Shown: positions 1-64,000 of the stretch, in pieces | Layout: each line of letters starts with the position of its first letter | Numbering within the stretch: the stretch's first letter is position 1 | NCBI GenBank assembly: GCA_937873495.1 | Contig: CALMXZ010000011.1 | Location: forward strand, 186,001-250,000 | Reading direction: 5' to 3' | Source of the DNA: an uncultured Trueperaceae bacterium | Lineage (GTDB): Bacteria; Deinococcota; Deinococci; Deinococcales; Trueperaceae | Length of the DNA: 64,000 nt | Made by a program: the position numbers and the translations under genes | Notes under the pieces: model-generated | Seen by the model: only the letters and a program-made list of their open reading frames with translations | Databases searched by the model: none | Told to the model about the DNA's origin: nothing

Positions 1-440
1 AGGTACAGCCGGCCCGTCCGGCCGGCGAACCGGTGCTTCGGGCCGATGGGATCGAGGTTGACGCCGTTGCCACCGCCTACCTTGGTGACGAGCGCGAGCT
101 TGCTCGCGAGGTGCAAGACCCACGCGTCCGTGCCGACCTCTTCCGGGCTACCGTCCTGGACGAAGCAGTTGAGGACGTTGCCGTGCAAGGTATCGGCTCC
201 GGCCAGGACCCGGCCGCCGGGGCAGAAGCTCTTGTTCGCCATGAGCCGGTAGAAGCGCTCGGCGTGATCGGCGCGCTCCTCCTGACGTTCCGGTCGCGCC
301 ACCCAGTTCGCCACCCGGCGGAACATGGCGTCCACCGTCTCCTCGCCCGCCTGGAAGTACTGGCGCTTGGCGATGGCTACGGCATGCGGGTCGAAGCCTG
401 CGTTGCCTGCAGCGTGATCGGGTGACGCGTGGTCGGTCAT
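1..440 (-). CDS. nrdJ: Class II (B12-dependent) ribonucleotide reductase, N-terminal part
   Basis: Reading the minus strand from an ATG at 440 gives an open frame that leaves the window at base 1 (about 146 codons). A perfect AGGAGG lies at 447-452, seven bases before the ATG. Around residue 72 comes the motif FCPGGRVLAGA followed by a short loop and NCFVQ, and then KLALVTKVGGGNGVNLDP. These are the N-terminal active-site cysteine and glycine-rich motifs of adenosylcobalamin-dependent ribonucleotide reductases, which make deoxynucleotides from ribonucleotides. The catalytic centre and C-terminal cysteines lie outside the window, so class II rather than another class is judged from this N-terminal block only. 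Confidence 0.7.
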   Translation of the reverse strand, partial: MTDHASPDHAAGNAGFDPHAVAIAKRQYFQAGEETVDAMFRRVANWVARPERQEERADHAERFYRLMANKSFCPGGRVLAGADTLHGNVLNCFVQDGSPEEVGTDAWVLHLASKLALVTKVGGGNGVNLDPIGPKHRFAGRTGRLY

Positions 441-929
441 GGCGTTCCTCCTGGTCGGCTACGGCGCCTTGGCCGTTGCCGCCTCTCGTCGGTCGTGGCG
501 TGCGCCCGCGCCGTGGCTAGGGTCGCCTAGCGGGGCGGTCGGGTCGCTGGGGCGTGCGATACGGGCAGTTCAGATACAAGACCTAGTAGCTGACACCCTA
601 CTGCATACAACTTCAGTTGCCTTGAGCCGAGGCTACTTCCCTTCGCGAGTGTGTCGTATCTCACTGGGGACGACCTCCGGCCCTGGGGAGCGAGGCCCGC
701 CGGGGCGCCTGTCCGCCAGCGCCACCTCGTGCAGCGCGGACCGCAGGTTACCACCAGAGACGGGTCCCATCAAGCGCAGCTGCCCTCTCCAGCTACTAAC
801 GCGGGCGACGACGCGAAGACGACCTACAACATGTTGTACCCGGCCGCTGCGGCCGGAGAAGCGCGTCGGGCACGGGTCCTGCCCGTCCGGCGGCCGTAAG
901 GCGCGCGCCGGTGGGCGGCGAGCACCCGT
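441..929. other. Intergenic region upstream of nrdJ
   Basis: No convincing gene lies in these 489 bases between the nrdJ start and the purH stop. On the minus strand this is the nrdJ leader and promoter region. I looked for a cobalamin riboswitch and did not recognise one. The only compact signals are the 14-bp palindrome at 825-838 and a looser CAAC-4-GTTG dyad at 608-619. Confidence 0.4.
825..838. promoter_or_regulatory. Perfect 14-bp palindrome, possible operator
   Basis: TACAACATGTTGTA is a perfect dyad about 385 bp upstream of the nrdJ start. Its AT-rich centre and CAAC/GTTG arms recall NrdR-type or other repressor boxes. NrdR boxes normally occur in close pairs, and only a weak CAAC-TTCA-GTTG dyad is present at 608-619. 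Function is not established. Confidence 0.25.
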
Positions 930-2489
930 TCAGTGCCTGAAGTGGCGCTCGCCCGTCATCACCATCGCGAGGCCGAGCTCCTCCGCCGCGGCCACGATGG
1001 CGTCGTCGGCGACGGACCCGCCCGGCTGCACGATCACCCCGACGCCCGACGTCGCCGCCGCATCGACACCGTCCCTGAACGGGAAGAAGGCGTCTGAGGC
1101 GCACACCCCGCCGGCCGCGCGGCCGGCGGCCTTGCGAACCGCGATCTCCACGGCGTCGACCCGGCTCTGCTGGCCTGCGCCTATACCGACGGCCACGCCG
1201 CCCGCCACGAGGGCGATGGCGTTGGACGACGTCGCCGCGCAGACGAGCTGCGCCAGCTCGACGTCCAACCACTGCGCCTCGCTAGGAGCGCGCGTGGTGA
1301 CGACGCGCCAAGCGCTGCGGTCCAGGCTCACGACGTCGGCGTGCTGCGCGAGGAAGCCGCCGTCGAGCCTACGCAGCTCAAGGCCGGCCGGCCCGGGCTC
1401 CGGCAGTGTGAGCACGCGGGTGTTCTTGCGCTTGCGAGCCAGGAGCTCGAGCGCCTCCGGCGCGTAGCCGGAAGCCATGAGAACGTCGGCCTTCGGGCGC
1501 GCCACGATGAGTTCGGCCAGGGCCAGGTCGACGTGGCCGGGCAACGCGACGACCCCGCCGAAAGCGGACTTGGGATCGGCGTCGAACGCCTTCACGTAGG
1601 CGTCGGCGAGGCTCGTCCCCCACGCGGCGCCGCATGGGTTGGCATGCTTCACGATGACGCACGCGGCCGAACCTCGCTCGGCCCCCGCCCGCGCGAGTCG
1701 GTGCGCCAACCGCCAGGCGGCCTCGGCGTCGAAGAGGTTCAGGTAGGAGAGCGCGAGCCCCGAGTGCTGCACGGCCGCGTCCCACAGCGACCGCTTGCCG
1801 ACCTCACGGTAGCGGGCGCCCTGCTGGTGGGGGTTCTCACCGTAGCGCAGGACCTCGGCGCGCTCCAGGGCCACGTCCAGGTGGCGCGGCAGCTCCTCGG
1901 CCCTACCCAGGTAGTCCACGATGGCGGCGTCGTACGCGGCGGTATGCGCGAAGGCCGCGCGCGCCAGCTCGCGGCGCTCCTCGGCCGTGATGCCCCTGCC
2001 CAGGGCGGCCAGCGTGGCGGCGTAGTCCTCGGGTCTGACGACCACCACGACGCCGGGGTGGTTCTTGGCGGCCGCGCGGAGCATGGCAGGTCCACCGATG
2101 TCGATCTGCTCGAGGGCTTCCGCCTCGCTCACGCCTGGCTGGGCGACGGTCTCCCTGAACGGGTAGAGGTTGGCGACGACGACGTCGACCGGGACGATGC
2201 CGTGGGCGGCCAGCTCGCGCATGTGCGCCGGCTCACGGCGCGCCAGGATGCCGCCGTGAACGTTCGGATGGAGCGTCTTGACCCGACCGTCCAGGATCTC
2301 GGGGAAGCCGGTCACGTCGCTGACGGCCACTGCCGGGATGCCCCACTCGGTCAGGGCGGCGAGGGTGCGGCCGGTGCTGACGAGCTCGAAGCCCAGCTCC
2401 CTGAGGCCCCTGGCGAACTCTTCGAGGCCGCGTTTGTCGTAGACGCTGATGAGCGCGCGCCTAGGGATGTCTATTGTCTCGGTGCTCAC
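930..2489 (-). CDS. purH: Bifunctional AICAR formyltransferase / IMP cyclohydrolase PurH
   Basis: Catalyses the last two steps of de novo IMP synthesis. An N-terminal MGS-like IMP cyclohydrolase domain (RALISVYDK, then TLHPNVHGGILARR) is followed by the AICAR transformylase domain with RYGENPHQQ, KHANPCG and SAFGGVVAL. The C-terminal block SDAFFPFRDGVD and the ending MTGERHFRH are typical. The GTG at 2489 is chosen because AAGGGAG lies just upstream, giving 519 aa, the usual family length; a longer frame to 2531 lacks a good ribosome-binding site. It lies about 30 bp downstream of the foldase gene on the same strand and may be cotranscribed with it. No defects are seen. Confidence 0.95.
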   Translation of the reverse strand: MSTETIDIPRRALISVYDKRGLEEFARGLRELGFELVSTGRTLAALTEWGIPAVAVSDVTGFPEILDGRVKTLHPNVHGGILARREPAHMRELAAHGIVPVDVVVANLYPFRETVAQPGVSEAEALEQIDIGGPAMLRAAAKNHPGVVVVVRPEDYAATLAALGRGITAEERRELARAAFAHTAAYDAAIVDYLGRAEELPRHLDVALERAEVLRYGENPHQQGARYREVGKRSLWDAAVQHSGLALSYLNLFDAEAAWRLAHRLARAGAERGSAACVIVKHANPCGAAWGTSLADAYVKAFDADPKSAFGGVVALPGHVDLALAELIVARPKADVLMASGYAPEALELLARKRKNTRVLTLPEPGPAGLELRRLDGGFLAQHADVVSLDRSAWRVVTTRAPSEAQWLDVELAQLVCAATSSNAIALVAGGVAVGIGAGQQSRVDAVEIAVRKAAGRAAGGVCASDAFFPFRDGVDAAATSGVGVIVQPGGSVADDAIVAAAEELGLAMVMTGERHFRH

Positions 2490-2562
2490 AACCTGCTCCC
2501 TTCCAGAACGAGCGCGGGCGGCCATGAACACCAGCCGCCCGCGCCAGGTCGTGTGACTAGGT

Positions 2563-4545
2563 TCAGTTGCTCGTGGCCGGTGCCGGGGCTTCGTCGCCTG
2601 CCGGGGTCTCGTCGGTCGGCGGGGTCTGGTCCGCGGCCTCGGGTTCGGTGGTTGCGTCGGTGCCCTGGAGCGAGTCCGTGGGCAGGATGAGGTCGGGCAC
2701 CGAGGTCTCCACGATGTCGGTGGCGGCGCGGCGTTCGGAGAGCCACGCCGTGCGGGCCGCCTGGCGCTTCTGCGCCAGCACCGCCTGCTCGACCTGGGCG
2801 TACACGTCCGCCAACGGACGGACGCGTGGCGCCACGCGGTCGGCGACGAGCACGACGTAGGTGTCGATGGTCGCCTGGGCGGGCGCGGCGTCGGCGCCGT
2901 CGCCGGCGAGGTCCTCTTCGTTCGCGTCCGTGCCGGACGTTTCCGTTCCGGTCGCGTCCGGGGCGGGCTGCTGGATCACGAGGACGTCGCTCACCGCCAA
3001 CGCGCCGCCGGGGAGCGGGTCGAAGGCGTCGGTCGCGAAGAGCGCGGTGTCGAGCTCGGTGGCCAGGTCGCCCGGCTTCACACGCCCCAGCTCGGTGAGG
3101 GTGCCACCGGCGGCCTCGGAGGCGGCCGCGACCGTGTCGCCGCCGAGCAGGGCGGTGCGGAACGCGGCGGCAACGCCTGCATCGGAGAACTCGACCTTGG
3201 TCACGGTGGCTTCCGCGCCGAACGTGTACATCGCCTGGTTGCCGGCGTAGTACGCCTCGACGTCCTCGGCGGTGGCCGTCTCATCGCGCCCGATGTAGTT
3301 GAGGGCCGCCTGGGCGATGCCGTTGCGCGTGCCGACCAACGGCACGCCCAACGTCTGGGCGCCCTGGTAGGCGACCTCGGTGTCGATGAGCTGGTTGAGG
3401 ACCGTCGGCTTGAAGAGCCCGACGATGAGGTCGGCGGTGGCGGGCGACAGGGCCTGCTGGATCTGGGTGTTGGTGTAGAGGGCCCTGTCGAGGTCGACCG
3501 ACTTGATCTCGTGGTCGCCGACCTTGGCGAGGACCGGATTGTCGAACCGCAGGGTGCCGGTGGCCGGGAACGAGACCTGGGCCTCGGCGCGCAGGCGCTC
3601 GAGCTCGGCCTCGACGATCCCCGACTTCTTCGCGTCGAGCGCGTCGGCCGAAACCGTGTCCCTGACCTCGTCGCTCGGCAGGTCGGCGGCGGGCTGGTAA
3701 CCCTCGACGTACACGACGTAGTAGCGGTCGTTGAAGGCGATGACGTCCGTCAGGCCGGCGCCACGCAGGGAGAAGGCGGCGTTGGCGACGACGGTGGGCA
3801 GCGCGGGGCGCCCGACGGGGCGGGGTGTCGTCTCGCCGGCAGCGGCGCCGATGGCACCGTCACGGTCGGCGAGTTCGAGGCTATTGTCGCGGGCAAGGGC
3901 GGCGAAGTCGGCACCGGCGAGGGCCTGCCGCCTCAGGCTCGCGGCCGTCTGCTGGTCGGCCACGACGATCTCACGCGCGAGGATCTTCTCCTCGGACTGG
4001 TAGGAGGCACGATGCGATTCGAAGAAAGCGTCGACCTCGGTGTCGGAGACCGTCACCGCGTTGACGAGGCGGTTCTCCCACTCCTGCAGGCGGAGCTGGT
4101 CCCTGAGGTAGTCGCGGAACGACTGGTCCGTGTAGCCGGCGCTGCCGATCAACTGCAGGTAGGCCTGGTCATTGCGCGCCCCGTCAACCCCGCGGTCCTT
4201 GCGGAAGTCGTTGACGGCGCTTCGCACCTGGCCGCCGCTGATGTTGATGCGCGAGGCGGCCTGGTCCAGGACGGTGTTCCTGATGATCTCATCGGCGAGC
4301 AGACGCTGGAGGTCTTGTCCGACCTCGCCGTCCGTGACCGTGTTGAACAGCGCGTTGTTGCGCAGCTGCTGGATGTCGAGGTCGTACAGGGTCTGGCCGT
4401 TGACGACGATCTGCGCGTCGCCACGACTCGCGCTGCCGCCGCCCGTAAGACCCAGCCCAGGGGTGAACGTGAGCACCATGCCTGCGAGGAGGCCGATCGA
4501 CACGGCCCACAGGATGATGGTTGACGTACGTTTGCTCATCTTCAT
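2563..4545 (-). CDS. Membrane-anchored PpiC/SurA-type peptidyl-prolyl isomerase
   Basis: A 660-aa protein with one N-terminal membrane segment (about residues 8-30) and a SurA_N/PpiD-like chaperone region containing NGQTLYDLDIQQLRN. A parvulin-like section follows (about 170-270, EKILAREIVVADQQTAA through DRYYVVYVEGY), and a second SurA-like repeat lies in the C-terminal half. The tail (about 625-660) is low-complexity, rich in Thr, Glu, Pro and Asp. Such proteins assist folding of secreted or outer-membrane proteins outside the cytoplasmic membrane. The isomerase residues are not clearly conserved, so it may act mainly as a chaperone. It is the last host protein gene before the inserted element and reads away from tRNA-Arg. 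Confidence 0.8.
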   Translation of the reverse strand: MKMSKRTSTIILWAVSIGLLAGMVLTFTPGLGLTGGGSASRGDAQIVVNGQTLYDLDIQQLRNNALFNTVTDGEVGQDLQRLLADEIIRNTVLDQAASRINISGGQVRSAVNDFRKDRGVDGARNDQAYLQLIGSAGYTDQSFRDYLRDQLRLQEWENRLVNAVTVSDTEVDAFFESHRASYQSEEKILAREIVVADQQTAASLRRQALAGADFAALARDNSLELADRDGAIGAAAGETTPRPVGRPALPTVVANAAFSLRGAGLTDVIAFNDRYYVVYVEGYQPAADLPSDEVRDTVSADALDAKKSGIVEAELERLRAEAQVSFPATGTLRFDNPVLAKVGDHEIKSVDLDRALYTNTQIQQALSPATADLIVGLFKPTVLNQLIDTEVAYQGAQTLGVPLVGTRNGIAQAALNYIGRDETATAEDVEAYYAGNQAMYTFGAEATVTKVEFSDAGVAAAFRTALLGGDTVAAASEAAGGTLTELGRVKPGDLATELDTALFATDAFDPLPGGALAVSDVLVIQQPAPDATGTETSGTDANEEDLAGDGADAAPAQATIDTYVVLVADRVAPRVRPLADVYAQVEQAVLAQKRQAARTAWLSERRAATDIVETSVPDLILPTDSLQGTDATTEPEAADQTPPTDETPAGDEAPAPATSN

Positions 4546-4644
4546 TCTGGTCGACTTCCTCCCGGTCCGGCGCGCCGCTCAAGACGCCCGGTACGGTCCC
4601 GCCCCTGGCGGGAAGCACGCCCAGGAGTGTAACAGAACGGTCGC

Positions 4645-6468
4645 TCAGCGCGGCGTGGTCGCACGCGGCCGCGCGGTGCTATATTGCTCTTCGCTTCGCC
4701 GTCGGCACCCCCGGCGCCACGTAGCCGATCCGCGCCCGTAGCTCAGTCGGATAGAGCGTTCGCCTCCGGAGCGAAAGGTCACAGGTTCGAATCCTGTCGG
4801 GCGCACCCAACGCACAAGGCTCGAACCTTGGCCCGAGGATTCAAGGGCTGGGGTTCGGGCCTTGTCGGCGTTCTCTGCCCAGGTGAGCGCGTCGGCGTTG
4901 ACCTCGGGGTCGAGCAGCATCTCGAAGGGCCGGTTGTTCTCGACGCGCAGTTCGTCGTCCTCCTCGATGTAGACCTTGGTGAAGAAGGCCTGGTTGCACA
5001 GGCGCCGGTTGGCGTCGTCGCAGCGGGCGTAGATGTCGGCGCAGTTCTCCAACAGGTTCAGGGCGTCGTCCAGGTGCGCGCGGGCGTCGGTGTACTCGCC
5101 GTGGTGGGCGTCGAGGCGGCGGTTCACCTGGTCGAGTTCTCCGGCGATGCGGTCTTGTTCCCGTTTGAGGACGGCGAGCGGGATCGCGTCGGCGTAGTGG
5201 GCCTGCATGAGCCGGTCTTGCTCGTGCTCCAGGCGGTCGCGGTTCGCGGTGAGCTGGGCGAGTTCGTCGGCTTCGGCGGACATCAGCCGGTCGAACTCGT
5301 GGTGCAGCATCCCGGCCAGAGCTTCGCGTCGGGCGGGGGTGAGTTGCACGCGCTGGTAGTAGTTCTCGATCAAGTGCTCGACGTCCTCGATGAGGATGGC
5401 CTGCCTCGTGCAGTCGGTCCGCTTGGAGTGCCGCCCTGAGCAGACGAAGTAGGGGTAGACGTTGCCGTGTCGGTTCTTCGCGTTTGACACGATGAGGCGG
5501 GACCCGCAGGCCCCGCAGTAGACGGTGCCTTTCAGGTAGTGGTCGTGCACCTGGGTTGCCTCGGATGCGCTCTTGTGCGCGGTGAGGACGGACTGCACCT
5601 GGTACCAGACCTCGGCCGGGACGAGCGGCTGGTGCGCACCCTTGTAGGCGACGCCGCGGTAGATCACGTCGCCCTTGTAGTACGGGTTCGTCAGCATTCG
5701 GTGTACCGAGGACACAGCGAGCGGTTTCGAGGGCCGCTTCGGGGTGGGAAGACTGACCAGCCCTCGCGACGTCAGCTCGTCGTGGATCTGGCTGACGGTC
5801 CAGTTCCCGGAGGCGTATGCCTTGTATGCCCACTCAATCAGCGGTGCCCGGTCGGGGTCGAGCTGCACCGTGCGAACTTCGCGGCCGAGCTCGTCGCGGG
5901 AACGGATGTTGAGGTAGCCGATCGGTGCCTTGCCGACCGTGCCGCCGGTGGCGGCTTTCTGCGTCATGCCCTTGATGACCTCGGTGGCGAGATTGCGGGA
6001 GTAGAACTCCGCGATCGTGGACATGATGCCGTGCAGCAGCATCCCGCTGGGGGTCTCGTCAATGTTCTCGGTCGCGGAGACGAGCATGACCCCGGCCTCC
6101 TGCAAGGCGAGGTGGATCGTTACGTCGTCGGCGCGGTTGCGGGCGAGCCGGTCGACCTTGTGGACGATGCAGTACGCGACACGGTTGCGCTTGACGTACT
6201 GGATCATCCGCATCAGCTCGGGCCGGTCGGCCTTGCGGGCGGACTCGCCCGCGTCGATGAACTCCTTCACGATGACCGCGCCGAGCTGTTCGGCCTTGCG
6301 GCGGTTGGCCTCGCGCTGGGCGGGAATGGAGAAGCCTTCATCGGTGCCGCCCTTCTCGGCTTGCTCCTTGGTGGAGACGCGCAGGTAGGACACCGCGAGT
6401 GCGGTGCCCTGGGGCGGTTCGATGAGACTGCGCACCGGGTCTGGAGTGCGCGCGGACGTGGTACTCAT
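4645..6468 (-). CDS. Large serine recombinase (integrase) whose 3' end crosses attL
   Basis: Integrates and excises the element at tRNA-Arg. The resolvase domain (about residues 25-170) has catalytic Ser32 in SYLRVSTKEQ and the HKVDRLARN motif. The recombinase domain follows (about 185-300), then a zinc ribbon (YCGACGSRL ... YFVCSG ... DC, about 317-355) and a charged coiled coil (about 375-470). Codon 555 falls on the att core. The remaining 52 codons (after LVRWV) are host sequence read antisense through tRNA-Arg, so the tail is not native. In the excised circle the frame would continue into the ORF at 52386-52859 instead. The ATG at 6468 is preceded by a structured leader. Confidence 0.93.
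   Translation of the reverse strand: MSTTSARTPDPVRSLIEPPQGTALAVSYLRVSTKEQAEKGGTDEGFSIPAQREANRRKAEQLGAVIVKEFIDAGESARKADRPELMRMIQYVKRNRVAYCIVHKVDRLARNRADDVTIHLALQEAGVMLVSATENIDETPSGMLLHGIMSTIAEFYSRNLATEVIKGMTQKAATGGTVGKAPIGYLNIRSRDELGREVRTVQLDPDRAPLIEWAYKAYASGNWTVSQIHDELTSRGLVSLPTPKRPSKPLAVSSVHRMLTNPYYKGDVIYRGVAYKGAHQPLVPAEVWYQVQSVLTAHKSASEATQVHDHYLKGTVYCGACGSRLIVSNAKNRHGNVYPYFVCSGRHSKRTDCTRQAILIEDVEHLIENYYQRVQLTPARREALAGMLHHEFDRLMSAEADELAQLTANRDRLEHEQDRLMQAHYADAIPLAVLKREQDRIAGELDQVNRRLDAHHGEYTDARAHLDDALNLLENCADIYARCDDANRRLCNQAFFTKVYIEEDDELRVENNRPFEMLLDPEVNADALTWAENADKARTPALESSGQGSSLVRWVRPTGFEPVTFRSGGERSIRLSYGRGSATWRRGCRRRSEEQYSTARPRATTPR
4732..4805 (+). tRNA. tRNA-Arg (anticodon CCG), insertion target of the element
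   Basis: All four arms fold: acceptor GCGCCCG/CGGGCGC, D-arm GCTCAGTCGGATAGAGC, anticodon stem TTCGC/GCGAA around a loop with CCG, and T-arm ACAGG-TTCGAAT-CCTGT. The discriminator is A4805. The next bases are CCC rather than CCA, because the inserted element begins here. Joining the left host sequence to base 52861 restores A-CCA, so the uninterrupted gene encoded its CCA end. After integration the terminal A must be supplied by tRNA nucleotidyltransferase following trimming. Confidence 0.97.
4803..4807. other. attL core of the integrated element
   Basis: The pentamer GCACC at the tRNA 3' end recurs at 52856-52860, preceded on both sides by GG and one variable base. Crossover within this core is predicted because swapping flanks restores both a complete tRNA 3' end with CCA and an uninterrupted recombinase reading frame. 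A very short shared core fits a large serine recombinase. Confidence 0.8.
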
Positions 6469-6477
6469 GGGGGCCTG

Positions 6478-6539
6478 CTCTCACGAAATCTCGGCCCTCG
6501 CGCTCGGGCTGAACGCCCGAGGGGTGCTGATCGTGAGAG
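6478..6539 (-). promoter_or_regulatory. Nested inverted repeats in the recombinase leader
   Basis: Immediately upstream of the recombinase ATG (6468), a 9-bp inverted repeat (CTCTCACGA 6478-6486 and TCGTGAGAG 6531-6539) encloses a perfect 7-bp hairpin (CTCGGGC 6503-6509, GCCCGAG 6515-6521, 5-nt loop). In the mRNA the outer arm nearest the start contains GAGAG, the likely ribosome-binding site, so folding could hide it. It could equally be a protein-binding dyad. Confidence 0.45.
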
Positions 6540-6650
6540 GAAGCCCGAAAGCTCTAGGACTAGGCCGGAACGGCCACGTAAACGTTGCCCGCCGGAGCGG
6601 GGTTTGGGACCACAACACCACGTCGACGCGAGGCTTGCTTGTGCTCGATT

Positions 6651-6869
6651 CTACCCGGATGCCTGGTCGGCGACCATTGCCGGACGGTAGGTCTCCGGTA
6701 TTGCGGCGGCGCGACGCTCGGCGCGCGATCGGCCGGTCTCCTGCAAGGTCAGCCGGATCAGAACCTCGGCGAGCTTGTGCAAGTCGGCGTCCTCGCGATG
6801 TACCGCGCGTACGGAGAATGAACGGTCCTCATAGCGGCGCCGGTCGGTCTTCTTGACGTAGGTGCCCAT
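6651..6869 (-). CDS. Small conserved element protein, unknown function
   Basis: A 72-aa basic protein starting MGTYVKKTDRRRYEDRS. Its ATG overlaps the stop codon of the upstream gene (TGATG), so translation is probably coupled. The middle part contains a hydrophobic helix-like stretch (LHKLAEVLIRLTLQETG). It ends about 180 bp before the recombinase start. I do not recognise a domain; the position between the DUF4913 gene and the recombinase suggests an accessory role in the element. Confidence 0.6.
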   Translation of the reverse strand: MGTYVKKTDRRRYEDRSFSVRAVHREDADLHKLAEVLIRLTLQETGRSRAERRAAAIPETYRPAMVADQASG

Positions 6870-7453
6870 CAGTCGCGCAACTCCCCAGTGGCAGGGTCGA
6901 GGCCGGCGTAGAACTCGTCCTCGGCCTGCTTGCGGGCGGCGACGTCATCGAGGACGAACTGCACGAAGTCCTCGTCGCGGTTGGCGATGATCCGGTCCTC
7001 GACGGGCTCTGCCGGGTCCTCGCCGGGCCAGACGGTCTGCCGGGTGGGGCGGTCTCGGTCGAGGCGGGTGCCGCAGGCGGCGACCCAATCCCTGAGCCGC
7101 TGTCTGGCGTCGGCGAAGTCGCGGTGCCAGCCCAGCGGCGCGGAGGCGTTCTGCTCGCTGTCGTAGGCGGCCAGCCAGTGCAGGTGCAGGGCCGAGAGCT
7201 CCCAGACGAGCTCGGGGTGGCGGTGCCAGAACGGCGGCACCACCGATGCGGGCAGACCATATGTCGTGCGGAGCCAGTTGACCCACTTATTCAGCTCCAG
7301 CCACTCGGCCTCGGCTTCCTCGCTCGTCAGGAGGTTCCAGTTGATAGGGTGCGGCGGCTCGGGCAGCAACGACCCCTCGAACTCCTCGGGCGCCTCATCG
7401 AGGTCGGGCTCGTCACCCAGGTCCGGCGCGTCGCTGTCGTTCTCGTTCATCAT
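6869..7453 (-). CDS. DUF4913-like conserved element protein
   Basis: About 194 aa. An acidic N-terminus is followed by a tryptophan-rich core (WNLLTSEEAEAEWLELNKWV ... PPFWHRHPELVWELSALHLHWL ... GWHRDFADARQRLRDWV), the pattern I associate with DUF4913 proteins of actinobacterial plasmids and conjugative elements. There are no membrane segments or signal peptide. The ATG at 7453 is preferred over a GTG six bases upstream because GGCGG lies at a suitable distance. It follows the SSB gene and is coupled to the 72-aa gene downstream. Function is unknown. Confidence 0.7.
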   Translation of the reverse strand: MMNENDSDAPDLGDEPDLDEAPEEFEGSLLPEPPHPINWNLLTSEEAEAEWLELNKWVNWLRTTYGLPASVVPPFWHRHPELVWELSALHLHWLAAYDSEQNASAPLGWHRDFADARQRLRDWVAACGTRLDRDRPTRQTVWPGEDPAEPVEDRIIANRDEDFVQFVLDDVAARKQAEDEFYAGLDPATGELRD

Positions 7454-7465
7454 GGTCACCGCCGG

Positions 7466-7921
7466 TCAGAGTCCGAGCGCCGGTGCGGCGTTGCGGGCCT
7501 CGCGGCGCGCCTCGGCATCGACGGACTGCCCCGCGGCTTCTCGCGTGACGGCGGGCTGGCGGCGGGTCCGCTTGACCTCGTAGCGGGTGCGGGCAAGGTC
7601 GTGGCCGAGCTTCTTCGCCACGAACTCCTCAGCCTTGATTACCTCGCCCTCCGGCGTGGTCCGGTCGTACTCACGGACGTAGCCCTCTGCGACGAACTTG
7701 TCGCCCTTGGCGAGGCGGTCGTGCGCGCGTTCGGCGGTCTTCTTGAACGCGACGAGGTCGTGGAAGGTCGTCTCGGTCTGCGTGAACGACCCGTCCTCCT
7801 CACGGCGGTAGTGTTCCTGGCCGATCTTGACGTACAGGCGCGCGTCGCCGCGCTCGGTGTAGGTGAGCTGCGGGTCGGAGGCGATAAACCCGGAGAGGGA
7901 TTCCTGCGTGTGGAGAGCCAT
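7466..7921 (-). CDS. ssb: Single-stranded DNA-binding protein (SSB-like)
   Basis: A 151-aa protein with an OB-fold: an N-terminal segment (SLSGFIASDPQLTYTERGDARLYVKIG) followed by FHDLVAFKKTAERAHDRLAKGDKFVAEGYVREY, the strand pattern of bacterial SSBs. The C-terminus lacks the usual acidic tip for partner binding and is basic instead, as often seen in element-encoded homologues. The start at 7921 is supported by GAGGA upstream. It probably coats the transferred strand entering or leaving the cell. It is encoded directly downstream of the coupling-protein gene. Confidence 0.8.
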   Translation of the reverse strand: MALHTQESLSGFIASDPQLTYTERGDARLYVKIGQEHYRREEDGSFTQTETTFHDLVAFKKTAERAHDRLAKGDKFVAEGYVREYDRTTPEGEVIKAEEFVAKKLGHDLARTRYEVKRTRRQPAVTREAAGQSVDAEARREARNAAPALGL

Positions 7922-7979
7922 CGGACTGTCCTCATTTCTGACATCGACGGGCGGCCCCACAGCCGGGGCCGCCCTTGTG

Positions 7980-9776
7980 TCAGGCAGGTGCGCCCGGCTC
8001 CTCCAGCGGACGGCGTTGCAGCAGCGCCTCGATGCCGGCCCGGTCGGCCCGCAGTTCCTTCGCATCCGGCCGGTCGAGCCAGGTCCGCATCCTCGTGACT
8101 ATGGGCGGCGCGGAGCGCAGCAGCACGAGCGCAGTCCCGAACGGCAACGTCCTGATCGTGTCGGGCGGCATGATCGGGACGCGCCGGATGGAGCGTTGCG
8201 CGGAGCGGGAGCCGTGGTCTCCGACCGTGGTGGAGTCGGTCACCTCGTCGCGCTCGCCGATGAGCGTGGTCAGGTCGTGCAGGTCGCGGCTGTTGGAAGC
8301 GCCGCCGAGGATGATCTTGACGATGGAGGCGTCCCAGATCGCGCCGGCGGCGTTCTCCGACCATTTCTCCCGCGCCTGAGCGAGGCTTTGGAGTACGGGC
8401 ATGGTCGTGATCCCGGTGCCGCCGCCTTCGGCCATGAGCGTGGGCAGTGACGGTAAGGGGGCGAGGTTGCCGACCTCATCGAGGGCGAGCAGCAAGGGCG
8501 GGTCGAGCCTCGCGCCGGGGCTTCCGGCGGCGATGCGGCGGGCGGCTTCCACGACGTCTTCCACGAACGCCGCCACCAACGCCGCGCTGTTGTTGGCGCC
8601 GGCGCCGGTCGCCAGCAGGTAGAGCGTTCCGCGGGCACGGAGAAAGGCTTCGGGGTCGAAGTTCTCGCCTTCGCGCGGCGACACGGCGTCGAGCACGCGC
8701 GGGTCCGCCAGGGCGGCGAGGGCGAGGGAGACGCCTTGCCAGATGGAGTCGCGGGTTCTCGGGTCGGAGTCGATCATCGCCTGTAGCGACTCCGCCCACC
8801 CGACAGCCGCTCGTGGGTTCGCTGTCAGGATCGCGACTGCGTCCGCGGCGGCGGATGGGTCGAGGGTCCACCGGAACAGTTCACCCGGTGGGCGACGGTC
8901 GAGGGCAGCGGCGTGGAGCAGGGCTTGGAGGGCGGTGCGGGTCTTGCCTTCCCAGAACCCGCCGCCTTCGACTCCGCCTGCGGACAGGCCGGTGCCGGCG
9001 GCGAGTCCGGTGGCGCGGATCATCGCGGTCAGCGGGTCCTCGCACCCGCGGATGGGTGACCATCTGAGGCCTGCGGGGATGCCTTCGGCGAGGTGCTGTG
9101 GGTCGAACACGGCGACCGGGCCGATGCGCTCGCGGGCGCGGAGAGTCGCGGTGAGGTTGTCCGGCCGGGTCGAGGTGGTGACGACTGCGCCGGGTGCGTC
9201 GAGGATGGTGTTGATGACGATGTGGGCGCCCTTCCCGGACCGGGGCGGGCCGATCAGCAGGATGCTGTCCTCCACCGATGCCCACACGCTCTTGCCGCGC
9301 GACTGGCCGATCCGGTAGCCGACGTCCTCCGGTGTCGGCTTGTGGAGCGAGGGTCGCAGGTGCCCGGCCCGGCGCAGCAGCGCGGTCTCGGAGGCGGCCT
9401 TGGTGACCTCGGTGCGGGTGGCGATACCGGGGATGCGGTAGGGGTCGTTCTTGACCTGTCGGCCGTGCTCGCGGAAGAACCGCCACCCCCAGCACCCTGC
9501 GCCAGCGGCGGCGAGGATGAGGACGGCGGCGGTGATCCAGTACGCCACGACGTTCAGACCGGGTGCGCCGAGCGCGGCCGCCGGGTCGCCGGGGTTGAGC
9601 AGCACGCCCAACCCGGCCTCGACTCCGCCGGCGGGTTGCCCGGTCCCGGTGATCCACGCGGCGACCGAGCCGGCGCCGCGGAGGATGGCGGCGAGGATCG
9701 CGGCGCCGATGAGGAGGCCGATGCCGAGGTTGCTCAGCTCGTCCCCGAGCGATCCCGTCGGCCTCGGGGTGGTCAT
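7980..9776 (-). CDS. VirD4/TraG-type coupling protein of the conjugation system
   Basis: A 598-aa P-loop ATPase that would link the relaxosome to the secretion channel. Two membrane segments lie near the N-terminus (about 17-42 and 75-97). Walker A is GPPRSGKG (about residues 176-183) and Walker B is PPLLLALDEVGN (about 415-426), followed by the conserved GGGTGITTMPVLQSL sensor region typical of TraG/TraD. It overlaps the upstream gene by four bases. The family identification is firm; which relaxase it serves is inferred from the element's single MobF relaxase. Confidence 0.93.
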   Translation of the reverse strand: MTTPRPTGSLGDELSNLGIGLLIGAAILAAILRGAGSVAAWITGTGQPAGGVEAGLGVLLNPGDPAAALGAPGLNVVAYWITAAVLILAAAGAGCWGWRFFREHGRQVKNDPYRIPGIATRTEVTKAASETALLRRAGHLRPSLHKPTPEDVGYRIGQSRGKSVWASVEDSILLIGPPRSGKGAHIVINTILDAPGAVVTTSTRPDNLTATLRARERIGPVAVFDPQHLAEGIPAGLRWSPIRGCEDPLTAMIRATGLAAGTGLSAGGVEGGGFWEGKTRTALQALLHAAALDRRPPGELFRWTLDPSAAADAVAILTANPRAAVGWAESLQAMIDSDPRTRDSIWQGVSLALAALADPRVLDAVSPREGENFDPEAFLRARGTLYLLATGAGANNSAALVAAFVEDVVEAARRIAAGSPGARLDPPLLLALDEVGNLAPLPSLPTLMAEGGGTGITTMPVLQSLAQAREKWSENAAGAIWDASIVKIILGGASNSRDLHDLTTLIGERDEVTDSTTVGDHGSRSAQRSIRRVPIMPPDTIRTLPFGTALVLLRSAPPIVTRMRTWLDRPDAKELRADRAGIEALLQRRPLEEPGAPA

Positions 9777-10333
9777 TCGGGGTGCCCGATCGTGAGCGTC
9801 CCGGAGACGCGGCCGAGCAGGATCACCTCTCGGGTCGGGCTCACGGCGAGCTGGTCGGCGGTGAGCAGGCCGCGCATCGCGCCGTCCGGGGCGGCATCGC
9901 CGTGGGCGATGACGACGGCGATCGCCACGTCCTCGCCCGGCACGAACCCCTCGCCGTGGAGCGCCACGAGTTCGGGCGGAGCACTCGCGACCGGTGGCTC
10001 AGGTGCGGGGGCGGGTTTTGGTTCGGTGCGGCGGCGTCTGGTCGGAGTGATGATGTCGGTGAACGTGCTTCCGTCCGCTTCGCGCACCTCGACCCGCACC
10101 GGCGAGCGGCGCTGTTCGGTGAGCTGGTCGAGGACGGCGGCGAAGTCCTCTCGTCGCCACGGAGGCGCGAACGGCTCCGGCTCGAACGGCACGCCGTCGA
10201 CGGTGACCGTCATGCGTCCGTCGTCGGTGATCGTGATGACCACGAGCGGGAGAACGACCGGCACAGCCTCGACCTCGTCACGGTGAACAGACGCGGGCAT
10301 GATCGTGCGCTTATAGCGGGGCCGGGCCATCAC
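9773..10333 (-). CDS. Conserved element protein between coupling protein and VirB4, unknown function
   Basis: A 186-aa protein without membrane segments. A beta-rich N-terminal half (VVLPLVVITITDDGRMTVTVDGVPF) is followed by a basic patch (PTRRRRTEPKP), a proline-rich linker and a second beta-rich half. It overlaps the VirB4-like gene upstream and the coupling-protein gene downstream by four bases each, so it belongs to the transfer operon. No family is recognised. A cytoplasmic accessory factor of the secretion apparatus is the natural guess, from position only. Confidence 0.6.
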   Translation of the reverse strand: MMARPRYKRTIMPASVHRDEVEAVPVVLPLVVITITDDGRMTVTVDGVPFEPEPFAPPWRREDFAAVLDQLTEQRRSPVRVEVREADGSTFTDIITPTRRRRTEPKPAPAPEPPVASAPPELVALHGEGFVPGEDVAIAVVIAHGDAAPDGAMRGLLTADQLAVSPTREVILLGRVSGTLTIGHPE

Positions 10334-11889
10334 GCCGCACCGCCCGCGGCGGGAACCGTCAGCGAGGCCGACGGTTCGTCATTCTCAACGGTGAACTTCC
10401 CGGTTTCTGCGATCATGCGGCTCGTGGTGTCGAAGGCGGCGAACTCGGCGGGGTGGAGTTGGTGCTGCACGACGAAGGAGCGGTCCTTGATGCGCCACAG
10501 CCCCTGCCCGGTCCCCAGGCCGGGAAGCAGCTTCTGCTCAGTGCCCGTGAGGCCGAGCGCTGTTGCGGTGGAGCCGAGCTGGTCGGCTTCCTGCCGGTAG
10601 ACGATCCTGGTCTCCGCGTTCGCCAGCAGCGACGATGCGAGGGCGCGCATGGCGGAGCCCTGGTCGCCGACGTTGTCGAGGTCGGAGAGCTTGTGGAAGA
10701 TCAGCATGTTCGCGATTCCGAAGTGCCGGGCGAGCCGCCACTGGGCGTCCATACGCCGCAGGAGGGACGGGTAGGCCATCAGGCGCCAGGCTTCGTCGTA
10801 GATCACCCAGCGTTGCCCGCCTGCCGGGTCGGACAGGGCCGACTCCATCCACGCCGACGAGCACGTCATCAGCACCGAGATCAAGGTGCTGTTCTCCGCG
10901 ACCCGGGACAGGTCGAGGGACACCATTGGCAGGGACGGGTCGAACCTGACCGTGGACGGGCCGTCGAACAGTCCTTGGAGGTCGCCCGCGACGAGTCGGC
11001 GCAGGGCGTGGCCGACGAGCCGACCGTCTTCCGCGAGCCGTCCATCCGCGTCGTCGGCCGAGGTTGGGGTAAGGATGCGGTCGACGACCATCGGCAGGAT
11101 CGGAACCTCCGCGCTCCGTACCGCGTCTTGGAGGGCGAGGTCGATCGCGGTGTGCTCCAACGGCGTCAGCGCCCGGTCCAGCACGGTCTCTGCGAGGGCG
11201 CCGATGAGGTCGCGGCGGCGGGAGGCGACCTGCATCGCCCACTCCGCATCTGACACCGCGGACGGCCTATGGCCCTCATCGAGAGGGTTGAGGCGGTTGG
11301 AGAGGCCGTGGCCGAGGATGATTGCGCGTCCACCGACGGCTTCGGCGACGGCGGTGTGCTCGCCCTTCGGGTCGCCGGGGACGTAGACGCGTCGTCCGAA
11401 CGGGAGCGAGCGCGTGTAGAGCGACTTTGCCAGGCTCGACTTGCCGGAGCCGACGATGCCGGCCAGGACGACGTTGGGGGCGGTGATGATCCCGCGCCGG
11501 TAGAGCACCCACGGGTCGTAGACGAACGACCCGCCGGAGTAGAGGTCCTGCCCGACGAAGATCCCCTCCGATCCGAGGCCGCCTTCGGCCAGGAACGGGT
11601 ACTGCCCAGCCAACGTCGCACTCGTGTCCTGGTGCTTGGGGAGACGGAACCGGCCCGGCGTGCGCAACGCCGCAGGCCCCGGCTCGCCAGCGGCGGGCAG
11701 GTAGGTCGTCGCGCGCCGCTCGGCCTGCTCCGCCTCCCACAGGGCCTTCGCCTCGGCCTTCCGTGCCTTGCGGGCGGTGGTCTCGATTCGGGTCGCAGCC
11801 TGCCGGCGGTCCTTACGGGCCCGGCGTCGTTCGCCTTCGGGGCCGACGAGCACGGCCGTGTGCAGGCGGCCCTCGTCCTGCGCGGTCAC
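10330..11889 (-). CDS. VirB4-like conjugation ATPase
   Basis: A 519-aa ATPase that would energise the type IV secretion channel. After a basic, Ala/Arg-rich N-terminal segment the core begins around residue 80. Walker A is GIVGSGKSS (about 144-152) and Walker B is QRWVIYDEAWRLM. The region RRMDAQWRLARHFGIANM and the ending RMIAETGKF also fit TraC/VirB4 homologues. The start is the GTG at 11889, whose GTGA overlaps the stop of the gene upstream; the open frame continues to 12444 but that extension is antisense to nothing recognisable and out of character. It works with the SCO6880-family protein, which resembles the missing N-terminal VirB4 part. Confidence 0.9.
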   Translation of the reverse strand: MTAQDEGRLHTAVLVGPEGERRRARKDRRQAATRIETTARKARKAEAKALWEAEQAERRATTYLPAAGEPGPAALRTPGRFRLPKHQDTSATLAGQYPFLAEGGLGSEGIFVGQDLYSGGSFVYDPWVLYRRGIITAPNVVLAGIVGSGKSSLAKSLYTRSLPFGRRVYVPGDPKGEHTAVAEAVGGRAIILGHGLSNRLNPLDEGHRPSAVSDAEWAMQVASRRRDLIGALAETVLDRALTPLEHTAIDLALQDAVRSAEVPILPMVVDRILTPTSADDADGRLAEDGRLVGHALRRLVAGDLQGLFDGPSTVRFDPSLPMVSLDLSRVAENSTLISVLMTCSSAWMESALSDPAGGQRWVIYDEAWRLMAYPSLLRRMDAQWRLARHFGIANMLIFHKLSDLDNVGDQGSAMRALASSLLANAETRIVYRQEADQLGSTATALGLTGTEQKLLPGLGTGQGLWRIKDRSFVVQHQLHPAEFAAFDTTSRMIAETGKFTVENDEPSASLTVPAAGGAA

Positions 11890-13079
11890 AGCGCGAGCCC
11901 CCGGCCCTGCGCCGTGGCGGCACCGGGGCGTCGAGTGAACCAGTCGCCCGCGCCGCGCTCGCGGTTCGCCGCCTGGGTGTTCGCGCGTGCAGGCTGGTGT
12001 GCGACGCGCGCCGACGCCGCGGTCGACGCGGGCGCGGGAATCGGGGTGTCGATGCCGAGGAGTGCCGGGTCGGGCAGGGCGCCGTGCTCGCGCAGTAGCG
12101 AGACGTGGCCGAGGAACGGGTTGTAGGTGAGGGTGTAGACGTCTCGGGTCGCTACCTTGTCGAGGGCACCGGTCGGGGGCTCGTCGTAGACGTAGCCGTT
12201 CTCGAGCGCTGTCTGTACGGTCTCCTCGCCGTAGTCGAACCCGGCCAGGTGCTCGATCGCCGCGTCCGTGCCCTCCCGGTCGATGAGGTCCAGCACCTCG
12301 TAGGCCTCGGAGCCTTGGAGGAACACGACGCTGATCCACCGCACGCCCGCCGCCTCCCCAACGGTGGGCGCAGGGCCCTGCGGGCCGCGGTCGGCCAGCT
12401 CGGTCAGGGCGTCGGAGTTCTGCCGGGCGACGTCGGCGGTCCACTCATCGAACGGCCCCTCATACGCCGTGCCGTTGTCGGTGGCGTGTTGGTGCGCATC
12501 GCCTGCTGCGGTCAGGTAGGCGGCGAGGTCACGCAGCGCCCGCTCCGGTGAGACAGGCGCGCCGGCCCCGGTAAACAGATCCCGCCCTTGGATGCTCTGC
12601 CCGCTGTCCCGGTGCTCGATGAGGTAGGCGTAGCGCTGGTGCTGGCCCAGCGGCTCGTCCGGCCACACCGTCAGCGTGAGCGTCCCGGCCTGCACGCTCG
12701 TACGCCCCGCCCCCGCGTCTGCGGGGTCGGGTGCGGGGTGCCAGGCGATACGCCCGGAGTGCTGGGAGGCGGCGTCGAGCCGCCAGGCCACGGAGTCCAG
12801 GAGTGTGCCGGCCTGGTGCAGCTCGTCCGCGGCCGCGAGGGCCGAGGTCGCGCCGGTGGCCTGGTTCCCGGCGTCGTCGTGCGCGCGGGCACGGGGAGCG
12901 ATATGGGCGGCGGCGAGCTGATCCAGTACCTGCCGCAGCGACCGGACTCCGGACAGCAGGTCACCGATCACTGGGTAGGTGTCGGCCGGGTCGGTGAACT
13001 GGCGGGTTGCGTGGGCCAGGCCCCGCAACGCGGCGGACGCCTCCGTGGCGTCCGCGACGGGGTTATCGAAGGTAGGCAT
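11886..13079 (-). CDS. Conserved conjugative-element protein, unknown function
   Basis: A 397-aa protein. The N-terminal third is helical and Ala-rich (SAALRGLAHATRQ, LRQVLDQLAAAH). The middle contains beta-type sequence (GTLTLTVWPDEPLGQHQRYAYL) and an Asp/Glu-rich section. The C-terminus is low-complexity and basic. No signal peptide or membrane span is visible. It sits between the SCO6880-family and VirB4-like genes and overlaps the latter by four bases, so it is part of the transfer operon. I cannot assign a domain. Confidence 0.65.
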   Translation of the reverse strand: MPTFDNPVADATEASAALRGLAHATRQFTDPADTYPVIGDLLSGVRSLRQVLDQLAAAHIAPRARAHDDAGNQATGATSALAAADELHQAGTLLDSVAWRLDAASQHSGRIAWHPAPDPADAGAGRTSVQAGTLTLTVWPDEPLGQHQRYAYLIEHRDSGQSIQGRDLFTGAGAPVSPERALRDLAAYLTAAGDAHQHATDNGTAYEGPFDEWTADVARQNSDALTELADRGPQGPAPTVGEAAGVRWISVVFLQGSEAYEVLDLIDREGTDAAIEHLAGFDYGEETVQTALENGYVYDEPPTGALDKVATRDVYTLTYNPFLGHVSLLREHGALPDPALLGIDTPIPAPASTAASARVAHQPARANTQAANRERGAGDWFTRRPGAATAQGRGLAL

Positions 13080-13131
13080 GAGCGTTGTTCCTCACAGAAG
13101 CGTCGGATGGTTGGTGGGCAGGTGCGCCGGG

Positions 13132-14598
13132 TCAGACCGGCCGGCACAGCGGCAGCGCAGCGGCGGTGAAGGCCTGGGCTTGCTGGCCGACGAGGCGGCG
13201 GGTCTCGCAGGAGGCTTGGATCGCGGCCTGCTCGACCGCGGCGACCGCGGCGTCGAGCTCATCGACGGTCGGCGCGGAGACGGACACGAGGCCGGAGACG
13301 CGCAGGACGCCGTGCCCGGCGGTCAGGTCCGCCTCTTGCTGGAGGACGTCGTCCAGTTCGGCGCTGGTGGCGGCGTCTTCGATCTGCCCGATCTTGCGCC
13401 GCTGCGCCTGGTCGCTGATGAGTTCGGTCTTCTTCTTCCGCAGGTCCCGCGCGGCCTGATCGGCGCGCACCGGCGTGTAGTGCAGGGCGAGGGTGCGGAG
13501 GATGCCGTTGGACAGCACGAGCGGGGCAAGGAACCCTGGGTAGACCTGCGAGCGGGGCCACTCACTGATCCACAACACCGCATGGAACGCACTGTCCGAC
13601 CGCAACCGATCCCACGTCTCGGTCACCGCTACCGGGCCCGCCGTCGCCAGATCCCGCCCGAGGTCGCCATGCCGTTCTAGCGCGGGAGCGGCGGCCGGGT
13701 CGTACGCCGAACGCAGGATGACGGCGACCTCGCCGGGCGTGAGCCACCCCGTCGAGGTGAGCTCCGCTGCGCGCAGCGCCGTCGTCAGCGTGGTCATCTC
13801 CTGCCGGAGCACCGCGGCGGCACCGCGCATCCCGCCACCGGAAGTCCTGATCTGCCGGCTCGCGGCCTTCATGTCCAGCGCCAGGCTGATCGTCGTGGCG
13901 TGGCGTTCCCCGGCGGGGCCGGCGCGCTCGATCAGCTCGGCGTAGGTGGTCGCGGCCCAGGACCCGTCGTCGGTGCCGTGCGTGCGCCACCACTCCGCCA
14001 ACCCCGTTCCCGAGTCCGGCAGCGTCCGCTCCGACACCTGGATGCGGGCGATGCGCCCCGAACGGCAGGCCGCGGCGAGGACGCGCCCCCACCCGGAGAC
14101 CCTGCGCTGCTGCTCACCGGGATCGAGGAGCACGAACGCCGGATGCGAGACGCCGAGGATCGCAGTCAGCGTCTGCGCGTGCGGGTCTTGGATCATCGCC
14201 GCCCCGGTCTCGGGGTCCTCCCATTCCCGCAACGGTGCCGCATCACCCGGAAGCGCGAGCGTCCCGGCAGGTCTCGGCTTGATGACGCGGCGCCGATAAA
14301 TGAGCTGCCCCAGATACGTGCGGGCGATCCAGCGGGCCACGATGGGCACCCACTCGATCACCTTCCGCCCACCCGCGGGGATCACCGCGAGCAGTGCTGC
14401 GGTGGCCCATACCGGGGCGGTCCAGGCGAAGGCCAGGCCGCCGCCGAGGTAGAGCGAGAAGACGACTGTGAGCACGGCGATGCCGAGGACGATGAGTTGC
14501 GGCAGCGACAGGCCCAGCATGATCCCGCGCTTGGTGAGCCGGGAGAACTGCACCGCCGCCAACGGGTAGTCACTGTTCGCGTGCGTGTTCGTAGACAT
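13132..14598 (-). CDS. SCO6880-family secretion protein (PrgI/VirB3-VirB4N-like)
   Basis: A 488-aa protein. Two adjacent membrane segments near the N-terminus (about 25-75: LSLPQLIVLGIAVLTVVFSL and a following stretch) resemble the PrgI/VirB3 fold. A large cytoplasmic part follows, with FVLLDPGEQQRRVSGWGRVLA and a C-terminal helical region with KKKTELISDQAQRRKIGQ. Proteins of this family accompany VirB4-like ATPases in actinobacterial conjugation systems and supply the N-terminal VirB4-like part. The position immediately before the TrbL-like gene fits that role. Confidence 0.82.
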   Translation of the reverse strand: MSTNTHANSDYPLAAVQFSRLTKRGIMLGLSLPQLIVLGIAVLTVVFSLYLGGGLAFAWTAPVWATAALLAVIPAGGRKVIEWVPIVARWIARTYLGQLIYRRRVIKPRPAGTLALPGDAAPLREWEDPETGAAMIQDPHAQTLTAILGVSHPAFVLLDPGEQQRRVSGWGRVLAAACRSGRIARIQVSERTLPDSGTGLAEWWRTHGTDDGSWAATTYAELIERAGPAGERHATTISLALDMKAASRQIRTSGGGMRGAAAVLRQEMTTLTTALRAAELTSTGWLTPGEVAVILRSAYDPAAAPALERHGDLGRDLATAGPVAVTETWDRLRSDSAFHAVLWISEWPRSQVYPGFLAPLVLSNGILRTLALHYTPVRADQAARDLRKKKTELISDQAQRRKIGQIEDAATSAELDDVLQQEADLTAGHGVLRVSGLVSVSAPTVDELDAAVAAVEQAAIQASCETRRLVGQQAQAFTAAALPLCRPV

Positions 14599-14604
14599 CG
14601 CAGG

Positions 14605-16119
14605 TCACCCCTTCCCGGTCGGCTTGGACGACGGCGGAGGTGGCGGGTCCGACCGGCGCCGAGGCGCGGGCGAGGACTCCGCCGAGCCGGTGGACGGCCC
14701 GGACGGCGGCGCCGAGGACGGAGCGGCCGGGGGCGGCGTCGACGGTGCGGGACGCTGCGGCGGGGTGCCTTGCGATGGTGGAACCAGCGGCGGGGATGCC
14801 TGCTCCGTGGCCGCGCCTGCCTGACTGTCGGCCGCTCCACCGACCGCATTGCCGGCCTTCGGGCCGGCGGTCGCCGCGCCCTTGACCACCGCACCGCCGA
14901 CGACGACCGCAGCACCCACAGGGCCGGCGGCTGCACCAGCACCCGCAGCGCCCGCTGTCCCGGCCCCGGCACCAGCGGCGGTGCCAGCTCCCGCTCCTGC
15001 CCCTGTCGAGGAAGCGGCGGCTCCTGTGCCCGCTGTGCCGGCTCCCGCACTGGTGGGCGCCGCCGACGAGGAGGTAGGCGGCGGTGTTGGACTACCGCCT
15101 CCTCCGCCACCGTTCGAGGGTGCGCTGCCGGAGTCGGTGCTGCCGTCGAGTACCTTCTTGGCCGTGTCAGCCTTCGGCGCAGACGGCACTGGGACAGGCC
15201 GGTTCAGCGCCGACTTCGCCTCCTGCTCCGACGACATCGCGTGGTACATGTCGAACCCGACGAAGGACAGGAACTTGTACGTGATGTACGGGGCGAACGC
15301 CGCGATGAACATCAGCGCGACGCCGGCGATCGGGTCGGAGATGGATGCCAGGTCCGCCTCGATGGGGGCGGAGACCTGGCCGATGGCGACGAGGAAGATC
15401 ACGACGAGGACGAGCTTGGAGAAGATGAGGGCGATGACGAAGGTCGCCCATTTGGCGAACCATCCCTTGGTCGCATCCCATGTCGCCCCGGCCAGGGCGA
15501 CCGGCCCGAACACGATGGCGACCAGCAGCAGGGCTTTGCGGATGAGCAGCGAGAACCACACGATCGCCGCCGCGCTGATAGCGAGTCCGGCGAGGAAGAT
15601 CGTCAGGATCGCGCCGACACCGGGAGCGGTGATGTTGATGGTGGCCAGGCCTGCGGCGAGGAGCCCGATCTGGGTCCCCATCCCTTCCATCGTGTTGCCG
15701 GTGGCCTGGACGATCCCGACCGCGAGCTGGTCGGTCACTTCCAGCAGCAACGCGGTCAGCGTGATGACCAGGAACGATCCGAGCACGCTCTTGGCGAGAC
15801 CGAGGGCGGCACGGTTGAGGGCGGTCGGGTCGCGGTGGATGAGCCCGGTGATGAGCTGCAAGCAGAAGAACACGAGCATGATGAAGACAGCGACGCCGAA
15901 CAGGACGTTGTAGACGCCGATGTACTCGGCGCTGGTGACGTCCACGAGGGTCGTGGTGTCGAAGACCCACCAGACCGCCTCGAACAGCCACGCGGCGGCA
16001 CCGGCCATCGCTTGGGCGAGCCAGTCGAACGGGGCGGCGATCAGGGAGGCGGTGCCTTCGCCCACGGCGTCGCAGACGGAGGAGATGACTGGGACATCGC
16101 AGACGCTCACCGCAGCCAC
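14605..16119 (-). CDS. TrbL/VirB6-like polytopic membrane protein of the transfer channel
   Basis: A 504-aa protein. Residues 1-290 contain about seven hydrophobic segments (for example VLFGVAVFIMLVFFCLQLI and LLLVAIVFGPVALAG), followed by a conserved FLSFVGFDMYHAMSSEQEAKSA element. The last 200 residues are low-complexity Ala/Gly/Pro/Ser (for example SAPPSGPSTGSAESSPAP) and probably cytoplasmic. This is the inner-membrane pore component of a type IV secretion system. It lies between the two DUF6112 genes and the SCO6880-family gene. Confidence 0.85.
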   Translation of the reverse strand: MAAVSVCDVPVISSVCDAVGEGTASLIAAPFDWLAQAMAGAAAWLFEAVWWVFDTTTLVDVTSAEYIGVYNVLFGVAVFIMLVFFCLQLITGLIHRDPTALNRAALGLAKSVLGSFLVITLTALLLEVTDQLAVGIVQATGNTMEGMGTQIGLLAAGLATINITAPGVGAILTIFLAGLAISAAAIVWFSLLIRKALLLVAIVFGPVALAGATWDATKGWFAKWATFVIALIFSKLVLVVIFLVAIGQVSAPIEADLASISDPIAGVALMFIAAFAPYITYKFLSFVGFDMYHAMSSEQEAKSALNRPVPVPSAPKADTAKKVLDGSTDSGSAPSNGGGGGGSPTPPPTSSSAAPTSAGAGTAGTGAAASSTGAGAGAGTAAGAGAGTAGAAGAGAAAGPVGAAVVVGGAVVKGAATAGPKAGNAVGGAADSQAGAATEQASPPLVPPSQGTPPQRPAPSTPPPAAPSSAPPSGPSTGSAESSPAPRRRSDPPPPPSSKPTGKG

Positions 16120-16150
16120 CCCCGCGGCCGGGAGTCATGTCGGGTGGTCA

Positions 16151-16420
16151 TCACACGGCCTGCCCGACGCCCCAGAAGAAGTTGATCAGCGTCACCGCGG
16201 CACCGCAGATGATCGCCGCCCCGCAGCTCACGAGAACGCCGACCTTGCCCCTGCTCGCGAGGTGCGGGTTGGAGGAGTTGGCGCCGAAGCCCCACACGAT
16301 CGCGCTGACGATGAGCGCGAGGACGGAGAGGATGAGGCCGACGGTCATGACGGCGCCGACGATGATGCGCAGTTGCTCGATGCCGGGAAGACCGGATGAG
16401 TTGGGGTCGATGTCGATCAC
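16151..16420 (-). CDS. DUF6112 protein, VirB2-like, copy 2
   Basis: An 89-aa protein with two membrane helices (about 20-45 and 62-85) joined by a short polar loop (GANSSNPHLASRGKVG). Size and topology match VirB2/pilin-like proteins of actinobacterial conjugation systems (DUF6112). There is no long cleavable signal peptide. It is a diverged paralogue of the neighbouring 90-aa protein: both share IVGA, a V-x-x-VLALIV type first helix, a hydrophilic hairpin ending in R-x-G, and a final WLNF/LINFF motif. Confidence 0.78.
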   Translation of the reverse strand: MIDIDPNSSGLPGIEQLRIIVGAVMTVGLILSVLALIVSAIVWGFGANSSNPHLASRGKVGVLVSCGAAIICGAAVTLINFFWGVGQAV

Positions 16421-16498
16421 GGGGTGCTCCTGACTATTGACGAGAAGGGGTTCTCGTCCGTCAGGTGCACCCCGCGATCCCAGCGGCGGCGGAGGTAG

Positions 16499-16771
16499 TC
16501 AGAGTTGGGTGCCGACGTCCAGCAGGAAGTTGAGCCACGCGACGCCGGCCCCGGCGAGAGCGGCGGCGCCGACCGCGACGAACAGACCCGTGCGAGCCTT
16601 GGTCGCCGCCTGATAGTTGCCGCTGGATGACGCGATCGCCCAGATGATGGCGCAGACGATGAGCATGAGCACGGCGGTGACGAGCACGAACATGAGCAGC
16701 GCGCCAACGATGGCGCGGAGGTCGGCGGCGCCGCCGACGCCGCCGAAGTCGGGGAACACATCCATGGTCAT
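16499..16771 (-). CDS. DUF6112 protein, VirB2-like, copy 1
   Basis: A 90-aa protein with two membrane helices (about 24-50 and 66-88) around a polar loop (SSSGNYQAATKARTG). Tandem with the similar 89-aa gene 78 bp downstream. Its ATG overlaps the TGA of a short upstream frame (ATGA at 16768-16771), so it was originally translated together with that gene, which is now split by IS1380. Because the insertion lies upstream, its expression may depend on a promoter from the IS or on internal starts. Confidence 0.78.
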   Translation of the reverse strand: MTMDVFPDFGGVGGAADLRAIVGALLMFVLVTAVLMLIVCAIIWAIASSSGNYQAATKARTGLFVAVGAAALAGAGVAWLNFLLDVGTQL

Positions 16772-16947
16772 CGTCCCACCGGCAGGGTCGGATGATGGAA
16801 GTGCCCGAATACGGAGTTAATAAGTGGCAGCTGCATGTCACTCAGGTACGTCGGGCCGCCCGCGATCACCGGGACGGTCGGCAGCAGCAGGAGGGACAAG
16901 GCAGTTATTCGTCGGTAGAACGCTGGTGTCCTGGGCGGGGGACTTAG
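16768..16947 (-). pseudogene. Small transfer-operon ORF split by IS1380 (C-terminal part)
   Basis: An open frame runs from the IS boundary to the TGA overlapping the DUF6112 start. It contains a hydrophobic stretch (TALSLLLLPTVPVIAGG) and then PTYLSDMQLPLINSVFGH. Removing IS1380 and one copy of the 5-bp target repeat joins it in frame to a possible GTG at 18633 (VITTL), giving about 63 aa. The hydrophobic segment and coupling to the VirB2-like gene suggest a small membrane or secreted transfer protein. Whether the intact ORF was a real gene is uncertain. Confidence 0.4.
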
Positions 16948-16965
16948 CCTCGATCCACCGATGAG
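16948..16965 (+). repeat. IS1380 left terminal inverted repeat
   Basis: CCTCGATCCACCGATGAG, an exact inverted match to 18599-18616. It is preceded by target repeat CTTAG at 16943-16947. Confidence 0.92.
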
Positions 16966-17068
16966 TTTGGGGTGTGAGCGGGTGCCGTGACACGGAAATG
17001 CCCCTCGGATCAGGGAAAATAGAGCTTGTCTAAGGTTCTAGTTCCCAGAAACGAGAGGCATCCCGTAG

Positions 17069-18475
17069 GTGCAATTCAAGCATGCTCCCGCTGCCGTGTC
17101 GGCGATGTTCGATGATCCGAATCTGGTGTCGGCCGTGGGGCTGGTTCCGATGCTCCGTCTCGCCCGTTCCGCGGGTCTCGACGAGCTCGCCCAGTCGCGG
17201 TTGACCGTCCCGACAGACAAGGGTGCGAACGCTGGCGGCAAGGTGATGGCGCTGGTGGCGGGGATGCTCGCCGGTGCGGACTCGATCGACGACATGAACG
17301 TGCTGCGTCACGGCGGGATGGGCCGGCTGTTCGATCGGACGTATGCGCCGTCGACGCTGGGCTCGTTCCTGCGGGAGTTCCGGTTCGGGCACGTCCGCCA
17401 GCTCGACGCCGTCGCCTCCCGGACCCTGGTGAACGTCGCGCAATCCGCGCCACTGCTGCAGGTCCGGGATGGTGAGCGGGTGATGGTGGATCTGGACGAC
17501 ACGATCATCGAAGTCCACGGATACCAGAAGCAGGGCGCGTCGTTCGGGTACTCCGGCGTCCGCGGCCTGAACGCCCTGTTCGCCACGGCGTCGACATCGC
17601 AGTCGGCGCCGGTGATCGTGGGGCAGCGGCTGCGGCAGGGGAAGACCGGTTCCCCGAAGGGTGCCGCCAGGATTGTCGGCGACGCTCTCGCGACGCTGCG
17701 CCGCTTGAACCCCGGAAGCAGTTCCCGGCCGTTGCTGCGGGCGGACTCCGCGTTCTACGGACACGCCACCATCGGCACGGCGATCAAAGCAGGCGCGGAC
17801 GTGTCGGTCACCGTCCGGATGGACCCCGCGGTGAAGGCGGCGATCGCGTCGATCCCCGAGGATGCGTGGGAGATGATCGAGTACACCGACTCGATCCGTG
17901 ACGAGGCCACCGGTCAGCTGATCTCGAAAGCAGAGGTCGCCGAAGTGGCCTTCACTGCGTTCCGTTCACGGAAGAAGGCCGAACGGGTCGACGGGCGGCT
18001 CGTGGTGCGGCGGATCCCGGACCTGAACCCGAACAAGGTGGAACAGCCGACGCTGTTCGACGTCTATCGGCATCACGCGTTCTTCACCACGACCGACAAG
18101 ACGACGATGGGCACCGTCGCGGCAGACAAGACCCACCGCGGTCACGCCATCATCGAACAGGTCCACGCCGATCTGAAGGGCGGTCCGCTCGCTCACCTGC
18201 CGTCCGGGGTGTTCACCGCGAACAGCGCCTGGCTCGTGCTCGCGGTGATCGCGTTCAACCTCACCCGCGCCGCCGGGCTGATCGCCGACCGGGCGGGTCG
18301 GCTCGCCCGAGCGACGACCGCGACGATCCGCCGAACCCTCATCTCGGTGCCGGCACGGCTGGCGCGGTCCGCGCGCCGGATCACCCTGCACCTGCCCGAG
18401 GCCTGGCCCTGGCAGACCGCGTTCGAACGGCTCTTCACCGCGACGCACGCGCCACCACCGGCAGCGGCCAGCTGA
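17069..18475 (+). CDS. IS1380-family transposase
   Basis: A 468-aa DDE transposase starting at a GTG. The catalytic carboxylates probably lie in VMVDLDDTIIEVHG (about residue 140), LLRADSAFYG (about 225) and the C-terminal RGHAIIEQVHADLKGGPLAH region (about 355). FFTTTDK and the terminal Arg-rich helical section are family features. Length is normal and no frameshift is seen, so the element may be active. It is transcribed opposite to the interrupted transfer operon. Confidence 0.93.
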   Translation: MQFKHAPAAVSAMFDDPNLVSAVGLVPMLRLARSAGLDELAQSRLTVPTDKGANAGGKVMALVAGMLAGADSIDDMNVLRHGGMGRLFDRTYAPSTLGSFLREFRFGHVRQLDAVASRTLVNVAQSAPLLQVRDGERVMVDLDDTIIEVHGYQKQGASFGYSGVRGLNALFATASTSQSAPVIVGQRLRQGKTGSPKGAARIVGDALATLRRLNPGSSSRPLLRADSAFYGHATIGTAIKAGADVSVTVRMDPAVKAAIASIPEDAWEMIEYTDSIRDEATGQLISKAEVAEVAFTAFRSRKKAERVDGRLVVRRIPDLNPNKVEQPTLFDVYRHHAFFTTTDKTTMGTVAADKTHRGHAIIEQVHADLKGGPLAHLPSGVFTANSAWLVLAVIAFNLTRAAGLIADRAGRLARATTATIRRTLISVPARLARSARRITLHLPEAWPWQTAFERLFTATHAPPPAAAS

Positions 18476-18598
18476 CTACCGCCGCCACCAGCGGCACGAC
18501 CGAGAACGAAGTGGACGACCGGGATGAGACGCCCGGAACTCACCCCTGCCCGCGGCAGATCAACCCACGTCGATCAGGCCGACGCCACCCGCCGAGGG

Positions 18599-18616
18599 CT
18601 CATCGGTGGATCGAGG
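18599..18616 (-). repeat. IS1380 right terminal inverted repeat
   Basis: Exact inverted copy of 16948-16965, followed by target repeat CTTAG at 18617-18621. Confidence 0.92.
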
Positions 18617-18621
18617 CTTAG

Positions 18622-18849
18622 CGTGGTGATCACGGCGACCAAGGACAGCGGTGAGCCCGGCGGTGAAGACTGACGGATGCCGCATAACGCCAACGAAACC
18701 GGTCAGCACTCCAGCAGCAAAGAGGGTTGGCCCGGGCGTCAGCAGGCGATCACCACGATTGCGGCTTCGCCCGTCTCCAGAAAGGTCAGCACGGTACGGG
18801 ACTGGTGGTGCGCCGCTTGTTCACCACATCGGGTCCGCCGGTGAAGGCG
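18622..18849. other. Stretch between IS1380 and merA without a recognised gene
   Basis: This holds the downstream side of merA and the possible start of the IS-split small ORF (GTG at 18633, minus strand). No mer transport gene (merT, merP, merC or merF), merB or clear terminator is recognised. Confidence 0.4.
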
Positions 18850-20280
18850 TCATACCGCGCAGCAGGAGAGTTTGGAGACGTCGGTGGTGAATGATTGGGC
18901 AGCGATCCTGATGCCTTCGGCCATCGTCAGATACGGGGCCCAGCTTCGGGAGACCTGTTCGAGTGTCATCCCGCCTTCGAGGATGTAGACACCGGCCGCG
19001 GCGAGTTCACCGGCGTCCTTGGCGACCGCAGTGAGTCCGAGGATGTGACCGGTGTCGGCGTCGACGACGATCTTGATCAAGCCGCGGGTGTCCCGGTTGA
19101 CCAGCGCGCGGGGCACGTATTTCAGGGGCAGGACCCGGCAGTCGCAGCGGATCCCCGAAGCGAGGACGTCTGCTTCGGTCATGCCCACCGCGGCTAGAGC
19201 GGGACTAGTGAACGTCACTCGTGGCAGGCGGGCGTAGTCGACAGTGCGGTCGGTGCTGGTGAACGCATTGTCGACGATCATCGCCCCGTGTTGCGCAGCG
19301 ACATAGACGAACTCGTGGTGCCCGGTCACGTCCCCGGCAGCCCAGACCCGCCGGTTCGTCGACTGGAGCTGGTCGCTGACCACGACTTCTCCGGCCTGGC
19401 CGGTGTTGACCCCGACGGCGTCGAGGTTGAGTCCCTCGGTGACCGGGCGACGGCCGGTGGCCACCAGCACACGGTCGGCTCGGAACTCCTGCTCGATGCC
19501 GGAGACGTTCGCCGTCGCGACAACCTGGCTGCTGGCCGGGTCGTGGAGCACGGAGGTGACCTCGGCGGGTCGAACAACGTGGATGCCTTCGTCGGCGAAC
19601 ACGTCCTCTAGGGCACGGGAGGCTTCGGGTTCCTCTCTTGATGCCAGCCGGGAGCGGACCACCATGGTCACCCGGGCGCCGAGTCGGGCGAACAACTGTG
19701 CTTGTTCCATCGCCACGTAGCCGCCCCCGAGCACGAGCAGAGAGTCGGGGACCTCGGTGAGTTCCATCGCGGTGGTCGAGGTCAGATAGTCCACGGTGGC
19801 CAGGCCGGGGATTGGTGCCGCCCAGGGGGCTGATCCCGTCGCGATCAGGTAGTGATCGGCCCTGATCGCCTCAGCCTTGCCGTCACCGGTGACGGTGTGC
19901 AGCAACGGGCCGTCCGGGGTCCCGGCGAACGACGCGTCGGCGTGCAGGACCCGCCACCCATAAGCGTCGGCCACGTCCTCGTACTTCTCACCGCGCAATG
20001 ACTCCACCAGTGACTGAGTGGCACCGACCAGGCCCGGCATGTCCACGGGGCCGGCCGCCGCCGCGATCCCCGGAAACCGCGCGGCATCGGAAGCTGTATG
20101 CCGCGCTTCTGCGGCTGCGAGCAGGCTCTTGGAGGGAATGCAACCGGTATTCACGCAGGTGCCCCCGAATGTTGACCGCTCGATCATCACCACCGACTTG
20201 CCTAGCCCGGTGGCCCGGATCGCTCCGGCGAAGGCCCCGCCGCCTGATCCGATAATCGCCAGATCGACCTTCGAGCCCAT
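18850..20280 (-). CDS. merA: Mercuric reductase MerA
   Basis: A 476-aa FAD/NAD(P)-linked disulfide oxidoreductase that reduces Hg(II) to volatile Hg(0) in the cytoplasm. It shows the N-terminal FAD motif (AIIGSGGGAFAGAI), the redox-active pair in GGTCVNTGCIPSK (Cys42/Cys47), a second nucleotide motif (LLVLGGGYVAMEQAQ), the WAAGDVTG motif, and the C-terminal vicinal cysteines in SKLSCCAV (Cys473/Cys474) that hand mercury to the active site. There is no N-terminal heavy-metal-associated domain. The ATG at 20280 is set by GGGAGGA upstream. It is divergent from merR. Confidence 0.95.
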   Translation of the reverse strand: MGSKVDLAIIGSGGGAFAGAIRATGLGKSVVMIERSTFGGTCVNTGCIPSKSLLAAAEARHTASDAARFPGIAAAAGPVDMPGLVGATQSLVESLRGEKYEDVADAYGWRVLHADASFAGTPDGPLLHTVTGDGKAEAIRADHYLIATGSAPWAAPIPGLATVDYLTSTTAMELTEVPDSLLVLGGGYVAMEQAQLFARLGARVTMVVRSRLASREEPEASRALEDVFADEGIHVVRPAEVTSVLHDPASSQVVATANVSGIEQEFRADRVLVATGRRPVTEGLNLDAVGVNTGQAGEVVVSDQLQSTNRRVWAAGDVTGHHEFVYVAAQHGAMIVDNAFTSTDRTVDYARLPRVTFTSPALAAVGMTEADVLASGIRCDCRVLPLKYVPRALVNRDTRGLIKIVVDADTGHILGLTAVAKDAGELAAAGVYILEGGMTLEQVSRSWAPYLTMAEGIRIAAQSFTTDVSKLSCCAV

Positions 20281-20327
20281 GATGTGTTCCTCCCAGACGT
20301 CGGTTCTCGCTCCGACCATCATTCTCA

Positions 20328-20349
20328 ACCTTCCACTACACTGGAAGGT
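20328..20349. promoter_or_regulatory. MerR-type operator-promoter between merA and merR
   Basis: A perfect 8-bp dyad, ACCTTCCA-6-TGGAAGGT, lies between the divergent genes. On the minus strand TTGACC overlaps one arm and a -10-like GAGAAT follows about 19-20 bp later. That over-long spacer is the hallmark of promoters activated by MerR through DNA untwisting. It is probably bidirectional, with merR repressing itself. Confidence 0.8.
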
Positions 20350-20373
20350 CAAGCGAGGGCGGAGGAGGACGTC

Positions 20374-20763
20374 ATGCGTATCGGGGAGCTGGCCCAAGTG
20401 GCGGGGGCGACCGCCAAAACCCTGCGGGTCTACGAAGACCAAGGAGTTCTACTACCTGCCGCGCGCACCGCAACGGGCTACCGCCATTATGGCCCGGAGA
20501 TTCTGGCCCGGCTCGACTTCATCCATCGCGGCCAGGCAGCAGGACTGACTCTTGCGCAAATCAGACAGATCCTCCAGATCCGCGACAGCGGGACGGCCCC
20601 GTGTGACCACGTTCGGGAACTGCTGGATATACGCCTGGCCGAAGTCGATGAGCAGATTGCCGAACTCGGCCGGCTGCGTGAGACCATCGGTCAGCTACGG
20701 ACGGCGGCTGAGCACGTTCAGCCCGAGACGTGTCAGGCTGGCGCGGTCTGCGCCTACCTTTAA
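20374..20763 (+). CDS. merR: MerR-family mercury-responsive regulator
   Basis: A 129-aa protein. The N-terminal winged HTH (MRIGELAQVAGATAKTLRVY) is followed by a long dimerisation helix and three cysteines: Cys77 in GTAPCDHV, Cys120 and Cys126 in the C-terminal CQAGAVC. Three metal-binding cysteines in this arrangement correspond to the mercury site of MerR. The divergent merA and the intervening operator support the assignment. Another thiophilic metal as inducer is possible but less likely. Confidence 0.92.
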   Translation: MRIGELAQVAGATAKTLRVYEDQGVLLPAARTATGYRHYGPEILARLDFIHRGQAAGLTLAQIRQILQIRDSGTAPCDHVRELLDIRLAEVDEQIAELGRLRETIGQLRTAAEHVQPETCQAGAVCAYL

Positions 20764-20800
20764 CGATCCCGGAACCCATTCGCCTGTGGGATCAATCCTG

Positions 20801-22465
20801 TCACCTCGGAGCGGTCGCGTAGCTGTTCCAGGCGGCGCCGGCGATCCCGGCCCATCGGGTGGCGGTGCCGATGTCGACACCGATGAGGTTGGCGAAAACG
20901 GCTGGCGGGGTGGTCGACGCGAGGTGCAGCAGGGCGGTGTTGCGGCTGGCTCGGATGGTGATCCCGAGCCGGCTCATCCGGGCCATGAGCGAGGGCGGCT
21001 GGAGGTGGGTGCCGGCGTTCTTGCCGGTGAACAGCCACCTGCGGTCGGCCAGGGCGCTTGCGGTGCCGAACGGCTTGGCGACGGGCAGCGCGGTGATCAG
21101 CGCGTCCAGGGGCGGAATGAGCAGCAGGGGTTCGCGGCCCAGGGCCAGATAGGTGTCGCTGTCGACGGCGCGGATGTCCGCAGTGGTGAGGGTGACGATC
21201 TTGGCAATGGGTTGGGCAAAGAGCAGGACCAGGCAGGCCGCGGCGCGGTCCTCGATGCTCGCACTGTCGCCGTCGTGCAGAAGCTGGCGGGCCAGGTCGA
21301 GTTGCTGGCCGGGGTCGATGTCGTGTCGCGGGTCCTTGCCGGGGATGGGTTTGGGCAGTCGGGTGCGCGCCAGGTATCCGCCGCGTTTGAGCCACCGGAT
21401 GAAGCCCAGCCGTCGGCTGCGGTCGACGATGATCCAGCCGTCGAGGCAGGCCTGGGGGCAGTCGTCCAGGTCGTGGTTGCGGGCGGTGAGGTGGTCGAAG
21501 AACGCTTTGGCGGTCTGGACGTCGCGGCGGCACCGGGCGGCGGTGGCTGCGGAGATATGGCCGTGACGGTTGGTCTTGGCGCGGCCGACGACGTGCCAGC
21601 GGGCGTACCGGGTGAGCACGCCGCGCAGCTCGGGATTGTCCACGCCGGCGACAGCGCGGATGGCGTAGCGGTGCAGGCGGGCAGCGTGCTCGTCCCGCGG
21701 AGGCAGCGCATCGGTCGCGACGAGCATGGCGCGCAGGTAGGTCACCGAGAACGTCTGCGGCCGGGCATCGAGGGCGTCGTGGGTCAGGCCGAGCTGGCCT
21801 TGGGCGATCTCGGCCAGCAGGTGCAGGCTGGCGAGGTTGTGCCAGTTGCTCAACAGCGATCGCGGGCGGCTGGTGGCGGTGAGAGCGTCGCGCACGGGCA
21901 GGAGCTCGGGCCGGATCGTGCCGTCGGGTCCGGTCAGCGCGGCCTCGATCTGCGCGGTGGCTTGGCAGGCGAAGCATCGTGGCCGGCCGTTGTTCGTCCT
22001 CAGGCGGCCGAGGGCTTGCTGGCCGCAGATGGAGCAGTCGATGACCGGGGCCTGGTAGCAGGTCGGGCAGACATCCGGGCTGGTCGCGGTGGCCTTGAGC
22101 GCGATGCGTTTGAGCCGGCCGCAGATGCCGCAGGGCCGTCGCGGGTTCCGGTAGCAGCGGGTGCAGAGATTCCGTGACGCTTCGCTCTTGCCGCCGCCTC
22201 TCGTGGCGAGCGGACCGATGGCTCCGCACTCCTCGCAGACGTCGTCGCCGGTGCGGACGCGGGCGTAGCAGGTCACGCAGAGAGCCCCGCCGTCTGGCGT
22301 GCGGGCATTGATCCTGCGCTGTCGTCCGCAGCCGGTGCAGGTCTCCTGCGGTGCGCGGGTGGCGCGGCAGGCTCGGCACTCGCCCCGGTCCAGGCTGTGG
22401 TTCCAGCGCAGGTTCTTCTCCCGTCCGCAGCGGAAGCAGACGCCGCGGACGATCGCGCTGGCCAC
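20801..22465 (-). CDS. Multi-zinc-ribbon, recombinase-like protein of a three-gene module
   Basis: A 554-aa protein. Residues 1-175 hold about five CxxC...CxxC zinc ribbons in tandem (CFRCG, CTGCG, CEECG, CGICG and CSICG, each with a partner pair). The rest is helical and resembles a tyrosine-recombinase fold (AKAFFDHLTARNHDLDDC ... RAAACLVLLFAQPIAKIVTL ... WLFTGKNAGTHLQP). I do not see the Arg...HxxR...H...Tyr catalytic set, so it may be catalytically dead and act as a DNA-binding partner. It is encoded directly after the XRE and tyrosine recombinase genes on the same strand. Confidence 0.65.
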   Translation of the reverse strand: MASAIVRGVCFRCGREKNLRWNHSLDRGECRACRATRAPQETCTGCGRQRRINARTPDGGALCVTCYARVRTGDDVCEECGAIGPLATRGGGKSEASRNLCTRCYRNPRRPCGICGRLKRIALKATATSPDVCPTCYQAPVIDCSICGQQALGRLRTNNGRPRCFACQATAQIEAALTGPDGTIRPELLPVRDALTATSRPRSLLSNWHNLASLHLLAEIAQGQLGLTHDALDARPQTFSVTYLRAMLVATDALPPRDEHAARLHRYAIRAVAGVDNPELRGVLTRYARWHVVGRAKTNRHGHISAATAARCRRDVQTAKAFFDHLTARNHDLDDCPQACLDGWIIVDRSRRLGFIRWLKRGGYLARTRLPKPIPGKDPRHDIDPGQQLDLARQLLHDGDSASIEDRAAACLVLLFAQPIAKIVTLTTADIRAVDSDTYLALGREPLLLIPPLDALITALPVAKPFGTASALADRRWLFTGKNAGTHLQPPSLMARMSRLGITIRASRNTALLHLASTTPPAVFANLIGVDIGTATRWAGIAGAAWNSYATAPR

Positions 22466-22472
22466 CAGTCGG

Positions 22473-22817
22473 TCAGTCCTGGGCCGGCTTGATCACCGCG
22501 CGGGTCGGGCGGTTCCTGCTGCCGGACTTCGGCGCCTTGGGCGTCCCGGTGGTGCCGGTCTTGCGTCCCCGCCGGGAACTCGAAGCGACGTAGGGCTCGA
22601 TGAGGTCGTTGGGGGTGGCGCCGAAGATGTCACACAGGGCCGCGAGGAGTTGCATGTTCAATCGCTCCGGGGTGCCGGTGACGATCCGGTAGACCTGCGT
22701 GGAGGTCATCACCACTCCCCGGTCGGCCAGCAGCGGCACCAGGCTGGTGGTGGAGTGCATGCCGTGCTCGTTCATCACCTTGCGCAGGTGCCAGTGGTAG
22801 GCGACGGTCTTGGTCAT
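22473..22817 (-). CDS. XRE/Cro-type regulator of the recombinase module
   Basis: A 114-aa protein. The N-terminal HTH region reads HLRKVMNEHGMHSTTSLVPL, followed by MTSTQVYRIVTGTPERLNMQ and LLAALCDIFGATPNDLIEPY, a standard Cro/C1 helix arrangement. The last 35 residues are basic and disordered (SSSRRGRKTGTTG). Its ATG overlaps the stop of the tyrosine recombinase gene (ATGA) and its stop is 7 bp before the zinc-ribbon gene, so the three form one operon. It probably represses this operon. Confidence 0.82.
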   Translation of the reverse strand: MTKTVAYHWHLRKVMNEHGMHSTTSLVPLLADRGVVMTSTQVYRIVTGTPERLNMQLLAALCDIFGATPNDLIEPYVASSSRRGRKTGTTGTPKAPKSGSRNRPTRAVIKPAQD

Positions 22818-23944
22818 CGGCTTGAGCCTTCCTCGATAGCAGGTGGCGGCGCGAACGCGGCGTCGAGGGCGCGGCGCAGGGTGCGGTTGCGGTAGTCGCC
22901 GGAGACCCCGGTGTAGAGGGCGGTGGTCGAGCCCCAGCGGTGGCCGACCTGCTGCTGGACGAACAGCGGATCGAAGCCATCCTCGATCAGATGGGTCACA
23001 TACGAGTGCCGCAGGCAGTGCGGGTGTAGCACCGGGTCCAGGCCGAGGTCGTCGCGCCAGTCGGCGAACCGGTCGTCGATATGGTCCAGGCGGATGCGGC
23101 TCTGCCGCTCGGTCGGCCACAGGACGGACTCGTCGGCGGTGTCGAAGCGGGGCCGGACCTCGGTGACATACTCCTCGATCACCGGTCGGGTCCAGTCGAA
23201 CACCGCCAGCACTGCCCGGCGCCGCGGTTGGGAGCCGCGCATCGCCTTGCCCCAGCGGACGTTGCAGACCCCGAACCGGCCGAACTCCGGGCCTTTCGGG
23301 TTGCGGGTGAAGTCGTGCAGGTCGAGCATCGCCGCCTCACGGCGGCGCAGGCCGAAAGCGTAGATGATCTTGAACAGCGTCGCATCGCGGAACAGCGTCT
23401 GCCAGCCCTTGCGGCCCGACGAACGTGCCCGGTCCACCAGATCGTCGGCGTAGTCGAAGAACGCCTGCAACTCCAACCTGCTCAGCGGTCGCACCGCCGG
23501 CCGCGCCTCGTGATCGCTGGTGTGGATGACGGTGTTCCACTCGTGGCAGACCTGCACCGGGTGCGTGCCGAACAGCTCCATGCACCGATCCGCCCACCCG
23601 TACCGGTGGTCGGTCAGATAGTCGCAGAACAGCGCCACCGAGTTCTGGTACGCCCGCACCGTAGAGGTCGACAACGGCCGCGCGCCCGAGACCAACGAGG
23701 TCGTCCACTCCTCGACATCGGCCGGGGACCACTCCCACGGTGGCGAGCCGCAGAAATCACCGAACCGCCGCACCTGCGAGGCCCTCGTCTTGATCGTCTG
23801 CGTCGTCAGCATCCGGGAGGTCTGCTGGGCCGTCCAGCCGGTCAGCATCTCATCGAAGAACTGCTCCGACGGGCGCAGCAGCGTCACCTTGCCAGCCGAC
23901 GCTGAAGCCCCGGAACCAGGCCCCTGGCCGTCCACGAACACCAT
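22814..23944 (-). CDS. Tyrosine recombinase (phage-integrase family)
   Basis: A 376-aa protein. A SAM-like core-binding domain (about 40-135) precedes the catalytic domain: Arg in IIYAFGLRRREAAML (about 205), HPHCLRHSYVTHL (about 315) with the His-x-x-Arg pair, GHRWGSTT (about 340) and the nucleophile Tyr in TALYTG a few residues on. All key residues are present. AAGGTGG precedes the ATG. A 37-bp recombinase-type site starts only 9 bp upstream of the start codon, implying autoregulation or a linked recombination site. Confidence 0.9.
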   Translation of the reverse strand: MVFVDGQGPGSGASASAGKVTLLRPSEQFFDEMLTGWTAQQTSRMLTTQTIKTRASQVRRFGDFCGSPPWEWSPADVEEWTTSLVSGARPLSTSTVRAYQNSVALFCDYLTDHRYGWADRCMELFGTHPVQVCHEWNTVIHTSDHEARPAVRPLSRLELQAFFDYADDLVDRARSSGRKGWQTLFRDATLFKIIYAFGLRRREAAMLDLHDFTRNPKGPEFGRFGVCNVRWGKAMRGSQPRRRAVLAVFDWTRPVIEEYVTEVRPRFDTADESVLWPTERQSRIRLDHIDDRFADWRDDLGLDPVLHPHCLRHSYVTHLIEDGFDPLFVQQQVGHRWGSTTALYTGVSGDYRNRTLRRALDAAFAPPPAIEEGSSR

Positions 23945-23952
23945 ACGACCAC

Positions 23953-23989
23953 CTTACATTAGATGTACGAATCATGCGTCAAATGTAAG
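23953..23989 (+). repeat. 37-bp recombinase-type site, copy 1
   Basis: Contains imperfect inverted arms (TTACATT ... AATGTAA) around ATGTACGAATC. It matches the copy at 24074-24110 in the same orientation at about 27 of 37 positions. It lies just upstream of the tyrosine recombinase start, so it may be its binding site, operator or an att half. Confidence 0.6.
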
Positions 23990-24073
23990 ATCTGTTGCGA
24001 AATAACTGGTCAGAGGGGGTTGCCGGTGCTACGTTCCAGGAGCACGCGCCCCCGTGGCCGGGTGTGAATCCGC

Positions 24074-24110
24074 CGTACATCTAATGTACGAATCGTACAG
24101 TAGATGTAAC
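24074..24110 (+). repeat. 37-bp recombinase-type site, copy 2
   Basis: Direct copy of 23953-23989, sharing the uninterrupted block ATGTACGAATC and outer TACAT/ATGTAA arms. It ends 8 bp before the stop codon of the M23 peptidase gene, marking the boundary between the recombinase module and the conserved transfer operon. Confidence 0.6.
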
Positions 24111-24118
24111 TTCCGAGA

Positions 24119-25735
24119 TTATTCTCGGACGGTGATGTGCAGGTGGTCGTAGTGCCCGCCTGTGATGTCCGAGGGGTCGTGCATGCCCCCGCCGTTGTAG
24201 GGCCGCCAGCCCTCGTCGGCGCGAGCGAGCGACCAGATCTTGCCTTGCCAGATGAGATACTCGACTCCGAGGGCGGCGGCGTTGGCCTGCAGCCAGTTCG
24301 TCATCGCCCACCCCGTGTCGAGGGCGGCGCCGGTCGCGGCCGTTCCGATGGTGTTCCCGAAGGTCACATCGCACGCTCTGCCGAGCGGGTGTTCCGACGA
24401 GGTGCCGGGTCGCGGTGACCAGCAGGCCCAGCCGGAGTCGGGAAACGCGGCCCGGGTCTGTGTGAGCAGGTGCTCCATGCGGGCAGTGATCTGGCCGCCG
24501 CTCGTCGGATCGTCCCGAAGCTCGTCAGGATCGGTACCTGTGTACGGTGTTGGCGCGGCGATGTTCGGCCCCGGAGCGCAACCTGCGTTTGGTGCCGTGC
24601 TCGCGCCGGATTCAGCGGCGCCGTGGTCGGTGAGCCAGGCGTCGGAGTTCACCGGGTCGGCGTCTGCGCCGCCGGGGTGGATTTGCAGGTGCAGGTGAGG
24701 GCCGGTGGAGTGTCCCGAGGAGCCGACGTCTCCGATGCGCTGCCCGGCGGTCACGGTGTCGCCTTCTGCGACATGGATGCCGTGCGCCCACATGTGCACG
24801 TACATCGACGCGACCCGCTCGCCCCGGACGGTGTGCTCGATGACGATGACCCCGCCTCCTGCGTCGGTGTATCCGGCTCGCACGACGATGCCGTCCGCGA
24901 CGGCGTAGATGGGGGTGCCGTCGAGGGCGGCGAAGTCGCTGCCTGCGTGGAAGCGGCGTTCGCCGGTGATCGGGTCGTTACGCCATCCGAACGGGCTCGT
25001 CCGCGCCCAGGTCCCCTCCGGCAGCGGGAACACGATGCGCGTCGTCTCGGGCACGACGGGCGTCTCGTCCCCGCCATCGTTGCCGGAGGACACGGGACGG
25101 GTCAGGGCGGTGAGGATCGCTTCGGCGACCGGCTGGTAGTTCTGATACCGGTCCGGGTAGGCGCTGACCTCGACGGCTTGGGCTGCTTCGCCGGGGTCGA
25201 GCTGCTGCCAGCCGGCGATGTCGAGCAGGCCCCGCGGCGATGGGTAGTTCGGGCCCGTGGGGCCACCGTAGAAGGCTCTCGCCTGGTAGCTGGGGTCCAT
25301 GAGCTCCGCGACTGTGCCCCACCCGCTGACCGGGCGCATCTGAAACAGCCCGAGCGAGTCGTGATCCGAACCCTCGCCGTCGTTGGGGTACTCCGCCGAC
25401 TCGGGATAGGCGCTCGTGTTGGCGAGCATCCGCAGGGTCGACTCGGTCAGCGCAGCCATCAGCGCGATCAGCACCCCTTCACGTCCGACGCCGGCTGTCT
25501 GCCCGCCGACCGTGATGATCGTCGCGGCGTGGGTGAGCTGTTGCCGGTTCAGCGTGACCGTCTCCCCGTTGCGGGTCGTCGCGGTCAGCGAGTCCGGGAT
25601 CGGGCCGACCGCCAACGAGCCGGGCGTGCAGACGGCGGCGGTCGCAGGTGTTCCGCCGAGCGTGGCGACGCCCAGCAGGATCGTGGACGGCCCCAGGAGC
25701 AGCAAGGTGAGGGCGAGGAGCGCGAGCTTCTTCAT
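24119..25735 (-). CDS. Secreted M23 peptidase with second wall-hydrolase-like domain
   Basis: A 538-aa exported protein with an N-terminal signal sequence (KKLALLALTLLLLGPSTILL). Residues about 40-215 resemble a lytic-transglycosylase-like lysozyme fold (VLIALMAALTESTLR ... DSLGLFQMRP). The M23/LytM metallopeptidase follows, with its zinc ligands in RRFHAGSDFAA and GPHLHLQIH (about 265-360). The C-terminal domain has SEHPLGRACDVTF and HYDHLHITV, an M15/M74-like His-Asp...HxH pattern. Such multi-domain enzymes open peptidoglycan for the conjugation channel. The start ATG is 25735. It is followed by the cargo insertion. Confidence 0.85.
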   Translation of the reverse strand: MKKLALLALTLLLLGPSTILLGVATLGGTPATAAVCTPGSLAVGPIPDSLTATTRNGETVTLNRQQLTHAATIITVGGQTAGVGREGVLIALMAALTESTLRMLANTSAYPESAEYPNDGEGSDHDSLGLFQMRPVSGWGTVAELMDPSYQARAFYGGPTGPNYPSPRGLLDIAGWQQLDPGEAAQAVEVSAYPDRYQNYQPVAEAILTALTRPVSSGNDGGDETPVVPETTRIVFPLPEGTWARTSPFGWRNDPITGERRFHAGSDFAALDGTPIYAVADGIVVRAGYTDAGGGVIVIEHTVRGERVASMYVHMWAHGIHVAEGDTVTAGQRIGDVGSSGHSTGPHLHLQIHPGGADADPVNSDAWLTDHGAAESGASTAPNAGCAPGPNIAAPTPYTGTDPDELRDDPTSGGQITARMEHLLTQTRAAFPDSGWACWSPRPGTSSEHPLGRACDVTFGNTIGTAATGAALDTGWAMTNWLQANAAALGVEYLIWQGKIWSLARADEGWRPYNGGGMHDPSDITGGHYDHLHITVRE

Positions 25736-25747
25736 CACGGCCTCGGC

Positions 25748-26446
25748 TCAGCGGAGAGGGTTGTCGAGCTGTGAGAGCCGCAGCACCTCACACAACCCCG
25801 ACCCGGTGCCGCGACCGGGATTGGGCGGGGTGCAGACGAGGAACACAGTGAAGGAGACCGGGCGGGATGCCTCGACGGGGTCGGTGCCCCAGATGCCTTC
25901 CCGGTGCCGTGTCCCCGAGATGGTGTACGCGACCGCACCATCAGGTATCTGACCGGGGGCTGCCTGCTCGACGGCGGTCTCCCACGCCTCCGGGACGAAC
26001 ACCTCGTCGAGGGTCAGCCACTGCCGAGTCGCGTAGGTGCGCAGCTGCGCCCACGCATCGTTCGTCGGGATGTAGGCGCGGACGTCACCGACGAAGGCGT
26101 CGGCCTCGCTGCCGTGCGCGGCATCCGCGAGCACCTGCGCATAGTCCGATGGCATGTGCCCGGTCGTGGTGTCCCAGGTGAACAGCGCCTCAGCGACCGC
26201 TTGGGCGAACGCTTCCGGCCCAAGGTGCTGGTCCAGCGGCTCCAGCTCTGCGACCGAGGTCGGGGCCGGTGTCACGGGCGCGGCGGTGGAAGGTCGTTCG
26301 TTCGGCGTCGAGGCCGACGGGGCGGCGGGGCCGCGGACGAGGCCGTAGATGCCGACTCCGACGAGCAAGAGCAGAGCGAGGCCGCCAGCGGTGGCGGCGA
26401 TCAGCAGGCGACGACGGCGACGGTCATCAGACGTGGCGGGGTCCAT
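25748..26446 (-). CDS. Membrane-anchored transfer protein, VirB8/TcpC-like guess
   Basis: About 232 aa. A basic N-terminus (DDRRRRRLLIAATAGG) leads into one membrane helix (about 15-36), a Pro/Thr-rich linker, and an extracytoplasmic domain with QAVAEALFTWDTTTGHMPSDY. This topology fits the VirB8/TcpC channel subunits of Gram-positive conjugation systems, but sequence identity is not obvious, so the name is a topology-based inference. It lies 12 bp upstream of the M23 gene. Confidence 0.6.
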   Translation of the reverse strand: MDPATSDDRRRRRLLIAATAGGLALLLLVGVGIYGLVRGPAAPSASTPNERPSTAAPVTPAPTSVAELEPLDQHLGPEAFAQAVAEALFTWDTTTGHMPSDYAQVLADAAHGSEADAFVGDVRAYIPTNDAWAQLRTYATRQWLTLDEVFVPEAWETAVEQAAPGQIPDGAVAYTISGTRHREGIWGTDPVEASRPVSFTVFLVCTPPNPGRGTGSGLCEVLRLSQLDNPLR

Positions 26447-26525
26447 GAGCACGGGTCCTTCCCGGACGGCAACAACGGATGCGTGGTTGCCAGGAAGGTG
26501 CGCACCACCGCACCCGCCCCGCGGT

Positions 26526-27605
26526 TCAGGCGATGTGCTCGGCCCTGTCTTGCCGTGCCGCGCGTGCGGCGTCGGTGAACGCGATGGTCCCGGCGATGGT
26601 CTCCTCGAACCGTGCCCACTGTTCAGCGGTGAGGGCTGGGCCGACGTCGGCGGGGTCGTAGTGGGTCCACCATTCGGCCATGTCGTCCCAGGTGGCCAGG
26701 AACGCGGTCAGCGGGAACGGCACCGGCTCCCCGGTGTTCACCGCCGTCAGCGCGGGCCGCGCTGGCTTCTTCTCCCCGGAGGCCTTGGCTGCTTTGACGC
26801 GGGCGAGCGCGGCCTTTGCCAGCTGCTCCAACTCCGCCGCCCTCGCCTCCTGCTCCGCCGCACGCACCGCATCCGCCTCGACCCGTGCTCGTTCGCGCAC
26901 CTCGACGGACTGGGCGGGATCCGCGGCGAGCTGGTTGAGCTCCGCCAGCGACAGCTCGGCATTCACGCGCAGGTGCGAGGGATAGACGCTCCCACCTGCC
27001 TTGATCCGCTCGACCTCCTCTGCCGCACGCGCCCGTACCGGTTCCGGCTGCGACTCGTCCGCGGCCAGGTCCTCCAACCGGCCGATGCGCTCCAACGTCG
27101 TATAGGACGCGCGGCCAGTCACCATCCGCGCAGCCTGAGCGCGAGCCTTGCCTTGCTCGAACTGCGGTGGTGCCAAATTGGCACCACCGTCTTCTGCGTC
27201 GTCTGCGGTCGTCTGGAACCGGGTGGCCTCCTGGCGGCGGGCGGCGTCTTCGGCGAGCAGGGTCTTGAGTTCGCGGTAGAGGGCTGCGGCTTCGAGCTGG
27301 GTGAGCGGCTTGTGCAGGACGTTCTCGTCTTGTTCGGCGAGGAGTTGCCCGAGCCGGTCGGAGATCCCGGACCGTACCCAGACGTTGACGGTCTTGATGC
27401 CCAGGAGTTTCAGCGCCGCGAGGCGCCGCGCGCCGCAGATCAGGTGCCCGTCGAGGGTGATCGTGATGGGCTGCAAGAGCCCGTTGCGGCGGATCGACTC
27501 CACCAACGGGGCAAGGTCGCCGTGGTCTTGCCGGTGCCGGCGGCCGACGATGATGGAGTCGACCGCGCGCTCCAGCTCGATGTGGCCCGCCGGCACCGTG
27601 CTCAT
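26526..27605 (-). CDS. ParB-like N-terminal domain protein of the transfer region
   Basis: A 359-aa protein. The ParB/Srx-like domain (about 10-110) includes ERAVDSIIVGRRHRQDHGDL, PLVESIRRNGLLQPITI and the GxRRLAA motif (HLICGARRLAALKLLGI). An HTH-like central region follows (KARAQAARMVTGRASYTTLERIG), then a coiled Ala/Glu/Arg-rich stretch and a Trp-rich C-terminus. It probably binds element DNA for partitioning or regulation. No ParA is nearby. The start ATG overlaps the upstream stop by four bases. Confidence 0.8.
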   Translation of the reverse strand: MSTVPAGHIELERAVDSIIVGRRHRQDHGDLAPLVESIRRNGLLQPITITLDGHLICGARRLAALKLLGIKTVNVWVRSGISDRLGQLLAEQDENVLHKPLTQLEAAALYRELKTLLAEDAARRQEATRFQTTADDAEDGGANLAPPQFEQGKARAQAARMVTGRASYTTLERIGRLEDLAADESQPEPVRARAAEEVERIKAGGSVYPSHLRVNAELSLAELNQLAADPAQSVEVRERARVEADAVRAAEQEARAAELEQLAKAALARVKAAKASGEKKPARPALTAVNTGEPVPFPLTAFLATWDDMAEWWTHYDPADVGPALTAEQWARFEETIAGTIAFTDAARAARQDRAEHIA

Positions 27606-28465
27606 GACTCCTCGCCCCCTGCCAGGCGCGGGGCGGCGAGCCCGGCAGTGATCACGAGGTCGTCGTCGGTGAGGAGTGCGCGCAGGGGTTGGCCGATCAG
27701 GAGCCGCACGAGCAACCCGCGCCCAGCGTTCGTATGCGCGAGGGTCGGGTCGGGGGTGCCGAGCACGATCCGCAGCAGCGCCGTCCACGACGCACCCGGC
27801 AGGTCCAGGAGGGCGCGGGCCTGCCGGTCACGGCGCAGCACCTCGAACGCCGACGCCCGCGACGGCGACCCCGCCAACCTGGTGGTGATGTACTCGACCG
27901 CAGCCCGGGCTGTCGAGGGTTCCCAGCCGACCCACGAGAGGAACGCGATCGTGTCCTCGACGGCGGCGGTGACGTTCATCGCCCGCTCCCGCACCGGACG
28001 CTCATCGTCCGGGTCCTCGTCGGGGTCGGTGAAGGGGTCGAAGCAGAACGCGGGGTGGTAGTCGGGCAGGGGGTTCTCGCGGTCGCTGAATCGTTCGGCG
28101 TCGTGGAACACCGAATACTTCGGGCGACGGGCCTGATGCACGGAGCACAGCAGTCCGTTGCCGCGTTCCTCGGCGGTGCAGGTCACCTGCACCGCCCGCG
28201 TCACCACCGCCCACGGGTCATCCGCCCGCCGCGTCGCAGTTCCCCGCATCGCCTCGAACGCCGCCGAAGCCGCCTCCCACGGGTCGAGGCCGTGCTTGCG
28301 GGCGAGAGCGGCGTACTTGTTCGCGGCGTGCTCCATCAGCGCCGCCGCCTCCGGGTCACGCTGCCACGCCCCACGCCCCGCCTGATGGAGCCGATTCAGC
28401 AGGGCGCGCAGCGCCTCGGAGTCCTCGAAACGATTCCGCCTGTCACGGTCTGATGCAGTCTGCAT
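27602..28465 (-). CDS. Conserved element protein upstream of ParB-like gene
   Basis: A 287-aa protein with no signal peptide or membrane segment. An N-terminal helical part (RFEDSEALRALLNRLHQAG ... MEHAANKYAALARKHGLDPWEA) precedes a repetitive acidic section (PFTDPDEDPDDERPV) and a helical C-terminal half (SWVGWEPSTARAAVEYITT ... FEVLRRDRQARALLDLPG). The start at 28465 follows a strong AGGAGGTG. It is coupled to the ParB-like gene by ATGA. Similar proteins accompany ParB-like genes in actinobacterial elements, but no function can be named. Confidence 0.6.
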   Translation of the reverse strand: MQTASDRDRRNRFEDSEALRALLNRLHQAGRGAWQRDPEAAALMEHAANKYAALARKHGLDPWEAASAAFEAMRGTATRRADDPWAVVTRAVQVTCTAEERGNGLLCSVHQARRPKYSVFHDAERFSDRENPLPDYHPAFCFDPFTDPDEDPDDERPVRERAMNVTAAVEDTIAFLSWVGWEPSTARAAVEYITTRLAGSPSRASAFEVLRRDRQARALLDLPGASWTALLRIVLGTPDPTLAHTNAGRGLLVRLLIGQPLRALLTDDDLVITAGLAAPRLAGGEES

Positions 28466-28545
28466 GGGAGCACCTCCTGACAGGCAGGTGCGCACACGCT
28501 CCCCAGCAGGCGCGCTCAGACGTTGGCTGGGGGCGTGCATGGCGG

Positions 28546-28986
28546 TTACCCGAGCCCGATCCCGGAGCGCGACACCCATGAGAACCGCTCCCCGCCACCA
28601 CGACCGAACGCGGTCACCGGCGGCAGCTTCCGTGCCCGCTCGCTCACGAACCGCGCACCCGACCGTGCCCCGTCACGGGTCGCCCGATACGCCTGACCAG
28701 GTACCCGGCGGGCGCGGCGGGCGAGCTCGGCCTGAAAATCGATACCCCGCCCCACTATCCGCGCCGAACGCGACGCCATCAGATCAGTCGGACGCACCCA
28801 CTCCACACCAGCACGCGCTCTCGTCGCCGCGTCCTTCGCCGTCGAGTCTTTGGCCAGTGACGGGTCGCGGTGCCGGGCCAGCGCCGACGCCTCGCTTTCA
28901 CGCGGCGTCTCCTCAGCACGGTCATGGTCTCGCTCGTGCAGCGCCGTAGCGGTGGGCTCGACGTACGTGTGCTGGTCGTCGTTCAT
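28546..28986 (-). CDS. Small basic conserved element protein
   Basis: A 146-aa protein with a polar N-terminus (DRAEETPRESEASALARHR) and a strongly basic C-terminal half (AELARRARRVPGQAYRATRD) with no membrane segment. It overlaps the DUF2637 gene by four bases. The charge pattern suggests nucleic-acid binding, but no domain is recognised. Confidence 0.5.
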   Translation of the reverse strand: MNDDQHTYVEPTATALHERDHDRAEETPRESEASALARHRDPSLAKDSTAKDAATRARAGVEWVRPTDLMASRSARIVGRGIDFQAELARRARRVPGQAYRATRDGARSGARFVSERARKLPPVTAFGRGGGERFSWVSRSGIGLG

Positions 28987-29660
28987 GGCGTCTCCTGTTC
29001 GTCACGGGTGGTGAGTTCGGGGCGTGCGAACCAGCGGCCCACGGTGGAGGGGTGCACGCCGAGGTGCCGGGCGATCGCTTTGTTCGACCAGCCCTCCTCA
29101 TCTCGCAACCGCCCCGCCACCTCCCGCGCGGGCGTCTGCTCCGACCCCGGTGTGGGAATAACGGCCTGCAGCTCGGACAGACCGCTCTCCGGCGTCGGCT
29201 CGTCCTCGTCGGCGAGATGTGGCTTGGCGGCCTCGGAGGCCGGTCGGGTGAGGATGACGGTGAGGTGCGTGATCGCAAGCAGCACCAGCGGCGGCACCGC
29301 CGCCACCGACGCCGCCAGCACCCCGGGCACATCGGCATCGGCGGCGACGACGGCATGGATCGCGTTCGCCGTCACCGACACCAGCGCACCCGCAGCGAGC
29401 AGCACCCACGGATACCAAGCCGACCGCTGCCGAGCGAGCGCGACGACGGCAACGGTTGCGACGACGATGATCCCGTCCACGATCAGCGGCCACGCCCACG
29501 CCTGCCCCGCATCGATCCCGGAGCGGCGGGCAAGGTCCGCCAGAGCGGTGAAGGAGAGCCAGACCGCCCCTGCGGCGAGGAACCCCGGCCCGGGGCCCGC
29601 CGTCGCCACCGCCCCCCGGCCACCCCGCGACCGCACAGGTGCCGGCGCCTGCGGGTTCAT
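28983..29660 (-). CDS. DUF2637 membrane protein with C-terminal HTH
   Basis: A 225-aa protein. Four hydrophobic segments (about 25-45, 52-75, 82-108, 113-135) match DUF2637, a family typical of actinobacterial plasmids and integrative elements. A C-terminal helix-turn-helix follows (RLRDEEGWSNKAIARHLGVH, about 185-210). Combining a membrane domain with a DNA-binding tail suggests anchoring of element DNA to the membrane, as proposed for Spd-type spread proteins; that role is inference. Confidence 0.75.
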   Translation of the reverse strand: MNPQAPAPVRSRGGRGAVATAGPGPGFLAAGAVWLSFTALADLARRSGIDAGQAWAWPLIVDGIIVVATVAVVALARQRSAWYPWVLLAAGALVSVTANAIHAVVAADADVPGVLAASVAAVPPLVLLAITHLTVILTRPASEAAKPHLADEDEPTPESGLSELQAVIPTPGSEQTPAREVAGRLRDEEGWSNKAIARHLGVHPSTVGRWFARPELTTRDEQETP

Positions 29661-30553
29661 GAGAGCACCTGCCCTGCAAGACGCGGCACGCGCCGCAGAT
29701 CATCGTCCCGTACCACGCTGGATGGTGCGGGTTGGACGTGGGTGGCGCGGTAGGCGGAGCGGATCGTCGTGACGACCTCCCGCGGCGGCAACCCGACCCG
29801 CTCACCCGCCGGGGCGAGCGCATCGACCATCTCCGGCAGAGACAACCCCGCCTCCGCGAGGCGGCAGGAGGCCCAGAACAGGCCACGGTTGCGTTCGCCC
29901 TCCGCGCGCATGCCCACCCAGTCGGCCAGCCGCTTCGCGTCCTCCGAACGAACAGGGCCCCGCGCCCGATGCACGACGGGCTCGGGACGCGGATCGAGGA
30001 AGTCCCGCAGCGCCGCCGCATCCACCGGGCGCGGCTCCCGGTTACCGTGCGCGGTGAGCGAGTACCCGGCCGGGCCGTGGACGGTCATGACGGCGGAGGG
30101 AGGGACGATGACGTACCCGCCGGTGCCACGGAAGTCGACACGTACCGCGGCCGCCTGCCACGACGGCTGCGACCGGCCGGGGTCGGCCGGGTAGTAGAAA
30201 TGCGCACCACCGGACGGCGTGCGCACCACCGCCACCCACCCCTCCACGAGCCCCGCCCGGCGGGCACGACCGAAGGCGTCGAACCCGTTCCCGTCCGGCT
30301 TGCGGTCCACATCCACGACATCGACCCCAGACGCGGTGCCGGTGGGGACGCCGATGTTCGCGGACGGCCAGCGATGCCACCACGCCACAACCTGCGCCAG
30401 GTCAACGCTCGCCTCATGGAACCCATGCCGGGTGAGCGGACGCTTCTCGCCCGGCACGCACGGGAACACCGGCACCCCCGCCGCCGCGAGCCGCGCGGCG
30501 GCTTGCGGAAGCGGGAGCCCGCTGAGGGAGGCAAGGACGCTGGCGACGCTCAT
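29657..30553 (-). CDS. Bifunctional DNA primase/polymerase (Prim-Pol)
   Basis: About 298 aa. The archaeo-eukaryotic primase-like Prim-Pol domain (about 15-200) contains GVPVFPCVPGEKRPLTRHGF, WPSANIGVPTG, the metal-binding acidic motif VDVVDVDRK, the histidine motif GGAHFYYPA and VDFRGTGGYVIVPPS. A C-terminal helical region with GERNRGLFWASCRLAEAG follows. No fused helicase is present. It could prime the complementary strand after transfer. The ATG at 30553 shares TGATG with the upstream antirestriction gene's stop. Confidence 0.88.
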   Translation of the reverse strand: MSVASVLASLSGLPLPQAAARLAAAGVPVFPCVPGEKRPLTRHGFHEASVDLAQVVAWWHRWPSANIGVPTGTASGVDVVDVDRKPDGNGFDAFGRARRAGLVEGWVAVVRTPSGGAHFYYPADPGRSQPSWQAAAVRVDFRGTGGYVIVPPSAVMTVHGPAGYSLTAHGNREPRPVDAAALRDFLDPRPEPVVHRARGPVRSEDAKRLADWVGMRAEGERNRGLFWASCRLAEAGLSLPEMVDALAPAGERVGLPPREVVTTIRSAYRATHVQPAPSSVVRDDDLRRVPRLAGQVLS

Positions 30554-31638
30554 CACAGCCCCCTCACCACGGCATCCGCCGCACGCGAGGAACGCGCTGG
30601 CTCGACCAGTGCCGGAACTGTTCGCTCCGCCCCGGCCCCTCGCGACGGGGTGGCGGACTCACGGGTCAGGCCGGGTGGGTCGCCCGTGCCGACCTGGACG
30701 GTGTCGAGGGCATCGAGGATCGCCCCGGCGGTCTTGCGGACGCGTTCACCGGTGGCCTGCACGACCTCGGCCGGGTCCTTGTCCTTGACCGTACCCGCCC
30801 ACCCGGAGATATACGGGATCGTGTAGGCGGTGGTGTCCATGCCGTGCGCGGCACCGATCATCAGCGCCACCGACTCCGCCTCGACTTCACCGATCCCGCG
30901 ATGCCCGGTCGCATCCGGGTTGTCGGGGCCGTGGAGCTTCACATGTGCGAGTTCGTGCGCGAGTGTCTTCACCTGCGCGGCGTCGTCCATGTTCGACCGC
31001 ACCGCCACCGTGCGGTTCGTGTAGTCCGTGACACCGTTCGCGCCACGAATCTCCCGCTCATCCGCGACGCGCGTCACCGTGAACCCTTCGGCCTCCACCA
31101 AGGAGGCAAGCCCTGCCCACAGCCCGTCGGGCGCCTCGCCTTCCAGGAGCGTCGGGGCAGGGCGCTCGGGCACGGGATCACCGCTGGTCTGCGACACATC
31201 CCAGACGTAGGCGGGCTTCGCGCCGACCATCCGGGAACGCACCACCTCGCCGGGCTTCGGCTTCTCGAACCGGCCCAGCCGCCGCCACGACTCAGAATCA
31301 GCCGGATTACTCGACGCGAACCGACCCGTCACCGGCGCGAAGATCACATACCCCGCCTGACCCCGCTCCACCTGCCGACCCAGCGACTGCCACTGCTTAT
31401 AGCCCGCGACATAGGACGGCTCCGGCGACGCGACACGACCCTGCTCGTAAGCATCGAGATGCTGGGCGAGGATCAGCAGCGTGTTGCGGAACGAGCGCGC
31501 CCGGAACCGAGCAGCGAACTCCAGCGCACGCTTCCAATCCTCACCCGACACAAGCAGGTCGACCGCAGCCGTCAACCGCTCATGGAGCTGTTCGAGCTTC
31601 GCGTCGCGCGTAGCCCGTGCCTCCTCGTCCGTCGCCAC
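30553..31638 (-). CDS. ArdC-like antirestriction protein
   Basis: A 361-aa protein. The N-terminal ssDNA-binding domain (about 15-110) contains FRARSFRNTLLILAQ and GYKQWQSLGRQVERGQAGYV. A zincin-type metallopeptidase domain follows, with HELAHVKLH (about 230-238) and a downstream Glu in GEVEAESVALMIGAAHG. These are the two parts of ArdC, which protects incoming plasmid DNA from restriction. It is the first gene of the long minus-strand transfer run; the DNA upstream is disturbed by IS21. Confidence 0.88.
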   Translation of the reverse strand: MATDEEARATRDAKLEQLHERLTAAVDLLVSGEDWKRALEFAARFRARSFRNTLLILAQHLDAYEQGRVASPEPSYVAGYKQWQSLGRQVERGQAGYVIFAPVTGRFASSNPADSESWRRLGRFEKPKPGEVVRSRMVGAKPAYVWDVSQTSGDPVPERPAPTLLEGEAPDGLWAGLASLVEAEGFTVTRVADEREIRGANGVTDYTNRTVAVRSNMDDAAQVKTLAHELAHVKLHGPDNPDATGHRGIGEVEAESVALMIGAAHGMDTTAYTIPYISGWAGTVKDKDPAEVVQATGERVRKTAGAILDALDTVQVGTGDPPGLTRESATPSRGAGAERTVPALVEPARSSRAADAVVRGL

Positions 31639-31947
31639 CTGTGACCTCCTCCCGGCAAGGCCAACGGCACAAGCCGGTGACCCCTGCGACCATTAGGTGC
31701 GCCGGGGAGATCAGGAACGAGACGGACGGAACAGAGCGTGGCGACCGCCAGGCTCCACGATGAACCCGACGTGTCTCATCCGGTTTACCTGCGGTGCGGC
31801 GTAGAGTCGAAGTCCTTCAAGTGCTCAGGGTTCACACGACGAGAAGTACGCGACATACGGCGAGTCGAGGGGGTTGACGAGTCAGCCTGCCGGTGAGTGC
31901 GGAGGGTTTGCTTGGCGTCCTTGTCAAGGGACAGCGGGAAGTCCCTT
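31639..31947. other. Region upstream of the ardC-like gene with gene remnants
   Basis: On the minus strand a frame open from the IS21 boundary ends at a TAA (31785-31787), containing DKDAKQTLRTHRQADSS and RRVNPEHLKDFD. It could be the C-terminal remnant of a gene cut by IS21. A 22-codon frame (31711-31779, MRHVGFIVEPGG...) follows and may be a leader. Neither is recognised. The promoter of the transfer run presumably lies here. Confidence 0.35.
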
Positions 31948-31950
31948 TGG

Positions 31951-32016
31951 GCGGACATGTGATCTCCTTGTGGGCGGACAGCTTATCTCCCTGTGGACGG
32001 TCGGCTGATCTCCCTG
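31951..32016 (+). repeat. IS21 left-end triple repeats
   Basis: Three related units spaced about 22 bp apart: GCGGACATGTGATCTCCTTG (31951), GCGGACAGCTTATCTCCCTG (31974) and GACGGTCGGCTGATCTCCCT (31996). Matching units occur inverted at the right end, as expected for IS21 multiple terminal repeats. Confidence 0.75.
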
Positions 32017-32023
32017 GGCGGGG

Positions 32024-32803
32024 TTAGTTGAGGGGGATGACGCCGCGTCCTGCGGTGGCTTCGGCGAGGCGTAGTGAGGTGCCCTCGGTGATGATCACGT
32101 GGGCGTGGTGGAGGAGCCGGTCGACGGCTGCGGTGGCGAGGGTTTTGGGCATGATGGTGTCGAAGCCGGCGGGGTGGATGTTGCTGGTGACTGCGAGGCT
32201 GCGGCGTTCGTAGGTGGCGTCGACGAGCCGGTAGAACGCTTCGGCGGCGGCTTGGCCGGAGGGGAGCATGCCGATGTCGTCGACGACGATGAGTTCGGCG
32301 CGGGTGATACGGGCGATGACTTTGCTGATGGAGCCGTCGACGGCGGCTTTCCCGATTGCGGTGGTGAGGGATTCGAGGGTGAACCAGGACACGCGCATGC
32401 CGGCGTCGATGACGTTGTGGGCGAGGGCTTCGACGAAGTGGGTTTTGCCGGTGCCTGAGGGGCCGGAGATGGCGAGGTTTTCGGCGCGGTGGACCCATTC
32501 CAGGGTGGCGAGCGCGGACTGGGTGGGGACGGGGATGCTGCTGTCGTGTTCGCGCCAGGAGTCGAAGGTCTTCCCGGCGGGGAGGCCGGCGGCTTTGCGG
32601 CGTGCGGTTTTGGTGGCTTCGTCGCGGCCGCGGACTTCTTCGGCGAGTAGGACGCGTAGCACTTCGGTGGGGTCCCAGCGTTGGGCTTTCGCGGTGGCGA
32701 GGACTTCGGGTGCGGCGGCGCGGAGGTAGGGCAGTCGCATGCGCCGCAGGATCGCGGTCAGGTCCTCGGGCAGCGCGGGCGCGGTCATCGTGGTGGGGGT
32801 CAT
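32024..32803 (-). CDS. istB: IS21 helper ATPase IstB
   Basis: A 259-aa AAA+ ATPase that assists target selection for IstA. Walker A is ISGPSGTGKTHF (about 111-119) and Walker B is ELIVVDDIGML (about 169-178). SNIHPAGFD and the C-terminal DRLLHHAHVI correspond to sensor regions shared with DnaC-like proteins. The start overlaps the istA stop by four bases (ATGA). No defects are seen. Confidence 0.94.
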   Translation of the reverse strand: MTPTTMTAPALPEDLTAILRRMRLPYLRAAAPEVLATAKAQRWDPTEVLRVLLAEEVRGRDEATKTARRKAAGLPAGKTFDSWREHDSSIPVPTQSALATLEWVHRAENLAISGPSGTGKTHFVEALAHNVIDAGMRVSWFTLESLTTAIGKAAVDGSISKVIARITRAELIVVDDIGMLPSGQAAAEAFYRLVDATYERRSLAVTSNIHPAGFDTIMPKTLATAAVDRLLHHAHVIITEGTSLRLAEATAGRGVIPLN

Positions 32804-34374
32804 CGGTTGGTGCTCCTTGTGGGGGTGGTGAAGTTGGCCCAGCTGCTGGTGCCGGGTTGGGCAGAATGGGTTTCATCGACGGTGACGAGTTCGGCCGGGT
32901 CGGCGCCGGTGGCTTGATGCTCGACGATCGCGACGAGGTCGTGCTCGGCGAACCGTCCCGCGGTGGCCGCCAATCCCAGCGCGGCGTCGACGGTGTCGGC
33001 CCCGACCAGGGCGGCGAGCTCGACCGCAGCAGCCATCTTGGAACGGATCCGGGTGGTGCCGGCCGCGGAGGCCTCGATCAGCCAGGTGTGGGCCCCTTCC
33101 CCGATCCGCAGGAACGCGTCCTCGGCGAGGTTGCGGGCCTTCGGCCGCGGCGGACGCGGGCTGCCGTCGGGGGCTTGGGGATGCTCAGGGTAGTGGCTCA
33201 GGTCGATCCGGGGGTTGCCCGGGGTCGAGAGCCGGTGTCGGGCGACCTCGACCAGCCCCCGCCGGCCCAGCGCCCATCCGGGCTGGAGCGGCAACGTGTC
33301 GAGGTCAGCAATTATGACCAGCTCGTGGCCGGCGACCCTCACCCAGACTTCCGTCCCGACCAGCCCGGGCGGTGTGGAGTAACGAACCGACCCGAACCGG
33401 ATCGTCTGATCCGTGTGGACTGAACGGGCCTGGCCCAGCACCATCGTGTGTGGGGCCGCCGGCAGCGGGTGCAGCCGGCGACGTTCCTCGATCAGCGCCT
33501 GCGCCGGGACCCGTGCCGACTCGCGATGGATCCGCTGGTTGACCTTGGCCATGAACGCCTCACATGCGGCCTCCAACTCGCCGAAGGAGGCATACTCGGC
33601 GCGCAGGTTCGCCTCGGTGGGCACCAGATCGGCCTTGGCGATCTTGACCGTCGCCTCGGTGCCGCCCTTGGACTCGGGATCGTAGGGCACGCAGGTATGG
33701 ACCTGGGTCCCGTAATGGCGGGCCGCTTCCACGATCTGCGGATGCCGCACCGCGACCCCGGCGACGTGGTCGATGGTGACCGTCTTCGGGTTGTCCGTCA
33801 GCACATACGACGGGACCCCGCCCAGGCGGCGCAGCGTGGCATCCAGACACGACACCAACGACGGCAAGCTCTGATCCCAGACCGGGATCACCACCCGGAA
33901 CCGGGACCAGGCCAGCCAAGCGCAGAACAGCAATGTGCGACGCGGCACGCCGTCGGGGCCCGGCACTCGTGGGCCCTCGCCCCAGTCGAACTGCAGCCAG
34001 AGCCCGGGCTCGGTGATCCAAGGCCGATACGTGCGGCGGTGCCCCGCCCGCCACGCGGCCTTCGCCTCCGCGACCGCGCGTCTGGTGGTGCGATCCGTGC
34101 CGATGTACCCCAGCCCGACGAGCCGCTCGTGGACCACATCGGCGCGGACCTTGCCCTTGCTGCGCTCGATCCACTCCTCGATCTTCGGCATGAACCGATC
34201 GATCATCCGCGGCCGCCGCCCCGGCCCCGTGACCGGCTGTCCCGCGTCCCGAGCAGCCGCATAACGTCGCACCGTCTTCGGGTCGACCCCGGCCAGCCCT
34301 GCGGCCGAGTGCGCAACACCCGTGGCGTCGAACGCCTCCAGAATTTCCATGATCTCCCTGTCAGACTTCTTCAT
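32800..34374 (-). CDS. istA: IS21 transposase IstA
   Basis: A 524-aa transposase. The N-terminal HTH (DREIMEILEAFDATGVAHS ... VDPKTVRRYAAARDAG) is followed by the DDE integrase core: Asp in WLQFDWGEGP (about 143), Asp in YVLTDNPKTV (about 205), Glu in SKGGTEATVKIAKADL (about 248). The C-terminal Mu-type domain includes VRYSTPPGLVGTEVWVR. The ATG at 34374 follows a GGAGG-like site. Full length. Confidence 0.94.
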   Translation of the reverse strand: MKKSDREIMEILEAFDATGVAHSAAGLAGVDPKTVRRYAAARDAGQPVTGPGRRPRMIDRFMPKIEEWIERSKGKVRADVVHERLVGLGYIGTDRTTRRAVAEAKAAWRAGHRRTYRPWITEPGLWLQFDWGEGPRVPGPDGVPRRTLLFCAWLAWSRFRVVIPVWDQSLPSLVSCLDATLRRLGGVPSYVLTDNPKTVTIDHVAGVAVRHPQIVEAARHYGTQVHTCVPYDPESKGGTEATVKIAKADLVPTEANLRAEYASFGELEAACEAFMAKVNQRIHRESARVPAQALIEERRRLHPLPAAPHTMVLGQARSVHTDQTIRFGSVRYSTPPGLVGTEVWVRVAGHELVIIADLDTLPLQPGWALGRRGLVEVARHRLSTPGNPRIDLSHYPEHPQAPDGSPRPPRPKARNLAEDAFLRIGEGAHTWLIEASAAGTTRIRSKMAAAVELAALVGADTVDAALGLAATAGRFAEHDLVAIVEHQATGADPAELVTVDETHSAQPGTSSWANFTTPTRSTNR

Positions 34375-34480
34375 AAGGTCCCTCCGGTGGAACTCGCTCG
34401 TGGTGGTCGAAGACCTCGAGCAAACCCGGAGAGACCCCCCTAACGCCGGGACCGACACGGCCAATCCCACGACTCAAGAA

Positions 34481-34546
34481 CAGGGAGATGAGCTGTCCGT
34501 CAAGAGGGAAGTCCGTGTCCGCCTACAAGGAGACTGGCATGTCCGC
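34481..34546 (-). repeat. IS21 right-end triple repeats
   Basis: Three units in inverse orientation to the left end: GCGGACATGCCAGTCTCCTT reading from 34546, GCGGACACGGACTTCCCTC from about 34522, and GACGGACAGCTCATCTCCCT ending at about 34481. The outermost unit encodes the terminal ADMPVSL of the AraC-family protein. Confidence 0.75.
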
Positions 34547-35509
34547 TAGCAGTCCTTCGGGACGCCCGCTGGCGCGGTACTGCGATGGCGTGATGCCGTA
34601 GCGGCGGGAGAACCAGCGTGAGGCGACCCGGGGATCGCGCCAGCCGACTGCGCCCGCAGCACGTGCCACAGTCCAGTCAGTCTCATCAATGAGCCGGGTG
34701 AACTCTGTCAGCCGTATCTCCGTGAGGTAACGCATCGGTGGAAAGCCGGTACAGGCAACGAACAGGCGGGTTAAGTGAGTACGGGAGACGGCGACGGAAC
34801 GCGCGAGGGCCGTAGTCGTCCACGACTCAGCCATGCGGTCACGCAGAAGCTGCACTGCACGTCCCACGTGTCCGGCCAAGGAGATCGACATGAGTAGCCC
34901 GCCTGCCTGGCTCAACTCAGTACCATCTGAGTTGGCGGCCGCATCCGGCGCGAGGAACGCGGGAGTCACAAGGCCTACCCAACCGGCGAACAGTTCTACG
35001 GTACGTACTGCCACCACCTCCGGTGACTTCGTGCCGTTGCCGAGTACGCTCAGCTGCCGCCAGATCGGTTCGACACGGCGCAGGGTAGACACACCAGGAT
35101 GCAGAACGAGTGGGCTCCCGTCCCAGTCGTGAGGATGCACGCCAGCGCGGAGCCGCGTCTTGTCGGGAAGGAACCATGCCATCTGTTCACGCAAGAAGCG
35201 TTCATCGCTGTACACCGCCCAGAGTCGGACGTATTGCCTCGGACGCATCTGGCACCATTCACCAGCTCCTAGAGCCAAGGCCATGCCAGGCATGAGAAGG
35301 TACCGGCCCTGTGCCGTCGAGATTTCAGCTGCGCCCTCAAGAATGTGCAGGATCTTTATCTCCGCAGGAATCACTCGCCTGGTCATTGCGCTGCGGGAGA
35401 TTTCGATCGCCGTCAGAAGCCGTGCGCCGCGATTGATTAACCTCGTGCCGGGGTTGTCTGGTCTCGTAGACGACCCTTCATGTGGATCGCGGTATTCGCT
35501 TGCTCTCAC
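34523..35509 (-). CDS. AraC-family transcriptional regulator, 3' end replaced by IS21
   Basis: A 328-aa protein. An N-terminal cupin-like sensor half (RRVIPAEIKILHILEGAAEI ... YLLMPGMALALGAGEW) precedes the AraC-type DNA-binding domain (about 215-315) with two HTHs (WTTTALARSVAVSRTHLTRLF and the second around RAAGAVGWRDPRVASRWFSR), ending YGITPSQYRASGRP. The final residues come from the IS21 end, so only a few native codons can be missing and the DNA-binding domain looks complete. The start GTG at 35509 is uncertain. The ligand and target are unknown. Confidence 0.85.
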   Translation of the reverse strand: MRASEYRDPHEGSSTRPDNPGTRLINRGARLLTAIEISRSAMTRRVIPAEIKILHILEGAAEISTAQGRYLLMPGMALALGAGEWCQMRPRQYVRLWAVYSDERFLREQMAWFLPDKTRLRAGVHPHDWDGSPLVLHPGVSTLRRVEPIWRQLSVLGNGTKSPEVVAVRTVELFAGWVGLVTPAFLAPDAAANSDGTELSQAGGLLMSISLAGHVGRAVQLLRDRMAESWTTTALARSVAVSRTHLTRLFVACTGFPPMRYLTEIRLTEFTRLIDETDWTVARAAGAVGWRDPRVASRWFSRRYGITPSQYRASGRPEGLLADMPVSL

Positions 35510-35605
35510 AGTTCTCGCGCGTTGTTCCTATGTGCGGGTGACATGGCAACAGCCGCTATCAGCGCAGGGAGTCCTTTCTTAAGACTCTATTGAATGCGGT
35601 TGATA

Positions 35606-36014
35606 TCATTTCGTAGAAACGTCTTTTGATGCCTCTTCCTTGGTGAGGGGGTGAGGAGCCGTTGTTTGTACGTGGTTGGCAGGTCGGTTCGCTGTCGAGA
35701 GTCGCCCGGTTCTTTCCATCCAGAGGTCGAAGGGGACGGTGAGGAACGGGAGCATCGAGGCGATGATGCCGGTGGGGAGTGCCCACCAGGTCCAGCGGAA
35801 GCGGATGGCGGCGGCGACGCAGGCGAGGACGAAGGCGATCCATGCGATTCCGTGCACCCACCCCCCAGATGGTGACGGGTAGGGGGCTGCCGTGGAGGGG
35901 GTATTTGATAGCGAGGGCGGTGAGCATGCCGAGCCAGCTGATGCCTTCGATGAGCGCGGTGGTGCGGAAGGCGAGTCGGAAGAAGCGTTCGTTTCGTGAG
36001 GGCGTGTGTGTCAT
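35606..36014 (-). pseudogene. DUF3817 membrane protein gene with frameshift
   Basis: The first part (from ATG 36014) reads RFFRLAFRTTALIEGISWLGMLT and SPLPVTIWG; the second part, in another frame, reads VHGIAWIAFVLACVAAAIRF and onward to a stop at 35606. Together they form a normal DUF3817 protein of about 135 aa with three membrane helices. The frame breaks at a run of six C (35861-35866); with five, the protein would read VTIWGWVHGIAW. It lies downstream of the MFS gene on the same strand. It is either a true disruption or a homopolymer error. Confidence 0.82.
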
Positions 36015-36078
36015 TGATGCTCCGCGGCGTGGTTGCGGTGGTGACAATCCATAGGTCGTGATCCTCTTAGCGCGAGGC

Positions 36079-37602
36079 TTAGTGGGTGTTGTCTTCGTAG
36101 GCGGAGGCGGTGCTGCCGGGTCCGTACTGTCGGAGCAGCCACCCGGTGGTGATGACGCCTGCGGCGATCACGACGGCGATGATGATCATGATGGTCGTGT
36201 AGCCGCTGTTGAACGCGATAGCGGCGGCGTCGAGCAGGCCCGGATGGTCGCTGGCGAGGTCGCGGGCGGTGGCGATGCTGTCGGCGGCTTCGGCAGGGGC
36301 GCCCTGGGGGAGGTGGATGCGGGAGGTGTAGAAGAGGGAGAGGAGGCTGCCGAGGACGGCGACGGCGATGAGGCTGCCGAACTCGTAGGACACTTCCTCG
36401 ACCGAGGCTGCCATACCGGCCTTGCGTGGGGGGACGTTCCCCACGATCGCGGTCGATGCGACTGACATCGTGGCCCCCAATCCGGCGCCGGTGACGGCGA
36501 GCCCGGCCACGAATACCGGGAACGCGGTCTGCACTCCGATGAGGGTGATGATCATGCCGATTGTGGCGAGGGTGAAGCCTCCGCTGATGATGATGCGCAG
36601 CCCGAGCCTGTGCAGGAACGCGCCGCCGAGAATCCCGGTGGGCAGAGCCCCGATCGCGACAGCGGCCACGAGGAGTCCTGCTTGGAGTGGGGTGAACCCG
36701 TCGACGAGTTGGAAGCGTTGCGTGGTGACCAGTTGGATGCCGCCGATGGCGAACATTGCGGTCGCTGCGGTGATGATCCCGGCGCTGAACGCGCGGTTGC
36801 GGAACACCCCGAAGTCCAGCAGCGGATCGTTCGAGCGGAGCTGGCGTCTGGTGAACAGGACACCGCCGATGGCCGCGACGACCGTGGCGCCTGCGACGAT
36901 CGCCCAGTTCTGCGGGGTGTGGGCGGCTTCTTTGATCGCGAGGACCGCGCCGGTGAGGGTGAGGAGGGCGTAGAGGGAGGAGATCGCATCCCACTTCTTC
37001 GCCCGGTCCCGGGTTCCTGCAGGGACGACGAGCGGGGTGAGGATGAGGGCTGCGATCACGACGGGGATGTTGATGAGGAACACCGACCCCCACCAGAACC
37101 GCTCCAACAGTGCACCCCCGACGATGGGTCCGAGCGCGGCGCCGACCACGGAGATGCTGCCCCAGATCGCGATCGCGATGTTCCGCTCCCGCACGTCATC
37201 GAACCCGAGCCGGATCAGCGCGAGAGTGGCGGGCATCATGCACGCCGCCCCCACCGCGAGGAGCGCACGCGCACCGATCAGGACCTCCGGTGTCGGGGAG
37301 AACGCGGCCACCAGCGACGCCGCCCCGAAGAGCGTGAGACCGACCAGGAAGAGACGGCGATGCCCGAACCGGTCACCCAAGGTTCCCGACCCCAGCAGCA
37401 GGCCCGCCATCACCAGCGGGTAGGCGTTGATGATCCACAGGCCTTGGGAGGCCGACGCGCCCAGGTCCACCGTCAGGGTGGGCAGGGCGGTGTAGAGGAT
37501 CGAGTTGTCGAGCGTGATCAGCAACAGGCCGAACGCGACAGTCACCAGCAGCACCCACCGCCGCGATGACAGCGATGACGCTTGAGTGTTCACAGTGTTC
37601 AT
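36079..37602 (-). CDS. MFS multidrug exporter, DHA2 (QacA/SmvA-like)
   Basis: A 507-aa protein with 14 predicted membrane helices. DHA2 motifs are visible: LLLITLDNSILYTALPTL (motif with Asp in helix 1), GLWIINAYPLVMAGLLL, GTLGDRFGHRRLFLVGL (motif A), and an MMPATLALIR/GPIVGGALLERF region corresponding to motif C. It would expel cationic drugs or biocides using the proton gradient. A TetR gene sits immediately upstream in the same direction and probably controls it. The segment looks like captured actinobacterial chromosomal DNA. Confidence 0.9.
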   Translation of the reverse strand: MNTVNTQASSLSSRRWVLLVTVAFGLLLITLDNSILYTALPTLTVDLGASASQGLWIINAYPLVMAGLLLGSGTLGDRFGHRRLFLVGLTLFGAASLVAAFSPTPEVLIGARALLAVGAACMMPATLALIRLGFDDVRERNIAIAIWGSISVVGAALGPIVGGALLERFWWGSVFLINIPVVIAALILTPLVVPAGTRDRAKKWDAISSLYALLTLTGAVLAIKEAAHTPQNWAIVAGATVVAAIGGVLFTRRQLRSNDPLLDFGVFRNRAFSAGIITAATAMFAIGGIQLVTTQRFQLVDGFTPLQAGLLVAAVAIGALPTGILGGAFLHRLGLRIIISGGFTLATIGMIITLIGVQTAFPVFVAGLAVTGAGLGATMSVASTAIVGNVPPRKAGMAASVEEVSYEFGSLIAVAVLGSLLSLFYTSRIHLPQGAPAEAADSIATARDLASDHPGLLDAAAIAFNSGYTTIMIIIAVVIAAGVITTGWLLRQYGPGSTASAYEDNTH

Positions 37603-37675
37603 GTGCGGGGATGCCTTCTTGTGTCAGGAGTTCTTTCGATCATTGCGCCCGGCCGGTTGCCATAGATTCTTGTGT

Positions 37676-38248
37676 TCATCGCGCAGAGTCCGTGCTGGTG
37701 GTGTCCAGGGAGGCGGCGATGTGTTCCAGGAGCTGCACCCGCAGAGCCTGCGGGATGGGCTCCCCGGTGAGGGCTTCGTAGCTCCACAGCCCGTCGGCGG
37801 CCATCCGTGCGGTCAGCATCCGCAGCTCCTCCCGCGGATACCTGTCGTCCACGCCGGGCTGAGGGAGCGGGGTCGTCCACCGCGCGGCCACTTCCGCACA
37901 GGGTGCGAAGAGGTCACGGTGCGCGGCGCCGTCAGCCATGAACACCAGTTCCGCGCGGGTCATCGACCGGGCCGCGACCCGCACATACGCCGCCAACCGC
38001 TCAGCACGGGTCGCCTCAGAAGCGGGTTTCCCGGCGGCTGAGACCATCTCCTTCTCCCAGTCGGCCGCCAACTGCTCATACACCCCACTCAGCAGTGCCG
38101 TCCGGCTCGGGAAGTGATACAGCAGGCCCCCCTTGGTGATGCCCGCCTGCTCGGCGACAGCGTCGATCGTCACCGCAGACAGCCCCTGCTCCTCAGCGAC
38201 CCGCATCGCCGTCTCGACGATCGCAGACTTCTTACTCGGCCTCACCAC
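37676..38248 (-). CDS. TetR-family repressor of the MFS exporter
   Basis: About 190 aa. The N-terminal HTH (KKSAIVETAMRVAEEQGLSA ... VAEQAGITKGGLLYHFPSR) is typical of TetR proteins. The C-terminal ligand-binding part resembles TetR_C_33-like domains (LVFMADGAAHRDLF). A GTG at 38248 preceded by GGAGG is the likely start. A 20-bp dyad lies 46 bp upstream. Located 73 bp before the MFS gene, it presumably represses that gene and the divergent small membrane-protein gene. Confidence 0.88.
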   Translation of the reverse strand: MVRPSKKSAIVETAMRVAEEQGLSAVTIDAVAEQAGITKGGLLYHFPSRTALLSGVYEQLAADWEKEMVSAAGKPASEATRAERLAAYVRVAARSMTRAELVFMADGAAHRDLFAPCAEVAARWTTPLPQPGVDDRYPREELRMLTARMAADGLWSYEALTGEPIPQALRVQLLEHIAASLDTTSTDSAR

Positions 38249-38293
38249 CGTGCCGCCTCCTCCGTATCGACGCCGTACCTCACCAACCACTAG

Positions 38294-38313
38294 ACTATAC
38301 TAAATGGTACAGT
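38294..38313. promoter_or_regulatory. TetR-type operator dyad
   Basis: ACTATAC-6-GTACAGT is an inverted repeat with one mismatch in seven, placed in the AT-rich gap between the divergent tetR-like gene and the membrane-protein gene at 38340. The location and size suit a TetR dimer site controlling both directions. Confidence 0.6.
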
Positions 38314-38339
38314 AACCGTGTGTGGAGAGGAACGACAGC

Positions 38340-38708
38340 ATGACGAAGTGGACGATCGGGACCGGGGCAGTCGTGACTGTGATCGGGATAGTCGCCTACA
38401 TCGCGTCGGGGGCATCCAGCCTCACCGCGCTGATCCCCGCAGCCCTCGGCATCCTGCTGGTGATCGCCGGACTCATCTCCCGGAAAGAGGCGGCGCACCG
38501 GCACGCGATCCATGCGGCGCTGGCAGTCGCGCTCGTCGGCCTGGCCGGCACGCTCATGAACGTCCTCAAGCTCGGGGAGCTCCTCGGGGGCACCGCAGAG
38601 CGCCCTATAGCGGTCATCGCCAGCACCCTGACCTTCGTCGCGCTGCTGGTCTACCTGGTTCTCGGGGTGACCTCGTTCATCCGCGCACGCCGCTACCGCC
38701 GTGCCTGA
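38340..38708 (+). CDS. Small integral membrane protein divergent from TetR
   Basis: A 122-aa protein with four hydrophobic helices (about 4-24, 29-46, 58-78 and 92-115) and a basic C-terminal tail (RARRYRR). GAGAGGAA precedes the ATG. It overlaps the start of the truncated ctaA by eight bases. No family is certain; such proteins are often next to TetR-controlled exporters in actinobacteria. Confidence 0.72.
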   Translation: MTKWTIGTGAVVTVIGIVAYIASGASSLTALIPAALGILLVIAGLISRKEAAHRHAIHAALAVALVGLAGTLMNVLKLGELLGGTAERPIAVIASTLTFVALLVYLVLGVTSFIRARRYRRA

Positions 38709-38919
38709 AACCCGCCCCCTCGACACGCCCCACGTCGCCGGGCGGGGCGATGGTTGGCGGGCGCGGCTGTGGGAATGGGTCCGTGCCCGACCGCTCGTGT
38801 GGGCGAAGCTCTCCCTGGCCGCGAACATCCTGATCGTCGCGACCGGCGGGGCGGTCAGGCTTACCGCATCCGGGCTGGGCTGCCCGACCTGGCCGCTGTG
38901 CACCGAGGACTCCCTCTGA
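38701..38919 (+). pseudogene. ctaA: Heme A synthase CtaA, N-terminal fragment
   Basis: From a GTG at 38701 the frame encodes about 72 residues ending AANILIVATGGAVRLTASGL GCPTWPLC, the first membrane helix and the invariant motif of CtaA/COX15, then stops at once. The remaining seven helices are missing, so it cannot be functional. The cut at about 38917 coincides with the truncated end of a DNA methyltransferase reading from the other side, so this is a recombination scar. Confidence 0.8.
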
Positions 38920-38940
38920 AGCGCCCCGGGTTTCAGTGTT

Positions 38941-39147
38941 CCAGTCGATGGTGGTGATGTCGCCGAGGTTGGGGGCGTCGGGCCAGTGGTGGGCGAAGAC
39001 GCGGGCGACGGGCTCGTTGATCTCGGAGAACCAGATCGTGCGGGCGTCGAACACCTCCTCGACAGCGAGGTCGAGTCCGCCGTAGCCGGAGAACAGCGAC
39101 CCGACCCGCAGGCGGCGGTCGCCCGGTTCGTCGCTGGCGTTCGGCAT
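38941..39147 (-). pseudogene. C5 cytosine DNA methyltransferase, N-terminal fragment
   Basis: From ATG 39147 the frame reads RRLRVGSLFSGYGGLDLAVEEVFDARTIW and VARVFAHHWPDAPNLGDITTIDW: the SAM-binding FSG motif and the motif II/III region of C5 methyltransferases. Homology stops at the Trp codon (38941-38943), before the catalytic Pro-Cys motif; the open frame runs on into unrelated DNA. The C-terminal two-thirds are not found elsewhere in the window. The gene was truncated when the adjacent MFS/ctaA segment joined. Confidence 0.82.
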
Positions 39148-39227
39148 GAGGACTCCGGCAGATCGGTGATCCCCGGTCGCTGCCTCTGCGAGCGCTGACC
39201 GGGCTGGTTATCTGCCAGGTGCTCGCC

Positions 39228-39263
39228 GCGCCTCCCGCGCCTCCCGTGCCTCCCGTGCCTCGC
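39228..39263. repeat. Four 9-bp tandem repeats
   Basis: Consecutive units GCGCCTCCC, GCGCCTCCC, GTGCCTCCC and GTGCCTCGC lie in the gap between the methyltransferase fragment and the relaxase gene. Such iterons are common near origins of transfer and could bind an accessory protein. Confidence 0.55.
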
Positions 39264-39346
39264 TGACCGCGCCGCGCCCGGCCTCTGACGGAGCCTTCGT
39301 CTCCGCCTCCCTCAGAGCCACCACGCCTCTTGCAGATCGAGGTTGA

Positions 39347-39384
39347 GCCCGCCTTCGGCGGGCCGCTGCTCACCTCGTGAGCAG
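39347..39384. other. Two adjacent perfect hairpins, candidate oriT/nic region
   Basis: GCCCGCC-TTC-GGCGGGC (39347-39363) and CTGCTCAC-CTC-GTGAGCAG (39366-39384) sit back to back, 18 bp before the relaxase ATG at 39403. MobF relaxases recognise an inverted repeat next to nic, often beside their own gene, so this is the best oriT candidate in the element. It could also be an attenuator for the relaxase mRNA. Confidence 0.45.
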
Positions 39385-39402
39385 GCAGAGAGGGCGGGCC
39401 GG

Positions 39403-42400
39403 ATGACGGTTTCGATGCGCGTGATGTCGGCGGGTGACGGGTATAAGTACCTGTTGCGCACTGTCGCGGCCGGCGACGGCGACCGCTCGCTCTCGACTCC
39501 GTTGACGCGCTACTACAACGCCGAGGGCACCCCGCCCGGTCGCTGGCTCGGTGCCGGGGTCGCCACACTCGGCGGCGGGCGGATCAGCGTGGGTGATCAG
39601 GTCTCCGAAGCCCAGCTCCAGCTGCTGGTCGGCATGGGTCGAGACCCGATCACCGGTGAACCGCTGGGCCGCGCGTACCCCGAATACCGAACCGTGGCCG
39701 AGCGGATCGAGGCACGTACCAGTGCGCTTGATCCCGCACTCGGGCCGGCGTCACGCGCGGAGGCGGTCGCGGCCATCGACACGGAGGAGGCCGGGCGCGG
39801 GACGCGGCGGGCGGTTGCGGGGTTCGACTTCACGTTCTCGATCCCGAAGTCCGCCAGCGTGCTCTGGGCGGTCGCGGACGCGGGGACGCAGGCGTTGATC
39901 GCGGACGCGCATCACGCTGCGGTTGCGGAGGTGGTTGCGTTCATGGAGCGGGAGGTTGCAGCCACCCGCACCGGCGCAACCGACCGCGACGGCGCGGTTG
40001 CACAGGTCGACGTCGCAGGTCTGGTCGCCACGGCGTTCGATCACTACGACAGCCGGGCGGGCGACCCGCACCTGCACACGCATGTCGTCATCAGCAACAA
40101 GGTGCAGACCGTCCTCGATGGCAAATGGCGGTCGCTGGATGGGCGGCCGATGCACGCCGCCGTGGTCGCCCTCTCCGAGCTGCACGAGGCGGTGTTCGCT
40201 GACCACCTCACTCGCTCGTTTGGCGTCTCGTGGGAGGCGCGCGACATGGGCCGCGACCGCAACCCCGCGTGGGCGATCGCCGCGGTGCCCGAGGCGATGG
40301 TGAAGGAGTTCTCCACCCGTGCCCGGCACATTGATGCCGAGACCGACCGCCTCATCGGCCAGTACGTCGACGCGCATGGGCGGCGGCCGTCGCCGGCGAC
40401 GATCATGAAGCTCCGCGCCCAGGCCACCCTCTCGACCCGGCCGGAGAAGGAAGTCCGGTCGCTGGCTGACCTCACCGCCTCCTGGCGGGAACGGGCCGGG
40501 CAGGTGCTCGGGTCGGATACGACCTCGTGGGCGCGCGGCGTGACGGCAAACAAGGAGCCGTTGCTGCTGCGCGCGGACGACGTGCCGTTGGATGTGATCG
40601 ACTCGCTCGGGGCAGACGTTGTGGCTGCGGTCGGTGAGAAGCGATCCACCTGGCATCGCTGGAACCTCACTGCCGAGGCCGCGCGGCAGACGATGGCCTA
40701 CCGGTTCGCGTCGACAGAGGATCGCGAAGCTATCGTCGGCCTGGTCGTAGACGCCGCCGAAGCCGCTTCGCTGCGCCTGACCCCGCCCGAGCTCGCATCC
40801 AGCCCGGCCGCGTTCCGCCGACCGGACGGCACGAGCGTGTTCCGGCCGAAGCACTCCGCGCTGTTCTCCTCCGAGGAGCTGCTGGCCGCCGAAGACCGCC
40901 TCCTCGAACGCGCCCGCACCACCACCGCACCGACCGTGCCGCTGACCACCGTCGAACGGGTTACGAAGCGGCCCGACAGCAAGGGCCGGATGCTCGGTGA
41001 CGACCAGGCGGCCGCACTGACGAAGATCGCGCTCTCGGGCCGGGTGGTCGATGTGCTGGTCGGCCCTGCTGGGGCGGGGAAGACCACCGCGATGTCAGCG
41101 TTGCGGCGGGCGTGGGAACGCGAGCACGGACGTGGCAGCGTGGTCGGGCTTGCGCCGTCCGCGGTCGCCGCGCAGGTCCTGGCCGATGACCTCGGCATCC
41201 AGACCGAGAACACGGCCAAGTGGCTCGACACTCACGACCGCGCCGGCGAGACGTTCCGCAAGGGTCAGCTCGTCATCGTCGACGAGGCATCGCTGGCGGG
41301 CACGCTCTCCCTTGACCGCATCACCGCCTTGGCGGCGGAGGCCGGGGCGAAGGTGCTGCTGGTCGGGGACCACGCCCAGCTTCAGTCCGTCACCGCCGGT
41401 GGCGCGTTCTCCCTCCTCGTCCACGACCGTGACGACGCCCCGGAGCTGGTCGACGTGCACCGGTTCGTCCACCCGTGGGAGAAGACCGCGTCCCTCGCGC
41501 TGCGGCATGGGCGCACCGATGTCATCGACACCTACACCGAACACGGTCGCATCCGAGGTGGTGAGACGGAGGAGATGATCGACGTCGCCTACACCGCCTG
41601 GCGCAACGACACACTCGCCGGGCGAGCCAGTGTGCTCGTGACCGCCTCGAACGAGTCCGTCCAGGCGCTCAACAACCGGGCACGCGCTGATCTGATCCTC
41701 GACGGCACCGTGAACGCCCGCCGTGAGGTCGAACTGCACGACGGAATGAGGGCTGCGGTCGGGGATACGGTCATCACTCGCCGCAACGACCGCCGCCTCC
41801 GCGCGGGACGGTCCTGGGTCCGCAACGGCGATAGGTGGACGGTCACCGAGGTCCGTGACGACGGCGCTCTCACCCTCCGCCGCGCAGGGCGCACGTGGGG
41901 CGCCTCGGTCGTGGTCCCGGCCGAGTACGCGGCCGAACACCTCGATCTCGGTTACGCCGTGACGTCATACCGGGCGCAGGGCATCACCGTGGACTCCTCG
42001 CACGTCCTGGCGGATGCGTCGATGACCAGAGAGACGTTCTATGTCGCCATGACGAGGGGGCGCGAGCAGAACATCGCCTACGTCGCCGTCGACAAGCCCG
42101 ACCCCGCCCACGACGGCCCTCGCCCCGGCGACAACACCGAGGCGACAGCCCGGTCCGTGTTGTTCGGGGTGCTGCAGCACGTCGGTGCCGAGCTGTCGGC
42201 GCACGAGACGATCACTGCGGAGCAGGACACCTGGGCCTCGATCGCGCAGCTTACCGCCGAGTACGAGACCCTGGCCGCCGCCGCCCAACACGACCGCTGG
42301 GCCGCGCTCGTCCGCTCGTCTGGGCTCAGCGACGACGACGCCGAGGACGCGATCGCCTCACCCGCATTCGGAGCGCTGACTGCCGAGCTCCGTCGGGCCG

Positions 42401-42954
42401 AGGCCAACCAGCACGACGTCGAGACCCTGCTGCCGCGCCTCGTGCGAGCACGCGGGTTCGGGGACGCCGACGACATCGCCGCGGTCCTGCACTACCGTCT
42501 TGCCCGCGCGACCGCCAGGCCAGCGGGAGCCGGGCGTGCACGCAGAACACCACGTCTCATCGTGGGCCTCATCCCCGAAGCCACCGGCATCATGCCATCC
42601 GAGATGCGGCAAGCGCTGACCGAGCGACGCGACCTCATCGAAGCCCGGGCCGATGCTCTCCTCGACACCGCACTCACCGAGAAACACGAGTGGATCACGA
42701 AACTCGGAACCCCACCCAAGACTGCACGAGCGGCCCAGGCATGGCGGAACGCCGCGCGCACCATCGCCGCCTACCGCGACCGCTACGGCATCACCGGACC
42801 CGCACCCCTCGGAGCACCCGCCGAAGCCGAGACGCAGAAGATCGACGTCGCCCGCGCCCGTGCTGCGCTTGACCGAACCCGCTCGCTCGAAAGAGAACCG
42901 AACAGCGCACGTCAATCGCCTGCTACTACTAGGCCGGTCCGACGCTCCTTGTAG
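39403..42954 (+). CDS. MobF (TrwC/TraA-type) relaxase-helicase
   Basis: A 1,183-aa protein that would nick oriT, stay bound to the 5' end and unwind the plasmid strand. The relaxase domain has the tandem tyrosines in TRYYNAEG (Tyr37/38) and the three-histidine metal motif in GDPHLHTHVVISN (about 220-227). The RecD-like helicase has Walker A VGPAGAGKTT (about 553-560), Walker B LVIVDEASLAG (about 625) and the final motif in YAVTSYRAQGITVDSSHV. The C-terminal 250 residues are helical. The ATG at 39403 is chosen over longer frames because relaxase homology starts there. Confidence 0.94.
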   Translation: MTVSMRVMSAGDGYKYLLRTVAAGDGDRSLSTPLTRYYNAEGTPPGRWLGAGVATLGGGRISVGDQVSEAQLQLLVGMGRDPITGEPLGRAYPEYRTVAERIEARTSALDPALGPASRAEAVAAIDTEEAGRGTRRAVAGFDFTFSIPKSASVLWAVADAGTQALIADAHHAAVAEVVAFMEREVAATRTGATDRDGAVAQVDVAGLVATAFDHYDSRAGDPHLHTHVVISNKVQTVLDGKWRSLDGRPMHAAVVALSELHEAVFADHLTRSFGVSWEARDMGRDRNPAWAIAAVPEAMVKEFSTRARHIDAETDRLIGQYVDAHGRRPSPATIMKLRAQATLSTRPEKEVRSLADLTASWRERAGQVLGSDTTSWARGVTANKEPLLLRADDVPLDVIDSLGADVVAAVGEKRSTWHRWNLTAEAARQTMAYRFASTEDREAIVGLVVDAAEAASLRLTPPELASSPAAFRRPDGTSVFRPKHSALFSSEELLAAEDRLLERARTTTAPTVPLTTVERVTKRPDSKGRMLGDDQAAALTKIALSGRVVDVLVGPAGAGKTTAMSALRRAWEREHGRGSVVGLAPSAVAAQVLADDLGIQTENTAKWLDTHDRAGETFRKGQLVIVDEASLAGTLSLDRITALAAEAGAKVLLVGDHAQLQSVTAGGAFSLLVHDRDDAPELVDVHRFVHPWEKTASLALRHGRTDVIDTYTEHGRIRGGETEEMIDVAYTAWRNDTLAGRASVLVTASNESVQALNNRARADLILDGTVNARREVELHDGMRAAVGDTVITRRNDRRLRAGRSWVRNGDRWTVTEVRDDGALTLRRAGRTWGASVVVPAEYAAEHLDLGYAVTSYRAQGITVDSSHVLADASMTRETFYVAMTRGREQNIAYVAVDKPDPAHDGPRPGDNTEATARSVLFGVLQHVGAELSAHETITAEQDTWASIAQLTAEYETLAAAAQHDRWAALVRSSGLSDDDAEDAIASPAFGALTAELRRAEANQHDVETLLPRLVRARGFGDADDIAAVLHYRLARATARPAGAGRARRTPRLIVGLIPEATGIMPSEMRQALTERRDLIEARADALLDTALTEKHEWITKLGTPPKTARAAQAWRNAARTIAAYRDRYGITGPAPLGAPAEAETQKIDVARARAALDRTRSLEREPNSARQSPATTRPVRRSL

Positions 42955-43029
42955 CGCCTGAACGCCAACCTACGAAGCCCGCGACCTGGTAGCGTGAAGA
43001 TGTGTCCCGCACAAGGAGGCTACGAGAAG

Positions 43030-43230
43030 ATGCCGGAAGATAACGAGGTTCTGACCGCTGATGAAGCGGCAGCGCTCTTGCGTGTCTCCACCAAGACAGT
43101 GCTCTCACTCGCCCGCGCGGGGTCGCTGCCCGGAGAGAAGGTGGGACGCGCTTGGCGCTTCGTGAGGAGCGATGTCCTTGCGTACGTCCGCGGTTCACTG
43201 CCGCAGGCAGGAGCAGAGCACAATGAGTGA
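43030..43230 (+). CDS. Excisionase-like HTH protein (MerR-type wing)
   Basis: A 66-aa protein with a single helix-turn-helix of the excisionase family (LTADEAAALLRVSTKTVLSL followed by ARAGSLPGEKVGRAWRFVRS). An AGGAGG lies 11 bases before the ATG. It could be the directionality factor for the element, although serine recombinases usually use unrelated proteins, or the regulator of the ParB/Dam genes that follow. Its stop overlaps the 20-codon frame at 43223. Confidence 0.8.
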   Translation: MPEDNEVLTADEAAALLRVSTKTVLSLARAGSLPGEKVGRAWRFVRSDVLAYVRGSLPQAGAEHNE

Positions 43231-43285
43231 GGTCGTGACGGCACTGTCCGAGATGAACAGTGTCCTAGGCGGTGACAAATGCTAG
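43223..43285 (+). CDS. 20-codon ORF bridging the HTH and ParB-like genes
   Basis: ATG at 43223 overlaps the HTH stop, and the TAG at 43283-43285 overlaps the ParB-like start at 43279. The peptide begins MSEVVTALSEMN. It may simply couple translation of the two genes; there is no evidence that the peptide itself has a role. Confidence 0.3.
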   Translation: MSEVVTALSEMNSVLGGDKC

Positions 43286-44793
43286 ATACTTCGAACTGGC
43301 CCGAAGTTGAGCTTGACGTCCTGAAAGAAATCCAACTCGATCCAAAAAACGTTCGCCTTGAAGTGGCCGACGCGAAGGTCGAGGCCGACATCATTGAAGA
43401 CCTGTTCGTCAACGAAGATGCGTTAGCGCTTGTCGAGGGCATCTGCAAGGTCGGCTATCTGACACACGAGACGCCGGTCGTCCTAAAGCGACGCGGTAAG
43501 TATGTGATGGTTGAGGGGAACCGCAGGCTCGCTGCACTCAAAGCCATCCAGAACCCGATGTTGGTCCCCGACTATCAGGCGCGAGTCGCGTCGCTGGCGG
43601 CCCTTCTGCCAGACCGCTCTGCGCTCGCGAAGGTCCGGGTCATGGTTGCACCGAACCAGACCGAAGCGGATCAGTTGATCGCGGCTATCCACACCGGGAA
43701 CCTGCGGCGGGCCTGGAGTCCCAGCAGGCAGGCGGCGTTCTTCCAGGCGCAGATCGACGCGGGGAGGAAGCTCCGTGAACTTCTGACTAGGTATCCCACG
43801 ATCGACGTTCGCAAATTCGTCTTTCGAGCGCACATCATCAATCTCTTCAAGTCCGTGCATTACGACGAGGCCGAGCTTCAAGACTTCCTTGCAACAAAGA
43901 AGTGGGCCAGGGGCCTATCGACGCTGGCGCGCATCTACGAGTCGAAAGAGTTCCTTGACCTGACGGGGCTTACGATGGATTCAGACGGCAACGTCACGAA
44001 GACGCTCTCGGACGAAGTCTTCAAAGATGTTGCTACGGCAATCGTTCGCGGGATGTACGACGAGAACATCAACACGCGCAGCCTGAACTCGGTCTCAAGT
44101 CCTCGCTACACGCAGCTGATGAAGGAACTGCGTCAGATCGTTGCTGACGCGGGAGAAGCAGCTCCGCCTAACCCCACAACCCCAACTACAGGGACGACTC
44201 CCGACGGAGGGAACAACCCACCGCCCGGTGGCCCCGGCGCTAAGCCGACTCCGCCCACGGGGGCACCTGGTCTCGGAGAACCTCCGAGCGCTGCGCCTGG
44301 CACCGCGGAGCCGAAGCCTCCGAGGAAGCGTCCAGCCAAGAAGAAGCTCAGGAACCTCGACCTCGGGCAGATCAAGGCTCCCGCGAGTTACCCCGAAGGG
44401 TTGAAACTGCTGCTCGGCGAACTGTCTGAGGTCGACGTGCAAAAGTTCCCTAACGCCACCTTCCTAATGATCCGGGCCGTACTGGAAAAGTCGATCAAGG
44501 CGTATGCGGAGGCAAAGTCGATCGACATCAAGGGCTCCGGGAACAACCAGAACGGCCGTGTCCAACTTGGCCACGCCCTGAACTGGCTCTTGGAACACGT
44601 CAAGGCGAACGGCCCGAAGCACCTGATCCAGGTCATCGAGGGCGTCAGGACAGGGAAGCTCGTTACGTACACGAACTCAGGCGACTCGCTCAATGCGATC
44701 AACCACAACCACCACTTCCTAGTCGATCCCGACCAAACGTTCTCAATGTGGGCCTCCATCGACTCGATCATGAGATACGTGATGAAGCCATGA
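43279..44793 (+). CDS. ParB/Srx-fold protein linked to an adenine methylase
   Basis: A 504-aa protein. The N-terminal ParB-like domain (about 10-130) includes IQLDPKNVRLEV, GYLTHETPVVLKRRGKYVMV and EGNRRLAALKAI. A helical middle section follows, then a Pro/Gly/Thr-rich linker (about 295-350), a basic patch (KPPRKRPAKKKLRN) and a C-terminal domain with FPNATFLMIRAVLEKSIKAY. Lower GC and different codon use than the transfer genes suggest separate acquisition. Its stop overlaps the Dam-like gene by four bases. ParB-fold proteins of this type can bind or cleave DNA; activity here is unknown. Confidence 0.72.
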   Translation: MLDTSNWPEVELDVLKEIQLDPKNVRLEVADAKVEADIIEDLFVNEDALALVEGICKVGYLTHETPVVLKRRGKYVMVEGNRRLAALKAIQNPMLVPDYQARVASLAALLPDRSALAKVRVMVAPNQTEADQLIAAIHTGNLRRAWSPSRQAAFFQAQIDAGRKLRELLTRYPTIDVRKFVFRAHIINLFKSVHYDEAELQDFLATKKWARGLSTLARIYESKEFLDLTGLTMDSDGNVTKTLSDEVFKDVATAIVRGMYDENINTRSLNSVSSPRYTQLMKELRQIVADAGEAAPPNPTTPTTGTTPDGGNNPPPGGPGAKPTPPTGAPGLGEPPSAAPGTAEPKPPRKRPAKKKLRNLDLGQIKAPASYPEGLKLLLGELSEVDVQKFPNATFLMIRAVLEKSIKAYAEAKSIDIKGSGNNQNGRVQLGHALNWLLEHVKANGPKHLIQVIEGVRTGKLVTYTNSGDSLNAINHNHHFLVDPDQTFSMWASIDSIMRYVMKP

Positions 44794-45683
44794 GCACGAG
44801 CGCCATCGGGGTGTCCACACGACGCCCGCGAATCTCACCGCTCCGGTACCCGGGCGGAAAGTCTGCCTTGTACTCGCGCCTGCGCAAGATGATCCGCGAT
44901 ATGGACCTCGCAGGCTGCACCTACGTCGAGCCGTATGCGGGCGGAGTCGGCGCCGGTCTCAGTCTCCTGGTAACGGGGCAAGTCGAGCGCGTCGTCATCA
45001 ACGACCTCGACCCGGCTATCCACGCATTCTGGACTACGGTTCAGTCCGAGCCCGGATGGCTGATCGAGCGAATCCACAAGGCCAAGCTTGACGTCACCGA
45101 GTGGCGGCGGCAGCGCGAAATCTATGTTGCCGCCGACACCAGCGATCTGTCACAGCTCGGATTTGCCACCTTCTATCTCAATCGCACGAACAGGTCCGGG
45201 GTGCTCAACGGCGGCCCGATCGGCGGGCTAGACCAAACGGGTAATTACAAGATCGACGCCCGCTTCAACCGGGACGGCCTTGCTGAACGTATCCGAATAC
45301 TGTCGCTCTATGCAGACAACATCGTCCCGACGTCGCGCGATGGTATTGAGGTCATCGCTGAGTACGCTCCCAAGGACGATGTCTTCATCTACGCCGACCC
45401 GCCCTACTTCGAGAAGGCCGGTTCGTTGTACCTCAACGCCTTCTCTGCAACCGACCACGAAGACCTTGCGCGGGTCCTCAACTCCGTCGCAGACAGGCCG
45501 TGGATTCTTACCTATGACAACGCTCCACAGGTGGCGGAGCTCTACGCGGCGCGTCGGCGTCGAGAGTTTGAGCTCCACTACTCAGCGCATCGCGTCGGCA
45601 AAGCCACTGAGGTCGCCGTGCTCTCTGAATCCGTTCCGGAGATCGGACAGGGCTGGCCGCTCACGCCGACAACGTTGACGTAG
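44790..45683 (+). CDS. D12-class (Dam-type) DNA adenine methyltransferase
   Basis: A 297-aa protein. The order of motifs is that of Dam-type N6-adenine methylases: SAM-binding RYPGGKSALYSRL and YVEPYAGGVGAGLSLL near the N-terminus, a target-recognition region in the middle (FATFYLNRTNRSGVLNGG), and the catalytic DPPY in VFIYADPPYFEKAGS (about 208). ATGA overlap with the ParB-like gene implies one operon. No restriction endonuclease is recognised beside it, so it may be an orphan protective methylase or part of a defence system with the ParB-like protein. Confidence 0.92.
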   Translation: MSTSAIGVSTRRPRISPLRYPGGKSALYSRLRKMIRDMDLAGCTYVEPYAGGVGAGLSLLVTGQVERVVINDLDPAIHAFWTTVQSEPGWLIERIHKAKLDVTEWRRQREIYVAADTSDLSQLGFATFYLNRTNRSGVLNGGPIGGLDQTGNYKIDARFNRDGLAERIRILSLYADNIVPTSRDGIEVIAEYAPKDDVFIYADPPYFEKAGSLYLNAFSATDHEDLARVLNSVADRPWILTYDNAPQVAELYAARRRREFELHYSAHRVGKATEVAVLSESVPEIGQGWPLTPTTLT

Positions 45684-45731
45684 CCAGCTCCTACGGGACG
45701 AGGGCCGCCCACCGCAGAGGAGGCGGAAGAA

Positions 45732-46982
45732 CTATGCCTCCTCGCGCTCGGGCGGACGGATCAGCCGCACGTTTGATACGCCGCCTTGGTTGACGCAATC
45801 CTGAGCGAGGTCGTGAACACGCCAGTAGAAGTCAAGGTCGGCAGCCGCCGCGTTCACGGTGCTCTCGACAGGCATGTAGCGGTGCAACGGTGTGGAGACA
45901 CCACCGTAGGAGTGGCCGAAGTTATCCACCGTGAGGATCGTCAGGGCCTCTGATCCGGTCCACTCGATCCCGACGCGCACGTCGTACTCGTCGTTGCCCG
46001 TCGCGTCGGCGGTCGTCCGGATGAGAGCCATCAGGCCTGCGACGCCGCACTCGACCGCGTCCGACTGGACCTGCGATCCCTCGAAGTACCCGTCGCTACT
46101 CATGCGGTGGCCGCCGATTGCGGCTGCGAGCGTGACTGATCCGTCGTGGTGGAGACTTGCCCATGCTTCCTTCCACTGTGATCTGTCGCCCGTTGCGGTG
46201 TTGACGGCGACCCAGCGCCGCGATCCCGGTCGTGGGTTGTGCCGGTCGACGTTTTCCAGCGGGTGCACACCTCCACGTCCGGCGTAGAACAGGGCGAGGC
46301 CTTCGGCCTTGGTCAGTACGTCGCGCGCTCCGTCGCGCGTCAGGCGGTTGTGGAGGCGAGGGACGCGCGGGTGGGCGACAGCGATCAGCCAGGCGCGTTC
46401 GCTCGTGGCGCGGCCGCCCGCGGTCTCGGCATACAGGTTGTCGAGCGCTTCGCTGGCGTGGCGGCGTTCATCGAAGCGTGCTCGGTACATCGCCTCGATC
46501 TGTCGTTCCTTCATCCATACGGTGTCGGAGTCGTTGCGCACCGGAGCGCCGAAGTAGTCGTTGCGGTAGATCAGGTGTGGCCCGTCAACGCTTGCCGGCA
46601 CTTCCACGACGACAGCGCGGGCACCCTCCGTTCCGAGGCGGTGCACGTTGAGGCCGAAGACGGGCGGGGAGATAGCGGTGATCGCTGCGGAGCGCAGGGA
46701 TCGCTCGTACGCTTCATCGAACTCTCCGACGTCGACTCGCTCTGTCGCGGCCTTCTGCGACTCGCGTACTCCGAACACGATGACGCCGCCGCCGCTGTTC
46801 GCCATCGCTGCAACGTCCTTGGGGAAGTCTGTTTGCGGTAGTCCCTTCGCCGGGGGCAGCTCTGACTTCCAGTCCAGGTCGGTCGTCTCCATGACTCCGC
46901 TGCTCACCGCCGCATCCAGCAGTTCGTCCGTCAGAGGTCCAGGAGCGACCCCGAGGGCGCGATGCAGAGCGGTGAAGATCAT
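45732..46982 (-). CDS. AlbA_2 (Schlafen-type) domain protein
   Basis: A 416-aa protein. The N-terminal AlbA_2 domain (about 25-150) contains DLDWKSELPP, FPKDVAAMANSGGGVIVFGV and a following beta-rich part. The C-terminal 200 residues (RRWVAVNTATGDRSQWKEAW ... GIEWTGSEALTILTV) are unassigned. AlbA_2 proteins are DNA/RNA-binding or regulatory proteins common in defence islands. It is convergent with the Dam-type gene, stops 48 bp away, and may belong to the same island. Confidence 0.8.
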   Translation of the reverse strand: MIFTALHRALGVAPGPLTDELLDAAVSSGVMETTDLDWKSELPPAKGLPQTDFPKDVAAMANSGGGVIVFGVRESQKAATERVDVGEFDEAYERSLRSAAITAISPPVFGLNVHRLGTEGARAVVVEVPASVDGPHLIYRNDYFGAPVRNDSDTVWMKERQIEAMYRARFDERRHASEALDNLYAETAGGRATSERAWLIAVAHPRVPRLHNRLTRDGARDVLTKAEGLALFYAGRGGVHPLENVDRHNPRPGSRRWVAVNTATGDRSQWKEAWASLHHDGSVTLAAAIGGHRMSSDGYFEGSQVQSDAVECGVAGLMALIRTTADATGNDEYDVRVGIEWTGSEALTILTVDNFGHSYGGVSTPLHRYMPVESTVNAAAADLDFYWRVHDLAQDCVNQGGVSNVRLIRPPEREEA

Positions 46983-47039
46983 GACCCCCAGCGTAGGGAT
47001 CACCTGCGACAACTGGCGGTGACGCCGACCAGTGGCTGC

Positions 47040-48036
47040 CTACAGCGCGCGCCCCTCCCGATGAGCGGACGGGGTGATGCCCGACTCACGCGCGAATGCC
47101 TGCCCGCCGCCACCTGCGGGCGAGTCGAGGAGGGCCGTGACGTCTGTGGCGTCGGTGATGAGGGACGCGATGCCTTCGCGCAGGAGCCGGTGCGTGCCGG
47201 AGCTGGCGGCACTGGTTACCGGGCCGGGCACGGCGCCGACCGGGCGTCCGAGCTGCGTAGCGCGGGCGGCGACGTTGAGGGAGCTGGAGCGATAGCCGGC
47301 CTCCACGACGACGGTTGCACCGGAGAGGGCACCGAGGATGCGATTGCGGGCGAGGAAACGCCACTTGGTCGGCGCGGAGCCGGGCGGCATCTCACTGGCG
47401 AGCAGGCCGAGGTCTCCGACTCGTGCCAGCAGCTCACGATTGCCGGATGGGTAGAGGCGATCCAAGCCGCCGACCATGACGGCGAGGGTCTGCCCGCCTG
47501 TGGCGAGTGCGGCTCGGTGTGCGGCGGCGTCGATGCCGTAGGCGCCGCCGGCCACGATGATCCGCTCAGCATGGGTCAGATTGGAGGCGAGTTCGCCCGT
47601 GACGTGCTCGCCGTAACTAGTGGCGGCGCGGGCTCCGGTGATCGTGACGCGATCGTTCAGCGGCGCGGTGAGGTAGGAGACAGCGCCTCGCAGCCATAGA
47701 GCGGTGGGGGGCGCGGTTGCCCAGATCGTTGAGGGCGGTCGGCCACTCATCGTCGCTGGGGATGAGGATGCGCAGCCCGAGGCGGTCAGTCTCCGCGAGT
47801 GCCTGCGTGACCGTGCGGGCATCCATTCGCGGGGCGACCTTGTTGCGCCACAGCCTGGCCTCGACCGCATCGACGTTCTTCGGGAGTGCGCCGGCACCGG
47901 CTGCCAGGCGCACGGTCTCGACCGCGCCGACCGCGGCGAGGAGCCTGCCGGTCACGGCGTCGTCGGGCTCCAAGGCCGATGCCAGGGCGACCCGTGCGGA
48001 GCGTTCGTCCTTGGCGAGAGAAGTGATCGTGACCAT
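47040..48036 (-). pseudogene. dprA: DprA-like protein gene with frameshift
   Basis: The N-terminal half (from ATG 48036) ends LRILIPSDDEWPTALNDLGN RAP; the C-terminal half continues in another frame as PTALWLRGAVSYL and includes the Rossmann-type DprA core (RVTITGARAATSYGEHVTGE, AGGAYGIDAAAHRAAL, LARNRILGALSGATVVVEA). The two join at a run of six G (47706-47711 on the plus strand); one fewer restores a protein of about 330 aa. DprA normally loads RecA on incoming single strands. It is either inactivated or a sequencing error. Confidence 0.85.
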
Positions 48037-48239
48037 GCCCGGCTCCCATCCGTGTGTGCCAGACAGGTGCGCGAGCGCCGCCCGAATCCCCGGGCGCACC
48101 TCTTACGAATGTCGCCGGAGCGTCGTACTCTGGAGGGGAGGCAGATTCCTCCTTGATGTGGCGTCCCTCGCGGACAGGCCCTCGGGCCACTCTCTACGCA
48201 CTGTCTCGTCACCTGACCGTGCCACGAGAGGAAACGCCA

Positions 48240-48462
48240 TGATCCGACTGCTCTGGGCGCTCAGCGCCCACGCCCGCTACTACCTGCGGCGTTACATGCC
48301 CACCAACATCGCGCTCGACGCGATCCGCACCCGCCGCGGCCTGAAGTGGGGCATCCTCGCGATGCTCCTCGCGGTCCCGTACTTCCTCGCAGCGAACTAC
48401 TGCATCACGCTGATCGAGGGCGGCGGCCCGGGCTGGCTGAACCTCCTCGTGCTCCTGTTCTG
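48240..48462 (+). pseudogene. Small membrane protein, N-terminal part, cut by RIT element
   Basis: Begins MIRLLWALSAHARYYLRRYM and includes RRGLKWGILAMLLAVPYFLA, a membrane helix, then GGPGWLNLLVLLF. The frame then enters the left inverted repeat of the RIT element and ends at 48547. The rest of the gene (VWNALKFLIMG...) is found at 51860 beyond the element. A GAGAGGAAA-type ribosome-binding site precedes the ATG. The family is a small conserved actinobacterial membrane protein of unknown function. Confidence 0.82.
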
Positions 48463-48549
48463 CTGTTATGCCGTGCTCGCGGTTATGCCGATGATGCTCG
48501 GGCGGTCCTGGTCAGCGGCGGTGGGCGGGGCGCGGTTGTCGGCATAATC
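48463..48549 (+). repeat. RIT left inverted repeat
   Basis: 87 bp, 85 identical to the inverted right repeat. It starts CTGTTATGCC and ends GGCATAATC. Internal TTATGCCG/CGGCATAA motifs occur in both orientations and are likely recombinase-binding arms. It is translated at the end of the disrupted membrane-protein frame. Confidence 0.9.
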
Positions 48550-48602
48550 GTGTGATCCTGATCGGCTGGTCTTCTCAACTTGAGGAGACAGGAGAGCAGT
48601 TC

Positions 48603-49829
48603 ATGGTCAGGATCGAGATCGAGGGACGCGGTGTGCTCATCGCCGGTCCACTGGAAGACATAGCCCGCCGGTTCGAGGACGAGCTTGTCCGGCGGGGGTT
48701 CACGCGGAAGTCGCTGATGAACCAGTTGCGGCTGCTGGCCCATCTGTCCCGGTGGCTGCAGGCGCAGGGCATCGCGGTGGGCGAGTTGACGGCGGGGCAG
48801 GTCGAGGTGTTCCTCGCTGAGCGGCGCCGCACCCACACGGGCCTGTTCTCGCGAAAGGCGCTTGGCCCGACGCTGGAATGGCTCGCCTACGAGGGCGTGA
48901 TCCCGGCCGCGGCGACCATCGCGCCGACGGCTACGGATCCGGTGGAGTTGGTCGGGTTTGAGGGGTATCTGCGCGTTGAGCGTCACCTGGCGGCGTCCAC
49001 GATCGCGGCAAACGTGGCCCGGGCGCGCAGGTTCCTCGCCGGGTATGCCCCGCCAGAAGGAGCGGTCGCGTTGACCGCGGCGGAGGTGACGCGGGCGCTA
49101 TTGGACGAGGGCGTCACCCGTCGCCCGGTGTCGGTGAAGGCGTTCGGATACACGCTCCGGGCGCTGCTGAGGTTCTTCTTCATCACCGGTGTGACGAGTC
49201 ACGACCTTTCGGCGGCGACGCTGGTGATCCGTTCCCCGCAACCCTCCCGCCTTCCCGTCGGCGCGAGTCGCGACGAGGTGGCTGCACTCTTGGTCTCTTG
49301 CGACCGTGACACCAGCGCGGGACTGCGCGACCACGCGGTGCTCTTGCTCCTGGCCCACCTCGGGCTGCGTGCGATCGAGGTCGCCCGGCTCCGACTGGAC
49401 GACCTCGACTGGCGCCGTGGCGAGATTCTCGTGCGGGGCAAGGGCAATCGTGACGAGCGGCTCCCGCTGCCCGCCGAGGTCGGTGAAGCGGTCGTCGCCT
49501 ACCTGCAAGAGGCGCGCCCTGCCGGAGTCGGGTTCCGGGAGGTGTTCGCCGCCGACCGCGCGCCGCTTCGTCCCTTGACACGGGAAGCGGTCGGCGGGAT
49601 CGTCGAACGCGCCTGCGACCGGGCGAGCCTGGCGAGGTTCGGGGCGCACCGGCTGCGGCACACCCTCGGCGAGCAGATGGTCGCCGCCGCGGTCCCGCTG
49701 GACGCGATCGGGCAAGTGCTGAGACACGAGACGGCGCTGACAACCGCGGGCTACGCGCGCGTCGATGTCACGGCGCTGCGCGACCTGGCGCAACCCTGGC
49801 CCGCCATGACGGGCGGCGGTCGGTCATGA
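48603..49829 (+). CDS. ritA: RIT tyrosine recombinase A
   Basis: A 408-aa protein. The N-terminal SAM-like domain (about 45-130) is followed by a catalytic domain with Arg in HLGLRAIEVARLRL, HRLRHTLGEQM with the His-x-x-Arg pair, a histidine in LRHETALT and Tyr in TAGYARVD. The ATG at 48603 is selected by AGGAGA eight bases upstream; a frame from 48552 lacks this. The stop overlaps ritB (ATGA). Confidence 0.92.
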   Translation: MVRIEIEGRGVLIAGPLEDIARRFEDELVRRGFTRKSLMNQLRLLAHLSRWLQAQGIAVGELTAGQVEVFLAERRRTHTGLFSRKALGPTLEWLAYEGVIPAAATIAPTATDPVELVGFEGYLRVERHLAASTIAANVARARRFLAGYAPPEGAVALTAAEVTRALLDEGVTRRPVSVKAFGYTLRALLRFFFITGVTSHDLSAATLVIRSPQPSRLPVGASRDEVAALLVSCDRDTSAGLRDHAVLLLLAHLGLRAIEVARLRLDDLDWRRGEILVRGKGNRDERLPLPAEVGEAVVAYLQEARPAGVGFREVFAADRAPLRPLTREAVGGIVERACDRASLARFGAHRLRHTLGEQMVAAAVPLDAIGQVLRHETALTTAGYARVDVTALRDLAQPWPAMTGGGRS

Positions 49830-50761
49830 TCGCCTGGGAAGCGCACGTCGATGACTACTTGCGGCTGCGCCGCCAGCTCGGATTCACCCTGGTCTGGGAC
49901 GAGCACCTCCTCGGACAGTTCACGACGCACCTGAACGCCGCCGGGGCCAGGCTCCTGACGACGACGGCGATGATCGACTGGGCCGGTCTGCCTCGCCCCG
50001 ACGGCGGGGCCGGAGCATCACGCGCGGCAGTGAGGATGAGGGCGGTGCGCTCGTTCGCCGCCTACATGCACGCCCTCGACCCAGCCCACGAGGTCCCGCC
50101 CGCGGCGGTGTTCTCGCACCAGACGCGACGGACCACGCCCTACATCTACACGCCCGGCGAGATCACCGGTCTGCTGGAAGCGGCTGGCCGGCTGCGGCGA
50201 TACGAGCGTTCGCGGATCTTCCCGGTCGTGTTCGGGCTCCTCGCGGCGACGGGCATGAGAGTCGGGGAACTCCTCGCGCTCGATGCCGACGAGGTCGACC
50301 TGGACGCCGGGATCATCACGGTCAGCCGCGGCAAGTCCCGCGACCCCCGGCTCGTCCCCGTCCATGCCACGACAGCGGCGACGCTCGCCGAGTATGCCGC
50401 CCGGCGCGCCGATCGCACGGCGCAGTCCGCGGCGTTCTTCATTGATCACCGCGGCAGGCGGCTGTCTCGCTGCAACACGCAGTATGCGTTCGAGCGGGCC
50501 CGCGAGGCCGCTGGCCTGACCGCGGGCGGGGCCAGGCCGCGGATGCACGATCTGCGGCACACGTTCGCGGTCACGACGCTGCTGGGCTGGTATCGCGAGG
50601 GGGCGGACGTCGCGGGCCTGCTGCCGAGGCTGTCGACCTACCTCGGCCACAGCAACCCGGCCAACACCTACTGGTATCTCACCGCCGTCCCGGAGCTGCT
50701 CGCCCACGCCGCCCGCATGCTCAACATCGCACAGCAGACGACGCGGGAGGCGCGCACATGA
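49826..50761 (+). CDS. ritB: RIT tyrosine recombinase B
   Basis: A 311-aa protein. The catalytic region shows GLLAATGMRVGELLALD (Arg I), MHDLRHTFAVTTLL (His-x-x-Arg), YLGHSNPANTYWYLT with the second histidine and the nucleophile tyrosine. The core-binding domain is at residues 1-105. The length is typical. It overlaps ritA and ritC by four bases each. Confidence 0.92.
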   Translation: MIAWEAHVDDYLRLRRQLGFTLVWDEHLLGQFTTHLNAAGARLLTTTAMIDWAGLPRPDGGAGASRAAVRMRAVRSFAAYMHALDPAHEVPPAAVFSHQTRRTTPYIYTPGEITGLLEAAGRLRRYERSRIFPVVFGLLAATGMRVGELLALDADEVDLDAGIITVSRGKSRDPRLVPVHATTAATLAEYAARRADRTAQSAAFFIDHRGRRLSRCNTQYAFERAREAAGLTAGGARPRMHDLRHTFAVTTLLGWYREGADVAGLLPRLSTYLGHSNPANTYWYLTAVPELLAHAARMLNIAQQTTREART

Positions 50762-51750
50762 CCGCGTTCGCTCCGCTGCTGCAGGCGTTCTTCACCGACC
50801 GGCTCATCACTCAACGCCACGCCAGCGCGAACACAATCGCCGCCTACCGCGACACGTTCAGGCTCCTGCTCGCCTACCTTCACGAGCACACCGGGACGGC
50901 ACCTGCGGGCCTGGACATCGGCGATCTCGACGCGACCCGAATCGGCGGGTTCCTCAGTCATCTCGAACACGAGCGGGGCAACAGTCCCCGCACCCGCAAC
51001 GCGAGGCTCGCAGCGATCCACTCACTGTTCTCCTACGCCGCACTGCGGCATCCAGAGCACGCCGACACCATCGCCCGGGTCCTCGCGATCCCCGCCGCGA
51101 GAATCCAGCGCAACCTCGTCACCTGGCTCACCGACGCCGAGACCACCGCGCTGCTGGACGCCTGCGACCAGACCACCCGCACCGGAAGACGCGACCACGC
51201 GATGTTCGCCCTCGCGATCCAGACCGGGCTGCGTGTCAGCGAGCTGACCGGGCTGAACCTCGCCGACATCCGCACCGGGACCGGCGCGCACGTCCACTGC
51301 CTCGGCAAGGGCCGTAAGGAACGCGCCACCCCGCTGCTGCCCGACACCATCGCGATCATGAACGCCTGGATCACCGAACGCGCCACCCCCGGCACGGAGC
51401 CGCTGTTCGCGACGACCACAGGCCGGCGCCTGAGCCGCGACGCGGTCGAAGCCAGGCTCCGCCACACCACCGCGGGAGCGGCCAAGTCCTGCCCGTCACT
51501 GACGGGCAAGAACGTCACCGTCCACACGCTGCGTCACACCGCAGCGATGCGGCTGCTGCACGCGGGCGTCGACGCGACCGTGATCGCGCTCTGGCTCGGG
51601 CACGAGAACGTCGCCACGACCAACATCTACATCCACGCCGACATGACCATCAAGGAGCAAGCGATCGCGAAGACCACACCGGTCGGCACCAGCCCCAGCC
51701 CGCGCTACCAGCCCAGCGACACGCTCCTGGCGTTCCTCGACCGGCTCTGA
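50758..51750 (+). CDS. ritC: RIT tyrosine recombinase C
   Basis: A 330-aa protein. An N-terminal SAM-like domain (LLQAFFTDRLITQRHASANT) is followed by the catalytic set: QTGLRVSELTGLNL (Arg), VHTLRHTAAMRLLHAG (His-x-x-Arg), WLGHENVATTNIYIHAD with the tyrosine. The stop codon lies at the inner edge of the right inverted repeat. Complete. Confidence 0.92.
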   Translation: MTAFAPLLQAFFTDRLITQRHASANTIAAYRDTFRLLLAYLHEHTGTAPAGLDIGDLDATRIGGFLSHLEHERGNSPRTRNARLAAIHSLFSYAALRHPEHADTIARVLAIPAARIQRNLVTWLTDAETTALLDACDQTTRTGRRDHAMFALAIQTGLRVSELTGLNLADIRTGTGAHVHCLGKGRKERATPLLPDTIAIMNAWITERATPGTEPLFATTTGRRLSRDAVEARLRHTTAGAAKSCPSLTGKNVTVHTLRHTAAMRLLHAGVDATVIALWLGHENVATTNIYIHADMTIKEQAIAKTTPVGTSPSPRYQPSDTLLAFLDRL

Positions 51751-51835
51751 TTATGCCGACAACCGCAGCCCGCCCACCGCCGCTGACCAGGACCGCCCGA
51801 GCATCATCGGCATAACCGCGAGCACGGCATAACAG
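51749..51835 (-). repeat. RIT right inverted repeat
   Basis: Inverted copy of 48463-48549 with two mismatches. Just outside (51840-51859) is a palindrome, CTATGCCGA-TG-TCGGCATAG, built from the same TATGCCG motif. It may be part of the true element end, making the two ends asymmetric. Confidence 0.9.
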
Positions 51836-51859
51836 ATGCTATGCCGATGTCGGCATAGA

Positions 51860-52006
51860 GTCTGGAATGCGCTCAAGTTCCTCATCATGGGCCTGGTCAG
51901 TGTCATCTTGCTCGTCCGCGCCCGCGTCCAGGAGGCCGTCGAGCGTCGCCGCCCGCCGCATGAACGAGGCACAGTCCCTCAAGTACCCGATGGCGAGTGT
52001 GGCGTG
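51860..52006 (+). pseudogene. Small membrane protein, C-terminal part beyond the RIT element
   Basis: Continues the gene cut at 48462: VWNALKFLIMGLVSVILLVR ARVQEAVERRR, a membrane helix and basic tail. The frame does not stop before the next start codon. The adjacent frame contains MNEAQSLKYPMASVA followed by a TGA that overlaps the next gene's ATG (TGATG), so the native end may have been in that frame, with another small change between. Confidence 0.7.
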
Positions 52007-52396
52007 ATGGGCGCCGTGATCTACACCCGCAGCGCACGCCCGAACTGGGCAACCCACGCTCACCAGCGGGCCGCCTGCCAATGCCTGGCCGCCGAGCTCG
52101 GCTACGAGGTCAGCGGCGAGTTCCACGACAACGGCCGGACACGACCCGCGCTCGACCAGGCCCTCGCCACCATCCGCGACGGGCAGGCATCGGCGCTCAT
52201 CGTCGCGGACCTCTACCGACTCAGCCGACCGTCTACCGAGTTCGCCCGCATCATCGAGGCGCTGGACGAGGCCGACGTGCCCCTCTACGTCGTCGGGCAA
52301 GGCCGCGTGAGCCTTCCCGCGACTCCCGAGCTCGGCATCATGCTGGCGATCGCCGAGTACGAGGCCAAGCACTCCGAGGAGGACTTCACTCTGTAA
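52007..52396 (+). CDS. Stand-alone resolvase-like domain, catalytic serine not at the usual position
   Basis: A 129-aa protein covering only the serine-recombinase N-terminal domain: MGAVIYTRSARPN, then ALIVADLYRLSRPSTEFARI and LGIMLAIAEYEAKHSEED. In the family the nucleophile is the Ser of Tyr-x-Arg-x-Ser; here that position is Ala10, with a serine one residue earlier (Ser9). The DxxRLSR motif is kept. No recombinase DNA-binding domain follows. It could modulate the large recombinase at the other end of the element, or be a decayed resolvase. The ATG couples to an upstream TGA. Confidence 0.75.
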   Translation: MGAVIYTRSARPNWATHAHQRAACQCLAAELGYEVSGEFHDNGRTRPALDQALATIRDGQASALIVADLYRLSRPSTEFARIIEALDEADVPLYVVGQGRVSLPATPELGIMLAIAEYEAKHSEEDFTL

Positions 52397-52862
52397 CCGC
52401 CACCCGACGTCCCCGAGGGCGGATGGTCGCACCTGCTGCGGCCACCGCCCTCTTCACTGCCCCCTGACTCACCCCGAAATGCAGACCAACCTCCATCAAG
52501 GTCATCCCGCCCTCGTAGAGCCTCACAGCCTCGCACGTGTGCTCCTCAGCCAGCCCTCGCACGCGCATCGGGACGGAACGGCGGACGAGGTGCGCGGCCA
52601 CCGTTCGGTGGTAGACGCCGAACCGCTCACCGAGCTGCGCTAGCGTCATGCCCTGCTCGTACAGCGCCACCAGCTCATCAACCTCGGCGGCGCTCAGAGA
52701 GGTTTGAGTCTTCCCAACTGACCGCACCACACGACCCCGCGAGTCGGTCACCGAGGGTTCGGATGGCCGTTCGCTACGCTCGTAGGCACCCCGAGACAGG
52801 CGAGAAGCCACGGTTTTCAGGGCCGGGCCAGGGTTCTCAAACTCTCTACGGAGGTGCACCAC
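52386..52862 (-). CDS. Double helix-turn-helix ORF, in-frame continuation of the recombinase across att
   Basis: Two similar HTH units, LYEQGMTLAQLGERFGVYHR and LYEGGMTLMEVGLHFGVSQG, occupy residues about 70-150, each followed by a basic segment. The frame starts inside the att core: codon GTG at 52857-52859 matches recombinase codon 555 at 4804-4806. In a circular element the recombinase would run straight into this sequence, giving about 711 aa. In the integrated state host DNA happens to place AAGGA six bases before a GTG at 52862, so a free 158-aa DNA-binding protein might be made. It overlaps the convergent resolvase-like gene by 11 bp. Confidence 0.8.
   Translation of the reverse strand: MVHLRREFENPGPALKTVASRLSRGAYERSERPSEPSVTDSRGRVVRSVGKTQTSLSAAEVDELVALYEQGMTLAQLGERFGVYHRTVAAHLVRRSVPMRVRGLAEEHTCEAVRLYEGGMTLMEVGLHFGVSQGAVKRAVAAAGATIRPRGRRVAVTE
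52856..52860. other. attR core of the integrated element
   Basis: GCACC, identical to 4803-4807. The host sequence ACCAG that follows supplies the A of the tRNA CCA end and further downstream DNA when the element is removed. Confidence 0.8.
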
Positions 52863-52964
52863 CAGACTTCCTTACCGCACCTGATCACAGCCGAGCGATG
52901 CCCCCTGCCTGACCCGAGGAGTTGCCGCGCGGCGGCGCCCCGGCCCAGCTAGCCTGCCGCCGCC

Positions 52965-53492
52965 TCACCACACCGGCAGGCCGCTCCGCTCTCCCCTCAC
53001 CCACGGGTCGTCGACCAGGAGGCCGTCGGCCGAGAAGACGCTAACCGGCACGCCCTCGAGCAGCAGCCTGACGGCAGAGACGTCGCCGGGTTGGGTGAGG
53101 GTGTAGAAGAGCTGGTTCAGCCGACCGAGCATGGCGGCCGTTCCCCCGCCGCGCTCGAACGCTCCGGATAGATCGACCGTCAGCGTGCCGCCCGCGAAGG
53201 CGGTGCCGAGCAGCACCGTGTCGGCAGGCACGTTGGAGCGCAGGCCGCGCGCGGCCTCGTCCGCCGTCGGACCGTGCGCCAGCGCGGCCACCTGCGCGGT
53301 GGCGCGCTCGCTCGGGCCTTGCCTGCCGAGGCGCCGGTTGACGCCCTCGAGCGTGAACGTCGTACCCCGGTCGCTCACGAAGTAGACGACCGTGTCGGGC
53401 ACGCGCTGCAACGTGCGCACGGCGATGACGCCCACCAGAGACAGGAGCAGCAGGAGCGCGAGCGCCGCGACGCGCAGGACTACGGTCCGCAT
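52965..53492 (-). CDS. GerMN-domain membrane-anchored protein
   Basis: A 175-aa protein with one N-terminal membrane helix (about 8-27) and a GerMN domain (about 35-160: TVVYFVSDRGTTFTLEGVNR ... VNPADTVLLGTAF-like strand pattern and GTLTVDLSGAFERG). It contains the LTQPGDVSAVRLLLEG segment usual for the family. GerMN proteins are extracytoplasmic lipoprotein-like factors of uncertain role. It is the first host gene after attR. Confidence 0.85.
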   Translation of the reverse strand: MRTVVLRVAALALLLLLSLVGVIAVRTLQRVPDTVVYFVSDRGTTFTLEGVNRRLGRQGPSERATAQVAALAHGPTADEAARGLRSNVPADTVLLGTAFAGGTLTVDLSGAFERGGGTAAMLGRLNQLFYTLTQPGDVSAVRLLLEGVPVSVFSADGLLVDDPWVRGERSGLPVW

Positions 53493-53564
53493 GCGCTCGA
53501 GCCTAGCCTAGGCGCGTCGGGGCGACCAACCCCGCCGCCCGACTGCGCTCGTTGGTCACCCGGC

Positions 53565-55268
53565 CTAGGCGCGCCGGATGGGGAGGTAGCGCGGCTCCCA
53601 CATGGCGTCCGTGACGGCGGTGAGCGGGTCGTCGATCACCTTGCTCGCCACGCCGTCCTCGCCGGCCTGCTTCACGACGGCGGCGGCCACGTGGCGGCTG
53701 GCGCGGTTGATGGCGTTGATGCTCGGGTAAACGGCGCCGCTCATGAGGCGCGACGGGTCGGTGTAGTCGGCGAGGGCCTCGGCCGCCGCCGTGAGCATGT
53801 TGTCGGTCACCTTGCTCGCGCCCGACACGAGCGTGCCCAACCCGACGCCGGGGAAGATGAAGGCGTTGTTGCCCTGGCCGACGGCGTAGGTACGGTTCTC
53901 GAACGTGACCGCGGGGAACGGGCTGCCGGTGGCCACGATCGCGCGACCGTCGGTCCAGCGGTAGACGTCCTCCGGCACGGCCTCGCTGTTCGAGGTCGGG
54001 TTGGAGAGCGGGAAGACGATGGGGGCCGGGGAGTTCTCGGCCACCGCGCGGACGACCGCCTCGTCGAAGGCGCCCGCCTGACCGGAGAGGCCGATCAGGC
54101 CGGTCGCCTTGGCGTTGACGACCGTCTCGAGGAGCGACGGCACGTTCCCGGCGACCTGCCAGCCGGCCGTGCGCGACGGGTCTTGCGCCAGTTCACGCTT
54201 GTAGTCGTCGAGGCCGGGCCGGTCGGCCACCACCAAACCGGCCGAGTCGATCATGAGCACGCGCGCCACGGCCTCCGCGCGGCTGAGGCCCTGGCGCATG
54301 AGGCCGACGACGATCTGCCTGGCCACACCGATGCCGCCGGCGCCGGCGCCGTGCACGACGTAGGTCTCGTCGACCATGGGGCGGCGCGTCTTGCGCGCCG
54401 CGGCGAGCAGGCCGGCCAACACCACGGCCCCGGTCCCCTGGATGTCGTCGTTGAAGGACGGCAAGGCGTCGCGGTAGCGGTTCATGACGTCGACGGCCTT
54501 CTGCTTACTGAAGTCCTCCCATTGCAGGACCGCGGTGGGGAAGCGCTTCTTGAAGGCCGTGACGAAGCGCTCGATGAAGTCGGCGTAGGCCTGGCCCGTC
54601 AAGCGCTGATGCCGCACGCCGAGGTAGAGGGGGTCGTCGAGGAGGTCGGCGCGGTTGGTGCCGACGTCGAGCTCGATCGGGAGGGTGGTAGCGGGGCTGA
54701 TACCGGCCGCGGCGGTGTACAAGGACAGCTTGCCGATGCAGATGGCCATGCCGCCGAAGCCCTGGTCGCCGATACCGAGGATGCCCTCGGAGTCGGTCGC
54801 CACGGCCAGGCGCACGTCAGGAACGGGGGCGTCCGCGAGGACCTCGTCGACCCTGTCGATGTTCTCGGTGCTGATGACGAGCCCGCGCGGGAAGCGGTAG
54901 ATGAGGCTGAACTTCTGCACGGCCTCCGCGACGGTGGGCGTGTAGATGATCGGGAGCATCTCCTCCAGGTGCTGCTCGAGGAGCGCGTAGAAGAGGACCT
55001 CGTTACGGTCCTGCAGCACGCGCAAGTACACGTGCTTGTCCAACGCCGTCGAGAACATGGAGTAGTTGACGTAGGTGCGCTCCACCTGCTGCTCCAAGGT
55101 CGAGCTGTGCGGGGGCACCAGCCCCTCGAGGCGCAGTTCGTGGCGCTCCTCGCGCGTGAAGCCCGTGCTCTTGTTGAGAAGGGGTAGGCGCGTGAGGATG
55201 TAGCCCGTCAACTCGGTGGCCAAGTACTGCTTGCCTTGGTCGTCTACTCGGATCTCGAACTGCTTCAT
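53565..55268 (-). CDS. maeA: NAD-dependent malic enzyme
   Basis: About 567 aa. It oxidatively decarboxylates malate to pyruvate. Conserved blocks include RLPLLNKSTGFTREER, LPIIYTPTVAEAVQKFSLIYR, the GIGDQGFGGM region after ATDSEGILG, LPIELDVGTN, the metal-binding VLQWEDFSK and FNDDIQGTGAVVLAGLLAA, and the NAD site HGAGAGGIGVARQI. This is the long MaeA type, not classical malate dehydrogenase. The ATG at 55268 is chosen; a GTG nine bases upstream is also possible. Confidence 0.92.
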   Translation of the reverse strand: MKQFEIRVDDQGKQYLATELTGYILTRLPLLNKSTGFTREERHELRLEGLVPPHSSTLEQQVERTYVNYSMFSTALDKHVYLRVLQDRNEVLFYALLEQHLEEMLPIIYTPTVAEAVQKFSLIYRFPRGLVISTENIDRVDEVLADAPVPDVRLAVATDSEGILGIGDQGFGGMAICIGKLSLYTAAAGISPATTLPIELDVGTNRADLLDDPLYLGVRHQRLTGQAYADFIERFVTAFKKRFPTAVLQWEDFSKQKAVDVMNRYRDALPSFNDDIQGTGAVVLAGLLAAARKTRRPMVDETYVVHGAGAGGIGVARQIVVGLMRQGLSRAEAVARVLMIDSAGLVVADRPGLDDYKRELAQDPSRTAGWQVAGNVPSLLETVVNAKATGLIGLSGQAGAFDEAVVRAVAENSPAPIVFPLSNPTSNSEAVPEDVYRWTDGRAIVATGSPFPAVTFENRTYAVGQGNNAFIFPGVGLGTLVSGASKVTDNMLTAAAEALADYTDPSRLMSGAVYPSINAINRASRHVAAAVVKQAGEDGVASKVIDDPLTAVTDAMWEPRYLPIRRA

Positions 55269-55343
55269 GATGTCCACTCACTCCCATGCGCCTCCGGACT
55301 CCGGGCATCTCGGTGCCCGCCCGTGAAGCGCTCAGATCCACGC

Positions 55344-57029
55344 TCAGTCATCGGCGCCGCCGTCTTGCGCTCCGCCGTCCTGCGTATTCGTGTCCTGCGT
55401 GCCGACGCCCGGCGCATCCGCGCTCGGCGGCGCGCTGTCCAGCCCATCCGCGCTCGGCGGCGCGCTGTCCTGCGCCTCCCGCGCGCCGGCCAACCGCTCG
55501 GCCTCGCCGGCGAAGAAGGCGTAGTCGTCGCTGTCCGGCTCGAGCTCGGCCGCCCTGCCGTAGGCCGCGGCGGCCGTGGCGTAGTCGCGGTTCTGGAAGG
55601 CTAAGCGCCCCAGGTACGCCCACGCGAGAGTGAAGTCGGGCGCCGCGGCCGTGGCGGCCGCGAACTCGGCTTGCGCCGTCGGGCCGTCGCCGGCCTCGTA
55701 GGCCGCCATGCCCCGCGAGTAGGCGTCGGCGGCGACGGGTCCGTGGACGATCGCCTGGCGAGCGTTGCGGATGAAGTAGCTGGCGCGCGCGTCCGTCCGG
55801 TCGAGCCGCAGGACCGCCTGCCAGTAGGCGATGGCCTCGGCGGGCCGGCCGGCCTCCTGCGTGCTGCGCGCGGCCCACACGTAGGCGTCGAGGAACTCGG
55901 GGGCGGCCACCGTGGCGCTCAGGAACTCGCCCGCGGCCGCGTCGAGGTCGCCGGCCTCGTAGGCGGCGAGCCCGGCGTAGTAGGCGCGGCCGGCCGCGAC
56001 GCCCCAGCGCTCGAGGGTCCTGGCGTACTCGAGGAACCAGCGCGAGCGGGCGTCATCGGGAGCGAGGGTCGTCGCGCGGACCCAGTAGTCGACGGCCTCC
56101 CCTGGGAGGTCGAGGTCAAGGGCGGTGCGACCCGCCCAGACGGCCGCGTCCGTGAACTCGGGGTTGTCGGCGACAGCGGCGCGGAAGGCGTCCAGCGCGT
56201 CGGTCAGGTCGCCGGCCTCGTACTCCCGCAGTCCGAGCCGGTAGGCCTCGCTCGCCCCCTCCCCGTAGCGCTCGCGTTCGCGGCTCAGGTCGAGGAAGAA
56301 CCGCGCGCCTTCGTCGTCCGGCGCGACCTCGACGAGCCGTTGCCAGATCACCACGGCGGTGGCGGTGTCGTTCTCCTCGAAGGCGATGCGAGCGAGCCAG
56401 CGCAGCGCTTCCGGGTCGTCAGGCAGCATGTCGAGCAGCGTCAGGTACCAGCTCCTCGCGCCGCTCATGTCGCCGGCCTCGTAGCGCGCGAACGCGAGTT
56501 GACCAACCACCCGGCGGAACTCGGCCTCGTCAGGCAAGATCTTGTCCGCGACGTCCTCTGGCAGCTCCAAGGCCCGCTCCGCCAGCTCTCCCCCCTCGAC
56601 CAGGTAGTCGTTCCAGGCGGAGAACGCCCTGATGTACCAGTTGGTGGCGCCGTAGACGTGCGCGCGCAAGCGGTAGGCGCGCAGCACGGCGTCCCGATCC
56701 TCGTGGGTCTGGTCGGTCGCCGCTACGGGAGCAGCCGCCTCGGCCGCGGCCACCAGCTCGTCGGCCGCCGCGAGCGCCTCACGCCACACGGTGTCGTCCG
56801 GGCTCGGCGCGCGGCCTAGGTCGGTGCGCAGCGCCGTTACGAACGCCGCCTCCGCCCGGGCGTAGGCGGCCTCGAGCGCCGGCTGCCGAGCGGCGTCGCG
56901 CTGCGCGTACGCCGCGGAAGCGAGCGCGAGCCACACCGCGACGAGCGCGGCCGGCGACCGGCGGCGCCCCGCGCGACCGGTATCCCACCGGCCGGCAGCA
57001 GGCCTCAGCGCGCCTTCGCCGTCAGCCAC
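55344..57029 (-). CDS. Exported TPR-repeat protein
   Basis: A 561-aa protein. An N-terminal hydrophobic segment (ALVAVWLALASAAYA) is probably a signal peptide. The rest consists of about nine tetratricopeptide-like units, recognisable by the recurring AYEAGDL / LREYEAGDLTDALDAF pattern and EAIAYWQAVL. The C-terminal tail is repetitive (DSAPPSAD twice, then QDTNTQDGG-type repeats). It likely scaffolds a periplasmic complex. Its GTG start overlaps the end of the upstream gene. Confidence 0.82.
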   Translation of the reverse strand: MADGEGALRPAAGRWDTGRAGRRRSPAALVAVWLALASAAYAQRDAARQPALEAAYARAEAAFVTALRTDLGRAPSPDDTVWREALAAADELVAAAEAAAPVAATDQTHEDRDAVLRAYRLRAHVYGATNWYIRAFSAWNDYLVEGGELAERALELPEDVADKILPDEAEFRRVVGQLAFARYEAGDMSGARSWYLTLLDMLPDDPEALRWLARIAFEENDTATAVVIWQRLVEVAPDDEGARFFLDLSRERERYGEGASEAYRLGLREYEAGDLTDALDAFRAAVADNPEFTDAAVWAGRTALDLDLPGEAVDYWVRATTLAPDDARSRWFLEYARTLERWGVAAGRAYYAGLAAYEAGDLDAAAGEFLSATVAAPEFLDAYVWAARSTQEAGRPAEAIAYWQAVLRLDRTDARASYFIRNARQAIVHGPVAADAYSRGMAAYEAGDGPTAQAEFAAATAAAPDFTLAWAYLGRLAFQNRDYATAAAAYGRAAELEPDSDDYAFFAGEAERLAGAREAQDSAPPSADGLDSAPPSADAPGVGTQDTNTQDGGAQDGGADD

Positions 57030-57517
57030 ACGACTTCCCGATCGGCGCGGATCACGTACAGGAGGCGACTCGAGCCGTCATCGCCGACGAACACGATGCG
57101 CGTGTGCGTCTCGGGGCCTGCGGGGCCGGCGACGGCCCGTTCGCTGCGCTCCGTCTCGAAGTAGCCGGCGACCGCGTAGGCGGTCGAGATCTCGTGCACC
57201 ACCCCGGGGGCCAACCCGACGGTAACGCCGCTCAGCACGTAGGCCTCCCACTCCGTCCAGGCCGAGGCGTCAGGCAACCGGGCCACGAGCGCCCCGACAC
57301 CGTCGCCGACCGCGCGCATGCTGCCGTGTGGGAGGCTCACGCTTGAATCGAACTGGGCGGAGATGGCCGCGGTGACCATGACGTCCACCAGGAGCTGGGC
57401 GCGGGCGACGGAGCCGAGGCCGACACCGGCCACGCCCACCAGGGCCACCACGAGGAGAGCCCGCAGGGAACGCGCCGAACCGGCATACACCACGTTGGCC
57501 ACGTCCATCGCCGTCAT
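57005..57517 (-). CDS. Secreted protein of unknown function
   Basis: A 170-aa protein with a signal-like hydrophobic segment ([21 protein letters not shown]). The mature part is beta-rich ([19 protein letters not shown] ... [19 protein letters not shown]). It overlaps the TPR gene by 25 bp in another frame, so the two are probably cotranscribed and may act together outside the cytoplasm. No domain is recognised. Confidence 0.72.
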
Positions 57518-57750
57518 GCGGCGAGTCTAGCACCGGCCGGAGGGGGCTTTCGACCTTCCCGGGCCAGGACGCCGAGGGCCTCCAGAGCCGCCCCGCCTGC
57601 ACTCCGGCGCTACCACCAGGCGCCGGGCGCATGGTACGCAGTAGGCGCGGCACGTGCTTAACGAGCACAGGCCGCGCGCCTCGCCGCCGCGGCACGCTCC
57701 GGTGGGCGCGCACCGCGGCCGCATCATCTACGAGTAAGGATAGCCAGAGC

Positions 57751-59073
57751 ATGTTCCAGTCTTTGGGTGACCGCCTCCAATCCGTGTTCGACGGCCTGCG
57801 CGGCCGTGGCCGCCTGACCGAGGCCGATGTCAAGGCCGCGCTGCGCGAGGTGCGCGTCGCGCTCCTCGAAGCCGACGTCAACCTCGAGGTCGCGCGCGAG
57901 TTCACGAACCGGGTGCAGGAGAAGGCCATCGGTTCCGACGTCCTCATGTCGCTGCAGCCGGATCAACGCGTCATCGCCATCGTCCACGACGAGCTGAAAG
58001 AGGTCCTGGGCGGCAAGTCCGTGCTGCCGACGCTCAAGTCGGAGGGCAACGTCTGGCTCCTCATGGGGCTGCAGGGCGCCGGCAAGACGACGACGGCCGG
58101 CAAGCTCGCCTACCGCTACAAGGCCCAGGGGCGCCGCGTGCTGCTGGTCGCCGCCGACACCCAGCGGCCCGCCGCCCGCGACCAGCTGCGGGTCCTCGGC
58201 GAGCAGATCGGGGTGCCCGTCTTCGAGGTCAGGGACGGCGAGGCGCCGGCCTCCAGCGCCGCGCGCCTCAAGGACCACCTGCGCAAGGACTTCCGCGACC
58301 TCGTGATCGTCGACACGGCCGGGCGCTTGCAGATCGACGACGCCTTGATGGACGAACTGGCCGACCTCAGCGAACGCGTGGAGCCAAGCGAGAGGATCCT
58401 CGTCGTGGACGCCATGACGGGCCAGCAGTCACTGCCGGTGGCCACCGCGTTCGACCAGCGCATCGGCGTAACGGGCCTCATCATGTCGAAGCTCGACGGC
58501 GACGCGCGCGGCGGAGCCGCGCTCTCGGCCAAGCACGTGACGGGCAAGCCCATCTACTTCGCCGGCATGAGCGAGAAGATCGACGGGCTCGAGCCGTTCC
58601 ACCCAGACCGCGTGGCCGGGCGCATCCTCGGCATGGGCGACGTCCTCACCCTGATCGAGAAGGCCAAGGCCCTCGAAGGGGACGACGAAGACGACGACGG
58701 CCAGATGCGCAACCTCGGAGACTTCTCCCTCCAGGACATGCTCACGCAGATGCGCCGCATCAAGCAGATGGGCTCGTTCACTGACGTGCTCAAGCTCATC
58801 CCGGGCGCGGGCAAGATAGTGCCCGCCGGCACGAACATCGACGAGCGCGAGATCGGCCGCGTCGAGGCGATCATCTCGTCCATGACGGAGGCCGAACGGC
58901 ATACCCCGCGCATCCTCAACGCGGCGCGGCGCAAGCGCATCGCCCGCGGCTCCGGCACCACGGTGCAGGACGTGAACCGCCTCATCAACAACTACGAGGA
59001 GATGCGCAAGCTCATGAAGCGCATGGGCAAGCGCGCGCCGCGGCGCGGAGCCAGGCCGGGCCTGCGGGGCTGA
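57751..59073 (+). CDS. ffh: Signal recognition particle protein Ffh
   Basis: A 440-aa GTPase of the SRP that targets nascent membrane proteins. N domain ([20 protein letters not shown]); G domain with [36 protein letters not shown] and [10 protein letters not shown]; and a methionine-rich M domain ([15 protein letters not shown] ... [11 protein letters not shown]) that binds the SRP RNA and signal peptides. It heads a typical ffh-rpsP-rimM-trmD cluster. The ATG at 57751 has TAAGGA upstream. Confidence 0.97.
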
Positions 59074-59192
59074 CGCCCAAGCCGGCCCCGCGGGGGCGGC
59101 CTACGCACGCCGCTCCTCGTTGGGCGCCGTCCGGTCGCCAGGCCGGGCGCCGCGCTAAGGCCACCGCACTGGAATAAGTGGCCGGCCGAGTG

Positions 59193-59198
59193 TACAAT
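59193..59198 (+). promoter_or_regulatory. Possible -10 element before rpsP
   Basis: TACAAT in the sequence GTGTACAATGCG, about 100 bp upstream of the rpsP ATG, resembles a sigma-A -10 hexamer. No clear -35 hexamer is visible at 17 bp spacing. It would drive rpsP and the genes that follow. Confidence 0.35.
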
Positions 59199-59299
59199 GC
59201 GTGGCTTTGGGAAGCCGAGCGGCGCCGACTCGTGGTGCGTCGGCTGCACCACGAGGACAGCTAGCCGGCCCGAGCGGGCCCCCAAGAGGAGTTACGAAG

Positions 59300-59614
59300 A
59301 TGGTCAAGATCCGCCTGATGCGCATGGGCTCCATGAAGAACCCGCACTACCGACTCGTCGTGGTCGACGGCCGTACCAAGCGTAGCGGCGACTACATCGA
59401 GCAGATCGGCTACTACGACCCGCGCGAGACCACGTCCGACAACCTGCGCGTCGACGCCGAGCGCGCCAAGCACTGGATGGGGCTGGGCGCCCAGCCGACC
59501 GACACCGCGCTGCGTCTGCTCCAGAAGTCCGGTGTCGAGCTCCCCAACGCGCTCGAAGCCAAGCGCCGCAACTCGTACGTCAAGCGCGAAGAGGCCAACC
59601 AAGCCCGAGCCTGA
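59300..59614 (+). CDS. rpsP: 30S ribosomal protein S16
   Basis: A 104-aa protein beginning [25 protein letters not shown], with [10 protein letters not shown] and a C-terminal tail typical of S16, which stabilises the 30S central and 5' domains. AAGAGGAG precedes the ATG. The longer open frame upstream is not used. Confidence 0.97.
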
Positions 59615-59646
59615 ACCTACGCCCTCGCCAGGGCCCTGGAGGCGGC

Positions 59647-59877
59647 ATGCCCCTCGACCTCGTCACCTTCGTACTGCAGAACCTCGTAGCCGAGCCGGAG
59701 CGCCTCGAGGTGAACGCCACCTCGGACGGGCGCAACGTCCACATCGACGTCACGTGCGCACCCGACGACGTCGGGCGCATCATCGGCCGCGGGGGGCGCG
59801 TCATCAACGCGGTCAGGACCTTGGCGCGCGCCGCCGCGGACGGCCGCCAGCGGGTCGAAGTGCAGCTCTTGGAGTGA
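59647..59877 (+). CDS. khpA: KH-domain RNA-binding protein (KhpA-like)
   Basis: A 76-aa protein with a single KH domain, including GRIIGRGGRVINAVRTLARA with the GxxG loop. It lies between rpsP and rimM, its usual place. KhpA-type proteins bind RNA and in other bacteria pair with KhpB/Jag. Confidence 0.93.
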   Translation: MPLDLVTFVLQNLVAEPERLEVNATSDGRNVHIDVTCAPDDVGRIIGRGGRVINAVRTLARAAADGRQRVEVQLLE

Positions 59878-59887
59878 CGCGTCAGGC

Positions 59888-60505
59888 GTGGCTCCCGTGA
59901 GCATCGATCCGACGGCCAAAGAACCACCAAGCGGTTACACGTACTGCGGCCAGTTGGGACGCACGTTCCAGTTGGACGGGGCGTTGCGTTGGCACGTCGC
60001 CGCCGCCCTGGCGGACGCGGCCGACGATCGTGCCGCTGGGGCCAAGCGCCCACCGCTCGCCCTCAGGGCGGTCGGAGAAGCCGGCGTCGTCTTCGTCACG
60101 GGCCTCGGTGAGGTACGGGTGCGCGCGGCTCGCCTCGCGAGCGCGGGGGGGCCTCCCCTGCTGCTGCTCGAAGGGGTGCGCGACCGCACGGCGGCCCAAC
60201 GGCTCGTGAACGCCGAGGTCTGGCTCGACCCGGCGCGGTTGACGCGCGACCTGGCGGCGGAGCTCGAGCTCGCCGTCTCGACGCCGGACGAAGAGAGCGC
60301 CCTCGTCGGCCTCCCCGTCCTGGTGGACGGGCTCGTGGTGGGCGAGGTCAGCGGCGCGGACCTCTCCGGGCCTAACGCCGTCGCCTCCGTCGCCCTCGCG
60401 GCCGGTAGGGCGGCCCTCGTCCCCCTGGCGGCCCCGTACGTGCGGGTCACGGGAGAGGCCGTCGTGCTCACCGACCCGCCCGCCGGGCTGCTCGACCCCG
60501 GCTGA
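59888..60505 (+). CDS. rimM: Ribosome maturation factor RimM
   Basis: A 205-aa protein. RimM assists 30S assembly, contacting S19 near the 16S 3' domain. The N-terminal domain has TYCGQLGRTFQLDGALRWHV in place of the more usual IGxxHGLxGE motif, with VRDRTAAQRLVNAEVW; the C-terminal PRC barrel has ALVGLPVLVDGLVVGEV and ALVPLAAPYVRV. Divergent, but the order with trmD supports it. The start GTG at 59888 could instead be 59897. Confidence 0.9.
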   Translation: MAPVSIDPTAKEPPSGYTYCGQLGRTFQLDGALRWHVAAALADAADDRAAGAKRPPLALRAVGEAGVVFVTGLGEVRVRAARLASAGGPPLLLLEGVRDRTAAQRLVNAEVWLDPARLTRDLAAELELAVSTPDEESALVGLPVLVDGLVVGEVSGADLSGPNAVASVALAAGRAALVPLAAPYVRVTGEAVVLTDPPAGLLDPG

Positions 60506-60516
60506 GCGCGACCGGC

Positions 60517-61260
60517 GTGCGCTTCACGGTCTACACGCTGTTCGGATCGCTCGTCGAGCCGTACCTGCACGAGGCCCTGCTCGGCAAAGCCATCGCGGCC
60601 GGGCGCCTCGAGGTCGTGCTGCGCGACCTGCGCCGCTTCGCCGGCAACCGCACCAACCGCGTGGACGACGCGCCTTACGGCGGCGGAGCCGGCATGGTCA
60701 TGCGCGTCGACGTCGCCGCGCAAGCGCTCGACGAGCTGGCCTCGGACGAACCGCCGCCCGACGAGACGGTCCTACTCACCCCCGCCGGCGAGCCACTCAC
60801 GCAGAGGCTGGTGGAGCGCTTCGCCGGCCTGGAGCACGTGGCCCTCATCGCCGGGCGCTACGAGGGGTTCGACGCACGGGTCGAGCAGCTCGTCACCCGC
60901 CAGGTGTCCATAGGCGACTACGTGCTCATGGGGGGCGAACTGCCGGCCCTCGTGCTGCTCGAAGCGACGGCCAGGCTCCTACCCGAGGTGCTCGGCGACG
61001 CTGAGAGCCACAGGCAGGACTCCTTCAGCTCCGGGCTGCTCGACTACCCCGAGTACACGCGACCGCCGAGCTACCGCGGCCTCGACGTGCCCGAGGTGCT
61101 CCTCTCCGGCCACCACGGGCGCGTGGCGGAGTGGCGGAGGCGCGAGGCCATGCTGCGCACCTTCCTCCGGCGGCCCGACCTACTGGAGAGCGCGCCCCTC
61201 ACCGAGGAGGAGCGCGCTCTGGTAGACCGTTGGAAGTCCGGCGCCGCGCCGGAGGAGTGA
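60517..61260 (+). CDS. trmD: tRNA (guanine-37-N1) methyltransferase TrmD
   Basis: A 247-aa SPOUT methyltransferase. It has RFTVYTLFGSLVEPYL, DDAPYGGGAGMVMRVD, the trefoil-knot SAM site LIAGRYEGFDARVEQLV and SIGDYVLMGGELPALVLLEA, and DYPEYTRPPSYRG near the C-terminus. It methylates G37 to prevent frameshifting. GTG start, 12 bp after rimM. Confidence 0.97.
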   Translation: MRFTVYTLFGSLVEPYLHEALLGKAIAAGRLEVVLRDLRRFAGNRTNRVDDAPYGGGAGMVMRVDVAAQALDELASDEPPPDETVLLTPAGEPLTQRLVERFAGLEHVALIAGRYEGFDARVEQLVTRQVSIGDYVLMGGELPALVLLEATARLLPEVLGDAESHRQDSFSSGLLDYPEYTRPPSYRGLDVPEVLLSGHHGRVAEWRRREAMLRTFLRRPDLLESAPLTEEERALVDRWKSGAAPEE

Positions 61261-61269
61261 GCCCCCGGC

Positions 61270-61782
61270 TCAGTTCGCCTTGAGCTTGTCGATGGCGAGC
61301 TGGGTGATGTCGAGGTCGTCGTCGGAGTAGACGACGAGGCGCTGGTTGGCTGCCTCGACGCGGTCCATCACGATCGTGTAGCCGTTCTCCTTGGCGAGCG
61401 CGGTGATGGCGGCGTTGGCGGCGGCTACGGCGGGGGCGGCGGCCGCGTTGATCTCGTTCAGGTAGCGCGTCTGCACGGCCGAGAGGGTGGAGCGCAGGGT
61501 GGCGTACCGTTCGCTCTCGTCCGGCGTGAGGGTCTGGCCGGCGCCGACCTTGGCTTCGAGCACGCTGATGCTGTCGGTGAGCTCCTTGACCTCCGCCTCC
61601 GCCTGGTTGCGGATGGCGTCGACCTGGGCGCCGGACGGGTGGGCGCGGATCACGGCCTGCGAATCGATGAACACGACCTTCGTCTGACGCGCCTGGGCGC
61701 TCAGGGTGGAGGAGAGACCGTTCGCAAGGAGTAGTGCGGCCATGGCCGCCACGGCAAGCCCGATCAGGGTGAGTCTTCTCAT
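61270..61782 (-). CDS. OmpH/Skp-like periplasmic chaperone
   Basis: A 170-aa protein with a signal peptide (RLTLIGLAVAAMAALLLANG) and a mature part starting TKVVFIDSQAVIRAHP. A long alpha-helical coiled middle and the terminal ENGYTIVMDRVEAANQRLVVYS are family features. Skp-like proteins hold outer-membrane proteins during transit, which fits a diderm host. It is convergent with trmD. Confidence 0.88.
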   Translation of the reverse strand: MRRLTLIGLAVAAMAALLLANGLSSTLSAQARQTKVVFIDSQAVIRAHPSGAQVDAIRNQAEAEVKELTDSISVLEAKVGAGQTLTPDESERYATLRSTLSAVQTRYLNEINAAAAPAVAAANAAITALAKENGYTIVMDRVEAANQRLVVYSDDDLDITQLAIDKLKAN

Positions 61783-61886
61783 AGCGGGTGGCAGCTTACC
61801 ACCGCGATGATGAGAACGCCTCCGAGGCTAGCTCCCGTGCAGAACGACACCTTCACACTCCCAACCCCGCTCGCGACGAGCCGGCC

Positions 61887-63056
61887 GTGACGGACCCGAG
61901 CGGTACCCTCTTCGCCGTCTTGGCCGCGCTCATCGGGAGCCTCATCGGCTCGTTCGGCAACGTGGTCGTGTGGCGGCTGCCCCGCGGCGAGTCCGTGGCC
62001 TTCCCCCCGAGCCACTGCCCGCGCTGCGATCACCGGCTCGGGCCGCTCGAGCTCGTCCCCGTGCTCTCGTGGCTCGCGCTCAGGGGCCGCTGCCGCCACT
62101 GCGGCGCGCCCATCTCACCGCGCTACCCGCTCGTCGAGGCTCTCATGGCCGCCGTCTTCCTCGCCGTCGCGTTGGTGTGGCCGCCCCTCACCTCCGGGCT
62201 CGCCTTCCTGCCCCTCTGGATCGTCCTCGCCATGCTCATCATGGCGGCGCTGATAGACCTCGATCACTACATCCTGCCGGACGCCCTCACGCTGCCGGCG
62301 GTGGCCCTCGGCGTACTCGGCGCGTTCGTCACCCGCGAGACCCTGACGAGCGCGGCGCCCGACCTCCCCACGCCCGCCGCCGCCCTCGTCGGCGCGCTGG
62401 CCGGCGCCGGGGTACTCGCCCTGATAAACCGGGTCGGCGCGCTCGTGCTGAGGCGCTTCGCGGACACCAAGGAGCGCCTCTTCCCCGTCAGCCTCGACCA
62501 GGTCAACGTCGCGGCCGTCGTAGGGGCCCTGGCCGGGCCGTGGTGGGGCGTCGCCGCCGGAGCCGCCGGCGTGCTCGTCAACCTCCTGGCGCGGCGGACG
62601 GTGCGCCTGCCGGAGCCGCTCGCCTACGGGCTCTGGGCTGTCGCCCTGGTCCTCTCGACGACCACCTTCACGGTCCCGACGGTGACCGCCGTCGGCGGGA
62701 GCGTGCTGGCCGCGGGCGCCTGGGCCCTCATCGGCGCCGCCTACTGGTGGATCCACGACCTGGTCAAGCCGGACCCAACCGCCGAGCAGGCGGAGGACGA
62801 TCAGGAGCCCGTGGCGATGGGCTTCGGCGACGTCAAGCTCGCCGCCGCGCTCGGCGCGCTGTTGGGGTGGGAGAAGCTCCTCGTGTGCGTGCTGTTCGCC
62901 GTCGTGCTCGGCGCCCTGTTCGGCGTGATCGGGCGGCTGGCGGGCGGCAAGCGCGTCATCCCGTTCGGACCCTACCTCCTCGCGGGAGGCCTCGCCGCGC
63001 TCTTCTTCGGCGACGCGACCATCCGCTGGTACCTGGGCATGCTCGGCGTCGGCTGA
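61887..63056 (+). CDS. Prepilin peptidase / N-methyltransferase with enlarged middle region
   Basis: A 389-aa polytopic membrane protein that cleaves and methylates type IV prepilins. The N-terminal methylase half has GSFGNVVVWRLPRGES and two CxxC pairs (CPRCDHRLG, CRHCGAPIS). The catalytic aspartates lie in ALIDLDHYILPDALTLP and GFGDVKLAAALGAL. About 130 extra residues with further helices separate these two motifs compared with the usual length of about 250 aa. The GTG at 61887 is favoured; frames to 61788 lack homology. Confidence 0.9.
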   Translation: MTDPSGTLFAVLAALIGSLIGSFGNVVVWRLPRGESVAFPPSHCPRCDHRLGPLELVPVLSWLALRGRCRHCGAPISPRYPLVEALMAAVFLAVALVWPPLTSGLAFLPLWIVLAMLIMAALIDLDHYILPDALTLPAVALGVLGAFVTRETLTSAAPDLPTPAAALVGALAGAGVLALINRVGALVLRRFADTKERLFPVSLDQVNVAAVVGALAGPWWGVAAGAAGVLVNLLARRTVRLPEPLAYGLWAVALVLSTTTFTVPTVTAVGGSVLAAGAWALIGAAYWWIHDLVKPDPTAEQAEDDQEPVAMGFGDVKLAAALGALLGWEKLLVCVLFAVVLGALFGVIGRLAGGKRVIPFGPYLLAGGLAALFFGDATIRWYLGMLGVG

Positions 63057-63145
63057 CGAGCCGCGTAGCCGCGCGCGCGATCACGCCCGCGCGTCCAGAC
63101 CGTCCTTCCAGAGCGACACCCGATGCTATATGGTGGTCCGCGTCG

Positions 63146-63179
63146 GACGCGCCCCACGCGTTCGGCGCGCCCCACGCGT
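63146..63179. repeat. Two near-identical 16-bp repeats in the argF leader
   Basis: GACGCGCCCCACGCGT (63146-63161) and GGCGCGCCCCACGCGT (63164-63179) differ at one base and are 18 bp apart, just upstream of argF. They could be a regulator site or chance GC-rich repetition. Confidence 0.35.
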
Positions 63180-63205
63180 GAAACGAGCGGCGCGATTGGA
63201 GTGGA

Positions 63206-64000
63206 ATGGAGCCAACACGTCTTCCGAGCTTGGCAGGCAAGGACTTCTTGTCTCTCGCCGACCTGACCAAGGAGGAGTTCGCCGGCCTGATCGCCAGCGC
63301 CATCCAGCTCAAGGTCGACTGGCGGCGCGGCGTGCGACCGGCACCCATGCAGCACAAGACGTTGGCCATGTTCTTCGAGAAGCAGTCGCTCAGGACGCGA
63401 ACCACCTTCGACGTCGCGATGGCGCAGCTCGGCGGCCACTCCGTCCTGCTGAGCCAGGACTACATCGGCATGGGCGTGCGCGAGACAGTCAGGGACGTAG
63501 CCAACAACCTCAGCCGCTGGGTAGACGGCATCATGGCCCGCACTTACGAGCATGGCAAGCTCCTCGACCTCGCCGAGCACGCCACGGTTCCCGTCATCAA
63601 CGGCCTCTCCGACTACCTGCACCCATGCCAGCTGGTGGCCGACTACATCTCGTTGACCGAGACGTTCGGCAGCCTCGCGGGCCTAAAGCTCACGTACGTC
63701 GGCGACGGCAACAACGTCGCCAACTCCCACGTGAACGCGGCCGCGCTCGCCGGCGTGCACCTGACCGTCGCGTGCCCGCCGGGCTACGAGCCCGACGCCG
63801 GGGTGCTCGCCGCGGCGCGTGAGCGCGGCGGTTCGATCACCATCTCGCACGACCCCCGCGCGGCCGTCAGGGGCGCGGACGCGCTCTACACGGACGTCTG
63901 GATCTCGATGGGGATGGAGGAGGACACGGCGCGCCGCAAGCGCGACTTCGCCGGGTACACCATCACCCCGGAGTGGTTCGCCGACCTCGCCCACCGCGGG
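63206..64000 (+). CDS. argF: Ornithine carbamoyltransferase ArgF, N-terminal part
   Basis: 265 codons are inside the window and the frame is still open at the edge. The carbamoyl-phosphate site reads FFEKQSLRTRTTFDVAMAQL (Ser-x-Arg-Thr-Arg motif), followed by INGLSDYLHPCQLVADYISL with the HPCQ motif and LTYVGDGNNVANSHVNAAAL. These identify an ornithine rather than aspartate carbamoyltransferase, forming citrulline in arginine synthesis. GGAG precedes the ATG at 63206. Confidence 0.96.
   Translation, partial: MEPTRLPSLAGKDFLSLADLTKEEFAGLIASAIQLKVDWRRGVRPAPMQHKTLAMFFEKQSLRTRTTFDVAMAQLGGHSVLLSQDYIGMGVRETVRDVANNLSRWVDGIMARTYEHGKLLDLAEHATVPVINGLSDYLHPCQLVADYISLTETFGSLAGLKLTYVGDGNNVANSHVNAAALAGVHLTVACPPGYEPDAGVLAAARERGGSITISHDPRAAVRGADALYTDVWISMGMEEDTARRKRDFAGYTITPEWFADLAHRG

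Follow-up and report, generated by a model that had tools for sequence, protein, structure and literature searches.

Results

The window, by which we mean the whole 64,000-nucleotide stretch of DNA analysed, carries an element of about 48.05 kb (4808..52860) at the 3′ end of a tRNA-Arg(CCG) gene (4732..4807, plus strand), the identification of this gene as the integration target resting on ARAGORN, on the empty sites of related genomes and on the motif offsets described below. The bounds of the element and its 5-bp core could be set because two congeners (G004/L003 and G003/L004) keep an uninterrupted tRNA-Arg site. This intact empty site reads GGGCGCACC followed by ACCAGACG, or in both congeners tRNA...GGGCGCACCACCAGACG when written from the tRNA gene onward, and its flanks are 90% (left) and 87.5% (right) identical to those of the window. 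Comparison of attL and attR with the empty sites places the core GCACC (GGTGC in the orientation of the recombinase) at 4803..4807 in attL and at 52856..52860 in attR. A copy in Tessaracoccus caeni has the same termini at another tRNA gene.

Judged by its gene content, the element is an integrative and conjugative element (ICE), with an integrase, defined termini, a relaxase, a coupling protein and a VirB4-type ATPase, the last of these below its curated cut-off. The relaxase/helicase is of the MobF (TrwC) type (39343..42954, plus strand; Pfam 307 bits, NCBIfam NF041492 above cut-off), the type IV coupling protein (TraG/TraD; 7980..9776, minus strand) was recognised by Pfam, and the VirB4-like conjugal transfer ATPase (10330..12444, minus strand) matched NCBIfam NF045971 under its cut-off. 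A weak candidate for a TrbL/VirB6-like conjugation protein lies at 14605..16119 on the minus strand (Pfam PF04610, E 3e-4, under cut-off), and further genes encode an SSB, a Prim-Pol, a ParB, an ArdC-type protein and an M23 peptidase. No phage structural family was detected by Pfam in the 30 element ORFs scanned, conjugation genes being present instead, and the element is probably not a phage. Close to attR, a small catalytic domain of the resolvase type, lacking a domain for DNA binding (52007..52396, plus strand; Pfam, tblastn), is convergent with the tail described below. It had been entertained as a candidate directionality factor, but was dropped since by tblastn it is kept in the closest relatives only, with weak matches in two others.

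The integrase is encoded on the minus strand by an ORF of 607 amino acids that runs from 6468 to 4645 and passes through the 3′ end of the tRNA-Arg gene. Its codons 1-555 (4804..6468) belong to the element and contain Resolvase (25-176), Recombinase (205-295) and Zn ribbon (312-371) domains, all three above the Pfam cut-offs, followed by a coiled coil and the helices of the C-terminal region. AlphaFold modelled the coiled coil of the homologue L155, a fused form treated below, as long helices at 399-424 and 430-473, and the best Foldseek matches were complexes of large serine recombinases (LSRs). The domain set, the predicted coiled coil, the attachment core and the motif register together identify the enzyme as an LSR. 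The integrated frame ends, as had been predicted, in host-derived sequence: according to the translation and the tRNA call, 52 codons and a stop (4645..4803, minus strand) are read from antisense tRNA-Arg and then from host DNA upstream of that tRNA.

At the opposite end of the element an ORF runs from 52862 to 52386, also on the minus strand, and its second codon (GTG, 52859-52857) consists of the same core bases as LSR codon 555 (GTG, 4806-4804). When the element ends are joined, an open frame of 711 amino acids results, ...GSSLVRWV-HLRREFENPGPALKT..., which agrees with the length of about 711 residues expected for the circular form. The shared core bases in the same phase, together with the congener empty sites, thus bear out the original prediction that the LSR gene is interrupted by its own attachment site; integration, as read from these junctions, parts the recombinase body from a tail (52386..52860, minus strand) of 156 residues beyond the core that contains two predicted tri-helical helix-turn-helix (HTH) units.

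The geometry of the two half-sites is that of an LSR. A GAAC motif (in LSR orientation) lies on the tRNA side 15 bp from the centre in 17 of the 18 pairs scored, and in the single exception, L041, the script had picked the wrong centre and the distance was 15 bp by hand. On the tail side the motif lies 20 bp from the centre in all 19 scored. In the window the former is the T-arm GGTTC at 4784-4788, 15 bp from the crossover centre, and the latter, the attP half-site, is the GGTTC at 52832-52836, 20 bp from the centre and within the first ~10 tail codons. LSR attP sites carry the motif for the Zn domain 5 bp farther out than attB sites, and the offsets of 15 and 20 bp are, in sequence terms, this attB/attP register. 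Since the tail-side motif sits 5 bp farther out, as in attP, the first tail codons serve as protein and attP at once.

The tail matched the Pfam families Sigma70_r4 (in two stretches), HTH_7 and HTH_23, and its two HTH units were modelled by AlphaFold at a pLDDT of ~90. A PDB search with the tail gave no significant match, and Foldseek had none under E 1e-3, its weak matches being bipartite HTH folds (Tc3 transposase, Pax). The pooled dN/dS of the tail in clade A was 0.20, with 0.18 for the HTH part and 0.26 for the stretch past the attP half-site (columns 9-49); over all 39 tails, a set selected to have open frames of 140 codons or more, it was 0.39. We also looked for signs that the stranded tail is a gene with a start of its own. 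Shine-Dalgarno-like (SD-like) motifs precede it in 3 of 30 attR junctions against a background of 0.09, and none was present at the internal ATG of the stranded tails (0/30), so that ribosome-binding motifs are not enriched at stranded tails. An in-frame ATG lies at most 20 codons upstream in 9 of the 30 junctions, and some orphan tails could therefore be translated. Because the tail is under protein-level constraint but has ribosome-binding motifs only at the background rate, it is best read as the C-terminus of the LSR itself. In the L155 model the LSR body is already complete where the disordered linker (535-551) with the attachment point begins, and for this reason the tail-less form may be fully active.

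The arrangement recurs across the family, for which 80 LSR loci were collected from bacterial genomes of Actinomycetota. An antisense tRNA adjoins the LSR end in 90 of 107 loci examined, a count in which a genome reached by two routes may enter twice, and the 13 anticodons belong to tRNAs for Ala, Lys, Val, Leu, Arg, His, Met and Pro. The frame enters the antisense tRNA in the same codon phase in 80 of the 90. The tail was found in 37 of 39 searched genomes with the LSR and, within the family of T. caeni, in 35 of the 98 genomes sampled; complete genomes yielded more pairs of tail and LSR on one strand, ~28-70 kb apart. For 16 attL/attR pairs with an identifiable core, the window included, the ends could be joined. 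A junction that breaks the frame was looked for and found in none (0/16): all 16 gave open circle frames of 708-721 amino acids, with a core of 5-9 bp in LSR codon phase 0. Both ends lie on one contig, recognised by its length, in the same orientation in 14 of these pairs, and on different contigs of one genome in L036/L125 and L037/L126. In a 17th pair, L063/L142, the script found no core, and two others were excluded as attL/attR pairs, L050/L153 because its tail is fused to another LSR and L047/L134 likewise. The open frame is beyond chance on these joined sequences; the in-frame junction was probably inherited from a single ancestor, however, and the pairs are therefore not independent events.

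It had also been proposed that intact homologues of about 700 residues ending in the double HTH be sought in unintegrated or plasmid forms. Such homologues do exist: continuous LSR-tail frames were found in L155 (713 amino acids from the chosen start), L156 (721), L157 (699) and L158 (719), with LSR parts 50-84% and tails 38-70% identical to those of the window. Further fused frames are L072, whose HTH part is frameshifted, L134/L161, cut upstream, L193/L217, of 773 codons on a 3.2-Mb contig, and L186, of 685 codons. No free form was found: the contig of L155 had no end overlap that would indicate circularity, searches of viral contigs (viral_contigs), phages and plasmids gave no free form of the tail and no isolated phage with it, and in the plasmid collection the HTH part had a single match, weak and partial. 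Fused copies lie ~33 kb (G122), 94 kb (G124) and 76 kb (G185) from an LSR that adjoins the tRNA and is oriented alike, although a second tail for the proposed stack in G185 was not found. The fused frames thus apparently represent mostly stacked copies in chromosomal arrays, and the long form therefore need not be confined to the circle.

Bodies and tails have been exchanged, apparently near the attachment core, because LSRs that are nearly identical bear divergent tails: L055 and L065 share 95.5-98% LSR identity with L048, L053, L054, L056, L064, L069, L071 and L177, but just 55-57% identity in the tail.

Copies nearly identical to the element of the window occur at tRNA-Leu genes in two Propionibacteriaceae. 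The T. caeni copy matches the window at 99.8% identity across 11.7 kb of the LSR end and at 99.92-100% across 6.3 kb of the tail end; in G216, at tRNA-Leu(taa), the LSR is 99.94% identical and 1.0 kb of the tail end 100%. Among 111 genomes of the same class as the host of the window, its own genome alone had an LSR match at E 1e-40. That three hosts carry nearly the same element, at tRNA-Arg or tRNA-Leu, points to recent transfer. In the PDB the Ffh protein of the window's host comes nearest to entry 2ffh, from Thermus aquaticus, which makes Deinococcota the probable phylum of this host; with Propionibacteriaceae on the other side, we infer that the element probably passed between phyla.

Discussion

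The explanation that best accounts for the whole of these observations, and which we consider probable, is an ICE with attP inside its LSR gene, such that integration splits off the tail and circularisation restores the long form. The sequence shows that attP lies in the codons that link the complete LSR body to the double-HTH tail, and that after integration at the tRNA 3′ end the body continues into antisense tRNA and the tail is stranded without a conserved start. In a new recipient the circle would make the long form, which would perform the attP x attB reaction. Integration would stop synthesis of the long form, leaving the short form and an orphan tail; to excise a single copy, the short form would act together with a directionality factor, and the long form would be restored. 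The tail would be joined to the body only before integration or in stacked copies. It probably acts on the integration step, through extra DNA contacts or by influencing which site or synapse is chosen, and/or on expression of the LSR gene itself. Going by its title, a study of SprA by Abe et al. in 2021 (doi 10.1111/mmi.14654, listed among the references of PMC11530663) lends credibility to a directional effect of the C-terminus, and it is plausible that the tail of the present LSR sets the direction of recombination.

Because attL would keep the tRNA half-site, a newcomer could insert beside a resident. It would do so between the resident LSR and the tRNA, and the resident LSR would take the newcomer's tail. 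Stacking of this kind would explain both why fused copies lie 33-94 kb away from an LSR on the tRNA side and why LSRs that are nearly identical have different tails. A wider proposal is that bacterial self-splitting serine integrases form a widespread class that works as a domain switch at the level of DNA, with integration by the long form, a tail-less form that is either silent or active in excision, and stacking at one tRNA that re-tails residents and shuffles tails between elements; to this we give slightly less than an even chance.

The main rival, which we regard as unlikely, is that loss of the tail inactivates the LSR, so that integration is self-limiting and excision needs full-length LSR supplied in trans or by a re-tailed stack, an idea put forward for the suicidal integrases of Archaea. 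The position of attP within the gene would fit such a suicidal enzyme, as would the several genomes with more than one copy of the family, and LSRs that are nearly the same but differ in their tails recall the chimeric enzymes of Archaea (PMC8371274). In the archaeal case, however, the catalytic part is separated, whereas the modelled body of the present LSR, with catalytic domain, Zn ribbon and coiled coil, is complete before the attachment linker. Moreover, 83 of 85 tabulated LSR loci have no internal stop, and the same ICE recently entered several hosts. That the long LSR-HTH protein made by the circle represses its own promoter, with integration lifting the repression, is quite unlikely in our estimate; the HTH units resemble general DNA-binding folds, but the data do not favour regulation over a role in recombination.

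It is very unlikely that the HTH ORF is a regulatory gene in its own right that starts at the core GTG, the fusion in the circle being a by-product of compact packing. The core GTG could serve as a start codon in 35 of 39 tails, tail length is almost constant, and the window has AAGGAAG just upstream, by happenstance. Across the 30 attR junctions, though, SD-like motifs before the core GTG do not exceed background, no fused or joined copy has a stop between LSR and tail, and in the tRNA-His clade the core codons are GGG TGC or GGG TCC rather than GTG. Hardly credible at all is an open junction that arose by chance, or a tail that is non-functional DNA retained only as attP. The first ~10 tail codons are indeed constrained as DNA, but the constraint at the protein level spans the whole tail past the half-site in clade A, and this together with the open circle frames led us to reject the chance reading.

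Returning to the attP-in-gene ICE, its LSR shares domain order, Foldseek matches, a short attachment core and a motif register that differs by 5 bp from attB to attP with LSRs of the Bxb1, phiC31, A118 and SPbeta type, yet we know of no LSR of that type with attP in its own coding sequence or with a domain swap on integration. In mycobacteriophages with integration-dependent immunity, attP lies in the repressor gene. There too recombination at the attachment site alters the C-terminus of a protein, that protein being the repressor and here the recombinase itself. The closer parallel is with the suicidal integrases of Archaea (SSV1, pTN3, pT26-2), which likewise have the attachment site inside the integrase gene and tRNA targets, and whose gene is likewise parted on integration, with chimeric exchange of the two parts (PMC8371274). 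Those enzymes are tyrosine recombinases of the SSV type and lose the connection to their catalytic part, whereas the LSR of the window is a bacterial serine version of a self-disrupting recombinase, in which the whole catalytic body stays on one side and the add-on HTH tail alone is lost or changed. Self-disrupting recombinases have been stated to be found exclusively in Archaea (PMC8371274), a claim that the split LSR contradicts. The ICEs of Actinobacteria whose serine integrases act at tRNA genes (PMC3218068) share the setting, the hosts and the tRNA targets, and the terms searched in that paper led to no passage on a split integrase. A bacterial serine case of a self-splitting integrase was not found in the open-licence literature, so novelty is unproven.

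The control of direction is a central question for serine integrases, which serve as genome-engineering tools, and here nature appears to provide matched long and short forms of one LSR as products of its own reaction, in a family whose target tRNA genes span at least 13 anticodons. The split layout also suggests a route for the exchange of domains between integrases. It is easily missed, because gene prediction would report the body and the tail as genes with no connection to each other.

Transfer of the element and trimming of its recombinase

The ends of the integrative and conjugative element (ICE; window 4808-52860), compared with loci L036, L173, L179 and L207, are nearly the same in one probable Deinococcota host and two Propionibacteriaceae genomes; the ICE was transferred recently, apparently across phyla. 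In the clade of large serine recombinases (LSRs) found at tRNA-His (L080-L115), many copies have an LSR frame that ends immediately at the att core, GGG TGA, so that the LSR is cleanly trimmed by integration, and LRSTFGN-type tails are located at the far end.

Other recombinases and cargo

Three tandem tyrosine recombinase genes of the recombinase-in-trio type lie at 48552-51750. Because comparison of ICE copies found the stretch matching about 48471-51861 to be missing from the Tessaracoccus caeni copy, these ~3.4 kb look like a later insertion into the ICE. A lone resolvase-type catalytic domain (52007-52396), convergent with the LSR tail, has the sequence YTRSARPNW, the position of its catalytic serine being apparently shifted; T. 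caeni and a third genome, G216, carry this ORF in identical form, and matches in other genomes are weak. The ICE also contains a Mu/IS21-type transposase (32800-34470) and a further tyrosine recombinase (22814-23944). The gene for MerA, mercury(II) reductase (18850-20442), whose score exceeds the NCBIfam cut-off, is likely to be mercury-resistance cargo, and an SmvA/LfrA/QacA-like MFS efflux transporter (36079-37602) scores under all specific cut-offs listed.

Follow-up and report, generated by a model that had tools for sequence, protein, structure and literature searches.

The recombinase operon

What is a complete recombination operon doing among the transfer genes of a conjugative element? 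The question is raised by three genes at positions 20801-23944 of the window, the whole 64,000-nucleotide stretch of an uncultured Trueperaceae bacterium that was analysed here. Taken together, the comparisons below suggest, with a probability of roughly 85%, that the trio powers a discrete, site-specific and non-conjugative element of the tyrosine recombinase (YR) type that is nested in an integrative conjugative element (ICE) and would move by the mechanism proposed at the end.

All three genes lie on the minus strand. Gene 1 (22814-23944) encodes a YR of 376 aa (Phage_integrase, E=3.9e-16) that is catalytically intact, with the set R200, H309, R312, H335 and Y344 kept and invariant across aligned homologues. 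Its stop overlaps the start of gene 2 (22473-22817; ATGA), which encodes a 114-aa XRE/HTH_26 protein (HTH_26, E=2.3e-12), and gene 3 (20801-22465) starts 7 nt after the end of gene 2. The 554-aa product of gene 3 carries ten CxxC pairs, which form five N-terminal four-cysteine zinc ribbons (C10/13/30/33, C43/46/63/66, C77/80/101/104, C112/115/133/136 and C144/147/164/167) whose cysteines are all invariant in the alignments. They precede a YR-like region which retains only the second arginine, R508, of the R-H-R-H-Y residues. The preliminary description of this DNA, made from its letters, had proposed a tightly coupled trio with a catalytically dead third protein, and both points are confirmed by the gene spacing, the domain matches and the residues.

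Gene 3 was assigned to no family in Pfam, NCBIfam or PHROGs, and a PDB sequence search returned only spurious internalin matches. Its profile aligns to the core-binding and catalytic regions of YRs (hhalign, E=1.3e-6; reversed and shuffled controls scored 0.17 or worse), a match that becomes significant only once distant relatives and diverse YRs are added. With shallow alignments, no profile match to the partner YR emerged. The deeper profile scored E=0.74 against the partner recombinases alone and E=3.9e-5 against other YRs, and it also matched the pooled set of all YRs. Because two AlphaFold jobs yielded poor models (pLDDT 63), the YR ancestry of gene 3 rests on this profile comparison; Foldseek searches with these low-confidence models placed XerH and Cre on top, at scores that were not significant. 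Gene 3 is likely to be a YR homologue, and the recombinase-like helical region suggested earlier is favoured by the profiles and only weakly by structure prediction.

Insertion site and boundaries of the element

The surrounding ICE spans ~48 kb (4808-52947) at the 3' end of a tRNA-Arg gene, as same-genus genomes align only up to 4807 and then again from ~52948. It carries a large serine integrase (4645-6468, Resolvase/Recombinase domains), and a separate RIT-like triple is found at 48552-51750. Since the host chromosome is that of a member of the Deinococcota, and the relatives of the ICE are actinobacterial, an actinobacterial element has recently passed, inside its ICE, from one phylum to another. 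ICEs without the trio were sought in the relatives of the host, which have no such ICE. The position of the trio among transfer genes could be taken to mean that it serves the ICE itself, as a regulatory module or as its integrase module, but this is very improbable, given that the ICE has its own serine integrase beside tRNA-Arg, just where same-genus homology stops, and that a related ICE lacks the trio.

Every copy of the subfamily represented in the window sits between two genes of a conjugative element, those for an M23 peptidase (24119-25738, minus strand; Peptidase_M23, E=7.3e-26) and a DUF6112 protein (16499-16771, minus strand; DUF6112, E=3e-42). The conjugative islands concerned are those of Gram-positive soil bacteria, and in the present case such an island has brought the element into a bacterium of another phylum. 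The position is fixed near the 3' end of the peptidase gene, directly before DUF6112, and the insertion point lies 24 nt past a conserved GAC codon (then CAC/CAT...) in the HxDHxH stretch of the peptidase. A natural empty site was found in locus L025, where the DUF6112 gene directly adjoins the peptidase gene. Its flanks are 98.9-99.7% identical to those of the filled locus L010 over 1 kb on each side, and the comparison reveals a clean insertion with no target base duplicated.

Several independent genome pairs carry near-identical elements within flanks of 51-81% identity, and in all of them identity ends 0-3 bp outside the same two ends. Flanks of 76 and 73% surround the near-identical elements of the window and L002; the shared spans and flanks of other pairs are 6,282 bp with 77 and 72% (L004/L005), 4,008 bp with 69 and 72% (L014/L022), and 3,866 bp with a left flank of 80-81% (L007 or L008 against L010), while in L020/L021 a gene 3 segment is 100% identical beside a left flank of 51%. 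Conversely, L004 and L008 hold elements of different classes in the same flank (left flank 96%, right end 53%).

These break-points and the empty site delimit a mobile element of 7,345 bp at 16777-24121. Its left end (LE; 16777-16850, profile match E=5.9e-10) runs from CACCGGCAGGGTCGGATGATGG to CAGGTACG, forms the cargo-distal terminus, adjoins the DUF6112 gene and is conserved in all loci where it was reached; the outer left end was not found in L009, L011, L013, L015, L020 and L021. The right terminus (RE; 24106-24121), which reads TAATCTCGGAAGTTAC from outside in, gives the peptidase gene a new stop codon. The ends of the element have no overlap sequence in common with the target.

If the trio were an old accessory that has become fixed in this ICE family, such as a module for dimer resolution or cargo exchange, and its apparent movement were homologous recombination between ICEs, this would account for the position of the trio, which hardly varies among close relatives with their colinear transfer backbone. 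Homologous recombination would, however, be expected to break elsewhere: in several pairs that are independent of one another and have flanks 70-80% alike, identity drops 0-3 bp from the same two ends. A near-identical ICE segment cleanly lacks the trio, and distant relatives use other targets. The empty site and the break-points already refute this improbable explanation for the most part.

Two 37-bp sites lie within the right end, an inner one at 23953-23989, 9 nt upstream of the YR start codon, and an outer one at 24074-24110, ~11 bp inside the right terminus. They are 73% identical over 40 bp and each is an imperfect palindrome. The inner site is found in every aligned locus, and its core, GATGCATGATTC, is common to distant families; in class-b elements the outer site is cut down to about one arm. 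No other part of the window contains the motif, and three matches arose in 0 of 100 shuffles. The inverted arms noted in the preliminary description are thus real and the trio does adjoin them, but both sites belong to one end instead of standing on either side of the cargo, and the true ends, 24121 and 16777, reach beyond the module as it was first outlined. As crossover points the sites were rejected: the break-points fall at 24121/24122 and 16776/16777, and class-b elements with about one arm of the outer site are still mobile.

Cargo and relatives

Variable cargo directly follows gene 3, the last gene of the operon, and extends to LE. In the window it comprises a merA gene for a mercuric-reductase-like pyridine nucleotide-disulphide oxidoreductase (18850-20280, minus strand; Pyr_redox_2, E=9.7e-58), so named from its sequence and its MerR partner, and a divergent regulator gene (20374-20763, plus strand; an open reading frame) placed in the MerR family by reading its sequence and not by profile search. 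An IS1380-like insertion sequence (16948-18616, plus strand; transposase 17069-18475, DDE_Tnp_1_4) with 18-bp inverted ends and a 5-bp target duplication, CTTAG, lies within the cargo and is missing from the otherwise near-identical L002 element. Relatives carry mer, ars, cad, heavy-metal ATPase or efflux genes, and the autonomous core comes down to the trio and two dissimilar ends, with a smallest element of 3,866 bp. Tandem LE|RE junctions occur in L012, L015 and L018, and some loci hold tandem copies of which the older has lost the trio and kept its cargo, so that cargo builds up, partly through tandem insertion. With break-points that imply movement as a precise unit, an empty site and variable cargo in evidence, the idea of a mobile, cargo-capturing unit between transfer genes is borne out, and in relatives, too, the trio marks the boundary of variable cargo.

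The three-gene order was found again on many other plasmids; phage records gave no match, and viral contigs a single relative (L031). Distant relatives keep the same plan and use other targets, often immediately past the codon for the catalytic tyrosine in genes of other recombinases. Elements of a second subfamily insert into the tnpA genes of Tn554-like elements, and one M. aubagnense strain holds the same element, with an exactly identical span of 6,337 bp, in two different Tn554-like elements.

The class, rightly called poorly described at the outset, had been noted once, in 2018, as the 'XER modules' of Arthrobacter (PMC6305408), in silico predictions with passenger genes beside umuD. These share the core order of YR, XRE and YR-like genes and the variable passengers; the module of pA8H1 is homologous to the window trio, with a 45% identical YR, the same gene order and a relative of gene 3 found by tblastn. 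As far as the module description in that report goes, gene 3 is named 'XerC', and ends, empty site, target rule, zinc ribbons and loss of catalysis are not given. Targets differ within the class, since XER modules are described between umuC and umuD whereas the window subfamily occupies the M23 peptidase/DUF6112 junction, and the window element, unlike XER modules, was found in another phylum.

Strand-biased circularizing integrative elements (SEs; PMC10214605) similarly have a recombination operon at one end with cargo after it, imperfect inverted ends and specific targets, and gene 3 is analogous to their Tfp, compared here by its description as a YR-fold protein without RHRY. In contrast to the window operon with its one active YR, XRE protein and dead zinc-ribbon YR, SEs encode two active YRs with RHRY (intA and intB) and Srap, whose gene is absent from the operon here. 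A footprint of the SE type (6 bp) was considered and seems unlikely, as the LE-side bases, CCGGTn, are element-specific and conserved across elements, differ from the target bases and do not look like traces left by earlier targets.

GInts (PMC5385486) resemble the element in their tripartite plan, in cargo right after the last gene of the operon, in a short far end, and in a GinC that lacks the first catalytic arginine, recalling the dead partner. They have four genes (ginABCD), with two complete integrases and GinD, and neither zinc ribbons nor XRE is described; the window has one intact YR, and its gene 2 is XRE. Tn554 and actinobacterial Tn554-like elements (PMC3414803) are likewise YR-driven, site-specific transposons that carry cargo and encode a long partner for the YR, but both TnpA and TnpB bear the catalytic motif, and the window operon has no gene like their third, TnpC. 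RIT elements share the three-gene operon; all three of their genes encode YRs with the catalytic tyrosine, against one in the window trio, where the second gene encodes an HTH_26 protein and the product of the third is catalytically dead.

Proposed mechanism and significance

In the mechanism proposed here, the YR would be the sole strand-exchange enzyme, while the zinc-ribbon protein, as a dead YR paralogue, would pair with it on core sites and recognise the target, order the complex, or both. The XRE protein, judged by its domain, may bind the palindromic sites that precede the YR gene and in this way control the operon, directionality or both. A dead protomer could prevent exchange of the second strand, and for this reason replicative movement with a strand bias ('copy-out'), the mode proposed for SEs, seems somewhat likelier than simple excision.

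A plausible though less favoured account keeps the same element and has it excise and integrate conservatively, in the style of phages and ICEs, with the zinc-ribbon protein as an excisionase or DNA-bending factor outside the recombination complex. A single active YR is enough in many ICEs and phages, and a natural empty site exists, which may equally be a target that was never occupied. Yet alignment to both the core-binding and catalytic regions of YRs is unusual for an excisionase, ends and target share no overlap sequence, and several identical copies occur in one strain.

Extending the copy-out reading, it can tentatively be proposed, at a little short of even odds, that these elements form a distinct class of YR transposons, widespread in Actinomycetota, with an obligate pair of active and dead zinc-ribbon recombinases and one-strand (copy-out) recombination. 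The dead partner would pick highly specific sites in genes of other mobile elements, often right after the catalytic-tyrosine codon of rivals, so that ICEs, plasmids and transposons are parasitised and resistance cargo is stacked. Subfamily 2 inserts where genes of other tyrosine recombinases encode the active site, which would be element-on-element parasitism.

The natural occurrence of a recombinase beside its dead paralogue makes the one-strand mechanism proposed for SE-like elements directly testable, and trio, ends and target provide a searchable signature. The element also explains by what route genes for mercury, arsenic and cadmium, heavy-metal ATPases and efflux enter the conjugative elements and plasmids of actinobacteria and come to be stacked there.

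Ends and target of a discrete element

The three genes (23944-20801, minus strand) encode, in order, a 376-aa tyrosine recombinase (gene 1) whose full catalytic set is invariant across homologues, a 114-aa XRE protein (gene 2), and a 554-aa protein (gene 3). Their tight coupling held on inspection, as the XRE start codon overlaps the recombinase stop and gene 3 begins 7 nt past the XRE gene, and both palindromic 37-bp sites were confirmed, with no further copy in the window. The trio was kept in the closest 22 loci of public genomes (actinobacterial by record titles), in almost all of them at the same position in a colinear transfer backbone, where it forms the edge of DNA that varies between gene 3 and the DUF6112 gene.

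The element ends, defined by aligning both edges across loci, are conserved and mutually dissimilar. The right end at 24121, after the M23-peptidase gene, reads TAAnnTCnGAAGTTACATC (AACTAGCAATTATTAC in class b, an element class with a different right end), and the left end at 16777, before DUF6112, reads ...GCCGGTn in the same direction. By these alignments, the trio is part of a discrete element of 7,345 bp. The insertion point is constant in all loci, at a fixed distance past the codons for the conserved HxDHxH stretch in the peptidase gene.

The preliminary description had proposed a mobile unit between conserved transfer genes, which was corroborated by near-identical elements in divergent flanks and by a natural empty site. 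The window and a Leucobacter locus (L002) were 99.7-100% identical at the ends and in gene 3, with flanks at 76 and 73%. Likewise, L004 and L005 had 6,282 bp in common (flanks 77 and 72%), L014 and L022 4,008 bp (69 and 72%), L007 and L008 each a 3,866-bp unit with L010 (left flank 80-81%), and L020 and L021 gene 3 (left flank just 51%). Identity extended merely 0-3 bp beyond each end in the pairs measured. Conversely, L004 and L008 carry different element classes next to a flank that is 96% identical. In L025, a Microbacterium plasmid, the peptidase and DUF6112 genes directly adjoin with no element between, and its flanks were 98.9-99.7% identical to those of the filled L010 over 1 kb on each side, with zero duplicated bases. 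As far as comparison of loci can show, insertion is precise and target-specific, without duplication, and the element has an autonomous core and undergoes tandem accretion. An interruption of ~1.4 kb (L002 7757-9188) splits the recombinase gene in the Leucobacter locus, so this copy, otherwise near-identical to that of the window, is probably inactive.

Gene 3 and the proposed mechanism

In the gene 3 protein, ten CxxC pairs make five zinc ribbons, without variation across aligned homologues; the protein matched no named family in any family library searched. Its profile, built from 20 diverse relatives, matched a profile of 19 tyrosine recombinases across the core-binding and catalytic regions (E=1.3e-6; best control E = 0.17 with a reversed profile and column shuffles). 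The match was lost when the partner recombinases were the only ones compared (E=0.74), and profiles from shallow alignments gave none. The second Arg, R508, is the sole surviving catalytic residue, in agreement with the initial reading of tandem ribbons joined to a recombinase-like region without catalytic residues. Structure prediction, proposed as a check, was equivocal: the best fold matches were XerH and Cre but were non-significant, and both AlphaFold models were poor. Gene 3 is likely a catalytically dead recombinase paralogue.

Gene 1 would then be the strand-exchange enzyme and gene 3 its non-catalytic partner, likely selecting the target, while the XRE protein may act at the palindromes upstream of gene 1. 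The ends and the target have no overlap sequence in common, a pattern compatible with recombinases that either accept heterology or exchange a single strand; one-strand exchange has been proposed for SEs (PMC10214605). Movement by excision appears slightly less likely than copy-out, which I slightly favour.

SEs, GInts, Tn554 and RITs, known elements driven by tyrosine recombinases, work similarly, but all four depend on two or more active recombinases, and the window element consequently falls outside them. A RIT-like triple of overlapping tyrosine-recombinase-like genes (425, 311 and 330 aa) lies at 48552-51750, close to where the surrounding conjugative element (ICE) ends on the right. The 'XER modules' named in 2018 in Arthrobacter plasmids comprise a tyrosine recombinase, an XRE protein and a recombinase-like 'XerC' with passenger genes, sited at umuCD (PMC6305408); the module of pA8H1 is homologous to the window trio. 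The freely accessible papers searched contained no account of the ends or of a rule for the target, nor of zinc ribbons or the loss of catalysis.

Cargo and tandem accretion

The suggestion of a cargo-capturing unit was substantiated by resistance-type cargo that differs among loci: merA/merR in the window, a heavy-metal P-type ATPase in L003, E1-E2 ATPases in L011 and L015, an MFS exporter in L007, an SBF-type (ACR3-like) transporter with a low-molecular-weight phosphatase (arsenate-reductase-like) gene in L012, a multicopper oxidase in L013, and a cadmium transporter in L020. Left end/right end junctions within the cargo of L012, L015 and L018 indicate that newer elements are followed by older ones in tandem. 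Still present in the older copy of L012 and of L015 are mer, a short gene-3 tail and the right end, and the trio is gone, which argues that accretion followed by decay is one route of cargo build-up; L003 retained a longer gene-3 tail.

The window cargo also holds an IS1380-like element (16948-18616; 18-bp inverted ends, CTTAG duplication) whose insertion postdates the split from the Leucobacter copy. Elsewhere in the ICE, an MFS exporter and a TetR-like gene (36079-38290; exporter DNA 72% identical to the L007/L008 cargo) arrived by a route other than this element.

Wider class and host

Relatives of gene 3 occur in over 230 plasmid records, predominantly of Streptomyces, Rhodococcus and Arthrobacter; most of the records inspected have the trio in the same order, and a more distant case came from Variovorax. 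Mycolicibacterium aubagnense carries an element, with genes of the MFS and MerR families, inside each of two different Tn554-like elements; both copies lie within an exactly identical span of 6,337 bp and disrupt tnpA a few codons past the catalytic tyrosine. By sequence reading of the targets, related copies in L027, L028, L030 and L031 occupy the same point of other recombinase-like frames, and that in L042 lies inside an IS3-like frame. These distant relatives (subfamily 2) have a right end, CTCGGGAATTGCATC, similar to the CTCGGAAGTTACATC of the window, and both groups share GATGCATGATTC as the core of the inner site. Subfamily-2 insertion (L029 5721-12057, L041, L030, L028, L027, L031), directly past the codon for the catalytic tyrosine in genes of other tyrosine recombinases, swaps the target's C-terminal tail for an element-encoded one (RELHQTGENLLVA or similar). 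L032, a whole Paenarthrobacter plasmid of 4,712 bp, contains little besides the trio; it may represent such an element in circular form, or a plasmid that one has captured.

The ICE itself (~48 kb, 4808-52947) lies at the 3' end of tRNA-Arg, with a large serine integrase at 4645-6468, and is absent from two same-genus genomes, whose alignment with the window stops at the tRNA-Arg end and resumes at about 52948. The flanking genes, purH and a malic-enzyme-like gene (named by reading), are 93-95% identical in these genomes. Ribosomal protein L2 of the host scored highest against PDB chains from Deinococcus and Thermus (471 and 469 bits), compared with 378 for mycobacteria. The peptidase and gene 3 were absent from the genomes of the host's phylum searched. 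The L2 scores, the same-genus flanks and the lack of both genes in those genomes together place an ICE with actinobacterial relatives in a Deinococcota chromosome, an apparent case of inter-phylum transfer.
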